Source: Bolinopsis microptera (Eukaryota; Ctenophora; Tentaculata; Lobata; Bolinopsidae). Taken from it: DNA of 64,000 nucleotides. The stretch lies in NCBI RefSeq assembly GCF_026151205.1, contig NC_087082.1, positions 18,197,401 to 18,261,400 of the forward strand, written 5' to 3'. Below the pieces are notes generated by a model. The model saw nothing but the letters and a program-made list of their open reading frames with translations. It ran no database searches and was not told the origin of the DNA. Made by a program: the position numbers and the translations under genes. Below are positions 1 to 64,000 of the stretch, piece by piece (position 1 is the stretch's first letter; every line of letters starts with the position of its first letter).

Positions 1-1
1 C

Positions 2-2812
2 TGTAGACAGCAAGTGTCGACAGAAAATATAGTTGTCGGGTCTAAAGATTTGATGAAGAAAACGACTGTGGCTAAACAATCAAAACAGCAATACAGCCTG
101 TCAAGGATGGTGAACAAAATTACTACAACCGATGCTTGTATAACTGTTGAAACTGGCCATAAAGCTTCAAAGAGCTCTCAAGCAACCATTTTTATACAAA
201 TGACATACCTCAAAGGTTCCAAATTGCTAACGGAGGGTAATCTAATGGTTTTCAGAGAAAAACATCACACATTTAAGCAGCACAGGATGCTCACCCACCT
301 GGAAGAAGTTAGGAATACGATAGTCCACCAACTGTATCGAGCACACAGCAACCTGGGAGGCGACAGGCTGGGTTATACAGTAAAGAGAGTGAACCAGAGA
401 CTTGCTTCATATGCGCACCAAACATCTCGTCTCAAGATCTACCGTCGAACAGAATACTTGCATTCGATCAAACTAAGGATGATTAACAGTTTCGTAAGGC
501 ATAAAGTCTTTGAAGAGCGATATGTTGATGTCAGACAATTGAAAATCATTCGATTTCATCAGCATCATACCATTCAGGAGTTTCATCGCGTTAGATATGA
601 TGTCTACCGAGTTGTTGAGAGCAAGTCAGGAGCCTTCATGTACCGACAAATAAGTTTCTCCAATCATGTCATATTCGTGTCAGTTTTGAAAAAGCTACAA
701 AGAGGGATCGCACCAGATGCAAACAGGATTAGTTCCGTTCAAAGAACTTCTTTCACAAAGTCATGTGAAAAAGACAGTACTAAGTACCAGAATTGTGTGA
801 TCAAGGGTAACCAATACTTTCAAACAGGGTTTCACACCTCTCATCAAGAGGTGTTCTTTAGAACTTATGATCACAAGAAGTCAGGGCACACAAAGGGAAG
901 AATGCAGATGGTGGTCATAAATGCTGGAATAATGAAATCAGACAGGGTTGATTTCTTCCATGGAAAGACTGTCCAGGGATCATTAAGACCCACATTGCAT
1001 ACCATGGTCGCTTCAAAAGTAGCAAATGCTGTAAGTTCGACCTTCGTAGTTCCTCGATTTACTTCTAGCGAAAGGATCCACAAAAGGTTTATAGTCAGCG
1101 AAACCGTCCCTGTTCGTATGGATGATACAGGCTCGGTAGTGGTGAGAGTACAGGAGAAAAAATTCATTCTACACTCTTCTAAACTCTGGACAAGTCCTAA
1201 AGTCGTCTTCATCCATCATAGTTCGAGACTAAACCTTTCTAAAGTGATGCTCCTTGGAGACCGTCGTCCGGCTTCCTTTAGGACGAAGGGTCAGCTTATC
1301 GTTCTATCATCTTCCCATTTGAAGTCTTCGTTTAAACCTAAAGGAATGTTTTACCCAATAACTATGGCCAAACATGGCAATCAGAGTGTGCCTCAACGCC
1401 TTTTGCTTTCTTCAGAGGTGCTGGTCACCCAACCAGTGCCAAACTCTTGGCAGATACCCAATAAATCAGTCAAGTTTGTTACACTGCACAGGGTTCAGCC
1501 AGCCCACAATGTCAGATTCTTATCTTATCAACAACGTCATAATACCATCACTGCTTTGATCCGGTATTCCCTGAAAAGGCATCAAGGTGTCTCCACGTTA
1601 AAGAAACTACATCGACGTGTTGGAATATCAAAATATTTAGGTAGAATCCCTTTGGATTTTCATGTTGTGTCATGTTTACTGAAGTTCAAAAAATCCAACC
1701 CGAAATTCGTCACTTCTGTTTTGATAATTGCTCCAGACATTCGACCTAGAGCAGAGATTGCGCATTTAACGCTTATTCATCTTTCTGGAAGTCAAAAAGT
1801 TACCAAAGAGCACTACACAAAGGTGATTTTCTACTGCAGGCACAATTCAAGAGTGATATATCGTAAGCCCCAAGAGCTTGATCCAAGCAAAAAGATGGTG
1901 TCTGTGGTCGCTCAAAAACATGGCTCCTCCACCGTCGCTTCTCTGTCTGCATCAAGAACATCAGATCTTTGCATTGATAAGATTACCATACTTGAACCGG
2001 GGGAACAGGTCATATTTTTCTCTCATGCCCAATGGACTCAAAAATTCTTACCAGGACATGATAAGTTGCCAGGACACAAAAGTTTGGAACAAAACATACC
2101 TTCAAAGACAGAAATAGGGAACCACAAAGTTGTAAACGGTCACACGCTGAAGATAAGTGGATTCCTTAAAGCCTCATCAGGAGTAGTCTACATGCCCCAA
2201 TACACAAGTCCAGTCTCCAGAAGAATGTCTTCAGCAGTACCGGGTCATTTGAGTGTTACCGGAGGAATAACAATGCTGGTCATTAGGGCACACCAGGAGC
2301 CATGTGTGGGACTGCTAGTTATCATTGAACCTCGCTTACACATGAGGTTCATTTCCTCCAACACTGCGGCGGTGTCGTATGTAACCTCAGCTGGGCGGTT
2401 AGATAGTGGTGGTGGGAGGGCTACTACACAAGGAGGCTTCATAACAGCGGCTTATAAGAGTAATGGAAATGGGGTAGCATTAGCAGGGACATGTAATCAG
2501 CCTGTCTTGAAGAACTTCATGCAGAAGCTTCTTATCAGAAAGGAAACCAACTTCAAGCACGAGATATCAGGGGACCCAGCTGTCTATGTCATCACTAAAA
2601 CGACTGGTACTTTGATCCAACTCGACGGTCATATCGACAAACCATTTAAGGTGGTGAACACAATGACTATTACGCAAGGTCAGCCTCCTTTAGACTACTT
2701 GGTGGAGGATCATGTGGAGCGATGTGATGAGTGGCTGGAATCAACAGCTTCTTATGCTACAACTGTGCGAACCATGATGCCCATTTCTTCAAGGACAAAA
2801 TACAAGCATTAG
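2..2812 (+). CDS. Gene A: giant basic beta-rich protein, C-terminal part
   Basis: The reading frame is open from the window edge to a TAG at 2810-2812, so the 5' end lies outside and the first in-frame Met or Val need not be the start. About 937 codons are visible without an intron. The product is strongly basic (many K, R, H, S, T) and poor in D, E and G. Hydrophobic residues alternate with polar ones, as in stacked beta-sandwich domains. A DDTGSVVVRV stretch near 1118-1147 resembles the D-x-G-x-Y strand of Ig-like domains, but no intact Ig domain could be shown. The last 29 residues (CDEW ... KYKH) match the layout of the end of gene B (CEESW ... KMH), so the two are probably tandem paralogues. 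Function unknown. The length of the open frame in AT-rich DNA makes a real gene likely; the family is a guess. Confidence 0.7.
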   Translation, partial: CRQQVSTENIVVGSKDLMKKTTVAKQSKQQYSLSRMVNKITTTDACITVETGHKASKSSQATIFIQMTYLKGSKLLTEGNLMVFREKHHTFKQHRMLTHLEEVRNTIVHQLYRAHSNLGGDRLGYTVKRVNQRLASYAHQTSRLKIYRRTEYLHSIKLRMINSFVRHKVFEERYVDVRQLKIIRFHQHHTIQEFHRVRYDVYRVVESKSGAFMYRQISFSNHVIFVSVLKKLQRGIAPDANRISSVQRTSFTKSCEKDSTKYQNCVIKGNQYFQTGFHTSHQEVFFRTYDHKKSGHTKGRMQMVVINAGIMKSDRVDFFHGKTVQGSLRPTLHTMVASKVANAVSSTFVVPRFTSSERIHKRFIVSETVPVRMDDTGSVVVRVQEKKFILHSSKLWTSPKVVFIHHSSRLNLSKVMLLGDRRPASFRTKGQLIVLSSSHLKSSFKPKGMFYPITMAKHGNQSVPQRLLLSSEVLVTQPVPNSWQIPNKSVKFVTLHRVQPAHNVRFLSYQQRHNTITALIRYSLKRHQGVSTLKKLHRRVGISKYLGRIPLDFHVVSCLLKFKKSNPKFVTSVLIIAPDIRPRAEIAHLTLIHLSGSQKVTKEHYTKVIFYCRHNSRVIYRKPQELDPSKKMVSVVAQKHGSSTVASLSASRTSDLCIDKITILEPGEQVIFFSHAQWTQKFLPGHDKLPGHKSLEQNIPSKTEIGNHKVVNGHTLKISGFLKASSGVVYMPQYTSPVSRRMSSAVPGHLSVTGGITMLVIRAHQEPCVGLLVIIEPRLHMRFISSNTAAVSYVTSAGRLDSGGGRATTQGGFITAAYKSNGNGVALAGTCNQPVLKNFMQKLLIRKETNFKHEISGDPAVYVITKTTGTLIQLDGHIDKPFKVVNTMTITQGQPPLDYLVEDHVERCDEWLESTASYATTVRTMMPISSRTKYKH

Positions 2813-3259
2813 AGTGAACGAAATCATGGATCGTAAAAGTGTCAGGACTTTTTTTTCGTAATTGTTGAGCCAATTCTTGAGCAGGACTCAGTCGTCGTTT
2901 TTTGATTGTTAAGATTGATCTTTTGAGTTCCAAGTTTCATTTTAAAGCAATTTGTTTATTATTAAATAGCCTGTTAACTATTAATGTTGATGGGTATAAT
3001 AGTATAATCAAGTATGTAACCTATGAATCAGTTAATTTTCCTTGGATACGTGTCTTTGAATAGGCTTATGAAATCATACATAGTAGAAAAGAATGTGGAC
3101 TCTTCAGTACATCTGTGGGAAAATGTTTCAAAATCATTGAAATTGATTGTATGATTAAACTTTTATTAGCATATTAAATGATATTTTTGGCTGTTTTTTT
3201 ATAATACTCAACTAAAATCCTTCGTAGAATGTAAACACTAAGCAGTACCAGAGGAACGG
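2813..3259. other. Intergenic spacer between genes A and B
   Basis: AT-rich, with no open frame of note. It probably contains the 3' UTR of gene A. No AATAAA is seen here; the nearest are at 3299-3304 and 3319-3324, just beyond the candidate first exon of gene B. Confidence 0.5.
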
Positions 3260-3283
3260 ATGAATGAAAATTTGGTTTCTGTG
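3260..3283 (+). CDS. Candidate first coding exon of gene B
   Basis: An ATG at 3260 opens eight codons (MNENLVSV) that end exactly at a consensus donor GTAAGT (3284-3289). The next plausible acceptor is TCTCAG ending at 3533, and the two junctions are in the same phase (0) as the giant frame that follows. Two AATAAA hexamers inside the inferred intron speak against this model, since they could instead mark the end of gene A. Inference from splice signals only. Confidence 0.35.
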
Positions 3284-3533
3284 GTAAGTACTGATTTCAA
3301 TAAAGTTTATCTTTCACGAATAAAGACTTATATTTGGAAGAAATATTCTTCTTTTGTTTCTCAAAAAAAATGTATTGATAATTTACATCCAGGTTGACAG
3401 TGGTGATTAAATGTGGTAGTGCATCAAACTCGAAGCTCATCTTTGTAAGTATTCGGCACCGTTACACTATAAGTATACTGATTCAAGAAAATAAAAATTT
3501 TTGTCATCTTAATGATTATACAAATTATCTCAG

Positions 3534-6500
3534 AAAATTAGTTTCTTGAAATTTTCAAAATATGTCATGCTCAGAAATGTCCAGACGTCCAGTGTCACAT
3601 CGATTTCTTTAACCTTCAATGTAACATTCCCACAGAGTGAAAAAAATAAGAACGCTAAAAGTGGACAAGAGACTACTCTCGATACCCCTCTTAGATTCGA
3701 AGACAATGCTGCTCACAAGAAATCTGATCCTGTTGTTATTTCTAGGAAGCCTATCGATTTCTCAGACACACATTTAGACGTGCAACCTTATCAAAGTCAG
3801 CACCATTCTGTTTTAAGTACTCACCATTCCCACTCGGATACCCCACTATCGTTTGGTGGAAATGGTAATACAAATCAAGGAGTACACGAAGATAAACATA
3901 CCGTTCAAGTTCTTGAAAGACCACCAAACTTCATCCTTACCAAAAAGCTTACGTCGACTTTTGTGATCAAGCCTACTTTTGACCATGAATCACCTTTAAA
4001 CTCGACTTCAACACCACACCCTGCGTCCTTGCAGCTCTCTCAAATCCGTATCACTGGGACAGTCATACATCGAGGTTTCTATCGGACTACAAGTCTTTCC
4101 TTTGGAGTTAAAAGAGTGCCATCATCGTATGTGGTGGTCATTAGCGAGATTTTTATAATCATCCGACCAGTTTCCACAGAATCAAAAGTAATTGTCAGAG
4201 TTTTTGGAGGACTGCAAAACCAGGTTCCTAACGTCCGATTACGATCAGCTGAAAATGAACCGCTCAGGTTAGCTGAAGCCGTATTTCTCGTTACCCAGAG
4301 GAAGGGAACTGCAAAGGAGCTGAACGCTATGTCCTTACCAAATGGATTATCTTGGCAAGTTTCTAAAGTTAATGTTCTTCCCCTTTCTCTCGAATATTTC
4401 AAGTCGCACAACGTTTCCAAGAGGTTCAGAGATACCTTATATGGTACTGTATTTCTATTGAAAGAAGTTCTGATGGTGAAGGAAACAAGAGATCTCCAGC
4501 AGAAACCTCATTCCAAATTCAAGCTTCTCCTTTTTTCGGCATCACGGCAAATACAACTTATATCAATTGAAGATAAAAGATCCCATTCTACTTGGAAAAT
4601 CAGTCCACCGATTGTCATAAAGTACCGACATCCTAAAATCTTGGCTGTTAACCTTCGCTCCAAGGATGGAATATCATTGATAATATCTGCAACAGATTCG
4701 TTGAATGTTGCTTTTCACTATACTATTGCCACAGACTCATCCTCAAAACGATACCGTTTATTGGGCGTCATTTTCATTGTCCACTATCCGTTTCCTCGTA
4801 TAGATGTAGCGAAATCTACCGAGCACACATCACACTCTTTGACTTTTGTTGTGTCAAAGCGACCAATTTTACCGTCATATACCTCAACAACACTTGACAG
4901 TTCTAAAAGGCATACTCCTTATGTAAAGAGTCTGGTGATAGCTTACCGACCTATTTGTGTTCTTGATGTACCAAATGAAGGGACAAAAAGTAGAAATATC
5001 CTCTTGAAAGGAGACTCCGCATGTCGCACTATCTACCGGAACTCCTGGAGATTCAGTTTTAACCTTCATCTGAGAGGGGTATTGACGATACAGCTACGTA
5101 AACCATCTATACGGAAGTTCAGTCAACTGTTTTACGACTCTGAGGTGACACGTGATCATGTTGTTCGTGTCAAGTATCTGAAGGACCCTACAACTGAAAC
5201 TGTGATATTTACTAGACACAGAGTGCTTCTAGTTGCACATGTGGTAAGGATACAATCGGAACATGACTCATCTCATCAGATTGAGATGGTCCAGAAGATT
5301 GTTAGCAAAGTACCAGAACCTGCAGTGCTAGAAATGGCTCAAGTAAAGGTCACGAAGTATTCAGCAATGGCTTTTAAGAACAGTTACAAACAATTAGAAG
5401 CGTTTATGGAGCTTTCTGTTGCCAGAGTAACAAGCTTTAAAAAAGCTATCTTTGTACCTTCCAACTCGTACGTGTACAAAACGTCTTCTCTTAAGTTGAA
5501 GATATCGAAACCTAGAATAAATGGGGATGAGGCAGCTGTATCAGGGTTCCATGAGCTCTCCACATTCGTGTTCCTCTTAATACGACGATATCACCTCGCG
5601 GCGTTCAGAGAACGTTATATGCAAAAAGGAGTTTCAAAGGATCTCAAAGCAGTGTACACACCAGAATCACAGCTAAGACTTCACGGAGGAGCAAGGGTGG
5701 ATAGTCCGTTGCTTTTAGTTACTCCTCAATCGTCTGCAATCCAACAGAAGTTTAGAAAATGGAGGAAATACATCATAAAACCGACGTACACTGTATCCAA
5801 AGTAGCTTACATGACACCAAGGAAAGTGCTTGCAGCAGCAGGACTTTCTAAAGAATCCCAGGCACATATCAAGCAGCTCCTTTCAGAGATAAAGCCTTGC
5901 AGTACTCTGTACTCCACTTTATTTAGTGCTTCAAGACCAAACTGGCGGAAACCCAAGTTTGAACTTGATCAACCAGCTAGAATCGGTGTTATTCACAATG
6001 TGCCACTGGTTACTGAGCACATGAGCAGCTTATCTCAAGTTGTTTCAAAGTACAAGTGGGTTGGGTCCATTAGCGGTTATGAGTTGCATGAAATAATTAC
6101 CATGTCTCCAAAAACTTCGGCTGGTTCAGTGGAAATAGTATTAGCCGTGCTCGCAACAAAAGCAAGGTCGCAAAAGATACACTCTCATGACCTTATAGGC
6201 GGGGCTACTTCAAAAAAAGTGTTGGAAGATAATACAGCTCTTAGTATCTTTAGCTCACATGAGCGGGTTCTTTCCTCTAGATTAGTTCCCCATCTGGTTT
6301 GTGATCAAGAAAGTGACCTCTCACTGGTATCCAAGCACTGCACCATTTTTGTTTCTACGAAATTGACTCAACAGATAAGTCACAGGAAACATTCTACGGT
6401 AGAAAAAAGACAAATAAAGTTTCTTATAATCATGGTTCAAAGATTTATTCCTCGATTGAAAATCTTCACATATTTGCAATACCTTTCAAGGAAAGAAATA

Positions 6501-7056
6501 CCTACAGTGGCAGAAATTGGAAGATCCCATAGAATTGAACAATCCTTAACAGTAAATGAATTTCAAACGGATCCTGGCTTACAACTCAGGAAATTACGTT
6601 GGCCAAACCACAAATCTTGGTCGAATATTTTGAAACCTAAGAAAACTGTGCTTACATTATACGCTAGTATGAACGAGCAACCTTCAGCCACACAAACAAG
6701 GACTCTACAAGTATTCTTTCCGCAGTTTTACAGAAGCTGCATCTCTGTTTTGAACCAAATAGTTTACACAGATGCTGTCCTAGAACAGCGTGTGATACTT
6801 ATGACGTCACACATTGCTCCAGTTGTAAGTAACACTCCATCACACATTTTAATAACTGCTATTAAAAGACAAATGATAATGCAGAACTCAAAAAGTTATA
6901 GTGTGCTTGCAGATCAGAAATATACAAAGGCAGTTGCAAGACTAGCCAGTCATGGTGGAATAACCAAAGGATTTGGATTATCTTTGGATATATTCCGAGT
7001 TCGTTTGGATCACTTTAGTAGGTATGCACGATATCATGCACTAATGCCGGGTACTA
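3534..7056 (+). CDS. Gene B, part 1: giant beta-rich repeat protein, interrupted at 7056
   Basis: The frame is open from 3516 (last upstream stop 3513-3515) and I start it at the acceptor-like TCTCAG. About 1,174 codons without a stop reach the edge of the inserted element at 7056; a further 15 codons and a TAA (ending 7103) come from the transposon end, not the gene. The product is basic, Ser/Thr/Val/Arg-rich and low in acidic residues, like gene A. It looks like a string of beta-sandwich repeats rather than an enzyme; no catalytic motif, signal peptide or membrane segment stands out. The frame continues without change on the far side of the element (27403 on). As assembled, this allele is broken by the insertion; whether other haplotypes are intact cannot be seen here. 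Confidence 0.75.
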
Positions 7057-8775
7057 CCCTCATAAAAATAAACCTTACTTTAAGTAAGGTTAGTGGGGTT
7101 TAAAGTAACTTTAATACCTTACTTAAAGTAAGGTATTAACCTTACTTTCTGACAAAAAAGTAAGGTTAAAAAGCTACTTTTTGCGCCGCGCAAAGTAACT
7201 TTAATACCTTACTTTAAGTAAGGTATAAACCTTACTTTCTGACAAAAAAGGAAGGTTAATACATTACTTTTTGCGCCGCGCGGATCCCTCACCCGCGCTA
7301 ACATTTCAATATTTATAATAAAGCGTGTTCCAGCAAAATTCTTTGAAGACCCTTTCCGAGGACAATCGAATTAAACAGACATCGGTGAAATTTTTCAATT
7401 GAGGCGATAATTTTGTATCGTATTCAGTTCGATGGTATCATACTTCAAGTTCAAATACTTCAACATGTTTCGCAATTCTTGCTCGTTGATAAGCTGATTT
7501 TAATTTAATGTACACGATAAACACTAGTATTGCGACAAAATTTCAAAGTGAATGTTATATACACAATTTCTTTATATTATATAAAGAAGTACACAGAGTT
7601 TCGAATCTCAAATTACAACAAAATGAAAATACTGTACGTTATAGTCTTAGTATTGGCTCTAAAAATATCCAATATATAACTCATTTTTGTTTTTAAATAA
7701 TAGTCCTTCAAAAACCCTAAAATCATAATTTCAGTCAGCTGTTGGCTGCGACCACCCGTTCAGAAGAAGATCATGTCTTCCGGCTCTTTAGATTAGAACT
7801 TCGTAATCTGGATAAAAAGGTGGATTAATTATGAGTTATCTCATTCTTTTCTAGTACAAAATGGATACTACTATACTAAGGTTGATTCAGCGACAAATCA
7901 AATATAAATATATGAAGGACAAGAGACAGCACATTGACAGAGTAATATTTTTACCTGTAATTAAAAGAGGCTCCGTAGTCGTAGTTTTTGATTGTGCGTT
8001 ATCAAGAGTGCCCAACAAAGCTTGCTCTCTGACATGCAATACAGTGGCGTAACGAAGGGTGTAACGAAGAGCCCCGCTGACCCCGCTGTGCGGACTGGGG
8101 GGGGGGGGGGGGGGGAGGGGGGGGGGGGGAGTTTACGAAAACTTGTCGTTTGAATGTGGGACAATTTTGAAAAACTTAACTAAGGTACTATACTAACATA
8201 CTAGTAAAACTGTACGTTTTGCTCTAGAAACACACTTTTTTAGAGATTTTACCGTGTCCTCTAAACTCTCTAAAATCACCTAATTTGTTCAATTTTAGGG
8301 AGGGGCGCCAACAGGGGGGGGGGGGGGGGGGGGGTGCATTTTCGCAGTGTGCGCCAACAGGCAACGTTACTCAACTGCTGCAATACACCGTGAAAATAAC
8401 CAAACTCCTTTTGCAACTCTGATTTCATGGGTATAAGATCTGTGGCGATGTTCTGTTCAGTTTCCTACAATCGTCAATCTGGTCACAAACCAAGTCGAGT
8501 GTTTTACCGTACCTGGTAGGTGGTGGGATTACAATATTCCGACATTTTGCTGATAGCGTGTGAAAAATTCTTGAAATAAAAACTTGGTAAAACAACCATC
8601 TCCATAATTTAGGATGATTAAACTGCTCTTCAACAAAATTAGATTAAACTAGCAAATATTACCTGTTGAGGACACTGTGGACACACAGGTTACCCATCAT
8701 GCTCCAGGCACTGTGTAGGAATAGCGTCTGGATGGAACTGGCATTGATTTAGACCGCACATTTCATATATAATAT
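7057..8775 (+). repeat. Left terminal inverted repeat of the giant element
   Basis: About 1.7 kb matching the right end in reverse complement almost base for base over long stretches. Visible differences are homopolymer length changes and a roughly 22-bp indel near 7510. The first 230 bp carry two copies of a module: an imperfect palindrome of TACCTTACTT arms, a CTGACAAAAAAG stretch, and TTTTTGCGCCGCGC. An open frame of 63 codons (7861-8052) occurs identically in both TIRs; I do not count it as a gene. Poly-G runs lie near 8097-8130 and 8316-8335. Confidence 0.85.
7060..7290 (+). promoter_or_regulatory. Subterminal palindromes and GCGCCGCGC modules (left end)
   Basis: Near the left tip the sequence alternates between hairpin-capable TAATACCTTACTT/AAGTAAGGTATTA arms (around 7110-7136 and 7202-7233) and the GC-rich word TTTTTGCGCCGCGC (around 7176-7192 and 7268-7281). 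Such paired subterminal motifs are typical of transposase-binding sites; that role is inferred. The mirror copies lie at about 27170-27390. Confidence 0.45.
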
Positions 8776-10222
8776 TGAATTACCATGTAAAATCCGGATT
8801 GGACTATTGTTTAATGTTTATGAGTCGCATTGTTGTAATGTATTCTGTGTAAAATTATCTTTATCCCGGTTCATGCAACAAGTAAAAATGCTCTTATTAG
8901 GGAAAGGAGTTTACTCGACGTTTCAATGTAACTACATCGAATTCATGATCTCAAATTATTTGTTATTATATAGTACTGTAGTGTTGAAAGTATTAAAATA
9001 CTGCATGAACTGAACAATAACGCCTTGACCGGATAGTAAACGAATGGTAGTAGACAGTATATAATTACTGTGTTAAAACCAAAGTATTTGTTGAAAAAGC
9101 CTTCAAGTTAAAAAGGTTTGAAGTTTTCCGAGCTGGAACAACCGTTATTCAAAAAAAGTAAAACTATTTTTATATAATAATGGTGCTATGTTTCAGGTGT
9201 TCTCTCCCAACTGTGCGATGCCTTGATATTGTCCACCTTTTCTGAGTTTGACTACTTCAATAGTGAAGAAAACTTTACGGGAATCCATCTGCTAATAAAT
9301 AGCATCTCGCCAACGATGAATGGATTAAATCGGACATTATTTTGAGATTATTTGAGATTATATTCATGTATGGTAAAAGCCATTACTTTCCATGGAAAAG
9401 AAGAAAGTGTTGCTTTCTTCATGAAAGTCACAGCAAACTCAGCTTCAGGCTTGAAAGAAAGAATCTTATTTAACGAAGTTATTTGTATAAATATACAGCT
9501 TTTTTGCAGAAAGGATGATCTTAAGTCTTAATTGGTGGGAGGAGAGAAGAACATTGGTTTAAAAGTTCTACAAGCAGGTTTTACGCTTAAGTTTTAATGC
9601 AAATGTCAAATAATATGTCATTCAAATTTGGAATTCGGTTTCTGAGACTATTGAAGCGGTCGTAAAGGCAAAGTCAAATATTTTGAACAAATATTTTGCA
9701 ACGTGCCGATTCATACTGAAGCCGTCACTAAAATCATCAGATTCAACAATTGATCTGACAGAGCACAAATATCTGAAAAGAAAAGCTCTTACCAGAGCTG
9801 TACAAGTTACAAAAACTAGTTCATGTCATTCTTCTTGTATAACTTCGAGATGGTAATTCTTCTTGTATAACTTCGAGATGGTAATATTAAACGACGTCGT
9901 GGATTGATACATAATTGTTATTTGTTAACCAGTTGCTGTGTTGTGTTGAAACAAAGCCGCGACTACGGACCTGTGTGAAGACAAGTTGAAACAAACATTC
10001 AAGAAGCTTTCGTAAATGACACCATTGATCAAGTTGATGGCACAACAACATGCTTTGTTACTGCTATAGGGTACTGCTATTAACTTGCAATCAAAAAGTA
10101 ACGAACCATGGTTACTAGTGGCGTGCATAGCTCGCAACGAGCTCCAAGCTACGGTGGCGTGCAGAGCCTGTCACTAGGTTTGCGCTACCTAGTTACGATT
10201 GATTGAGCTCGTAGCTCGTAGC
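8776..10222. other. Unassigned interior of the giant element
   Basis: AT-rich DNA next to the left TIR. Only short open frames (70 codons or fewer) without convincing splice signals. A 25-bp direct duplication is visible at about 9829-9880 (the phrase with CTTCTTGTATAACTTCGAG occurs twice). I see no gene here. Confidence 0.5.
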
Positions 10223-10230
10223 GAGTTCAA

Positions 10231-10411
10231 GGCAGTATCTAGATAGCCCGACCCCTGTCCACGAACAACTGTCCGCGAATTACTGTCCACGAACACCTGT
10301 CTACCAGATCATATTACTGCATAATAACAGTATCCCCTTAATCAAGCAACAGGTGTTGAGGTGTTTGTGACAATTGTTCGCGAACAGGGGTCGCTCTATC
10401 TAGGTACTGCC
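10231..10411. mobile_element. 181-bp hAT-like MITE with 8-bp target duplication
   Basis: The ends are inverted repeats: GGCAGTA...CTAGATAG...CGACCCCTGTCC at the left, and the reverse complement of the same blocks at the right, finishing TACTGCC. The flanks are perfect 8-bp direct repeats GAGTTCAA (10223-10230 and 10412-10419). An 8-bp duplication is the hallmark of hAT elements. Non-autonomous; no coding capacity. Confidence 0.8.
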
Positions 10412-10419
10412 GAGTTCAA

Positions 10420-11050
10420 AATATTTAGATGGAAGAATCTCACCACGATGTACTCTACTGTCTTTCACAGTCGGATAGTCTTACTCCATTCCCACCACCA
10501 CATGGTTTAAGTCGAACTTCTTCTCTTGTCGTTGGGTACCTAGGTAAAATACGGTCATATCTTCTATCTAGGAGTATACAATTGCTATTTATTATTCAGT
10601 CTATACAAAGAGTTGGGTTAATTCTTATTAAGTTATTAAGATACACTGCTTAGTTATGCTGACTTTTTAACATATTTACTAGTACCCTTCATTTTATTTA
10701 TAGGTTTGAATAACATCGGAAGAGATTTAAATGTGATTTCTGTTTAATGGTCATGGACTTATGTGTAAGCTTGCTGACGCAGGTATTTGGAATTACATTT
10801 TAATTCTGCAACTGATTTAACACAACATACATACGTGAGAGCTTATGAAGTGAGTGGCGTATGATGTGGTGAACAATGAGAGCTGATTTCTGTGGATTTC
10901 CGTGGACAGGTGGACAGAACGTTTGTGTCATCTTACTACCACTGAGGAAGATAATATTAAATATTTACGCTCCAAATTTGGTAAAAGGAGACTTGCATAT
11001 AACAGCGGAAAATAAATGATCACGGACAGTGAAAAATATTTAGGTAATAT
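10420..11050. other. Unassigned interior of the giant element
   Basis: A 74-codon open frame at 10429-10653 has no recognisable content. No repeat or RNA gene is evident. Confidence 0.4.
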
Positions 11051-11375
11051 AATTTAGCATACCACAATTAGTTGAGTGAAGGGAAGTGATTACGCAAATG
11101 AAAATACTATGCCAGGTATGGATAAACAAAATGATAAAAACATACCTGCAATTGGCAGGTTTAAATAAAATGTACCTGCAGTTGACAGGCGTCATACAAT
11201 ACAAACACTGCAATTGGCAGGTTTGACAAAATATACCTGCAGTTGACAGGCGTCATACAATACAAACACTGCAATTGGCAGGTTTGACAAAATATACCTG
11301 CAGTTGACAGGCGTCATACAATACAAACACTGCAATTGGCAGGTTTGACAAAATATACCTGCAGTTGACAGGCGT
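11051..11375 (+). repeat. 61-bp tandem repeat with palindromic cores, copy 1
   Basis: A lead-in of about 60 bp is followed by roughly four tandem 61-bp units. Each carries two imperfect palindromes, CCTGCAGTTGACAGG and CTGCAATTGGCAGG. The same lead-in and array occur in the same orientation at 14361-14660, so the two arrays bracket the single-exon gene at 11903-14182 as direct repeats. Confidence 0.85.
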
Positions 11376-11387
11376 TATACACTAAAT

Positions 11388-11814
11388 CAGGGACAAAAGG
11401 ATTTCGCGATTATTTTGATCGGTTTTTTGTTAATATGTGTTCAGTGCGAGTTATATTTCTATCTATATTATAATTCAAAGAATTATTTCTGTACGAACGC
11501 CCACGTGCAAATTAGACGAGAAATAGGTTGTTGCAAAGTAACCATGGTAACGGTGTTGAAATGTGTACGTGCACGTGCAAAGATTGTTTTAACGTCATTT
11601 TGTGGTAATTACGTTGTGTTTAGTGCGAGCTACATTTTAATGGGCTATTTACTCGGTTGTGACAGATATTTTTTGATGCTATAAAACTGACTACCAAAGA
11701 ATACTATTACCTCCCTCCCTGTGATCACGGGCTTTCCAGTATATACATAAAATTTGTCGCAAATAATGGGGAAAATCGCGATTCCGTACATGCAGCGATT
11801 TTCTTTTGTCCCTG
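11388..11814. mobile_element. 427-bp hAT-like non-autonomous element
   Basis: Termini CAGGGACAAAAG... and ...CTTTTGTCCCTG are inverted repeats, and CAGGG ends are typical of hAT elements. The same ends occur on the 149-bp MITE at 53290-53438, outside the giant element. A clean 8-bp target duplication could not be read here; only ACTAA is shared by the flanks. The interior (about 11540-11750) is similar to 24640-24870. Confidence 0.65.
11540..11750 (+). repeat. Dispersed repeat related to 24640-24870
   Basis: Shared order of blocks: AACCATGGTAAC, GTGCACGTGCAAAGATTGT, GTTGTGTTTAGTGC, TTTTAAT-GGC, AAACTGACT-CCAAAGAATACT and a CTCCCTGTGA-CACGGG block. The two copies are diverged and in the same orientation. 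Confidence 0.6.
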
Positions 11815-11902
11815 ATACTAATAGGCCACTGCAATTGGATATAGAATGAGGTTATGACTTAGACCAATAGGATATTGAGGGCCTTCATAACAATAAACAA
11901 TA

Positions 11903-14182
11903 CTACCTGAGGTTATTCTTCATGTGGCACAGATAAGAAAGTCCTATCATTATATCCATGATAGTTTGGCCTGTTATCGGTGCTGCATTCAGAGATGTAA
12001 CCTCAGCAATATATTTCTCAAGCGGGCCCAGTCTGCTCTTAACAGCCAGGGTATTGCACCTCTCTACTGTGCTCAGGTGCTTACGGACCACCACGCTACG
12101 AGCAGGCAGAAGCAAGGGCCGACCATTCAAGATGCTCGGGACAACACGTATCCAATCCTTCGTCATGGTCTCCCTACGTGCTGCTTTGTAGCGAGCATGA
12201 AGTGACCTCTGTAGACTCAGGTAGAGTGTGCTGGCCGACTTGGAGACATTTGAAAAGGCCTGCCGCAAAATCGCCTGATATATGGGCGACTCTCCTTGAA
12301 TCACAGCGATCTGCATCACCCGAACACAGTAAAACCACGCAACATCGCCAGCTGCTACAGTTTGGGCACTATTGAAGAATTTGAAGTCCGCAAACTGGGT
12401 AGAAGAAAATTTGCCTGGAGGAGATGGAAGCCTTGTGAGAACCGAAACCATAGGAATAAAATTCCTCGGGAAATAGTTTGGGTCAAGAGGAGAGTTGGTA
12501 AGTGGCGCAGCCAGTAAAGTCGGGGGCGCAGCCAGTGGAGTCGGGGGCTGTGGAGCGCACGGGAGCTGAGGAAAAGGGAGGAACTGCTGCTGAGGGTTAG
12601 GAGGTGGAGTAGAGTACATAACAGGATGATGAGGAGGTCGAGGACAGGCTGTGAAAGAGGATGTGGCTGCTGCTGATGGGTAGGGGGGAGCTATGTATGA
12701 GTAGGGGACTGGACCAGAAGAGGAGGCTGGGGCAGAGAAGGAGGAAGCTGCTACCCAGGAGGAAGCTTTTGATGTGTAGGAGGAGTAGGAGCAGGCTGGA
12801 GCAGAGAAGGATGGAGCTGCTGCGGAGGAGAGGATTTCTGCGGAGGAGGGAGTAGAGGAGGAGAGGGCTTCTGCGGAGGAGGGAGTAGAGGAGGAGGGGG
12901 TTTCTGCGGAGGAGGGAGTAGAGGAGGAGGGGGCTTCTGCGGAGGAGGGAGTAGAGGAGGAGAGGGCTTCTGCGGAGGAGGGAGTAGAGGAGGAGGGGGC
13001 TTCTGCGGAGGAGGGAGTAGAGGAGGAGAGGGCTTCTGCGGAGGAGGGAGTAGAGGAGGAGGGGGCTTCTGCGGAGGAGGGAGTAGAGGAGGAGAGGGCT
13101 TCTGCGGAGGAGGGAGTAGAGGAAGAGGGGGCTTCTGCGGAGGAGGGAGTAGAGGAGGGGGTTTTTGCGGAGGATGGAGCAGATGAGGAGGGAGCTGCTG
13201 CTGCGGAGGAGGGAGCTGCTGCGGAGGAGGGAGCTGCTGCGGAGGAGTGAGCTGCTGCTGGGTAGGAGGAGGAGGAGCAGGGAAGACCAGAGGAGGCTAC
13301 TGCTGCCCAGGTGCGAGCTGTTGCGGAGGAGGGGGCTTCTGATATGTAGGAGGAGGAGGAGGAGGGGCAGGCTGGATCAGATGAGAAGAGAGCTGCTGCT
13401 GCGGAGGAGGGAGCTGCTGCGGAGGGCGGAGCTGCTGCGGAGGAGTGAGCTGCTGCTGGGTAGGAGGAGGAGGAGCAGGGAAGACCAGAGGAGGCTACTG
13501 CTGCCCAGGTGCGAGCTGTTGCGGAGGAGGGGGCTTCTGATATGTAGGAGGAGGAGGAGGAGGGGCAGGCTGGATCAGATGAGGAGAGAGCTGCTGCTGC
13601 GGAGGAGGGAGCTGCTGCGGAGGAGTGAGCTGCTGCGGAGGAGGGAGCTGCTGCGGAGGAGGGAGCTGCTGCGGAGGAGTGAGCTGCTGCTGGGTAGGAG
13701 GAGGAGGAGCAGGCACGAGTTGAGGAGTAGGTTACTGCTACCAAGGAGAGACCTGCTGATGCAGATGGGTAGGAGGAGGATGAGGAGGATTTAGGGGCTT
13801 CCTCTCGAGGAGTTGACGGTGGAGTCGGATGGTGATTTCTTCTCCAGTTTTGACTCTGAACCTTAGACATGTTCGATGGTGGCTGGAGGCTGGAGGCTGG
13901 CTGGCTCCAGGATCGAACCATGGTCGGGTCTGCCGCTCTTTGTTTAGATACGCCAAACTTCTTCAGCGCTTCTGCTTTCATATCATCCGTACGTTTCCTT
14001 AGCAACCGCATTTGATTTTTTTTGTTGCTATCATTCTCCTTCCTACACTCCCGATTCATACAGCAGCCATCGTGCAATTCGAGGACATTCTCCGTGGTGC
14101 TCATAGTACAAATCTTGCATACCCTGAGCGATGCTGGATCGAACTTAGGGTATTCCAGTCCGGGTTGCGGAATCATGTCCAT
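11903..14182 (-). CDS. Cys-rich / Ser-Ala-Pro repeat protein, single-exon cargo gene
   Basis: One uninterrupted frame of 759 codons from an ATG at 14182. The frame stays open upstream, but that part is AT-rich and a splice acceptor (TTTTCCAG) lies four bases before this ATG, so a non-coding 5' exon is likely. Residues 20-46 hold C22-x2-C25, then H37, C40, C41 and C46, a possible zinc-binding site. A basic helix-rich segment follows. About residues 120-540 are low complexity Ser/Ala/Pro/Thr encoded by a minisatellite, including 33-bp units reading SSSTPSSAEA(P/L). The last 200 residues have normal composition (FADFKFFNSAQTVAAGD, WFYCVRVMQIA) and look like a folded helical domain. No transposase motif seen. 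It lies 1.1 kb downstream of the multi-exon gene on the same strand and is flanked by direct 61-bp arrays. Function unknown. Confidence 0.6.
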   Translation of the reverse strand: MDMIPQPGLEYPKFDPASLRVCKICTMSTTENVLELHDGCCMNRECRKENDSNKKNQMRLLRKRTDDMKAEALKKFGVSKQRAADPTMVRSWSQPASSLQPPSNMSKVQSQNWRRNHHPTPPSTPREEAPKSSSSSSYPSASAGLSLVAVTYSSTRACSSSSYPAAAHSSAAAPSSAAAPSSAAAHSSAAAPSSAAAALSSSDPACPSSSSSYISEAPSSATARTWAAVASSGLPCSSSSYPAAAHSSAAAPPSAAAPSSAAAALFSSDPACPSSSSSYISEAPSSATARTWAAVASSGLPCSSSSYPAAAHSSAAAPSSAAAPSSAAAAPSSSAPSSAKTPSSTPSSAEAPSSSTPSSAEALSSSTPSSAEAPSSSTPSSAEALSSSTPSSAEAPSSSTPSSAEALSSSTPSSAEAPSSSTPSSAETPSSSTPSSAEALSSSTPSSAEILSSAAAPSFSAPACSYSSYTSKASSWVAASSFSAPASSSGPVPYSYIAPPYPSAAATSSFTACPRPPHHPVMYSTPPPNPQQQFLPFPQLPCAPQPPTPLAAPPTLLAAPLTNSPLDPNYFPRNFIPMVSVLTRLPSPPGKFSSTQFADFKFFNSAQTVAAGDVAWFYCVRVMQIAVIQGESPIYQAILRQAFSNVSKSASTLYLSLQRSLHARYKAARRETMTKDWIRVVPSILNGRPLLLPARSVVVRKHLSTVERCNTLAVKSRLGPLEKYIAEVTSLNAAPITGQTIMDIMIGLSYLCHMKNNLR
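12830..13740 (-). repeat. Coding minisatellite inside the Ser-Ala-Pro gene
   Basis: Tandem units of 33 bp (about 12830-13165), then 12-27 bp GCTGC/GGAGGAGGGA units, and a roughly 180-bp block duplicated in tandem (about 13170-13550). All keep the reading frame, so protein length is probably polymorphic. The + strand is purine-rich. Confidence 0.8.
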
Positions 14183-14360
14183 TGTGCTGGAAAATAGTGT
14201 TATTAGAATTAGAATTAGAATCAAATTCACACAGCAATAGTAAATCATTTGGAGATGCTTCGATCTGCTGTGCAGGACATTCAAATCAGTCAAAAAATGT
14301 TAATAGAGTACCCTTGTAAGGAATCAAAACATAAAGTATATAATAATAAGTTGATGAGTA

Positions 14361-14660
14361 GTGTTTCAGCATGCCACAATTAGATGAATGAAGGGAAGTG
14401 ATGACACAAATGAAAATACAAGCATAAATAAAATAATAAAATATACCTGCAGTTGACAGGCGTCATACAATATAAACACTGCAATTGGCAGGTTTAAATA
14501 AAATATACCTGCAGTTGGCAGGCGTCATACAATACAAACACTGCAATTGGCAGGTTTGATAAAATATACCTGTAGTTGACAGGCGTCATACAATACAAAC
14601 ACTGCAATTGGCAGGTTTGACAAAATATACCTGCAGTTGACAGGCGTCATACAATATGTG
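14361..14660 (+). repeat. 61-bp tandem repeat with palindromic cores, copy 2
   Basis: Same lead-in (CCACAATTAG-TGAATGAAGGGAAG) and same 61-bp unit as 11051-11375, in direct orientation, with about four units. Confidence 0.85.
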
Positions 14661-15297
14661 TGATATGTAACGCCGCAATTAGCAGTGGGTGGTAAACAAA
14701 AATTGTTAAGTTTCTCGGATTTAAAAACTTTTGGTATCATAGTCTAGCCATGATGAGATTATAAGACACTGCCATAATTCTGGGAAAACTTGCATTGTTG
14801 GGATATCGTGATAAAAAACCACCTGAATCAAAAAAAGTGTCCGAAAAAAACAGTGTTATTTTGCTAAAATTTGGGCTCAGCGTTGGACTGTTTTCAAAGA
14901 CTCATGATAAATTGTATTGAAATGATACAGCCATGGAAACTGTTGGTATCTTTGTACAAATAATTTTTCCGAACGATAACATAAAATAAGGATTGCTTAC
15001 AAATGTCCGTGTATATAATTGCAATAATATAGGACACGTCGAATTTGTTGATTTTGTCGCAGAAAATGCACTGTATAGTAATGTTAAGTTGATATGCTTT
15101 AGAAAAGCTGTCGAAACTGTAAAAGAGAGTCTACTGGACTATAAGCAAGAGTTGTAAACTCTGAACAGATGCCTGGTGTGAGGATTTCGTGAATTTCGTG
15201 AATTTGGCTCTTCGGATAAAAAAACATATCGCAAATTTTAACAAAATTATGCCTCGTTACGACGATCGTTTACCACCTACCATCAGCTTTAAAAAAT
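14661..15297. other. Spacer between the two cargo genes
   Basis: AT-rich; presumably the 3' end of the multi-exon gene and the 5' end of the single-exon gene. No AATAAA is visible in the first 100 bases after the stop at 15298 on the - strand. Confidence 0.4.
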
Positions 15298-15933
15298 TTA
15301 AAAATAACTGACCATAGTGTCTAACACACTACTAGGACCTGGTGTGTGGTCAGAATCGTACGAACTCAAGGTTCGCTCGCACCATTCGTCATACTGTTCG
15401 GGAGTCTTAGTTTTACTAATATCCCTCATTTTCCTCTTCAGCTTTTGCCTCAACCACCGCCGGGTGACCTTCTGTGGCGTTCCGACGTGCAGATGTAACG
15501 CTTTTACTATCGAGTCTGTGATGTTATCCTCTAGGCAGTTATCTTGCACATCCTGCCCTCCCAGATTCGATACTCCCAAACAGCTCTGAATCTCTGGCAG
15601 GACGTGCCTTGCCAATAATACCTCTATCATCTTATATAACTCACTCAACTTTACTAAACCTACTCCCCTCAAATCTCCTACCATCTCCTTCACTAAATTC
15701 TCCTCACTCGCTACTAACTCTATGTCCTTCCTATCCTCTCTGACTCTATGAATTACTGTAACAGCTGGTTCTTCTAGTCCTGATGAATATTGAATGATCA
15801 GTTGATAGCTAAATAAAACGATTTAGTTTAACTGGCTGATTTGTAGAAATTTTAAGTCACACGACAGTTTGAAACTAATTAGGTGATTACGCAGAAAATG
15901 TTCACCTAACGTCTATTTTTAACCTTGGATACT

Positions 15934-15976
<43 letters not shown>

Positions 15977-18900
15977 GGGGGCCGGGGAGGGGGGCCAGGG
16001 GGATCAAAATCCATTCCCAAAATTGAAATTTGAGGTAAAATGGTAAAATGGTTTTTTTTGGGGTTGGACACCCAAAAAATGAACCCCTTAGTACCATGTA
16101 CTAACTGTTTTTCTGGAAAATGGGCAGTAGACCCACCAGTTAGTACCATGTATGATCCCCCCCCCCGGGATACTTGTCACTTACTACAGCGCTAGACTTA
16201 CGTGTACGTAACCCAGGGCCAGCTTGTTTGTTGAGCTGCATTCTTAAGTTGGCACAGGTAGCACGGAGGACTGCCATACCTTCTCCTTGTTTCTCCACCT
16301 TTGCTTTAAGCTCGGCAATATCTTAAAAAAATCAGAAATATTTGGGCAGTTCAGATAAAAAACTTGATAATGTATCGGCTGGTAAGGTAACGCAACAATT
16401 GACCCCTTATGTAATTACAATGGGGTCAATCGATCGAGTTAGGGTTTAGGGTTAGGGTTTGGGTAAGGGTTAATTGTATTAAATTATATTGGGGGGGGGG
16501 GGGGCATTGTCGGGGGTCAATCATCGGGTGTCAATTGTCGGGTGTCGATTGTGAGGCACCCGAGGCATTGTCGGGGGTCAATTGTGGGGGTCAATCATCG
16601 GGTGTCAATTGTCGGGTGTCGATTGTGAGCAGTCAATTGTCGGGGGTCAATTGTCGGGGGTCAATTGTCGGGGGTCAATTGTCGGGGGTCAATTATCGGG
16701 GGGTTAATTGTCGGGAGGTCACTTGTCGTGGGGTCCATTGTGGGGGGGTCAATATTCTTTCGTATTTATATGAATGCTATTTCAAAGAGAAATAAGTAAC
16801 ATTATAGATAATAAATTTCTCGTAAAACCCATACTTCATAGAAATAAGTTCTTACATTATACATATTCATGAGTCGCTTTAGATGGCTTGAACTGAATCT
16901 TTGGGTTTTGAGTTCCTAATAACTCAATTTTGAAAACATTTATCTATTTTGTCAACCAACCCACGACAAACGTTGATTTACCTTGCTGCTGTTGCTGAAG
17001 CATCGTCTGCATTCCTGTGATATTGTTATAACCTCCCATCATCTGCATCATCTGCATGTGCATAGGGCCAGGGTACATTGGATAGCCAGGCGAGTGAGTG
17101 GGTGCAAGTGGTGGAGGTGCAGGTGGTGTGATGTGAAAATGATCCTGTGAAGACATGTGTAATATAAGGAACAATATAGAAAATCTGTGGTTACAACAGA
17201 CATAAATAGAAAACTGCACGGTACTATGTGGTCTGAACAAACACATCCATACCATTTAAAAATCAAGCACTATTGCTCTTAAACTTAGGTGCTCTACTTG
17301 TAGCTAGCGGTATGAACTCGTATATGAATTTTCATCGAGATTGGACAAAAAATGACTGATTTATGAGCCAAAAACCATATGCCCATATTTGGGCATACGC
17401 ACCAAATTTAATCGATTTTGGCCCATAAATTAGTTAAATATCAATATTCTGAATGAAACTTACTTTATATGAACTTAGGTAAGCCTTAACTACACATTCT
17501 CTATTATTATCAGCTCATTATCTACCTAACTGTGGATTCTGTGTTCAAATGAAAAAAATGAACAAAATCTTCCATATCTCAGTTCGCGATATTTGCAAAA
17601 CTGACTTCGCTCAAAACAATACAACTTAATAGGGTTTCATTATTTTTACATGACATTTTCAGAATCAACGTATAATCGTATTTCGACCTTAGGGTTTAAT
17701 ATAATTTTGTTATAGTTAGCCCTTTAAAAATATTTGGCGGCCAAATTCTCAAAAATGCCGCGCAAATTTTAGATGGTACCCCCTCAAAAGTTCGGTCATC
17801 GGTCCTAATTTGTTAGTCAACTGCTATCTCGAAACCAAGTTTCACAAGAAATCAGGGTGAACCCACTATACAATTTGACGGTCATTTCCAGCTTTTCTCA
17901 TGGCCAAGTAACACCAAACTCAGTAAGTATATAGATTTTGACTGATGTGTTTTGATCATTTGTTCTTATGTTCATTATTCAACTTTAACATGACAACTTA
18001 CCGCTAGCACTGGACGTGTTGGTTGAGGAGTAGTCGGCTGCTTCTGCGAGTATTTTAAAGCTTTATCACGGGAAGATGGTTACATGTCATTATAAATATG
18101 AAATACAAGTTCTTTCCCTACAAAAAATTACAAAATATCAATAAAACAAATACCTTACTCGGGAATATTATAGCGGGTTAATTTATGACTGGGAAAATTA
18201 ATGACCGGGAAAAATATGGCGGAATGTTCCAAAACCCATCACTTTATCCCAGTCATAATATTCCCGAGTAAAGTATTTAATAAAACAAATATTTATTTTT
18301 ACGGCACAATCAATAAATAAATCAGGGGAGGCTTGAAGAGGTTTCAAGTGCCGAAGGCCACTGCTTATCTTTAGGATTTGAGAGTGACCTGTGCTTGAGA
18401 CCCCCTCAACCATCCACTACGTCAATATACTTATTATACAAATATAGAAAAATGTAATTATCTAAAATTGCTTATTGGTCTAGTTTGGTGACACAGGAGA
18501 GCCCAGCTGAGTTTTAGTTTCAGTTTAGGTTTTAAATCATAGTTTAAAAGGTTAGCCATGTTTCATGGCAGAGAGTGATATCATGTGTGCAGAGCCGTAC
18601 CGGATGTAGAATTTGAGATATAATATAGATTAGTTACCATGTATTAGGGTCATATCGATTTTGAAGGGACTATACTTCAAAATCGATGCAGTTTAATAAC
18701 AAGGTTTAAAGGTTTACCTGGCGATGCTCATCCTCTATATCTAGAGCCATCTCAGCTATATGAGATGGTAACTCGTTCTCCTGAAACGCAAGAAGTTACG
18801 TAATAAAATCGAGAATCAGAAAATCAGAAGGTTGCCTTTCTTGACATGACCTTTGCTACTTTGTCATTGACTAAATTTGAATAGCTAGAAGTTAAATACT

Positions 18901-21900
18901 TTTAGCCAATGATTACCGTGATTTGTTTTCAGCTGCTTCATATCACTGTAGTAATATAATATGTAATATTATCTAATCTAATTTATATAAAAAAATCTTA
19001 CAGGAAATGCCTTGGTGGTGGGGGCCTTCGTCTTCTTCCTTTTCCCGCATGTCTGTTGGATTAAAATAGGTATGATGTGAGATTTGAACATTAATTAGCG
19101 TCCCAATCAGTAAGAAATCATGAATTGTTAATTAGGTTGTCACGACTGAATTTTAATTCTTTCAGCTGACACTTACCATTACATCCGGATCCTCAGCGGC
19201 CGGGATTGCTTTTCTTTTCTGGACCTGTAGAAACATATACTTTTTATGTCCTATGCATACACTCCTTGATAGTCATCTTGATCTAGTATCTTTGTTTCAC
19301 ACAATAGAGCATAAGTTTTGTGGTTTATCCACTGGGCTTAGAGTTTGTGTTTAAGCTACCAAATTTTATCACGACTGAATTTTAATTCTTTCAGCCGACA
19401 CTTACCTTCACTTTCTCAGCCGGGATTGCTTTTCTTTTCTGGACCTGTAGAAACATATAATATCACTGTATTATGCAGATACATGCTACTTAAAGTGGGG
19501 GGGGGGGGGGGGGGGGGGGTGGAGTGTGCTTGGTTGATATGAATTGGATATGTTGTGTAAATGAGTGACTGTGTTCTAGCTGTCTTTCGTACATGATGGA
19601 TATGAATTGGGTGGTGTGTTACTACCTCAGTAATAGTGAAAACTTACCGAGGCCAGGGTTTGGGTGTGTGTATCTGATGAAATAGTTGTGTAACTGGTGG
19701 GTGATGAATGTGTAGTGTGAATGATGAGTATTACAGATAAATATATTTCTCCTCTTTACAGATCTAATGAATGTCGATATTTGCATCCCCGCACACGCAC
19801 GTAGCACTACATTCCTATATTGCAGGGTGATCAATTCCTACTTTCCACATCAGAGGCTAGTCCGTAAAAATAGATCTAGCCAATATTTATTAAAACACTT
19901 AAGTCTATCTTTTGAGTCTTTTAGTGCTCTTTCCTTTTTCAGATGAGCTATTTTCCAAATTTTTATTTATGATTAAAAACGATTAAAAACACTTACCACT
20001 TTCTTTGCTGGAGTCTTTTCCTCCTGCAAGTAGTTATTATTATAATAGCTTTATCACGCGATAGATATGTATATATTTGGTGGATCATAACAGCAATAAC
20101 AGCACAACAGCAACCGTTGTAAGGAACGTTTCTAATGTCGTTTCTAATGTCTACAATAAATTTGAATAGTTCAATATTTTCGGTCGATAATTACAATAAT
20201 ATCTTCCTCTGTTTTTCTACGAACAATACTTAGTTTATGACATGATATTATGTCTAATCTAATTTATATGAAAAAAAATCTTACAGGAAAAGCCTTGGTG
20301 GTGGGGGCCTTCGTCTTCTTACTTTTCCCGCATGTCTGTTGGATTAAAATAGGTATGATGTGAGATTTGAACATTAATTAGCGTCCCAATCAGTAAGAAA
20401 TCATGAATTAGCTTGTTAATTAGGTTGTCACGACTGAATTTTAATTCTTTCAGCTGACACTTACTATTACATCCGGATCCTCAGCGGCCGGGATTGCTTT
20501 TCTTTTCTGGACCTGTAGAAACATATACTTTTTATGTCCTATGCATACACTCCTTGATGGTCATCTTGATCTAGTATCTTTGTTTCACACAATAGAGCAT
20601 AAGTTTTGTGGTTTATCCACTGGGCTTAGAGTTTGTGTTTAAGCTACCAAATTTTATTATTTATTATTTATTATAATATCACTGTATTATGCAGATACAT
20701 GCTACTTAAAGTGGGGGGGGGGGGGGGGATGGGGAGGGGTGGAGTGTGCTTGGTTGATATGAATTGGATATATGTTGTGTTTCTACCTATCTAAAACCTT
20801 ATCAAATTCAGTCCATCAAAATTTGGCTTGATCCGATTTAATAATATATCAAATTTAAATGCGAAATTAACCTTCATTCGTAAAAAATGAACACAAATAT
20901 TCTTTGATTCGATATATTTTTCGAATGGGTGATAATAGCTCATAATTCCAGAAATAGATCATCCCAATCAGGCACTTGTTGACCAAGCTTTTAAGTCGAC
21001 CTGTGTAAACTGACTGCTCCCCCCCCCCCCCCCTGGCCCTGTATCATAAATAATATAATAATATAGTAGTAAAAATAACGCATGACTATAATCGTGCACT
21101 ATATCATAGGATGTATATTTGTATATTGTAAACATCCTTACTGATTCAAATCCTTATTATGTATTTTAGCCCGATAATGAACATTACAGTTTAGATGATG
21201 AATGGTTTGGGTTGATGTGCTAACTAACAAAATGTATGTATTCAATATGCCCACATGGTTTCTCATCTCCTTCCAATCCTGAAGTAATACGAGAAAATTA
21301 TAGTTTTAAATTTAAAAGAAAAGCGGTAAATAGTTTACCTTGTTCTGGATGGAAATATTATTATCTGGACCCTTCGCACAGTACTCCCTCAATCTAACTT
21401 CAGCGATGGCCTCGTCTGGAGAATTCGATAAGGGATAAGGTATACTTTTTGAATAACAAAACTGTTACTTTAAGATAATATAATATATTAATTGTTTAAA
21501 TTTAACTTTAATTAATCTTAATATGGTATTTATTCAAAATAACGCCCTAGCTAGATGATACGTATGATGCAGTATGTTCTGTCTACATACCTTACGAGAC
21601 ATATTTAAATGGTACGAAAGTCTGTGTTTTTTCGAAAAAACACCATATTTTCGCAATACCAAAATTTAATTCACCATCATTATTTTTCCCCGAATCATTT
21701 TCATTTTGCTTGATTATGACTTTATCGATTTACTATCAACTACTCAATACTTTGTACTTGGTAACTGAACTGTGGTGCATAGCCTCTGCAACTAGATTGG
21801 AGTTGGATTCTTCTGGTATCAGTGATTAGTAAATGTGTATGTCATTTAAATATTGAACCTACTCTGCAACCTGGTAGCGCAACTGACACAAAAACAAAAA

Positions 21901-22744
21901 TGTTGGGCTGGTTTGAACATAACCTAGTAAATAATCCACTTGAAACCGTCTGGAGAAACTACTCAAAATGTCAATTTTTGTAGTCAACAGGCACAAAGAA
22001 GTATTGTTAGCAATTGCGTCCTTACCCTCATACACAATTTTTCCATTTCCGTGATTAATTCATGCAATATGTATTTTTTAAATCCCAATATACCATGATT
22101 TAATTTGGGGTACAAAATCAAAAATGTCTCTCTAAACAAATCCCATATTTTCGTTCTCACCGCGACCGTAATTATGTCGAACATAAATATGTCTCTTAAG
22201 GTAGTTCTAATGAGTAATGACAGGTAATTTTTTACATAAATTATACTCACCAGCTGCAAAAGCAATAACTCTAGCTGGAAAAGTTTTTGTATTGTACTTT
22301 ACTTGAACCATCTGTCCAACAGCTGCTCTACTTTGTAACTGCATAAAGAACATAAAGTATTATTTCAGTTATAAACAACATAAAGTGAATGGGCATGAAG
22401 ATAACCATTAAATTATTAGAAACTTTACATAGATACCAACCTTGACATTTCGTCAGGTTGGTATTAACAGGGTAAAAATTTAGGAGAAGTATAAAAGTAG
22501 GACGATTTCAGAGTAAAATGACAACAGCGAAATGATATATAATATTCCAAGCCCAAGTTATTGCCAGTTAAAGGTTGGCACTAATGTGTAAATTGTTATT
22601 AAACCTCTAAAGCATGGAGGACAATTGAAAGCTGTGTAAGTAATTGAAATATTATTTAATACTCACATCTTCTTTGTTCACTATCGAAACTCCTGTTGAC
22701 TTCTTACCCTCCTGACCCCAGTTCACAACAACGAAATTACTCAT
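15298..22744 (-). CDS. Multi-exon cargo gene: putative chromatin-type protein
   Basis: Exons, all with GT-AG borders and matching phases: 22667-22744, 22251-22338, 21339-21415, 21255-21278 (weak GTGGGC donor, optional), 20465-20512, 20285-20335, 19997-20023, 19406-19444, 19177-19224, 19002-19052, 18718-18780, 18002-18043, 16982-17144, 16202-16321, 15298-15779. They give 466 aa (458 without the optional exon). Residues 1-81 (MSNFVVVNWGQEG ... VGQMVQVKY ... FPARVIAFA) look like a small Tudor/SH3-like barrel seen at the N-terminus of many invertebrate nuclear proteins. Residues 90-177 are Lys-rich repeats (VQKRKAIPA three times, TCGKRKKTK twice) with nuclear-localisation character. Residues 199-266 are Pro/Met/Gln-rich, 267-300 a coiled coil (IAELKAKVEKQ), and the C-terminus is helical (LHLHVGTPQKVTRRWLRQKL). 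A BEN-type DNA-binding domain is possible by architecture, but its diagnostic residues were not seen. Probably a nuclear regulator carried by the element. Confidence 0.75.
15934..16167. mobile_element. 234-bp MITE with G-run/C-run ends
   Basis: The left end is C followed by a long G-run, the right end a C-run followed by G, so the ends are inverted. Both flanks read GGATACT (15927-15933 and 16168-16174), a 7-bp target duplication. It sits in an intron of the multi-exon gene, about 22 nt past a splice donor (16196-16201 on the - strand). Confidence 0.7.
16438..16472 (+). repeat. Interstitial telomere-like repeat
   Basis: About five units of TTAGGG/TTTAGGG type (GTTAGGGTTTAGGG...). TTAGGG is the usual metazoan telomere repeat. 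Too short to be a chromosome end. Confidence 0.6.
16490..16755 (+). repeat. GGGGTCAATTGTCG minisatellite
   Basis: About 16-18 imperfect units of 14-15 bp centred on CAATTG, preceded by a G-run of about 14. It lies in an intron of the multi-exon gene. Confidence 0.8.
17270..17560 (-). repeat. Diverged relative of the 706-bp MITE
   Basis: Reverse complement of this stretch matches 25380-25640 in block order: CGTATGCCCAAATATGGGCAT, then AAGCTCAT/GGCTCAT, CCAATCT-GATG-AAATTCAT. The ends are not clear. Intronic in the multi-exon gene. Confidence 0.5.
18966..19560 (-). repeat. Intragenic duplication, copy A (three small exons)
   Basis: Matches 20252-20790 closely from ATCTAATCTAATTTATAT to the G-run and GGAGTGTGCTTGG. 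Copy A has an extra partial copy (about 19368-19458) that supplies a third version of the VQKRKAIPA exon. Confidence 0.9.
20252..20790 (-). repeat. Intragenic duplication, copy B (two small exons)
   Basis: Direct duplicate of 18966-19560 with a few substitutions and small indels; carries exons 20285-20335 and 20465-20512. In place of the extra exon of copy A it has a TTATTTATTATTTATT stretch. Confidence 0.9.
21416..22250 (-). other. Intron of the multi-exon gene
   Basis: AT-rich. A 93-codon open frame (21984-22265) has no splice support beyond overlapping the neighbouring exon. A small hairpin (GTTTTTTCGAAAAAAC) is near 21628. Nothing else recognised. Confidence 0.4.
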
Positions 22745-23190
22745 TTCGAAAAGTTAAGTTGGTTAAATATAACTTTAGGGATAACGTTGTATACAGAACA
22801 TCCTGTAATTAGTGTTGAAAGTATTAAAACTCAAGTATCAAATCACTAAATGGAAAAATATAAATATCTTACCACCAATATTAATAAGTCATTAACAACA
22901 ACTTTATCTACAAAAATTCAAATAAATTAAATGAAGCAAGCAATAAGTTTTATTTTACATTCCTTTAATCGGTTTTAAGAAGTGATTTAAGTAGTAGAAA
23001 TTTGCAAATGGACAACTCTCATGAATTGAACGAAATTAGAGATATAGCTGCATGCAAGAGATGTTGGGAAAATCTTTTTCAAGGTTACAGTTTACCGCAT
23101 TAAGGTATTTTTAATTTTTGTCGGTAAGATCCTGTTTTATAATAATTCCTTTAATCATAAATAAAATAAGAGCTTAAACCACGAATCAGT
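22745..23190. other. Upstream region of the multi-exon cargo gene
   Basis: AT-rich DNA that should hold the 5' UTR and promoter of the - strand gene starting at 22744. No clear TATA or initiator could be chosen. Confidence 0.3.
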
Positions 23191-23204
23191 TAACTAGAAG
23201 TTAA

Positions 23205-23659
23205 CTTGAGGTAATATTCTTTTGGTGATTGTATATATAATATAATAATTTTAAAAATTTGGGGTCTTATCAAAGCTTTGTAAATGGATATCATCACAGA
23301 TTTTTCCCTGATAATCAGATTTCTAACAATCCAACATATCATTCTGTTGGCTTTAGATATTGAAGCCTTTATCTGTTCATTCCATAGCAGAGAGTTATGG
23401 GTTATAACTCCCAAGTCTTTTTCCTGTACAGATTCTGCCAATGTAACTCCATTAAGAGAATAACTTGGGTTATCGTTAACATCTAAATGCATTACCGAAC
23501 ACTTAGTAGGATTAAACTTTAAAAGCCATTTACTCTCCCACATCTCTAGTTCGTTCAGATCATTAACTATAGTTTCATGCTCGGAGGCATTAGCTATAAG
23601 CTTAAGATCATCAGCAAATATTTTAACTTTACTTTTAATGTTATCTGGTAAATCATAGA
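23205..23659 (-). pseudogene. LINE reverse-transcriptase fragment
   Basis: About 150 codons in one frame. FADD (the RT catalytic motif) is followed by W-x3-LLKFNPTKC-x-VMHL, then EKDLGV, LLWNEQI, KANRM and YKALIRP. This order is the palm-to-thumb part of non-LTR retrotransposon RT (Jockey/CR1-like group). It is truncated at both ends: there is no endonuclease or 5' part, and the match ends just after ALIRPQ. Confidence 0.85.
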
Positions 23660-23841
23660 TTTGCCATAATAAGGCTTTTGTCCTGGCTGGTCTTGGCTGC
23701 CAGAAGTGTTGCTACTCGTTTAAAGAACATGGTAGCTTGTGGGCCCATACCTCCGGTGGTCGAGAATACAAGGCAATTGCACACAAACCTCGCTTCTCGA
23801 TTAGGAACATGACAGACAACAATAAAAATTCCGTATACCAC
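23660..23841 (-). pseudogene. Second retroelement ORF fragment
   Basis: The translated phrase LVFSTTGGMGPQATMF followed by KRVATLLAAKT resembles the C-terminal tail of some retroelement RT proteins. Old, truncated, and abutting the LINE fragment in the same orientation. The family cannot be fixed from this piece. Confidence 0.5.
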
Positions 23842-23898
23842 TGCAGCTGATCTCCAGGTATAATGTATGGCTTGGAGGTTAGCGCTCGATTCCTAAAC

Positions 23899-24511
23899 GA
23901 TTGAATATTGGTGAGCCGCGCGCAAAAATTAAATGTTAAGTTTAAATTCATAACTATGGATTAAATTATATTTTTTAAAATTGATAAGTCGTTTGAAACT
24001 TTTTATACATAAGATGTTAAAAACAAAAGCAAATAAATAAATAATTAATTAGTACTTAAAGTATAATTTAATTCATTTTGAAATTCCAATTTTGCGTTTG
24101 GCTCACTGTACAATTTAAAAATTTAATTTTCAAGCAGGTATAATTTATTTTAATAAGCTCCGCCGGTTGTTTCAAAAGTCAACAAAATAGTTATAAATGA
24201 TTGAAAGATTTTAAAATAAAACATTTTATCAAGCTTTACGGTAACAAATTCACATAGCTATGTGTATACGCGTACTGCGTGACGCGCTTAAGCGAAATGG
24301 CTTTGGTTAGAGCAAGCGAAAAAATTTAAGTAAAATAAAATGAAACTTGTTAAGTACAAAATAATTATTTAATTATATTTGTTTTTCTTTTTGATATCTT
24401 AAGTGAGAACATTCTCAAATGACTTTTCAATTTTAGAAATATAACTAAGTTCATATTTTTGAATTTAAACTTGACATTTAATTTTTGCGCGCGGCTCACC
24501 AATCTTCAATC
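23899..24511. mobile_element. 613-bp MITE with about 45-bp inverted ends
   Basis: The left end GATTGAATATTGGTGAGCC continues with GCGCGCAAAAATTAAATGT; the right end is the reverse complement with two or three mismatches. AT-rich interior, no ORF. The GCCGCGCGCAAAAA block resembles the GCGCGGCGCAAAAA block in the giant element's TIR. Confidence 0.75.
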
Positions 24512-24519
24512 ACCAATCT

Positions 24520-24635
24520 TCAATTAGTTCTCCTCAGTCCTCCTCATAGTCGTCCTCCTCCTGAGTCCTCCTCATCCTCCTCCTGAGTCATCCTCCCCAG
24601 TCCTCCTCCTCCTTCTCCTCCTCCTCAAAAGATTG
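24520..24635 (-). repeat. CTCCTC-rich minisatellite
   Basis: Pyrimidine-rich imperfect repeats (CCTCCTC, GAGTCCTCCTCAT) of about 115 bp. Purine-rich on the - strand. Confidence 0.7.
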
Positions 24636-24639
24636 CAAG

Positions 24640-24870
24640 TAACCATGGTAACGAGGGTTGTTACACGCACGGTACGTGCACGTGCAAAGATTGTTAAAAC
24701 GGCATTTTCATCGGTTAATTTGATATTATATCGTTGTGTTTAGTGCAAGCAAAATTTTAATCGGCTGTATCTTCGGTGGGGGATGAATAATTTTTGATAC
24801 GATTAAAACTGACTGCCAAAGAATACTGTTAGGTTCCTCCCTGTGACCACGGGTTTTCTAGTTATATATA
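24640..24870 (+). repeat. Dispersed repeat related to 11540-11750
   Basis: Same block order as described for 11540-11750, followed by a TATATATATG stretch at about 24861-24890. Confidence 0.6.
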
Positions 24871-24974
24871 TATGTATATATATATATGTAATTCGAACAA
24901 TTGAAACAAATCAAATTGGCGGGCAAACGATCCGTTTCATGATATGTATAAAAACAATACCAAGCATCAGTATG

Positions 24975-27400
24975 TATATATAAAATGTGCGGTCTAAATC
25001 AATGCCAGTTCCATCCAGACGCTATTCCTACACAGTGCCTGGAGCATGATGGGTAACCTGTGTGTCAACAGTGTCCTCAACTGGTAATATTGGGGGGGGG
25101 GGGGGTGGCAACCATATTAAAGTATATTAAAATATAGGATTTTTCCCGATTTTGACCCGGGGATATACTTTAATATACTTTAATATACCTACAATATACT
25201 TTAATATATCCCTATCTCCTTGGAGGCCTACATCAAAAATTGTTGCCCAAAATAAGCTTGAAATGCAATTCTTAATCGATTCCAAAAAGTTCTTGAAAAA
25301 ATATTGAAAACTGATGGAGTTATTTCAATTTTAATGAAGTCATTTTTGCTAGTATTCCGAACCGAGATATTATGTGCAATTTTCCCAATTTTGTTTATGG
25401 AGGTCTTTTTACTTAGTATCCACTATATTCAACAAACACTGAGTTATATCTTTCACATAGAGTTAGTCTCATTAAAAAATATTGAAATTTTATCGAATTT
25501 GGGCAAAAGCGAATTTGGGCAAAAGCGTATGCCCAAATATGGGCATATTTTTTTAAGCTCATAGCTCAGCCAATTTTTGACCAATCTGGATGGAAATTCA
25601 TGTACTAGTCCTAAAACAGGCTTATCTTGCGAATCTGAGTGAAAAATATAGTTCATCATGTAAATCTTAACGAAGAATATAAATCTTCTAATTGTAGGTA
25701 TATTAAAGTATATTAAAATGTATGATTTTTTCCGATTTTGACCCGGGGATATACTTTAATATACTTTAATATGGTTGGCCCCCCCCCCCCCCCCCCCAAT
25801 ATTTGCTAGTTTAATCTAATTTTGTTGAAGAGCAGTTTAATCATCCTAAATTATGGAGATGGTTGTTTTACCAAGTTTTTATTTCAAGAATTTTTCACAC
25901 GCTATCAGCAAAATGTCGGAATATTGTAATCCCACCACCTACCAGGTACGGTAAAACACTCGACTTGGTTTGTGACCAGATTGACGATTGTAGGAAACTG
26001 AACAGAACATCGCCACAGATCTTATACCCATGAAATCAGAGTTGCAAAAGGAGTTTGGTTATTTTCACGGTGTATTGCAGCAGTTGAGTAACGTTGCCTG
26101 TTGGCGCACACTGCGAAAATGCACCCCCCCCCCCCCCTGTTGGCGCCCCTCCCTAAAATTGAACAAATTAGGTGATTTTAGAGAGTTTAGAGGACACGGT
26201 AAAATCTCTAAAAAAGTGTGTTTCTAGAGCAAACGTACAGTTTTACTAGTATGTTAGTATAGTACCTTAGTTAAGTTTTTAAAAGTTGTCCCACATTCAA
26301 ACAACAAGTTTTCGTAAACCCCCCCCCCTCCCCCAGTCCGCACAGCGGGGTCAGCGGGGCTCTTCGTTACACCCTTCGTTACGCCACTGTATTGCATGTC
26401 AGAGAGCAAGCTTTGTTGGGCACTCTTGATAACGCACAATCAAAAACTACGACTACGGAGCCTCTTTTAATTACAGGTAAAAATATTACTCTGTCAATGT
26501 GCTGTCTCTTGTCCTTCATATATTTATATTTGATTTGTCGCTGAATCAACCTTAGTATAGTAGTATCCATTTTGTACTAGAAAAGAATGAGATAACTCAT
26601 AATTAATCCACCTTTTTATCCAGATTACGAAGTTCTAATCTAAAGAGCCGGAAGACATGATCTTCTTCTGAACGGGTGGTCGCAGCCAACAGCTGACTGA
26701 AATTATGATTTTAGGGTTTTTGAAGGACTATTATTTAAAAACAAAAATGAGTTATATATTGGATATTTTGAAGGGCCAATACTAAGACTATAACGTACAG
26801 TATTTTCATTTTGTTGCAATTTGAGATTTGAAACTCTGTGTACTTCTTTATATAATATAAATAAATTGTGTATATAACATTCACTTTGAAATTTTGTCGC
26901 AATACTAATGTTTATCGTGTACATATCAATTATCAAACGACTTAATCATTAAATTAAAATCAGCTTATCAACGAGCAAGAATTGCGAAACATGTTGAAGT
27001 ATTTGAACTTGAAGTATGATAACATCGAACTGAATACGATACAAAATTATCGCCTCAATTGAAAAATTTCACCGATGTCTGTTTAATTCGATTGTCCTCG
27101 GAAAGGGTCTTCAAAGAATTTTGCTGGAACACGCTTTATTATAAATATTGAAATGTTAGCGCGGGTGAGGGATCCGCGCGGCGCAAAAAGTAATGTATTA
27201 ACCTTCCTTTTTTGTCAGAAAGTAAGGTTTATACCTTACTTAAAGTAAGGTATTAAAGTTACTTTGCGCGGCGCAAAAAGTAGCTTTTTAACCTTACTTT
27301 TTTGTCAGAAAGTAAGGTTAATACCTTACTTTAAGTAAGGTATTAAAGTTACTTTAAACCCCACTAACCTTACTTAAAGTAAGGTTTATTTTTATGAGGG
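24975..27400 (-). repeat. Right terminal inverted repeat of the giant element
   Basis: Reverse-complement partner of 7057-8775. It is longer only because a separate 706-bp element (25092-25797) sits inside it, duplicating AATATT. The same terminal modules (TTACTTTAAGTAA-type palindromes, GCGCGGCGCAAAAA, CTTTTTTGTCAG) appear in mirror order. The close match of the two arms argues for a young element or for gene conversion between the arms. Confidence 0.85.
25092..25797. mobile_element. 706-bp MITE nested in the right TIR
   Basis: Bounded by a G-run at the left and a C-run at the right, then inverted CCATATTAAAGTATATTAAA ends and internal palindromes around GACCCGGGGATATAC. Flanked by AATATT at 25086-25091 and 25798-25803. 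The left TIR of the giant element keeps the empty site, a single AATATT between GGT and TGCTAG when read in the matching orientation, which proves a 6-bp target duplication. No coding content. Confidence 0.92.
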
Positions 27401-27402
27401 TA

Positions 27403-30400
27403 TTCATCCTTCAAGCAGTGGAAACTACAACAGGATATTGATGAATCACCTCATGGGTACAGACTACCACTACTGCTCGAGAAGTCAGCATGAAAAGTTT
27501 GTTAAACGGAGTATGTCCGACCACAAACTGTGTATTCACGGTGTTTATGGGCCGTACTTTTGGTATCTGTCTTCTCCAAACTACTTCGTTATCTGGAGTT
27601 CCTGGGGAGATGTCATCGACATCAAACCATTCGTATTTTACTACAACTTTAGGTTTCAAACTGGACTGACCTTCCTACCGTATGATCTCTCACTAGATCA
27701 ACAGAGATTTTATTCGCAACCACAGCAAATAGACACGATACTGAATTCAGACTTCATAAAGTTTCCACTGACTTTCGTGTGGTACTATGAATCTGTTCAC
27801 ATCAGGATCACAGTGGTACAACTGCCTCCGATAAGGAGTACATACGCAGATATAAGCGGATATTCCCTGACGATATTTTCTGGGAGTTACTCACCAACAA
27901 GCTCACTCCTTGTTCTTGAACAGAGATTCGGCCGGGTGCAGTCTTCTGCAGCTCAGTATTTTAATTTGATAACGATGGAACCACCTCAATTGTGGATGAT
28001 GACGATATCAAGACCAATTCTGTTCACCATGCACCGAGACGAAATAATGCTTATGAGGACATTCCAATTTGGCACTGTTTTTCCTTCAACTTTTTCCATT
28101 TCAACTGGCTATGTAATCAAGTTCGTCCTTCCTTACATACGAACACTTACATGGAGGATCAGACAGCATCAAAAGATAAAGTTTATATCAATCGCGCGAA
28201 GATTAACTCAGACCATGTCGGTGAATCAGAATATAAGGTTGTCCCAAGTTAACCAAATATTTTTATCCAGAGCTTTGTCCAAGCCAGGATATGGAGCATC
28301 CATTTACAGAACGACAAGGTTTCAGTTGTTTACAAACTCTGGATACACAACTTTCAGTACCAACTTCAGGTTGGGATCAGTACAGGTTTTCTCTCACGTA
28401 AACGAAATCGTTATTTTTGTTTTAAGGCTCAAGTGGGAAGACCCGGTTACTTCTGATGAGATGAGAACTGCTCCAACGCTCCGGCTGTCAGCGTCAACTT
28501 CACAGGACAAGTTGAAACCAGCGGAGGATATTGTGGGCAGACAAGTTTACTATTCTAGAAGGGCTAACTTTGCTATGGATGTTAATGTGCCAGCAGCAAT
28601 CATGCAATCAATGGTTTATGAGCAAGGGTTCTACTTCATTCAAAATTATGACGTTGTAATTGTGAATATTCTGATAAGGATGACATCGAAACAGGCTCGA
28701 ATGATGCTCAATATAAAAACTGTTGATCTACTGAAATATCGAAGATATGAAGTTACTAAGCTTGAATATGATGTATTTCACCCTCCAAACGTCTTTATTG
28801 TAATCGAACAAGCCCAAAATAGATATCTGATACAGCCCTATCTCAACGAAGATATCAGTTTCATGCCCAGGTACAACTTCATGCTTCAAAGGCCAAATCA
28901 ACCTGTGGTAAAGTGTTTCTCATTTGCAATACCTTGGTATAAATTCCGAAGCTTTCATTTTGGAAATATAAATGCCTTCCAAATCAGAAGAACAAGTGTC
29001 TCCCTAGTAAGAGATTACTCAGGTTTCCAGTTAAAGTTTTCTCTGTATGCTGACACCTTGTTGTTCTATGGATATACGACCGAAGGAGGACATAAAGTGA
29101 AACAATTCCATCGGATAATGGTCTTTAGAGTTGAGCTCGATGGAATGTCATTGGCATGGCTTCAATTCCAAAGAGAACTACTGCGATATAAAACATTCTA
29201 TAATCAAGGTTCGTTAGTAACATCTTCAGTTGATAACTCTAGGACAGTCAGAGTTATATCATCAAGTGATGATATGTTGACAAGAACAATGACTTGGCTT
29301 TATATTGGCTCGATCAAAGAAGGTTATCAGGAAACCTGGGAAACGTTAGTTCAAGTTATAGTGGCTCAGTTGTTTGCTTCGCAAGAAATCCAGGGGAGAC
29401 ATACTAAAAAGAAATTCATCACAACTATGGACACTCATCGAAAGATGAATTGGTTCTCCCGAAGAAAATGGGTCAGTCTGTCTTCAATCGGATCAATTAG
29501 GTTCAAGTTGACTTCTCAGGTGGGAACAAAACGTGTCAGGTCTAATAAAAGATTCGTAACGGAATTCTACGGGAAAAGGGTGAAATTGCTAGCTAAAGTG
29601 CTTCTGTCCTATAAATTTGCAGTGAAAGAAAGAATGATAAAACGTTCTAACATAGAGAAAGTAGATATATGGATGTTTAAGAGTCAGTGTAAGACAACTG
29701 ACGGTCACTCAATAATTCGTCTCACTGACACGAGGCTTATCTTTGTCAGATTCTCCAATTTTGGCAAGTTGTCTTTCAAGAGGCACATTAGTACGACATC
29801 TTATGTTACTGGAGTAAGAGCCAAAGGAATTTCACAGAGTACGTTTAAGACCAAGAAACTGGTCGTCCAGGAAAGCTCTAATAATAGAGTGAGATTTGTC
29901 CAGAAGTTGTCGTTTTTGGAAGAACATCTGAGGCCACATTTGGACACAAAGATTGTCATGTCGATTGAGAGGAAGATGATTACTTCTTATTATGAACGGG
30001 AACTTCGGCACAGATTTTTCCACGTTGTTGAAAGAACATCAATCATGAAAACAATGAGAATACTTAGCAGAAATATTTTAACGGATCTTTCCTCGGAAAT
30101 ATCTGCCAGGCCAAGCCTTACCATGCGAAGATTTATTTTCAGAATAAAACATGGTGCAAGGTTTGAAGTCGCTCAAGAGAATCTTCAGAAGAAGTACGTT
30201 GCTGAAGTCTATTTAAAAGGTGTTGTGTTATTGAACTCATATCAAGATTTCCACACCTTCACTACAATTCGAATTTGGAGACACGGAAAAAGCTCATTTG
30301 CAATCGAAGATATCCACACAATAGTGCTAATAACCAAAACAAACGTGTTTAAAACTTTGAAAAAAGTGGATCTGTCTTTTAAGAAACGGTACAAAAGCCA

Positions 30401-31757
30401 GACTAGAACACTCATCAGAGCAGTTGCATTATTATATACGTCAAAACGTTCCTCGAAAACAGGGATGTTCGATACACGGACTACACATGGAGCTGCAATG
30501 CTACAAACTAGTGTTTTTAGGGAGTATCGTTTGAGTTTCTACCAGTATCAGATAACGTTTTCCGACTTTAAACAGGGAGAAGTGAGTGTAGGAACTGATG
30601 ATGTGATCGAGAAAAGACACAGAGTGAACACCTTTCATGCTCATGCTCAAAATGTTGGTTTGGTGGTTTACTTGCGATTTCACGATGTTCTGAACAAGCA
30701 GATTGGGTCTTCGGCAGTTCCAAAGAGAGGAGTTGCTTTTGTTCGCAAAGTATTCGACGCGAAGCGATTCAAGGCGTTTGGAGCGCTGGAAAGGACTGTG
30801 GATCACGCTATGAGATTCGTCTCTTCTGACACTCACGTGCCGGTTATAACCCATATCAGACGTGTTCTGGTGGATTATAAACAAATCACCATGAAGTCAA
30901 ATTACAAGATAATCCTAGCTCATGAGATTATAATCTACAACAGAAGAACCTTGACGGGAACCTCAGCTGCCAGGAGCACTAGGAGCTTTGTAAACTTTCA
31001 ACGTTTTGAGAGAGCCAAGATTTTCCAGCACGAGATTCAGAAAGTAGCTCGCTTTGTTACATCGCTAGCAGCAATGACAACATGTGAGACAAAACAACTT
31101 GAACACCTTGTTACTGTTCAGTGGGGACATGGTGTCGTCAAAAAAACGAATTTTCAAGAGACTACACATGATGTCACCATGATTGTAGTTTACGCAGCAA
31201 GACTGTTATTCCGGATAGAACCTAAACATACCATCAAACTGGAGCATGTCATATCACAGCACATGTTCACTGGACAATCCCACACTCAGATGATCAGTTT
31301 AAAGTCAGATGAGACAAGTCCACTCTTGTTAGCATTGAAACCAGCCACGCGATTGGAGGCACGTTATCAAGCAATGTTTGTGGTAAATCAAGATTATGGT
31401 TCTCTGAGAATATCCGTTTGGAAGGTTTTGTTTGGTGGTAAATGGCTAAAATTGCGCGAGGACGGTTGGGTCACTTTCAGAGAATATAAATGGGAACAAA
31501 TTCCTCGCCGAGTAACCACAGAGAAAGCAAAATTACTTATCAGATTCCAAGGAAGATATACGAGACAATCAAGAACAGCAATGTCTTCAGGAGAATATGG
31601 CAGCGGTCCAGGTCTTCAGAAATATACTGTTAGGAAGTTCAGCCCTACTGTGATGTCTGACAGAACATTCAAGGGGACAATACTCGTGTACCAAACCATC
31701 ACACAGGGGTTGTACTCGAATAACCACGAGGCTTCTTTTCAGCGTTATTCTCCATAA
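27403..31757 (+). CDS. Gene B, part 2: continuation after the giant element
   Basis: The frame resumes at the base after the second TA and runs about 1,450 codons to a TAA at 31755-31757. There is no need for a new start; the first Met (27441) is incidental. Composition matches part 1: basic, Phe/Tyr/Thr/Arg-rich, alternating hydrophobic residues, and no enzyme motif. Near its end (around 31362) the repeat anchor seen in part 3 is already present (LKPATRLEARYQAM). The next copy comes 601 bp later, that is 200 codons plus one base, matching the one-base frame change between this frame and part 3. So the TAA at 31755 is probably the result of a one-base shift (mutation, sequencing error or an unrecognised splice) and not the true end. 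Confidence 0.75.
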
Positions 31758-34700
31758 AAACGTCGTTAAAGCTTCCATCTTGAACAAAATGTACAGCGTC
31801 CAAATAAAATCCGCTTCTTTCATCAACGACAACCCCAAACATAGGCTTCTACTATACGACCATGATCCCACTTGGTTAACTTACTCCAGAAGACTAGTAA
31901 GACCCGTCACAAGACAAGTTACTCGTGGCTACATCATAACAACACCATTACTGAACTGTCAGTTCCGTTGGACTAAGATTAATATCTTCAGCTATAACGA
32001 ACTTGTTGGTACTGATCATCATGGAGGCAAAAAGTTCACAGCTTTAGCAATCTACTTTACAACCTACGAGTATGCGTACTACGATTACATAAACTACAAA
32101 AGAAAACTCACCATCCAAAGATCGATAACAAGAGAAAGGCATGTTGTGACCCTGTTTCAGAAAAGAAAGACAACATTTTCATATCTCAGACCATTCTATC
32201 GTCACCACAAAACTACCGTTGCTTTACAAAGAACTAAACTTATGATTCATAAGAAAACAAACCTCAACCTGAGTGCGAAGAAGGGTGGTTCAGTTGAAAT
32301 GTGCAGGGAGGCAAACGTTTCTCCCTCTGAAATCAGTAAGTATATAATCAGTACTATGCTGAGGAACATGATACAGCAGGCACGGACAGTTGTGAAGCCA
32401 AGGCATCTCTGGATACTCAAGTCGGGTTCGCTAATTATTGATGGCAGGACTGTCAAGATTTTGGTCTATCGTACTGGAACATCAAATATGATAAATAAGG
32501 ATACGGCGTTGGAATCTTACCATAAACAGATCAAGTTCAAGCGAACACTTACGCCAACAAGACCTATTCAGTTTTACATGGCTCCAGTTAACGGAATTAA
32601 TGCGGATCAGTTTGTAAAGGGGAGCTCACACAAGGTATTACAGTTAAAAGTTGTGGCCGTGTATACACAGCTAGTGGGAGTGGGTTATCACAAGTTTACC
32701 ACTCCTAAATCAACCATCACAGCTCAAAGATCTAAAACCAGTAGAGGTGTATTGATGGTGTTATTCCAGAGTAGATCAACAAAATCTTCACGGCTTTCAC
32801 CAACATCTTTGAGCCATTTTGCCAGTCTAAGGCACAGGAGTTATAAAGTCTTGTTCCAAAGGAGCAAAGTCTTGTCTCCAGCTGTATCTAAAGGCGGCGT
32901 GGTACAGACATGTACAAGCACAAGCACCGACACTCAAAAAGTGCGTCAATATATTGTCAGTTCAATTCTTGTTAAAAAGATCCGGAAGCTACATTACAAA
33001 ATCTTACAGAAGATTGCAACCACCTGCAAACAAGATTCCACACTGAGTAAAAGTGCTCATTTCCGTACCTTGTCTTACAGAAGAGATGGTGCAAGCTTTT
33101 TAATCCAGAGGAAGTTGTTTTTGCCACATCAAAAGATGATGCAAGTGAAACTGAAGATAGAATTAACGAAGCCAGTTCAGTACTATGTCATTGGTAGACA
33201 AGGAGTGATATTTGACGAAACAACCGAGAACAGAGCGAGAGATGCAAAAAGGTTCGTTTGGTCTGGTACCATACCGCAGAAGTCAGTGATGAAATGGTCA
33301 CGTGACATTAAAAGAACATCACCAGCTCTTATCCCATCCTCTATCTCATGGACACGACAATGTTCCATGTACATAGCCCTGAAACACCACTACAGTAAGC
33401 CGGTACAGATGACGGCTGGATGGCTGTTTGAAGCTATACTTCACAAGATCCAGATACACAAAGAGGGATTACCTGTCGTCCAGAATTCTGTATCTTCCAT
33501 TTCACCTTGGCAGTTCCAAAGAAACACATGCAGTTCAGAGGCTTCTGTGCTAAAATCTCTCGCATCTGCTAAAATGAAGATTATCTTTAGAAAAGGGTCT
33601 TATAAATTTCTTTTTGGGATCCTTCCTAAGGTTTTTCAATCTTCAAGAGTAACCAATAATTTGAGATTTCATAGCTTCAGATGGTTTAAACACCACCATT
33701 CTTTGACTTCTAAATCAAAGAAAGATGTCAGGCATGCTTTCCCCCGAAAAGGTGCCATTATCTATAAAATACATCTTCCCACCGCAAAGGAAATATCTTT
33801 TTACATGAGTGCTGAATTGAGGCCATATTCATTCTCCAAAGGCACTTCATCTGTGCCACGTTCTAGCACCACTTCTTCTATTCTTCCTTACGTATTGTTG
33901 GATTCCGGAGAGCATCTCCAACAAAGAATAACACCTGAAGTGAAACCACTCACCCCCCATCTCCAGGTTATCGAAATTGCTGTTATCGGAGAAGTCAGAT
34001 CTCTGATAAACGTTGCTTATGCTAGTCTTGACAGGGATGCATACGGAGGAAAACTACTCCGCATGACATACATTAAACAGCATTCTGTGATGACAGTGGA
34101 GCCTAAAGTGGCAGTCAGTGATGCTCGTTTAAATGTTTACCAACAAACCTGCCTAGCCCCACCAAAACATACCACTCACAAAGTTTCCCTTGCTTCAAGT
34201 TTTGATGATTTTTGTCGGCTCCAGCGACGCTTGCGATACAACTTATCAAAAACTTCCAAGGATCATCGGAAAAAGGACTCTGCTCACAAGCAGGATTTAA
34301 AAATAGTTGGTATGAACTTAGATAGGAAACAAGTACAATGTGATGTAGACTCAGCACGCTTCCAGATTATCAGTGCTAAGAATAAAGATAACAGAATGAA
34401 AGCTTCAGCGGAGATTGAATGGGGTCCGACCATCTTATATGATTATGTGTGCTTTACGTCTTATCTTTACACAAGTGTGGTAAATACGATGAAGCTGGAA
34501 CACAATATCATCATTGCAAAACCTCAAGTTACTGGATCACCTGCAACCTTCAAACCTGGAACCTCAATCTCGACTAAAACCTCCACAGTACCGTACCCAG
34601 TTGAAAGTTGTGGAACGAGTATGTCGTATGTTTACGAGAGGTCTACCTCTACTGCGATGGCAGAAATCCTGTATCTGCCCTCTTATGATGATACTGGAGA

Positions 34701-34803
34701 CTACAAGATTTGCGAGGAATCGTGGTTTATCGAGGCAATGCCTCATCTGCAACATGCTATGATACACATCAAACATAGGGTTCCCAACCCTAAGATGCAT
34801 TAA
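31654..34803 (+). CDS. Gene B, part 3: C-terminal 203-residue repeats
   Basis: This frame is open from 31654 and overlaps part 2 by about 100 bp; it ends with TAA at 34801-34803. Tandem repeats of about 203 residues are visible, anchored at CQFRW (31963), IQFYM (32572), VQYYV (33181) and ISFYM (33799). Between anchors other blocks recur: KKGGSVEMC/SKGGVVQTC and ISKYIISTML/VRQYIVSSIL. A repeat of this size would fit a pair of beta-sandwich domains, as in Ig/FN3 pairs of giant muscle or adhesion proteins. Only the last part (AEILYLPSYDDTGDYKI, near 34660-34710) looks like a standard Ig strand pair. Ends CEESW ... PKMH. Function unknown. Confidence 0.8.
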   Translation, partial: CLTEHSRGQYSCTKPSHRGCTRITTRLLFSVILHKNVVKASILNKMYSVQIKSASFINDNPKHRLLLYDHDPTWLTYSRRLVRPVTRQVTRGYIITTPLLNCQFRWTKINIFSYNELVGTDHHGGKKFTALAIYFTTYEYAYYDYINYKRKLTIQRSITRERHVVTLFQKRKTTFSYLRPFYRHHKTTVALQRTKLMIHKKTNLNLSAKKGGSVEMCREANVSPSEISKYIISTMLRNMIQQARTVVKPRHLWILKSGSLIIDGRTVKILVYRTGTSNMINKDTALESYHKQIKFKRTLTPTRPIQFYMAPVNGINADQFVKGSSHKVLQLKVVAVYTQLVGVGYHKFTTPKSTITAQRSKTSRGVLMVLFQSRSTKSSRLSPTSLSHFASLRHRSYKVLFQRSKVLSPAVSKGGVVQTCTSTSTDTQKVRQYIVSSILVKKIRKLHYKILQKIATTCKQDSTLSKSAHFRTLSYRRDGASFLIQRKLFLPHQKMMQVKLKIELTKPVQYYVIGRQGVIFDETTENRARDAKRFVWSGTIPQKSVMKWSRDIKRTSPALIPSSISWTRQCSMYIALKHHYSKPVQMTAGWLFEAILHKIQIHKEGLPVVQNSVSSISPWQFQRNTCSSEASVLKSLASAKMKIIFRKGSYKFLFGILPKVFQSSRVTNNLRFHSFRWFKHHHSLTSKSKKDVRHAFPRKGAIIYKIHLPTAKEISFYMSAELRPYSFSKGTSSVPRSSTTSSILPYVLLDSGEHLQQRITPEVKPLTPHLQVIEIAVIGEVRSLINVAYASLDRDAYGGKLLRMTYIKQHSVMTVEPKVAVSDARLNVYQQTCLAPPKHTTHKVSLASSFDDFCRLQRRLRYNLSKTSKDHRKKDSAHKQDLKIVGMNLDRKQVQCDVDSARFQIISAKNKDNRMKASAEIEWGPTILYDYVCFTSYLYTSVVNTMKLEHNIIIAKPQVTGSPATFKPGTSISTKTSTVPYPVESCGTSMSYVYERSTSTAMAEILYLPSYDDTGDYKICEESWFIEAMPHLQHAMIHIKHRVPNPKMH

Positions 34804-36638
34804 ACGTTTTTAAAGTTTGATGAATAGTTTTCATGGTCGAGATTTTTAATAATTGCGAAGTTTTGAATGTACAGCTTTGAAGGGCATTTTGTTGATCAGA
34901 TGCTCAGGTAATGAAACCGGTTTCATTTATGTGAATGTAATAGTTTTTGCCACAAATTGTTTATATCTTAAATCTTAAAGAAAATTACGATCCTTGACTG
35001 TGTCTACATTGTGTCTATTCATTCTGCAACTGTTAACATACACGCAAGCAAAGTTCTTGATATCACAAGTAAAGTTTATAAACTTATAAACGTGTAAATC
35101 TCTGACGTTATAAAAACTAACCGATTGTTCTAGTTTGTAAATCTCCAAAGAAAAACTAATGTAATGAATTGTTCTAAGTTATAATTCATAATGGTTCCTC
35201 AGAATGCATAGTGCATACCGAAATCTTTGTGAAATACAATGAATCGTGCAATTGGCTTTACTTCAAAGTGCTTCACATCAGCCACTTTCAAATCGGAAAT
35301 TTGCCGCAAACGCTTTAAAATTCTTTTAAAGAAGTTTTCATTTTAAGGATCCCACTCATATAACGAGTTGGTCAGACAACAATCGAATGCGGTCTAAAGC
35401 AATGAAAACCCTTTGATGATAAGTTAAGTAAATTCAATCGGCATAATATCTTGGTTTTTACATGCCAAAATCAGTTTTAAAGTAGTTTGGATTTAACATG
35501 GATTGGTATTATTCAACATGTATTGCGTAGTGATGGGCGGCTTAATATGTCCTAAAATTAAGATATGAGTGATAAGCAATGCGATGTGAATTAAGAGATA
35601 GTGACAATACCATTTCTGCTGTTTTCTGAGAAATGTTTTTGAAAACCATTTTTGAAATTTCGGACTATTTTATCAAAATTTCTTTTTGGGTCAAGAACTA
35701 TCACTGAAAACCATTAGAAACCATTAAAACCAATCGTTGGGGCTCAGAAACTGAGAAACCTCCTTTTTGGACCCCCTAAGAAGGCGAAATTTGTCAAAAA
35801 TATCATGACAAAAGTGCTTAAAAAGTGTCTGCAAGAGACAAACGTTAACCTACGATCAAACTTTCGTATAAAAATGGTTTCATTTTCAGAAAAATACTGC
35901 TGCAAAATGAATGTACGATTTCATTTATGAATATTTTCATGTGTTACGTTTAACGTTAATGGGGTTCCTAGTTTACAAATTGGGTAATAAGAACCTGACT
36001 ATGTCCTGGACTAAAGCTAACTTTTGGAACGAAATCTTATCAGCTTATATGCTGATATGCTGGTTACTGTTAGAACTTATGATCACAAAAACATCGGTTG
36101 TTTTCAAAACCTAAATCGAAAAAGAAGCAAAAATATTTATAAACATAATTATTAAAATTACTAATGCATAATGAAATATTTCCTTTTACCCCTCTCGTAC
36201 AAACAAGAAACAGCTAATTCAACTTTTTCGAAAAGTAATAAGTATCTCGGTATTCGGTAATATAAAGCAATAAAGTATACCCAACCTGTGCACCAACCAG
36301 GTTCAGCTTCTCTCACAAAAATATACCCATATTTTAAAGTCCTGCCAAGTTCTCCAAAACGTTTTGATTTTTGTATAGTTCTTCATTCAAATTTTTTTAT
36401 AGTTCTTTATTTAAATTACGGATATGCCTGAAACTTGCTGTCTTTTGATAGCAGTTGGAAGACGATACAATTTATGTTTATCATAATTGAACAAAAGCTA
36501 CCAAAGTTTACGGGCTTTAATTGCAATTGTGACCTGACATTTTATTCCTCGGTCAGCTGTAGCCCTAGTCTTCCCAAATTCATTGATCATTGAATTATGA
36601 TCACGTTCTGATGAGGTCAATTAAACCTAATAATAACA
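34804..36638. other. Intergenic region downstream of gene B
   Basis: AT-rich. The first part should be the 3' UTR of gene B, but the nearest AATAAA I find is at 36269-36274. Short open frames only. The genes on either side converge here. Confidence 0.45.
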
Positions 36639-39600
36639 TCACTTTGTTGCCCGAATCCTGTGCTTGATTGAAGTTTCTGGAGTGCCTTCCATAACAGTAG
36701 TTTGGTGATTATCAATTCTATGAGTTGTTGGCTTTATTGTTTTGATGACACCATTCATATCTGCCTTAGTGTGACTCTCAATAATTGTGGCGGGATTTTT
36801 TCTCTCAGCCCTCTTTCTTGAGCTGGGTCGACTCACTGAAAGTGTACTTGGTACTGAATTGACAGCCTCAACTAATTCCAACATTGGCAGTTCTTCGACA
36901 GTCTTTTTATTGTTTGATCTTGAAGTTGGTCGACTAACTGGTTTTGAATTCTCTACAGCCTCTGAATTAACAGCCGCTACCAATTCCAATATTGGCTGCT
37001 GATCATCACCCGCATTAGGTCTAATGTACCTTTCAGATCTTATATCATTTTTATCTCTGACCTCTCGAAGCCACTTCGGTAATAACGAAATGATAGGAAG
37101 TTTCTTCTTAAGCTCTTCCGTCCGTGCCTTCCTCAATTCCTGAACCGTGGGGGCCTTAGGCTCAGGCGGGGGTGGAGGAGGGGTTTTAGCTCTCAACGAA
37201 TCTAGAAACTTCCTCCACTGCTCCTCATTTCTCAATGTCTTGTGAGGTAGCTTGGCTAGACGCACATCGTAGTTTTTGCTAGCGTTAGATAAAGGTGGGA
37301 GGTATCTATAATAAGGGTCCGTGTGGATTTTAACGTACACATAACCGCAACCCTGAACGTCACCTGCCTTCTTGCATTGTCTGAATTTCTCTTTCAAAGC
37401 CTCCGCAGTAGAATCCCTTCTGTAGAATTGACCTGTTGACTTTGATCGGCCCTCGTTTTCTACGAATGGTTGTTTGAAGATTGGACGTTTTGAGTCGGGA
37501 CGGTTGATATTTAGGGGCGGAGGGGAAGGTTCTGGAAAATATTCTGGGTCCATTAGATCTAGGAAGAATCCGTCTTTAAAGTGGAACTTTTCAGATGTTT
37601 TTGCCATTTTGTCGATGAATTTTAGGATCCGAACAGTACGCCTCTGCAATACTAGGGTGTCATCTTCATTTGATTTTGAAACTCAAAATTGGGAATTTAT
37701 CAAGGTAAATTTTCCGTTTAATATTCAATTGTATATATCTAATACTAAAAATCCCATTCAACACAAATTCAGAAAGTACAATTTTAAACTACCTACCTGC
37801 AAGGCAGGATCTTTATGATTCTTGTTGCGTTCCTGCTCCATGTGCCAGAGTGTCAGTGTTCTTGTATAATCCTTTTGTATCTGATCTCGCCTTCGAGATA
37901 AACTTTGTGCTTTCTTCTCTAACCCTTTGTGTTGTACCTGACATGAGATAGGAATGTCACTAAAACACCAACCCTGGTAGATTTATTACTGTTCAGATGA
38001 TCGTGTAATGAATATTAAATGTTGAAGCTCATGATTTTAAGTAAATCTGCTAAAGTTTAGACCGCAGTTATTTAACTACGTTTGTGACCCTTTGCAAAGT
38101 TAAAATACCTCGTTTTGTTTGACTGCAGAAGATTCCGTTGTAACCCTCCTTACTCGTCCTACTTTCCTGCAAAAGATAAAATAATCACATCCTACCACTT
38201 CTTCAAGTGGTAATAACATTGCAAGCAACAATTAAATCTTAATCTCTAATCACATTAACAAGCGTTATTATTCCTGAATGCTTTAACGTTTATAAATCCT
38301 CACGTTTTCCTTTGGACCACTCCAAAAACATTTAAAAGCCAACAACAAAACTATTCTATTGCTTGGTGATGGTTATATAGAAAAAAGATCTCGAATATTC
38401 TGTGACAGCAGAGTGAGAACGCCCCAAGTTTTTTGGGAAACCAGCAGCGAGGGAGGCAAATAGTGGCCTCTTGGTTCTGACCTTACTAGATAGAGGATGT
38501 GCTCGAAGAATGTTCATGTTTGGCGAAGGCCAGCTCAATTGCAATCTATGTATTAATTATGTATCAATTCGTTCTAAGTTTTAAAGCTTTCGAGTCAGTT
38601 CCTTGTCGCATATTGTCGCACGAGTTTTACTTGTTGGTTATCTCACTCTAAACTTTGTAACTTATCGATAATTTCTTTCATCTTGCCGTCTTTCAGATCA
38701 TCCATTTTTCTGATCATTCTTTACAGGGTTTCTTCATGACTCCACTGGAAACATGGAGAATGAATCCACCCCACCACACCTACCACATTCTGCCCCACCA
38801 CGGTCACCCAAGCAAAATTATAGTTCAGTTCTGTTACCTAATTAATTAATTAATTAGTTCAGTTAATTAATTAATTAGTTCACTAGTTGCGCACTAATTG
38901 TATATCTGTTATCAGCTAACCTGTAATCAGTTCCCATGTAAGGCAGTGATATCGGATTGATCTCGAACTCGACTGGAGTATACAGCTTCCCGTTCCTACT
39001 AGAAGTAGTTGAACCTGTTGGAAGTAGTTGAAGTAGTTGAACCTGTTGGATACGGTGTCAATTTCAACTTTTCAAACATCTAAACCGTTAGTGCTTAAAG
39101 AATTCATTATACCATTCACCAAGCATAATCGATACGGCATGATTTTGTTAATAATGATTATGAATCATCATTCATCACTGATGCAATCACTACTAATGCA
39201 TTCATCATTACATGGTCATCCCTAATGTTTATAATTATATCAACAAATCTACCACGACAGAAATGTCGCCTCAATGTTGAAAGTACTGGTTAATCGTTGA
39301 TGATAAAATATTCGATATTAGCATTTAAAATTTGGATTTTGTCACTCGACACCGATTTGATCAATTGTATTAATTTAGTAGTCAATAACAAAACCTTTTT
39401 GTAAGGAAAGACACATTATAAAAGAAGCATAAGTCTCGTGAATATCAGATTAAATCGAATAACAATCACAAGCATCAGCCGTATTTTATTTGCTCCAAAA
39501 CAAGAGACCACACCACCAAGCAATGCAAAATAAGCACCAACCAGAGTTTCGACTGTTTGTTGGAAGGGCCGGACAACTACCGGAATACTTTCCACCATTA

Positions 39601-39773
39601 TAGAAACTTGCCGAAGACAAAGATGACCCCGACGCTGATCGGCTAACCATGGAGGAACGACACTCGATCTTCGGTAATACCGGCACTGGCTCCTTAGGCG
39701 GCATCTGGGACGAGGGGGACAAACTGGTCAACTGTAACAACGGAAATATCGACTGCTCATCATTGAGTTTCAT
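36639..39773 (-). CDS. Four-exon gene for a basic Pro-rich protein
   Basis: Exons 39589-39773, 38109-38166, 37797-37937 and 36639-37643 give about 462 aa with compatible phases (2, 0, 0). The last three exons have good splice sites (TTTTGCAG, GTATTT; CATGTCAG, GTAGGT; TATTGCAG). The first exon is less certain: donor AA|GTATTC, ATG at 39773 (MKLNDEQSIFPLL). The protein has a Ser-rich N-terminus, a basic helical stretch (DQIQKDYTRTLTLWHMEQER), the phrase FHFKDGFFLDLMDPEYFPEP, a Lys-rich segment, a PPPPPP linker near residue 290, and two copies of a LELVxAVNS motif (ILELVAAVNS and MLELVEAVNS) near the C-terminus. No enzyme or membrane signature. I do not recognise the family; cytoskeletal or ciliary roles are only a guess. 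Confidence 0.7.
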
Positions 39774-42144
39774 GGTGTGAAGAAGAGGCCGGAACGATCG
39801 TATATGCAAGAGTGCCTAGAACACAATATCAAGCATATATTTATGTTGATGGCGTCGCAAGTTGTAAAAATAACCGTATCCTTTGAGCGTACAAAAGTAT
39901 AAACGTCTCCAATCTAAAGCTTCATATTCGTTTATTTTAATCACACGAAGAGAGTTGAGTTTTTAAAAGTTTGTGGTAGAAATCTTGTGGGGGAACCACG
40001 TGTCATGCTGCTTATCATCGCTGCTTATCGACATACATTATAAAGTTGCCTTTATCTATCTCATAACACTCTTTAATTTTCTCTGAATCTATCTTTTGCT
40101 ACAGTTAAAATATAAGGCATTGTGGCGCTTGAAAGATATTGAATAGATCTCATCATCGAAAGTGAGGACGGAAATGGTGCAAGTTTGTTAACTTTGTTTT
40201 AACATTACTTATGTACGAGTTGTTTCGTTGACTAACTAAGCAGCTAAGCTACTGGTACGTGACGAATTTACGGGTATTTTACCGGATGGAAGGAGAGACG
40301 TTCTTTCAAGACAAGCAAGGAGTTCCTGGTCAAATGGGATGCAACAAAACATTATCATGACAAAACGGAGGTATAATCGCAACGCAAAATTATAAAATTG
40401 CTAAACTTATAAAAGCTTAGTGAATAATTTCTAAGTATTTATGCAATGCAATTTTATCTATTTATGCTATATCCGTACTTTGTTGCAGTATTACGATGCT
40501 ATCATTTTTTTGCATGCTGAGTTTCCATTCATTCCGTAGTTTTATCAAGGACTACAATTATTGGCACGGGAAAATGTCGATGAACTATGAATAAATAGCA
40601 TAATTACGATGCACAAAGAAGATTAGTATTGCTTTGAAGCACACCAGCAAATATTGTCTAATTGGTGGGTACTGGATTCTGTGGGAAACATCAAAGACTT
40701 TGGTAGGCCAACATTTCATTAAATTATCTTTGTGGCGTTGCTCACCATTTGAAGCCGCACAAATTTGAAGTCTTTCAGAATTTTGATCAATCGTGAATTC
40801 GGTCCTAAATACTGATTATATTTATACCTTACACATATTATGTTTAATAATTAATTCCTAAATAAGTCCTTCAAATTATCTCGCCTATTTGGTTGATGCA
40901 TCAGTAGCAAGTACTTACAAGAAAAATGATTTTGTTATTTCCTCATCAATAAAATCTTGACATTGAGAATGGGGAGAAACAACGCGAAAATATATTTAAA
41001 CACTGGCTCCTATTCTTTGTATCTTAGAGTGGAATACTAAAATCTGGAAATAGTTAAAGAAAAGAGATATTATGTTGCAATTTATTATCAATGTTAAAGC
41101 ATCGAGGAGAGCCCATACTAACCGCTAAGATGAAACAAGCTTCAGTGTCCCCCGGCCACCATAGTCCTACTCCGACAACATAATGCATACAACCGCTACA
41201 CAACTCATGATTAATATACGCCCCGAATAATGGGACAATATAAATCACGTTTTCAAGTAGTTTTTACAGCACTCTCCTTGCTATGGGAACAAGTTTAACA
41301 GTTTAAAAAGTAAACATGTCTCTTCATATTTTACTCAAAATATCATGCATGACTTTTTGTCCTTATGATTAGTTTTTTGTGTCCGAAGTATGTTCCCTGT
41401 CTTCTGTAGAGTGATTGTTTGCAGCAATATCCGTGCATGTTTTGAATCATTTTACTACAGGGAGCGTAACTATTGGTGATAGCTGTCAAACAATAGATCA
41501 GAAAGATTATATAATGATGAACTGATGGATATTGGTCTAGACGGTTAGATCATACAGAATGCCGGTAGAAGGTTGTATTTAAAATCTTGGACTTCCTCAG
41601 AAGAAGGCCTGATCACACAGTCGCAGTCATCATAAATTATGTCACTGTGATATTCATTTATCACCTCTAATACATTTTCATGGTGAAATCTTCATAAAGT
41701 TATAAAAGCATCACAAGATTATAAACCGAATCACAAACACGTTTTCGAATTAGTAAGTATCACATCTTCCTTCTGTATTCCAGTATTTTTAATTTCAGTC
41801 CTATATCTACCTGCACACCGTATGCTTCAGTTGATACTCTATTTGATTGAAATGATATCGAATAAAGAAATTAATAGTATATAAAGCTTGGAATGGTGAA
41901 GAAATATAGTACAAATACTGCAATAAACATTGACTGTAATTGCCACATGCCTTGCCATCTTATAAACCGCCCACCACTTCTTTCATGACGAAAGAAAGTT
42001 TCATCCTGCTCTTCTTGCCTTGAACAGATAGTGCCTACATAGTTGCCAATGTGGTCAAGATGACGAGGACAAATTAAACAATAATGAATGCTCTGAGACC
42101 TATTCTAGACTAGCAATTAAAAGGGTTACCACCCGGCCTGGCCG
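39774..42144. other. Intergenic region
   Basis: AT-rich, no open frame above 65 codons, no repeats of note. It may contain the promoter of the - strand gene starting at 39773. Confidence 0.45.
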
Positions 42145-42531
42145 TATAGTTAGGAGCGCCCAATTTTTAAAGATTCCTGTGAAAAAGGCCCTGAGGGTAT
42201 GAAAACAGCATTACTCGATGTATTTTTGGGCGCTGATTCCGAATCACAGCCCCATACTTCCCTAGAAGCATTTTTTTTGCCGAAACCTGACCCAATTAAC
42301 CCGTCCACCGATAATAATCATAATAAAGGTCGTAAGTGTCAGAACACTTCCAGACCCCAGAGACCACACTTCACAAGATCATTGAGCACAATTGACAATA
42401 GATTACCACTGGATCCACTCACTCAGTACATTAAATTCGACATATTCTTGTTCAATCAATCTAAATCGAAGGAAGACTATTATAACAGACGTTCACCACA
42501 AGTGGCCACGCGAATAAAGTCGAATACGTGA
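42145..42531 (+). CDS. Candidate exon or small orphan ORF
   Basis: The frame opens after a TAG near 42142 and runs through MKTALLDVFLGADSESQP to a TGA at 42529. The same frame then stays open again to about 42690 (SVRNEPRSIADRTNRTNLQQ). Composition is protein-like, but no start, donor or family could be settled. Possibly a decayed or multi-exon gene. Confidence 0.3.
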
Positions 42532-42765
42532 ACGTGTTGTGAACACTCCGTGGATGACGAAAGGCAACCATGTAGTCAAAACTCAAACGTCTTCATGGAC
42601 AGACGGCTCTCTGTAAGAAATGAACCACGATCAATTGCGGATCGTACTAATCGTACTAATCTTCAACAACGTGCTAGACAGAAATAGAAACCGAATGTTT
42701 TTATTTGGAAGAGCGCGCGTGATTTTGAATGACTTCCATGAAAACTTGTTAACATTTTATTTTAG

Positions 42766-42949
42766 CGCGTTCCGTCATAATCAGAAAATGATGCTACGTG
42801 TCCCGGCAGGACTGAGGAGTGAGGACAGTCGTGTGGAAATTGCATACCTGGCCCCGTACCAATTACCATATTATGGTACATGGAGATTGGAGCCTTTCGT
42901 TCAGAAACGTATAGTAACGAGACCTCTCAAAGGAACATACAACGACTGA
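42766..42949 (+). CDS. Candidate terminal exon
   Basis: A strong acceptor (TTTTATTTTAG, ending 42765) is followed by 61 codons (AFRHNQKMMLRVPAGLRSED ... VTRPLKGTYND) and a TGA. It may belong with the candidate exon at 42145-42531. No recognised domain. Confidence 0.35.
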
Positions 42950-43311
42950 TGACCATGGCTCCTGTGATTCTCATACATTAATATCTGATCACGTACAAAA
43001 TTTGTATATCTGATTACATATTCATATTCAGCCTCCAGGGTATAATTCTAGACGATTCTATCGCTTCTAATCCTCAAATATCCGAATCATAGCCTCAGAA
43101 AGAGAGAGACAGATAGAGTTAATGAATAGCGCTTATAGTCTCAACCGGCACCGCGGTGTGCTATATTTGACTTACAATGAATTACGCTACAAGTACCTTA
43201 CATCGAGAAATGCAGTTATAAGGAATGCAGTGAGCTATTGTTTTTGCTCCACTAAAAGAGAAGCGCTCCTATCGATTATCCTATTTTCGGGTCTCTCATT
43301 ACAAAGAAATA

Positions 43312-43911
43312 GTTATATGCTTCCGTTACAACTTTACAGTACGAGTTAAATTTATATGGGTCTCAGAGTTGAGAGGACCATAACAGTGGACGTTACAAAA
43401 AAGTACAGATAAAAATGAGTAGCCAGGATTCAGTCAGCTGTTGGCTACTGGCTGGTGTGGGATACTTTGCTTTTGCTTTATATATGCTGGGAGAGGATCA
43501 GTAAGCTACAAAACGTGATGTGCGTGATGAGAATACGGAATAATACGCAGGAAAGCTAGTTCCTGGCCACAAATTCCATGGCCACAAAGGCTATAGTCCC
43601 TGGTCACAAAGGCTCATGATTGGTCGACATAGGTCATGTGACAGCGAGGGCAGTGTTTGATTGGTTTACAGATATCTGTTCGTGCTTGACAATAAAAAGA
43701 TAAGACAAGCTTGCCATTTAAGTCAATTGCGTGAGCTGCGACTGAAGTTTTTATTATCACTAAATAGATCTCTAAGACGAATCTTATCAAAATGCAATGT
43801 TCTAACTAAACACTGCTTTTTGTATACCTTTTTTTGTATACCCGAGCAGTTCAATAACCAGGACGGTGAGTCCTACATATTCATGATCAAAATAATGGTA
43901 AATATATATGG
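43312..43911 (+). repeat. 0.6-kb direct duplication, copy 1
   Basis: Nearly identical to 46080-46692. Contains two TGATTGGT (inverted CCAAT) words and GGTCATGTGAC. A 151-codon open frame starting inside it is not conserved as an ORF in the other copy and is not called. Confidence 0.9.
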
Positions 43912-44132
43912 ACACGTTCATCTGAGTTTGAGGATATTGGTAAACAAAAATAATAGCGTTTTTGACGATAGTGGCTTGATTTTGACATCTATTAACCTAG
44001 CACGTTCAGAAGTTCTGAACATTAGCCACGTAACCCATACTCCCATATGCACCGCTCAGAAAGAAAATCTATTGTTGTTAGGCACTATAATGTTTCAAAT
44101 GTCACATTTTGTGTGACTTACTTAACTGCAGT

Positions 44133-46020
44133 TGTCTAATTATCATTCCTTGGTCTGAAATATAGTAAATTAGGTCAATCTAACAATTATGATACAACAT
44201 TGGTTAATGGGCACGGATCGAACGGTTACAAGGCAATATTTGGGTAACTTTGTCACACTCATGATACCATACCTCTATTCTACTGTGAGGTGTCCTAAAA
44301 ACCCTTTCAACTCATTAGTTTATGGTTGCTCTACCAAGCATAGCCCTAAAATATGTTATTTTGAATAGTTAGCTCATACAGGCACTTGGTTATTGGGAAA
44401 TGAGGTTAATTCTGTCACAATATATGAAATTTAAAATTTTGGGCGAATAATTTATATCTGATTTTGGTTTGAAAGGCGGGAAAATTTTATATGATGACAA
44501 TGTAGTTGATGCAAGTTAAGATCAGTTGATGTTTACATTGTCACAAAAAATTATACGAAATCGTAAATAGATTAAAAACAATGATTATAGAATGAAATAG
44601 TCTCTTATAATAACTCTTATAATAACTGATGTGACAAAGTAAACATGTCTTGCCCCTATTTTGAAGATCTATATTCTATACCTCTATTAGAATATTGCCC
44701 AGAACATCAGAGCTTAAATTTAACAATTTTAGGTTAAATTTGTCAAAGTCACTAAAAATGTGACAAAATTAAATTTTTCATGCCCCAACAATTTCAAGAT
44801 AGTGTGTAAAAATTAGCATAGGCTGCTTTATTACCTATATAAATCAATCCAAACTACAAAAAATATATGTTTATGTGATGACGATTACCTAACACTTATA
44901 ATAACTGATGTGACAAAGTAAACATGTCTTGCCCCTATTTTGAAGATTCATAACTCTATTAGAATTCAACATTCTTTCAGAAACGATTGGAAGAATATTG
45001 TCCAGAACATAAGAACTCAATTTTTAAAATTTAGATTAATTTGTCAAAGACATTGAAAATGTGACAAAATTAACTTTCCCTGCCCCAACAGTATCAAGAT
45101 AGTGTGTTAAAATTGGCATAGGATTTATTACAGGTATATTAAAGTATTAATCGATCCAAACTACGAAAAATATCTTTTAATCTGATCATGATGACGATTA
45201 CCTAACTCTTATAATAACTGATGTGACAAAGTAAACATGTCTTGCCCCTATTTTGAAGAACTATACCTCTATTAGAATACTATGTAACTTTATCATCAAA
45301 AAAATTTCGATAAACTAGTTATTTTGCCAGCAAGGAGCTAACAGAGTTATAATAATTTTTTGTGACGAAATTACCCTATTTTTGACCATGTAGCGGTAGT
45401 TTAATTGTGACACTGTTAACATATTACCACCTGATAATGATTTATGTGACTGGTGCATGGTACTAGCAGTGTTGTTTGATCCATAGTACGTATAATATAA
45501 GGGGTTTAAGCTGGTATATCATTATTTGTTCAATTTCACACATGTTCAGATATTATCAAGATTATGTGACAAAGTAAGCTTGGTTGTGCCTTCTGTGTTT
45601 TAATTCCTTACGACTATATGATATAATAACAATTCCCAGCACTTTCAGGCCATCAAATAAACTTACACTACTCAGCATTGCTTATCAGGGTGCCCTAAAC
45701 ATTCATCACATATTTTCTTTAATGTGTGACAGAGTAAACCTGAATGCACCATCTAACGAAAAAAAGTCGTCAAATATGTAGGTAATAGTCATATGTACCC
45801 ATCCAATCAACTGGACACTCAAAAATTTGGTCAAAAACGGCAGCAAGGGGTCCATATTTACTCCGTCACATGTTTATAGTGTGACGATATCTTAATCAGG
45901 TGTATCTTATCACCTGATTAAGATATCGTTATGTGACAAAGTTAGCCTAGAGGATGAGACGATTATCCTAACCATCAAGGGTTTAAGTAATTTCATACTG
46001 TGACAAAGTCAACTACACTG
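44133..46020 (+). repeat. Diverged array built on TGTGACAAAGT-like motif
   Basis: At least a dozen occurrences of (A/T)TGTGACAAA(G/A)T or close variants, often followed by (A/T)AAC. A block of about 280-315 bp starting CTTATAATAACTGATGTGAC recurs at 44615, 44894 and 45208. No gene seen. Confidence 0.65.
45884..45929. repeat. Perfect 19-bp hairpin
   Basis: Arms ACGATATCTTAATCAGGTG (45884-45902) and its exact complement (45911-45929), 8-nt loop. Lies inside the TGTGACAAAGT array. Confidence 0.9.
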
Positions 46021-46079
46021 TGCCTTTTAATAGGGTCAATTATATTTACCAATATCCTCAAACTCAAATGAACGAGTCC

Positions 46080-46692
46080 TTATATGCTTCCGTTACAACT
46101 TTACAGTACGAGTTAAATTTATATTTCAATCAATATGGGTCTCAGAGTTGAGAGGACCATAACAGTGGACGTTACAAAAAAGTACAGATAAAAATGAGTA
46201 GCCAGGATTCAGTCAGCTGTTGGCTACTGGCTGGTGTGGGATACTTTGCTTTTGCTTTATATATGCTGGGAGAGGATCAGTTAGTTTAGCTACAAAACGT
46301 GATGTGCGTGATGAGAATAATACGCAGGAAAGTTAGTTCCAGGCCACAAATTCCATGGCCACAAAGGCTATAGTCCCTGGTCACAAAGGCTCATGATTGG
46401 TCGACATAGGTCATGTGACAGCGAGGGCAGTGTTTGATTGGTTTACAGATATCTGTTCGTGCTTGACAATAAAAAGATAAGACAAGCTTGCCATTTAAGT
46501 CAATTGCGTGAGCTGCGACTGAAGTTTTTATTATCACTAAATAGATCTCTAAGATGAATCTTATCAAAATGCAATGTTCTAAACAAAACACTGCTTTTTG
46601 TATACCTTTTTTTTGTATACCCGAGCAGTTCAATAACCAGGACGGTGAGTCCTACATATTCATGATCAAAATAATGGTAAATATATATATGG
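46080..46692 (+). repeat. 0.6-kb direct duplication, copy 2
   Basis: Second copy of 43312-43911 with small indels (for example an 11-bp addition, TTCAATCAATA, near 46125). The pair brackets the TGTGACAAAGT array. Confidence 0.9.
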
Positions 46693-47210
46693 GTAATGTC
46701 ACACCTCAATATACTTCCATTGACATCATCTTAAAATTAGAACCAGTGGACTGTGGAACATCTACTTCTGAAAATGTGTTTTCTACTGAACAAGCAGTCA
46801 TCTCAATTCTCATCACATTAAAAATATACATGAACTTACGTCACATGACCACCCACCACAGCCCGGTTGCTACACTGTAACTTTTGATAAGTTGATACAT
46901 TGTGACAGTAAGCATTTAAAAGTACCCTTGGACACTGAGTCACAGAATCTGATTAATTCCAGATTAGGAACCCACCGGTAGAGTAGCTTGTATCTGATTG
47001 GTTAAAATTAACCACGTGACCTAGGAAAGCTCTCTGATTGGTCCATCAGGCTTTTCTAAGCTGTAGACGACAGAGGATGTCCACAATTTGTGTTCGTGGT
47101 GGTCTGAAATCTGCGGAGTAGTACCAGTTTCCCTATCCAGTCTTGTCGACTGTTCCACAAATTTGAAGATATGGTTGAGTTTACTGGTGTTAAGATCCTC
47201 CGTAGGGGTT
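46693..47210. other. Spacer with CCAAT/E-box cluster
   Basis: Two TGATTGG words (46995 and 47035) and one CCACGTGACC (47010) within 60 bp resemble a promoter-proximal cluster, but no gene start is seen downstream. Confidence 0.3.
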
Positions 47211-47289
47211 GATGCTATGTCTTATCTCTTCGGAATGTGTGGGTATTATAATTATACCCACACATTCCGAAGAGATAAGACATAGCATC
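47211..47289. repeat. Perfect 36-bp hairpin with 7-nt loop
   Basis: Left arm 47211-47246 (GATGCTATGTCTTATC...) and right arm 47254-47289 are exact reverse complements; loop TATAATT. No mismatch was seen over 36 bp. Confidence 0.95.
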
Positions 47290-47784
47290 TAAAAAGTATG
47301 TCACTATCACCGACCAATGAACACACAACTTTCTTTACGTTTTAAAACTCCGTAGAAAATAGCTTACATCTCCTCAAATTAACCCTCATTTCTTTCAAGT
47401 TTTCCTCTCATCTCAGTCTTTTTTAAGAGGGGCGAGACCTAGATGGCCCACAAAAGAATAGCTCTGGGGTATGGCAACCCTGAAGAAGGAGTTAACTATG
47501 TGGAGATGATGGAGGTGAAATGGCAAGTAAAATGAGGTAGACGTTCTAGTGCCAAATGGATGATAACCAGATAACATGACTATATATTATAGACGTTTGA
47601 GGCGTTTATATAATACGCCTCAAACACGACAATTATTCCTTCCGTAATTATAAAATATAATAGTCCTGAGAAATAATTCGCACAAACTAACATTCCTAAT
47701 AACATGTTTGTCACAATATAACAATAGCTAGCTGACTGGGAACATGTGCCCATATTGTTTTCCAAACAATCGAGGAAACCAGCT
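47290..47784. other. Spacer
   Basis: No gene or repeat seen except a 12-bp inverted GAGGCGT near 47600-47625 (ACGTTTGAGGCG ... CGCCTCAAAC). Confidence 0.35.
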
Positions 47785-47990
47785 GCATAGTGCATAGTGC
47801 ATAGTGCATAGTGCATAGTGCATAGTGCATAGTGCATAGTGCATCTAGTGCATAGTGCATAGTGCATAGTGCATAGTGCATAGTGCATAGTGCATAGTGC
47901 ATAGTGCATAGTGCATAGTGCATAGTGCATAGTGCATAGTGCATAGTGCATAGTGCATAGTGCATAGTGCATAGTGCATAGTGCATAGTA
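47785..47990 (+). repeat. 7-bp tandem repeat (GCATAGT)n
   Basis: About 29 units with a single interruption at about 47843. No stops in some frames, so it gives spurious open frames. Confidence 0.95.
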
Positions 47991-48093
47991 GGCACAATAA
48001 GTATCATACATGAGACCTGAGAGTAAACGCATTGAAGCATCGAGCGGCTAATGATGGGACGAGAAAGAGTAGCAGTACAGCTGCTACACACTG

Positions 48094-48600
48094 TACAGTA
48101 GTGACTACAGAAGTGACTACAGTAGTGACTACAGTAGTGACTACAGTAGTGACTACAGTAGTGACTACAGTAGTGACTACAGTAGTGACTACAGTAGTGA
48201 CTACAGTAGTGACTACAGTAGTGACTACAGTAGTGACTACAGTAGTGACTACAGTAGTGACTACAGTAGTGACTACAGAAGCGACTACAGTAGTGACTAC
48301 AGTAGTGACTACAGAAGTGACTACGGTAGTGACTACAGTAGTGACTACAGAAGTGACTACAGTAGTGACTACAGAAGTGACTACAGAAGTGACTACAGTA
48401 GTGACTACAGTAGTGACTACAGTAGTGACTACAGAAGTGACTACAGTAGTGACTACAGAAGTGACTACAGAAGTGACTACAGTAGTGACTACAGAAGTGA
48501 ATACAGTAGTGACCACAGAAGTGACTACAGAAGTGACCACAGTAGTGACTACAGTAGTGACTACAGTAGTGACTACAGTAGTGACTACAGTAGTCACAGA
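48094..48600 (+). repeat. 12-bp tandem repeat (GTGACTACAGTA)n
   Basis: About 42 units with an A/T variant (AGAAGTGACTAC). Open in several frames on both strands because the unit is four codons long. Confidence 0.95.
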
Positions 48601-48643
48601 GGGAGCTGTGTACATGGAAACCCATCAGTTCGGGTTTTGTTAA

Positions 48644-50850
48644 TTTTCGACAACCTTTTGAATTTCTCCTTTTATAAGACTGAACTGTGATGACTCTACT
48701 ATACATATACTCTACACTATACATATACTCTACATGAAACCACTATATGTTACATCACTACATCTCTAGAGCTGGTTTACAGGAACTAATTTACCAGTAC
48801 AGGTGTCACCTTGTTACATCTCTCCATGTTTGCTGCCAGGTGTTGTCATGGTTACCAGGTCCTAACATACTATTCTTCCTAACTTACTGCCCTTGGTTTC
48901 TGTGAGCAGCACTAAATCTGTTATTCCTAATATTTCTCCAGACAAAGTCTAATACTTCTCTGATTACTAACTAGTAACTTCTAATACAAAGTCTAATACT
49001 TCTCTGGTTACTAATTAGTAACTTCTAATACAGACTAGTTAGAAATAAGATGATTTAACTGGTTTTTTTCTAAATAACAAGACACGTACTTTGTTCCATC
49101 TGCTACTTTCAATACCTTATCTAGAATTATATCCGAAAATTACTTATCAGTTATCACATCTTCAAGCTGCAGAAATCCAGGAACATAATTATTGATAAGG
49201 TCTGTAACTGAAAACTGAATTACAACCTGATGTACAGCTAAGTTAGCGTCCCTCCCAGCAGACATGCATTTAAAATAATTACAACAATACAAATCTATTA
49301 CATTAATCATTGAGCTGACTAAGCTATGTAATCAGGGCGACAAGCTTGAAACTGGCTGGAGTGGAGGGGGTTCGTTTTAGCAGCTTCATTTGTTAATGCT
49401 CTAAGGAATCGTACAAGTTCATTTTATCTAGTTCATTATATCTAGTTCACATCCCACTACCGTAACATAATACACTGGTAACTGGTTTGAGTCAGTTCCT
49501 TATCTTTTGTTCTTTTGTAAGCAGCCATTTTTTCTTGCGTACCAGTTAAAAATGGAAGGCACGCAGAATAAAGACACAGTCTTCTAGATTCAAATTGTAG
49601 ATAAGTAATTGTTGTAGCTTTGTAGATAAGGATTTCTTATTACATAAAGTTGGGGAATCCTCGCCATTTTCCTGGTATTTGGCAGCCACTAACTGGGATT
49701 TCTCAGTTAGAAACACAGTACTTCAGGATTAAAGGACTGTCACTAGAAACTGTTGGAAAAATATTCTTGGCGATGACTTGCTTAATCTGGAGTTTTATTA
49801 TAATAATTATTTATAATAAGGAGTAAACTTGAGTTGTCTGACTTTGGATCAGGCGAGGTGAGGTATCACAGATCCACGTGCTAAAGTATGTTACAGTATG
49901 CCCGGCCCCATCATAACGGTATGACTATATAAAATATATATTACATAAATATTTATATAATATCCAAGGTTATATTCAATATTCACTCCATATTTATAGT
50001 AAAGTGAAAATAAATCCCCTAATGTTTACGAATGAAGCAGACGAGCTCTAACTAGGAAGCACAAACCCCGTCATATTTAATAGTATTATTTATACGGATC
50101 TACACGAATAACACACTCAGTTTGCAGGTAGTATCACAAAGGTCATTGCTCTGTGACGGTGATCAGTGACGGTCTTCCTGCTGAGTGACCTGTACAATGA
50201 CCTGCAGACTGATGGTTGCATGCGTTGAGAAAAGTTGAGTGTGCAGACAACATAACATTTTGTGTAGATATAATTCGGATCAGTTTGTTCACAAAAATGT
50301 GGACGTGTGCAGTTAGAATTGCTCAAGCAACAAGGTTAGGTTATTGTTTTTCTACCAATGGATGGCTGAGATGTGTGCCTGGTGGGGCTTGAAATACCGC
50401 TGCTGAATACCACACATGATTTGTTTTTGTCAAATACCAGGATTAACCAGGAATATTTGTATACTCTTTACAGCTTATATAAAATATGAGATTATAAATA
50501 TAAAATACCGCAAATCCTGCTTGAGCAATATCATTGAATTTGAATACTTAGTCACCACATTCTACATGGCTCTATAAATTATTCATGGCCTTTAATCTAA
50601 TAACAACAATATTACATTGTTACAGCCATCTCAACTTTCTCTTATACTCTTATATTATACTCTCTTTGAAGATGCTTTTCCTCAGAAAATAGTGCCTATT
50701 TAATATCCATAATTCATGGTTGGGTGGACAGACAAGTCGCGCCACTCATTTTATACTTTTATAGAACTAAAAGTAAACATAATTCCATACGACCGTACAA
50801 TTCGATTAAATCTTCCAATATCATTACTGCAGCCTAAACAAATTCGTCAG
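48644..50850. other. Non-coding region
   Basis: AT-rich. A short direct repeat occurs at 48938-49035 (AAGTCTAATACTTCTCTG-TTACTAA twice). No gene recognised. Confidence 0.45.
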
Positions 50851-50851
50851 T

Positions 50852-51245
50852 CACCTAATCCTTATCTGCTTAACTCCATATACCGTAGTATCGATACAGT
50901 TCAGACATAAAAAGAGGGAGTGGCACCCCACACCTAATCCTTCTCTGCCTAACTCCATATACCGTAGTATCGATACAGTTCAGACATAAAAAGAGGGAGT
51001 GGCACCCCACACCTAATCCTTCTCTGCCTAACTCCATATACCGTAGTATCGATACAGTTCAGACATAAAAAGAGGGAGTGGCACCCCACACCTAATCCTT
51101 CTCTGCCTAACTCCATATACCGTAGTATCGATACAGTTCAGACATAAAAAGAGGGAGTGGCACCCCACACCTAATCCTTCTCTGCCTAACTCCATATACC
51201 GTAGTATCGATACAGTTCAGACATAAAAAGAGGGAGTGGCACCCC
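50852..51245 (+). repeat. 79-bp tandem repeat
   Basis: Five units beginning CACCTAATCCTTCTCTGCC and containing ACCGTAGTATCGATACAG. The first is diverged; the others are nearly identical. Confidence 0.95.
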
Positions 51246-51350
51246 ACACCCACTTTTGTAGAGTGGCACCCCACACCCACTGTAACGGAGTGGCAATTGG
51301 CATGCCACACCCACTGTAACGGAGTGGCAATTGGCATGCTACACCCACTC
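51246..51350 (+). repeat. Short tandem repeat next to the 79-bp array
   Basis: Units around GAGTGGCA...CACACCCACT(GTAACG), four copies, sharing the GAGTGGCACCCCACAC word with the 79-bp unit. Confidence 0.85.
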
Positions 51351-52580
51351 TAATCGACAACTTTCAGAATCTCAATTTAAAATTTGTGTAAAATTCTAAC
51401 ACGAATTGCGTGAGTTAAAGAGTTGCGTGTGTGCAGCCAGTTACTTCTGGACCACCCTGTATTAAATGGCCAAAATAGCAACAGAAGTTAGAACAAGACA
51501 ATTAGTATGACCACTTTCACTCACCTCAACTCTTAGTATCCAGGAATATTCAGCTGACACACACGAGAGACGAGAAAAGCTGGCAGAAAACAGGAGAAAA
51601 GTGAGAGGTAGTGGAACTGAGAGGAGGTGTAATCAAGCAGTTGGTCAAAACAACCACAGTGCGATCTGCGTCTTTTTAAACAATTCCTGCATCATAGCTC
51701 CAACTGGGAGTTATAAACAATCAGATAATGTCACTTTAATGAGCGTCACACGTTCTGTAATAGTGTTTCAGTACGCCAGGGAGAGGGATGCTCGTTTGTC
51801 TTATAATACCAGTTGTGTTTCTTAAAGGAAGTTACACACACACATCTTGTCTTAGTGCCGATAAGTTCCCTTATAAGTACAGGATAAGTTAATAGTTATC
51901 AGTGGTCAGTATTGTGGTATAATATCCATTTTCCTGCTGATTGCATGTACGGTAGGAGCATTTACCACTACTACACCGCTATTGTTTCACGTTACATGCA
52001 AATTATCACATGTATAATTTTACTTATTTTACTAAATTTCCGGAGTATTAACCACATATTTTCATAATACGTTCAGATCTTGTTAATTGACCAACTACAC
52101 CACATGTGGATAATCTATTTGCTGCACGCTTACACATTAATGAAATTTGATAAAGGCAACACACAAACGATGAGGTAATCACTGTCTGAATACGAATTAT
52201 TATCGTATAATGGTTTGATCTCAATGGTATTAAGATTTCATGTACTGATGAAGGTTGATGAATAGTATAACAATAGTTGGGGAGGACTACCTCCTAGTAG
52301 TAATAATAGAGGTTTACACCTTAGTTAACTTATATAATATCTGTCGGCTTCATTAAATAATACATGTATTCAAATTAATGGGGGTGGGATTCTAGCCACA
52401 GCCTTATTTCATGCCATGTTTAAGTAGCCGAAGAATCCAGGTCCAAGGACTCCAAGGAATCCAAGGTTGCAACTATGCATGCATATAATTCATCTGGTGG
52501 GTCAGCATGGTCTATTCTCATTAAGCTAACTGAATCAAGGCAGTAAGGTAGTACGTTTTCGTGAAAAGTCGGGGTGAGAT
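51351..52580. other. Non-coding region
   Basis: No gene recognised; a 74-codon open frame at 51601-51825 is unremarkable. Confidence 0.4.
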
Positions 52581-52612
52581 GTGCCGAGAGCGGGAATTGA
52601 ACCCACGACCTT
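52581..52612 (-). repeat. tRNA T-arm-like sequence, possible SINE
   Basis: On the - strand GTGGGTTCAATTCCCGC is a good T-arm/B-box (GGTTCAATTCC). No matching A-box or acceptor stem is found at tRNA spacing, so it is not an intact tRNA gene. It may be part of a tRNA-derived SINE. Confidence 0.35.
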
Positions 52613-53281
52613 CAAATTAAGTATTGTGACTATTTGATATCTTTTTGAGTCAAAGGCTGAGGCGAGGTTAAAAAGAGGAATGCTCGCCGACGCCTACATA
52701 AAGACTCTAAATATTTGTTAAATCATAATGTTTACTAAATCTAAGTGGTATTTTCAATACTTTCAGTAATTAGAATAACTGAAGTTCTCATCATCACAGC
52801 CCGCTAGTTTACTGCCTTTTAATATAGTAGATCGTTCAGATCAGACGGTTTTATACAAATATATTATTATATTAAAGTACTTATTTCATAATCTGATAAT
52901 GTTATAATTTGAGCTTATTTGGTTATGAACAAGACGTGTTAACGAGTTTTTAAAATTAAAAATTCCACAGCAAAGTAGGATCCAGGTGGTGTAATATGTT
53001 GATTAAAATTATCATAATCTGGATCACCTAATATCATATTTTGAACGATACCTTGGCCTGTAATTAGTAAATAAGGTATCACGTGACTGCTATTCCAGAT
53101 TGCCATTGTGTTCCGTTAGATGCACTCTACCATCCATAATTTATTAATAAAAAGATGTAAGCTAAATTATTGTGACAGCCTGCTTCACCGCAGACACAAT
53201 CTCATCGCCAGAACAAAAGGGCACGTGTGTTATAAGTAGTCTAGAACTGCAATAGGAAAACTACACAATGTGTATTCCTCA
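52613..53281. other. Non-coding region
   Basis: AT-rich; no gene or repeat recognised. Confidence 0.4.
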
Positions 53282-53289
53282 CAATATAT

Positions 53290-53438
53290 CAGGGACAAAA
53301 GGATTTCGCGGCATGTACGAAATCGCGAAATTTCCCATTCTCCGCGACAAATATTATGTATAGTTTAACGTATAGCCTGTTAAATTTCGCGGTACCGCGA
53401 TTTTTGGCCAAAATAATCGCGAAATCCTTTTGTCCATG
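53290..53438. mobile_element. 149-bp hAT-type MITE
   Basis: Ends CAGGGACAAAAGGATTTCGCG... and ...CGCGAAATCCTTTTGTCCATG are inverted, with one mismatch in the tip. Flanked by perfect 8-bp repeats CAATATAT (53282-53289 and 53439-53446). Same terminal sequence as 11388-11814. Confidence 0.9.
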
Positions 53439-53446
53439 CAATATAT

Positions 53447-54479
53447 AGTACTATGCTAGCACATTTCTAGGATTATGTCAACAAACATCCTGTCCTTAAT
53501 ACAGCTGCTACACAACACCTATCCCCGCTGGCGTACTTCTAACTGGTTACAGCACGTGGCGTCGATAAAGTCGCTAAAAGTGGTTCAGATATTCTTCATT
53601 TAAATCTAACATTGGGAACGTTTGACTTAAATTTTGAGGAACATCAACAACAGAGTTTTGAAGAAAAAAAAAATTGATTTAAACTAAAAAGAAGAAGAAT
53701 AATATGGTGGTATCATAAGAGAGAATAGTAGAATATATTTTATACTTTTCTAAGAGGTCTGTCACGTGACGGGAATTTCAGATGGAGTTAATTCCGACTG
53801 CATAGCAGTTGCACTGCTTCTTGCCACCGCTTCTTTCATTTCATTACAGTTCAGTGCAATTCGTAAGTGCAATGTTGATTGTTGATGCTCAAGAGCTAAA
53901 TTTGTCTGAATTTGTCAAAACCACAACGTGAAATGAACTCTGCTAAAAATAGGTGCATGCTATTCTTGAAGCATGTCCGGGACCGGCTGTGGGAAATAAT
54001 TTAGCAGGTAAGTTTAGAGATTTAAGTAATTGAACTGCTTCCGTTCGAGGGGGTCAGGGCTTATAAACAATTGAGATATACATTTTGCATCCGAATAACG
54101 TTTGCTTTCGAGTTTGCTTTATACAGATGTGCAAAATATGTACAGATAAATTATTTCACGTCCTGTAAATTCCTGTATTTAGGCAGTTGAGTAATGTTTG
54201 GTGAATTTGAATCTATTGATCGTAGGTCTTGGTAAATAGAAATATTACAAAATTATTTACTGGTTAATTTGGAAATTCGATCAAATACTTAGGCTAGACT
54301 TGAAACATTAGGTGAGAGGTGGGAACCAGATCTCCCTTCAACTCTCCTACATTCCAGATTCTATAAGTTAGCTACCTCAGATTTGCTATGTTTCTCCAAC
54401 ATCTCCATAGCAACCACCGAAGGACATTGGGAATGCTCTCTAGCATTGAAATTGACAGGGCATTGGGATAAGGTCATGT
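53447..54479. other. Non-coding region
   Basis: No gene recognised. Confidence 0.4.
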
Positions 54480-54738
54480 TGCGTGGTTACTAAGTCTGCG
54501 TTGACTGGTTACTAAGTCTGTGTTTACTGGTTACAAAGTTACTAAGTCTGTGTTGACTGGTTACTAAGTCTGTGTTGACTGGTTACTAAGTCTGTGTTGA
54601 CTGGTTACTAAGTCTGTGTTGACCGGTTACAAAGTCTGTGTTTACTGGTTACAAAGTCTGTGTTGACTGGTTACTAAGTCTGTGTTTACTGGTTACTAAG
54701 TCTGTGTTGACTGGTTACTAAGTCTGTGTTGCCTGGTT
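54480..54738 (+). repeat. 22-bp tandem repeat (GACTGGTTACTAAGTCTGTGTT)n
   Basis: About 11 to 12 units with a few substitutions (TTTACTGG and TACAAAGT variants) and one short deleted unit near 54533. Confidence 0.95.
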
Positions 54739-55962
54739 ACTGCAAATCTAACAGTGTGAAGCTTTCTGTCTGTTAAATAACAATATAATGTGACTACTTT
54801 TGGGTCCTGAGAGACCGATCTCATTTGGCACAAAACTGTTTAATTCTTTAATAGTACAGCAAGATCACGGTAAAGTTGATGATGGAGGGTTTGCCAGTTT
54901 GCCAGCCTCAGCATTTAAGTTCTGGATTTGACTATGTTATACTATGTGGCCTAACGTAACAAATCTGCAGCTCTGCAGTGATCTTATAGTATGATATTAT
55001 GTTGTAATATTATGGTACAATATTATTATTAGGTAATGTGGAATATAATATCATATTAATACGCACTAAATTTTATACTGCTGCCCGACGCTTTTACTAC
55101 ACTGAATCCTATTGTTCTTATTGCATATTATGTTTCTGAATTGTAAATAAGTCACACTTTTATACCGTCATCTTATCAGTATGAAAAAAGGAGTATAGTT
55201 AGCAATAAGACGGGTCAGTTTCACTGATATAATTAATTTAGAAGCTTCTCTTTATTTCACTGTGTCCAAAACATCTAGTTTTTAGAAAAAAAGAATGTAA
55301 TTTAAGTATGTGGAAGTTTAACTTCTATTCTCAGAGGTAATTTGATAAGTTTATCAGTCTAAAAACAAAGGAAGACTTCAATAAGTTTAGAGCAAGGTTT
55401 GATAAACAAAGGATATTATGTTAAAGTTAAAGAGAGGAGACAATGGAGTCCTCAACATGTATCGATATTATTTGTCACAGAATATTGTCCCATGTAACAT
55501 GTCTGTAACTCTAGTATTTGTCACAGAATATTGTCTGTTACTTTGATAGTAAGTTAACAGCAGATCAGGAGAAAACATACTGATATTCACATAGAGTGTA
55601 GTGTTTGTAGGTTTAGAACTATTATATCTAGGTAACTATTCACTATTAATGTTCAAATGTTACAGCAGAATATTTAAATATAGAACGGGATCCCGTTCGT
55701 GAGCTTACTTTCTCCTTTAAGGATCTCTTTCTCTTTCAAGAGATTATAATATTTACATAAAACGGGATCTCCGATTATTTACTCTTCCTTATCTTATTAT
55801 CCCTTTTGGACATTACTTTCTCTTTCAAGTATCTCTTTCTCTTCATGGCATCCTAGTAATACTATGGACAACTGATACCTTGATACCCACAACAACTGGC
55901 ATCCTTGGTGCGTATAAATAAACTGCACAGCAGCAATGTGTTATTAGCTGTATAATTTACCG
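54739..55962. other. Non-coding region
   Basis: A perfect 16-bp palindrome GAACGGGATCCCGTTC is at 55683-55698. TTTCTCTTTCAAG-type words recur at 55700-55850. No gene recognised. Confidence 0.45.
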
Positions 55963-58900
55963 ATGGTATTAGTGACTGTAGTGTTACACTGCGTGACAGG
56001 TGTGTTACACTTAGTGACTGTAGTGTTACACTGCGTGACAGGTGTGTTACACTGCGTGACAGGTGTGTTACACTGCGTGACAGGTGTGTTACACTTAGTG
56101 ACTGTAGTGTTACACTTAGTGACAGTAGTGTTACACTTAGTGACAGTAGTGTTACACAGCGTGACAGGTGTGTTACACTGCGTGACAGGTGTGTTACACT
56201 GCGTGACTATAGTGTTACACTGCGTGACAGGTGTGTTACACTGCGTGACTATAGTGTTACACTGCGTGACAGGTGTGTTACACTGCGTGACAGGTGTGTT
56301 ACACTGCGTGACAGGTGGGTTACACTTAGTGACTGTAGAGTTACACAGCGTGACTGTAGAGTTACACTGCGTGACAGGTGTGTTACACTGCGTGACAGGT
56401 GTGTTACACTTAGTGACTGTAGAGTTACACTGCGTGACAGGTGTATTACACTTAGTGACTGTAGAGTTACACTGCGTGACAGGTGTATTACACTTAGTGA
56501 CTGTAGTGTTACACTTAGTGACTGTAGTGTTACACTGCGTGACAGGTGTATTACACTTAGTGACTGTAGTGTTACACTGCGTGACAGGTGTATAACACTT
56601 AGTGACTGTAGTGTTACACTTAGTGACTATAGTGTTACACTGCGTGACAGGTGTGTTACACTGCGTGACAGGTGTGTTACACTTAGTGACTGTAGTGTTA
56701 CACTGCGTGACTGTAGAGTTACACAGCGTGACTGTAGAGTTACACTGCGTGACAGGTGTATAACACTTAGTGACTGTAGTGTTACACTTAGTGACTATAG
56801 TGTTACACTGCGTGACAGGTGTGTTACACTGCGTGACAGGTGTGTTACACTTAGTGACTTTAGAGTTACACTGCGTGACAGGTGTATTACACTTAGTGAC
56901 TGTAGAGTTACACTGCGTGACAGGTGTATTACACTTAGTGACTGTAGTGTTACACTTAGTGACTGTAGTGTTACACTGCGTGACAGGTGTATTACACTTA
57001 GTGACAGGTGTGTTACACTTAGTGACTGTAGAGTTACACTGCGTGACAGGTGTATTACACTTAGTGACTGTAGAGTTACACTGCGTGACAGGTGTATTAC
57101 ACTTAGTGACTGTAGTGTTACACTTAGTGACTGTAGTGTTACACTGCGTGACAGGTGTATTACACTTAGTGACTGTAGTGTTACACTGCGTGACAGGTGT
57201 ATAACACTTAGTGACTGTAGTGTTACACTTAGTGACTATAGTGTTACACTGCGTGACAGGTGTGTTACACTGCGTGACAGGTGTGTTACACTTAGTGACT
57301 GTAGTGTTACACTGATTGACTGTAGAGTTACACAGCGTGACTGTAGAGTTACACTGCGTGACAGGTGTGTTACACTGCGTGACAGGTGTGTTACACTTAG
57401 TGACTGTAGAGTTACACTGCGTGACAGGTGTATTACACTTAGTGACTGTAGAGTTACACTGCGTGACAGGTGTATTACACTTAGTGACTGTAGTGTTACA
57501 CTTAGTGACTGTAGTGTTACACTGCGTGACAGGTGTATTACACTTAGTGACTGTAGTGTTACACTGCGTGACAGGTGTATTACACTTAGTGACTGTAGTG
57601 TTACACTTAGTGACTATAGTGTTACACTGCGTGACAGGTGTGTTACACTGCGTGACAGGTGTGTTACACTTAGTGACTGTAGTGTTACACTGCGTGACTG
57701 TAGTGTTACACTGCGTGACAGGTGTGTTACACTGCGTGACAGGTGTGTTACACTGCGTGACTGTAGTGTTACACAGCGTGACAGGTGTGTTACACTTAGT
57801 GACTGTAGTGTTACACTTAGTGACTGTAGTGTTACACTGCGTGACAGGTGTGTTACACTGCGTGACAGGTGTGTTACACTGCGTGACTGTAGTGTTACAC
57901 TGCGTGACAGGTGTGTTACACTGCGTGACTGTAGTGTTACACAGCGTGACAGGTGTGTTACACTTAGTGACTGTAGTGTTACACAGCGTGACAGGTGTGT
58001 TACACTTAGTGACTGTAGTGTTACACTTAGTGACTGTAGTGTTACACTGCGTGACTGTAGTGTTACACTGCGTGACTGTAGTGTTACACTCAGTGACTGT
58101 AGTGTTACACTGCGTGACAGGTGTATTACACTTAGTGACTGTAGAGTTACACTGCGTGACAGGTGTGTTACACTGCGTGACAGGTGTGTTACACTGCGTG
58201 ACTATAGTGTTACACTGCGTGACAGGTGTGTTACACTTAGTGACTGTAGTGTTACACTTAGTGACTGTAGTGTTACACTTAGTGACTGTAGTGTTACACT
58301 GCGTGACAGGTGTATTACACTTAGTGACTGTAGTGTTACACAGCGTGACAGGTGTGTTACACTGCGTGACAGGTGTGTTACACTTAGTGACTGTAGTGTT
58401 ACACTTAGTGACTGTAGTGTTACACTTAGTGACTATAGTGTTACACTTAGTGACTGTAGTGTTACACTGCGTGACAGGTGTGTTACACAGCGTGACAGGT
58501 GTGTTACACTTAGTGACTGTAGTGTTACACTGCGTGACAGGTGTGTTACACTAAGTGACAGGTGTGTTACACTAAGTGACTGTAGTGTTACACTGCGTGA
58601 CAGGTGTGTTACACAGCGTGACAGGTGTGTTACACTTAGTGACTGTAGTGTTACACTTAGTGACTATAGTGTTACACTTAGTGACTGTAGTGTTACACTG
58701 CGTGACAGGTGTGTTACACAGCGTGACAGGTGTGTTACACTGCGTGACTGTAGTGTTACACTGCGTGACAGGTGGGTTACACTTAGTGACTGTAGTGTTA
58801 CACTGCGTGACAGGTGTGTTACACTGCGTGACAGGTGTGTTACACTGCGTGACAGGTGTGTTACACTTAGTGACTGTAGTGTTACACTTAGTGACTGTAG

Positions 58901-60585
58901 TGTTACACAGCGTGACAGGTGTGTTACACTTAGTGACTGTAGTGTTACACTTAGTGACTGTAGTGTTACACTTAGTGACTGTAGTGTTACACAGCGTGAC
59001 AGGTGTGTTACACTGCGTGACTGTAGTGTTACACTGCGTGACAGGTGTGTTACACTTAGTGACTGTAGTGTTACACTGCGTGACAGGTGTGTTACACTGC
59101 GTGACAGGTGTATTACACTGCGTGACAGGTGTGTTACACTGCGTGACAGCAGTGTTACACTGCGTGACAGGTGTGTTACACTGCGTGACAGGTGTGTTAC
59201 ACTGCGTGACAGCAGTGTTACACTGCGTGACAGGTGTATTACACTGCGTGACAGGTGTGTTACACTGCGTGACAGCAGTGTTACACTGCGTGACAGGTGT
59301 ATTACACTGCGTGACAGGTGTGTTACACTGCGTGACAGCAGTGTTACACTGCGTGACTGTAGTGTTACACTGCGTGACAGGTGTGTTACACTGCGTGACA
59401 GGTGTGTTACACTGCGTGACAGGTGTGTTACACTGCGTGACAGGTGTATTACACTTAGTGACAGGTGTGTTACACTGCGTGACAGGTGTGTTACACTGCG
59501 TGACAGGTGTGTAACACTGCGTGACAGGTGTATTACACTTAGTGACTGTAGTGTTACACTGCGTGACAGGTGTGTTACACTTAGTGACTGTAGTGTTACA
59601 CTTAGTGACTGTAGTGTTACACTGCGTGACAGGTGTGTTACACTGCGTGACTATAGTGTTACACTGCGTGACAGGTGTGTTACACTGCGTGACAGGTGTG
59701 TTACACTGCGTGACAGGTGTGTTACACTTAGTGACTGTAGTGTTACACTTAGTGACTGTAGTGTTACACAGCGTGACAGGTGTGTTACACTTAGTCACTG
59801 TAGTGTTACACTTAGTGACTGTAGTGTTACACTTAGTGACTGTAGTGTTACACAGCGTGACAGGTGTGTTACACTGCGTGACTGTAGTGTTACACTGCGT
59901 GACAGGTGTGTTACACTTAGTGACTGTAGTGTTACACTGCGTGACAGGTGTGTTACACTGCGTGACAGGTGTATTACACTGCGTGACAGGTGTGTTACAC
60001 TGCGTGACAGCAGTGTTACACTGCGTGACAGGTGTGTTACACTGCGTGACAGGTGTGTTACACTGCGTGACAGCAGTGTTACACTGCGTGACAGGTGTAT
60101 TACACTGCGTGACAGGTGTGTTACACTGCGTGACAGCAGTGTTACACTGCGTGACAGGTGTATTACACTGCGTGACAGGTGTGTTACACTGCGTGACAGC
60201 AGTGTTACACTGCGTGACTGTAGTGTTACACTGCGTGACAGGTGTGTTACACTGCGTGACAGGTGTGTTACACTGCGTGACAGGTGTGTTACACTGCGTG
60301 ACAGGTGTATTACACTTAGTTACAGGTGTGTTACACTGCGTGACAGGTGTGTTACACTGCGTGACAGGTGTGTTACACTGCGTGACAGGTGTATTACACT
60401 TAGTGACTGTAGTGTTACACTGCGTGACAGGTGTGTTACACTTAGTGACTGTAGTGTTACACTTAGTGACTGTAGTGTTACACTGCGTGACAGGTGTGTT
60501 ACACTGCGTGACTATAGTGTTACACTGCGTGACAGGTGTGTTACACTGCGTGACAGGTGTGTTACACTGCGTGACAGGTGTGTTT
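55963..60585 (+). repeat. 21-bp satellite, about 220 units, with higher-order repeat
   Basis: The unit is GTGTTACACTGCGTGACAGGT with a few recurrent variants (...TTAGTGACTGTA, ...CAGCGTGACAGGT, GAGTTACAC). Segments 58861 and 59722 onward repeat the same unit order with an 861-bp (41-unit) period; earlier parts show 168-bp and 441-bp offsets. The unit is seven codons without a stop, which explains open frames of up to 412 codons on either strand. Confidence 0.97.
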
Positions 60586-62370
60586 GGATTAAGTAACGTT
60601 TGTAATATCCCCGTGTAACGTGTGTTGTACTGGTTTCATCAACATGGATAATATCAACATGTACCCTGTACAGTATCATGATTACTGTGTTATTGGTCTA
60701 CAGCTCAAATATCATTATGATAATATTATTATAACCATTTGTAATTATTGTAAGACCGTACGGCGTACGTGTCCCACGTATGTCAAAACTAAATACAAGT
60801 GTACAAGATATAATGTATAATGTATAGTGTACAAGATATCATAATGCATATAGAAATTCCATACATTAGCTGTGTGTATCAGTGAGAAGTAGACACAGGT
60901 AAATTGGCAAATTGGACTGTTGTTCACGGAATTTAATTGCTGTGGAATTTGGCAGAGAGACAAAAGTTGAAGCACGTAATTCGTACATCATGTACCAATG
61001 TAGCACGGCATATTATACTCTCAATACATAACATTAACAACCCTCAATTTGTAGTTGCATTCCATACTTCATCTTCTACGATATTTCTATGATATTACGA
61101 TAATTCTATGATCCTACAGTTGTTATTTTGTTAATCTTTAAAGGATTCCCAATTGTTAATATTCGTCAACAACACAGACAGAACTACGCTGTACAGGTAA
61201 ATAATTCTGACCCAATCCTCAATGGCTCCTGAAAAATATCCCGCAGACGCAGACGACTTTACCGCGACGACGCAGAGATCACCAGCATACAACACAATTC
61301 CTGACACGCCCAGATGCGTTATTCATGTCATTCTGATATTACAGAGAAACTATGTTGACTATTTAAATATAATCCTATAATAATAACTGCATACCACAGC
61401 TATACAAGAAGTCATCTGACCGTGCTATTTATGATAACCATCTTTAGAACATGTTTTCTTTATTAACGAATTATATTCCGAATTATCGGGCGTCTTCAAT
61501 CTCGTGTAGCTCAATATAATAGTAGAGCTATAAAAGTTGAGGCACCGTTCAATTGTGTTATTGTTAAAGTAAGAGAGGCCTCCTTAAAATGAAGGAGATG
61601 GAACGAGCCACGAGGAGGCGATCATTTGTTCGATGTTCTTGTATGTTGAGGTATAATGATTAATGATGCGGAATAAACGGGGAATGGGACCGTTTGATAC
61701 GCTCTTTAGCCACAGTCCATATTATATACTAGTCATTTATTTACATGGTCTACAATCTAAAATATAATATAATTATATACAGTAGTCAATATTATATTAT
61801 AATGATAATACTATTCTTCTCATAAATTACTTGTGTATAACAGTATTAAGAGAAGTAACTTATCTTTTTAAAACGAGCTACAATCTCTATTGTCCAAATA
61901 AAACAGGCGCCCTACAATCTGTTTAAATTATTTAATTCGTGTCAACAACAATAGTTTTAAAATCAAAGTGACGGAAAGTGTTGAGGTTTGTCTGCTTGTC
62001 TAGTTGTCTATGTCCGGTGTTGAGACCTGGTTTCAATGTTTTAGGAATTAGTTATGGACAATTCCCACATCAAAGTTGTGTAATGAACTTTATCAGATGC
62101 GACTTTAGAACAATGCGTTGTTTAAAACAAAATAAACTTTGAGTTTGCTATACATGGTTGAAGTGAAATCTTGTTTTATTTCTCAATAAAGGGGAATTTG
62201 GGAATCTAGCTAGGCAAAGTCGGGGTACAGTCAGCGCACAGTTGGGGCACAGTTGAGTCTGTGCCCCAAGGTACCCCAGGTCACCTTTTTGCCTAGTTAG
62301 ATTACCAAGTGGCTGAATAAAGTTCCATTTCTGATTCCTGACTTCAGTAAAAGTGTACCGTGACACCGTC
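60586..62370. other. Non-coding region
   Basis: No gene recognised. Short direct and inverted words (TATAATGTATA, ATACAAGTGTACAAGATA) around 60790-60850. Confidence 0.4.
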
Positions 62371-62376
62371 CCAGCA

Positions 62377-62653
62377 AGAAGTCTGAACATGCAGTTTGAA
62401 CATGCAGTCTGAACATGCAGTCTGAACGTGCAGTCTGAACATGCAGTCTGAACATGCAGTCTGAACATGCAGTCTGAAAATGCAGTCTGAACATTAAATC
62501 TGAACATGCAGTCTGAACATGCAGTCTGAACATGCAGTCTGAACATGCAGTCTGAACATGCAGTATGAACATGCAGTCTGAACATGCAGTCTGAACATGC
62601 AGTCTGAACATGCAGTCTGAACATGCAGTCTGAACATGCAGTCTGAACATGCA
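62377..62653 (+). repeat. 13-bp tandem repeat (CATGCAGTCTGAA)n
   Basis: About 21 units with occasional substitutions. Thirteen is not a multiple of three, yet no stop arises on the - strand over the array, giving two overlapping spurious frames. Confidence 0.95.
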
Positions 62654-63590
62654 GTATCTCAGTTAGACGGGATGATGTTATTAGCTGCATTATACACACT
62701 CCCGGAAGTGTGTACAACTATTATATTGTAATGTTTACTAATATAACAAACCTCATTAATACGCCCTGACGAGTACACTTTTACACATTATTACTACATT
62801 TTTAAATATTGTACACGCTTTTGCAATGTATACACGTGTATTCTGTGTAAGCTTATTACTGGTATCCTAGCAACTATATAATAACTTTTCAACAAATAGC
62901 ATGTGTTGGCAGATACACAGCTGTTCCTTTTAACTGAGATGTAACAAGATTCTTACTTTTCTTTTAGATATACAAGACTGATAACGATACAATCTGTTTC
63001 CTGAAATGTTAAAACTTACTGTTTAGAAAACAACCCACATTTTCTCTTCTCAACATCCGTATTGCACTCTAGATCAGTGCACTGGTGGAAATGAACTTGT
63101 ATCTATTATATAATCAGTGGATATTATGTGGATTGTCGTTCTCAGAGCTATGGAAAGGGCTGGATAGCTAGCAAAGCGTTAAGACTGATGTTAAGATGTC
63201 AGAGCTAAGGTATCTGGCATAGTTCCAACAATCCCAAGAATTCAAAACACACTGTGGTCTGCAGTGTGTGGTATGAAGGTGTACTGCACACATCTTATTG
63301 TGTATAATACCGGATGTACGCGAGCCGTTAAGTCTAGTATTCAATATGTATAAGTCACGTGACCATTATAAGAGAGGTCTCTGAGACATATAATGGTATC
63401 TGCAGTATGTTCTGACTAGTCATGTGACCCTGGATTGTAACGAACACAATGGTAGAGATAGCACACAATGCTGCGTACTCCTCGCTGCACTACAAGATAT
63501 TGTAGCTAGCTATTGAAGTTAAATAATACAGACTGATTGGTTAGCAGTTCTACGGAAGAGGGGGCTTCTGAAAGAGTTAAAGGTGATTGG
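62654..63590. other. Non-coding region
   Basis: No gene recognised. GTCACGTGACC near 63354 and ACTGATTGGTTAGCAG near 63532 resemble words in the following array. Confidence 0.4.
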
Positions 63591-64000
63591 TAATACTGCC
63601 AGCTGATTGGTTACTTAAAGGTTGTAATACTGCCAGCTGATTGGTTACTTAAAGGTTGTAATACTGCCAGCTGATTGGTTACTTAAAGGTTGTAATACTG
63701 CCAGCTGATTGGTTACTTAAAGGTTGTAATACTGCCAGCTGATTGGTTACTTAAAGGTTGTAATACTGCCAGCTGATTGGTTACTTAAAGGTTGTAATAC
63801 TGCCAGCTGATTGGTTACTTAAAGGTTGTAATACTGCCAGCTGATTGGTTACTTAAAGGTTGTAATACTGCCAGCTGATTGGTTACTTAAAGGTTGTAAT
63901 ACTGCCAGCTGATTGGTTACTTAAAGGTTGTAATACTGTCAGCTGATTGGTTACTTAAAGGTTGTAATACTGCCAGCTGATTGGTTACTTAAAGGTTGTA
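63591..64000 (+). repeat. 34-bp tandem repeat with CAGCTG and inverted CCAAT
   Basis: About 12 nearly identical units of 34 bp, each with CCAGCTGATTGGTTACTTAAAGG, truncated by the window end. Every unit holds an E-box CAGCTG and an ATTGG (CCAAT on the other strand). Confidence 0.97.

What the first reader, a model, noticed from the sequence alone, without database searches (positions are those of the whole stretch)
7055..27402. A 20.3-kb TIR element carrying intron-bearing genes, inserted in frame-resolvable fashion into a giant exon
Seen: reverse-complementary ends (CCCTCATAAAAATAAACC), 1.7-kb inverted repeats, a TA on both sides, and a host reading frame that matches on both flanks only if the element plus one TA is discounted. 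Known: TA duplications are typical of Tc1/mariner-IS630 and Stowaway elements, normally 1-5 kb or shorter. Inference: this is an unusually large cargo-carrying DNA transposon, with a spliced - strand gene and a Cys-rich gene but no recognised transposase, so it could be mobilised in trans or use a novel enzyme. It may be a new class of giant animal transposon.
Basis: partly seen in the sequence, partly recalled or inferred. Interest (0 to 1): 0.88.

Follow-up and report, generated by a model that had tools for sequence, protein, structure and literature searches.

The report
Twenty-kilobase gene-carrying TIR transposon
A 20-kb piece of DNA with mirror-image ends, carrying two genes of its own, appears to have jumped as a unit into the middle of a very long protein-coding exon; it looks like a large transposon that does not recognisably encode the enzyme that moves it.

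Summary
A 20,344-bp segment (7057-27400) sits between two TA dinucleotides; leaving it out with exactly one TA restores a 2,631-codon frame without internal stop. Its ends are 1.7-kb inverted repeats: 15 mismatches in 1,695 aligned bases (99.1%), plus 60 gap columns and a 0.7-kb insert in one arm; no difference in the outer 300 columns.

Inside are two minus-strand genes: a 14-exon gene placed by eye (458 aa, 13 of 13 introns GT-AG) and a 759-aa ORF. Neither reaches a Pfam cut-off. Six-frame Pfam scanning found no transposase, only a reverse-transcriptase fragment, itself below cut-off; an enzyme split into short exons could be missed.

Best reading: a recently moved, gene-carrying, probably non-autonomous DNA transposon with TA target choice, mobilised in trans. 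TA does not prove Tc1/mariner: fungal Harbinger-like and EnSpm-like lineages with TA duplications are described. No genome is held, no second copy was found and the organism is unidentified, so 'new class of giant animal transposon' is untested.

The parts
7055..7056 (.). left copy of the TA target duplication
27401..27402 (.). right copy of the TA target duplication
7057..8778 (+). left terminal inverted repeat (about 1.72 kb), uninterrupted arm
   Evidence: 15 mismatches in 1,695 aligned bases to the right arm, 60 gap columns, no difference in the first 300 columns; no copy of the terminal motif at the inner edge
24967..27400 (-). right terminal inverted repeat, interrupted by a nested insert at 25092-25797
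7073..7223 (+). three perfect 17-bp palindromes CCTTACTTWAAGTAAGG starting at 7073, 7117 and 7207 (17, 61 and 151 from the tip); two lie in 90-bp tandem repeats; candidate recombinase-binding sites (function inferred)
27234..27384 (-). mirror set of three 17-bp palindromes at 27234, 27324 and 27368
15298..22744 (-). gene 1: 14 exons 22744-22667, 22338-22251, 21415-21339, 20512-20465, 20335-20285, 20023-19997, 19444-19406, 19224-19177, 19052-19002, 18780-18718, 18043-18002, 17144-16982, 16321-16202, 15779-15298; 458 aa; 13 of 13 introns GT-AG; boundaries chosen by eye
   Evidence: codon models from other genes favour its frame; Pfam best DUF16 E 0.062, below cut-off
11903..14182 (-). gene 2: uninterrupted ORF of 759 aa; ATG lies 4 bases after a TTTTCCAG acceptor-like site; short Cys-rich N-terminus, S/A/P-rich repetitive middle, about 200-aa C-terminal region
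   Evidence: no Pfam match above cut-off (best 0.086 for the N-terminal piece), no PHROG up to E 0.1, C-terminal part no PDB sequence below E 0.25
14435..14656 (-). 61-bp minisatellite, upstream copy of a direct repeat flanking gene 2
   Evidence: 95.5% over 222 columns
11134..11381 (-). 61-bp minisatellite, downstream copy of the direct repeat flanking gene 2
23190..23711 (-). fragment of a reverse transcriptase, nested retroelement remnant (LINE type by recall)
   Evidence: PF00078 RVT_1 E=0.0019, 18.4 bits, below the curated cut-off of 29.6
25092..25797 (.). 0.7-kb nested element in the right arm with AATATT on both sides; the uninterrupted site is kept in the left arm near 8655-8660
23899..24511 (.). 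small inverted-repeat element (arms 179 columns, 82%)
3516..7056 (+). host exon, left part, up to the insertion
27403..31757 (+). host exon, right part, same frame

Best explanation
A large, gene-carrying, probably non-autonomous DNA transposon that inserted as one 20.3-kb unit at a TA dinucleotide in a long coding exon. Shown: the ends, the TA on both sides, the restored frame, the near-identical long inverted repeats, the palindrome arrays at both ends, one spliced gene model and one long ORF inside, several nested repeats, and no recognisable transposase. Inferred: a transposase supplied from elsewhere in the genome binds the palindromes at the two ends and moves everything between them by cut and paste. 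The interior (spliced gene, reverse-transcriptase and small inverted-repeat remnants) was captured from host chromosomal DNA, or gathered piece by piece, before the last jump. Because the interrupted frame still has no stop, the last jump is young, probably younger than at least some of the nested repeats.
For: Restored 2,631-codon frame with one TA retained. Terminal inverted repeats with 15 mismatches in 1,695 aligned bases, none in the outer 300 columns. Symmetric palindromes found only at the ends. Inner edges of the arms lack the terminal motif, so the arms are not two complete small elements. Six-frame Pfam scan of the element shows no transposase, integrase or DNA polymerase, although the same scan picked up a 173-aa reverse-transcriptase fragment. 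A codon-based exon scan reported, on the minus strand, only exons of genes 1 and 2 and, on the plus strand, three stretches antisense to gene 2.
Against: Only one copy is known, so mobility rests on a single junction pair. No partner transposase could be looked for, since no genome is held. The exon scan was trained on these same genes, recovered only 3 of the 14 exons of gene 1, and gave 2 + 2 hits in 16 kb of control sequence, so it cannot exclude a transposase in short exons; Pfam likewise misses split or unknown enzymes. The review passage seen says DNA transposition efficiency drops significantly above 6 kb of cargo, though it adds that 100-200 kb cargoes were mobilised in artificial constructs (PMC6431247). 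The block of codons just right of the junction is the one that fails the codon test. Host origin of the genes and the order of nested inserts and last jump are inferred.
Confidence: 0.6

Rival explanations
1. An autonomous giant transposon of an undescribed superfamily: gene 1 and/or gene 2 are its own transposition proteins, and an intron-rich gene is normal for it.
For: Both reading frames are uninterrupted and lie on one strand between the TIRs. No match above cut-off in Pfam; no PHROG up to E 0.1 for gene 2 or the last exon of gene 1; in PDB sequences nothing below E 0.097 for the last exon of gene 1, 0.25 for the end of gene 2, and nothing up to E 10 for the first 97 residues of gene 1. 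The gene 1 frame is supported by codon models trained on other genes.
Against: Gene 2 has a large S/A/P-rich repetitive middle; gene 1 shows a K/R-rich stretch, a P/M/Q-rich exon and no recognisable nuclease. Single-sequence AlphaFold models of the gene 1 last exon and the gene 2 end are uninformative either way (mean pLDDT 43.4 and 38.1).
Confidence: 0.15
2. A known TA-duplicating superfamily (Tc1/mariner, a Harbinger-like PHISTA type, or an EnSpm-like ESTA type) whose transposase in this copy is lost or too split to see; the size comes only from nested insertions and capture.
For: TA duplication; end-clustered repeats fit multi-site binding (recalled for EnSpm and for IR/DR elements); Tc1/mariner uses TA (passage of PMC7325037) and TA lineages in Harbinger-like and EnSpm-like groups are described in fungi (PMC12730594).
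Against: No match to any transposase model in six frames; termini CCC...GGG differ from the CA...TG that PMC12730594 gives for most of the CMCT group.
Confidence: 0.18
3. A virus-like giant element (Maverick/Polinton type) or an assembly artefact.
For: Size and TIR length are in the Polinton range as recalled; inverted arms can arise by chimeric reads (recalled).
Against: No polymerase, integrase or capsid hit in the six-frame Pfam scans; 2-bp TA rather than the 6-bp duplication recalled for Polintons; the arms differ by 15 substitutions, 60 gap columns and a 0.7-kb insert and lie 16 kb apart, unlike a read artefact. No reads were available.
Confidence: 0.05

Closest known systems
Gene-capturing non-autonomous TIR elements (Pack-MULE and the like)
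   Same: TIRs enclosing genes, no recognisable transposase of their own; moved in trans (for Pack-MULEs: passage of PMC6431247)
   Different: The passage seen gives Pack-MULEs at most 7 kb, mostly 1-2 kb, with gene fragments; here 20.3 kb with an apparently complete 14-exon gene, TA duplication and 1.7-kb TIRs
Tc1/mariner-IS630
   Same: TA target duplication, TIRs
   Different: No transposase found; far larger than the members recalled; 1.7-kb TIRs with palindrome arrays
[quoted passage not shown]
   Same: Large size, TA duplication (ESTA); end-clustered repeats (recalled for EnSpm)
   Different: Termini CCC...GGG instead of the usual CA...TG; no EnSpm-like transposase found
Maverick/Polinton
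   Same: Scale of 15-20 kb and long TIRs (recalled)
   Different: No polymerase, integrase or capsid gene found; TA rather than a 6-bp duplication (recalled)
Teratorn and KolobokP
   Same: Oversized or composite-like DNA transposons of animals
   Different: Both have a transposase; Teratorn is 41-182 kb with 18-bp TIRs; KolobokP has long terminal direct repeats and 3-5 bp duplications

Membership tests
Tc1/mariner-IS630 | TA target-site duplication | tested here: met
   family trait from passages of PMC7325037
Tc1/mariner-IS630 | DDE/D transposase of the family | tested here: not met
   six-frame Pfam scans; split or unknown enzymes would escape
Harbinger-like with TA (PHISTA) / ISL2EU | Harbinger-type transposase | tested here: not met
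   lineage description seen in passages of PMC12730594
EnSpm-like with TA (ESTA, CMCT group) | CA...TG termini (stated for most of the group) | tested here: not met
   termini CCCTC...GAGGG; trait read in PMC12730594 section 16
EnSpm-like with TA (ESTA, CMCT group) | RAG1/EnSpm-like transposase | tested here: not met
piggyBac / Kolobok | TTAA duplication | tested here: not met
   flanks ACTA / TATT, only TA shared
Maverick/Polinton | protein-primed PolB, retroviral-type integrase, capsid genes | tested here: not met
Gene-capturing non-autonomous TIR element | TIRs enclosing genes, no recognisable own transposase | tested here: met
   host origin of the genes not shown
Gene-capturing non-autonomous TIR element | autonomous partner with the same ends; host paralogues of the cargo | not testable with these tools
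   no genome held for the window

The most novel reading that the evidence does not exclude
A new superfamily of giant, TA-targeting eukaryotic (probably animal) transposons with long palindrome-bearing TIRs whose movement protein is one of the two orphan genes (intron-rich gene 1 or gene 2), an enzyme type not in present libraries.
Probability: 0.15. Interest if true: 0.82.

Novelty: new variant of a known kind. Interest (0 to 1): 0.5.

Why it matters
If it is mobile as read, it shows that an apparently complete, intron-bearing gene and several kilobases of chromosome-like DNA can move as one TIR unit in a eukaryotic genome (taken to be an animal's, not shown). The review passage seen treats natural cargo above about 6 kb as inefficient (PMC6431247). 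The preserved frame around the insertion makes the event easy to test by PCR or long reads.

Tried and rejected
Other copies: the exact end pattern and an inner TIR pattern each gave 0 hits in viral contigs and in genome contigs. Protein look-ups in viral contigs with gene 2, the last exon of gene 1, the right part of host ORF B and host ORF C: 4, 5, 1 and 1 stretches matched a pattern, none encoded a relative at E 1e-3. Right part of ORF B in phage records: none. Own-genome search not available. In the window, the element shares three short stretches with its right flank (76, 27 and 30 bp), none of them TIR; the end pattern with up to 3 mismatches gave 5 matches against 3.6 expected, only the two true ends exact.

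Gene identity: Pfam, PHROGs, PDB sequences, Rfam and tRNA. Nothing above a curated cut-off except the spurious bZIP below. In the element the sub-threshold Pfam hits were RVT_1 0.0019, Peptidase_C21 0.14, Profilin 0.16, DUF6431 0.095 and GHMP_kinases_C 0.088. My first thought that gene 1 is a BEN-domain gene was recall; no BEN match was listed at max_evalue 10 (HMMER's filters drop most weak hits), so I dropped it. AlphaFold without an alignment was uninformative for both proteins tried, so no fold search was made.

Composite transposon (two whole 1.7-kb elements): rejected because no terminal motif sits at the inner ends of the arms. LTR-like reading of the direct repeats around gene 2: considered; they are mostly a 61-bp minisatellite, without clear LTR ends.

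Spurious: a bZIP hit at 55956-60593 comes from reading a 4.6-kb minisatellite.

Literature (full-text searches; rows listed of papers found: 20 of 20, 1 of 1, 1 of 1, 1 of 1, 15 of 83, 10 of 18, 12 of 50): judged by the titles and abstract starts listed, none describes an element of this build. Read further: passages of PMC6431247, abstract and passages of PMC9587614, passages and sections 15-16 of PMC12730594, passages of PMC7325037. This is not evidence of absence from print, above all not from Repbase.
Full report
What is there. The window reads as eukaryotic (spliced gene, minisatellites, reverse-transcriptase remnant; inference); no genome is held for it and I could not name the organism. 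There is no tRNA, no Rfam family at gathering score, and no Pfam family with a believable host gene name in what was scanned: the long ORFs, selected ORFs, and six frames of the element and of 34.8-55.9 kb. Outside these stretches only long ORFs were scanned. At 7055-7056 and 27401-27402 stand two TA dinucleotides. Between them lie 20,344 bp that begin CCCTCATAAAAATAAACC and end with the reverse complement.

Insertion. The left ORF (3516-7056) and the right ORF (27403-31757) form one frame of 2,631 codons without an internal stop when the element and one TA are left out; the other five frames of the same DNA hold 129 to 205 stops. Keeping both TAs or losing both breaks the frame, so a two-base duplication is the simplest account. 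A codon model trained on the neighbouring ORFs (2-2809 and 31654-34800) prefers this frame over all five others in 12 of 13 blocks of 200 codons; the one failure is codons 1201-1400, the first block wholly right of the junction, and the last 31 codons were in no block. The host protein is strongly basic (net +190 of 2,631 residues). Its two parts gave no Pfam or PHROG family up to E 0.1 and no PDB sequence below E 0.28; the right part had no relative in phage records or viral contigs.

Ends. The arms run from 7057 to 8778 and from 27400 to 24967. The right arm is split by a 0.7-kb element (25092-25797) with AATATT on both sides; the left arm keeps the uninterrupted site. With that insert set aside, the alignment has 1,755 columns: 1,680 identical, 15 mismatches, 60 gap columns, and no difference in the first 300 columns. 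Each end holds three perfect palindromes, CCTTACTTWAAGTAAGG, at 17, 61 and 151 from the tip; the window has no other match within two mismatches, and 100 shuffles gave a mean of 0.00. The left end folds far better than its shuffles as single-stranded DNA (z -10.4). These arrays are the best candidates for recombinase binding; that function is inferred. The inner edges of the arms carry no copy of the terminal motif, so the unit is not two whole small elements flanking a passenger.

Cargo. Gene 1 runs from 22744 to 15298 on the minus strand. I placed 14 exons by eye from the sequence; 13 of 13 introns are GT-AG and the product is 458 aa with a terminal stop. Because boundaries were chosen to give an open frame, I tested it with models from other genes: those from the host ORFs and from gene 2 both score its frame positive and the other five negative. 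Its last exon is 482 bases open up to its stop; of 4,000 samples of that length from its introns none was open in the frame read. Exons 4-5 and 8-9 lie in a duplication (413 columns, 96.9%). Gene 2 is a 759-aa ORF (14182-11903), with a short Cys-rich N-terminus, a repetitive S/A/P-rich middle and an orphan C-terminal part. The codon evidence for its C-terminal part is weak: its frame is best of six in two models, but the mean scores are below zero. It lies between two direct copies of a 61-bp minisatellite. A simple exon scan reported nothing beyond these two genes except three plus-strand stretches antisense to gene 2, but it was trained on these genes, recovered only 3 of 14 exons of gene 1, and gave 4 hits in a 16-kb control region scanned on both strands, so short exons of a further gene are not excluded.

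Enzyme. Six frames of the element, with X at stops, were scanned against Pfam (the outer 0.8-0.9 kb of the right TIR was covered only through its left-arm counterpart). The best hit is a reverse-transcriptase fragment, E 0.0019 and below the curated cut-off; four others at E 0.088-0.16 are noise-level. One minus-strand frame against PDB sequences gave nothing at E 0.1. I expect that a compact mariner-type transposase would have been seen (inference from the detection of the RT fragment); one cut into short exons, or an unknown enzyme, could be missed.

How it works, most likely. A transposase made elsewhere binds the palindrome arrays at both tips, cuts the unit out and joins it at a TA (inferred). 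The interior looks like ordinary chromosome (a spliced gene, reverse-transcriptase and small inverted-repeat remnants), which fits capture between two ends. At least one insert (25092-25797) came after the arms were formed, since the other arm keeps the empty site. The intact frame on both sides says the last jump is recent. The order of the nested inserts relative to that jump is inference.

Place among known kinds. TA fits Tc1/mariner (PMC7325037 passage), but passages of PMC12730594 describe fungal Harbinger-like and EnSpm-like lineages with TA duplications, so TA alone does not decide. No transposase of any of these was found, and the CCC...GGG tips differ from the CA...TG given for most of the EnSpm-like group. 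I therefore do not file it in a superfamily. In build it works like a gene-capturing, trans-mobilised TIR element, only far larger than the Pack-MULEs described in the passage seen (at most 7 kb; PMC6431247). The same passage says efficiency falls above 6 kb of cargo but that artificial constructs moved 100-200 kb.

Limits. The title's 'giant animal transposon class' is possible and untested.

Noticed in passing
2-2812, 3516-7056 + 27403-31757, 31654-34803: Three long plus-strand ORFs of similar, strongly basic, S/T/V/K/R-rich and Cys-poor composition (936 aa open at the window edge, 2,631 and 1,049 aa); codon models from one predict the frame of the others. No Pfam family up to E 0.1; PHROGs only one weak hit for the third (E 0.073). 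They may be one giant orphan gene.
   Followed up: partly
55981-60584: 4.6-kb minisatellite (periods 42/63/105), open in several frames; its translation gives a spurious bZIP Pfam hit.
   Followed up: yes
18966-19369 and 20245-20657: Duplication inside gene 1 that copies two short exons (96.9%).
   Followed up: partly
11134-11381 and 14435-14656: Direct repeats built of a 61-bp minisatellite flank gene 2, so gene 2 may itself be a nested unit.
   Followed up: partly
43313-43909 and 46080-46688: 0.6-kb direct repeat, 95% identical, outside the element.
   Followed up: no
36639-37682: Minus-strand 347-aa ORF that may be a host gene exon; only a sub-threshold FdhE_N Pfam match (E 0.00025, 21.8 bits against a cut-off of 28.7).
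   Followed up: no
11531-11749 and 24633-24872: A repeat at 77% identity occurs twice within the element, more diverged than the TIR pair.
   Followed up: no
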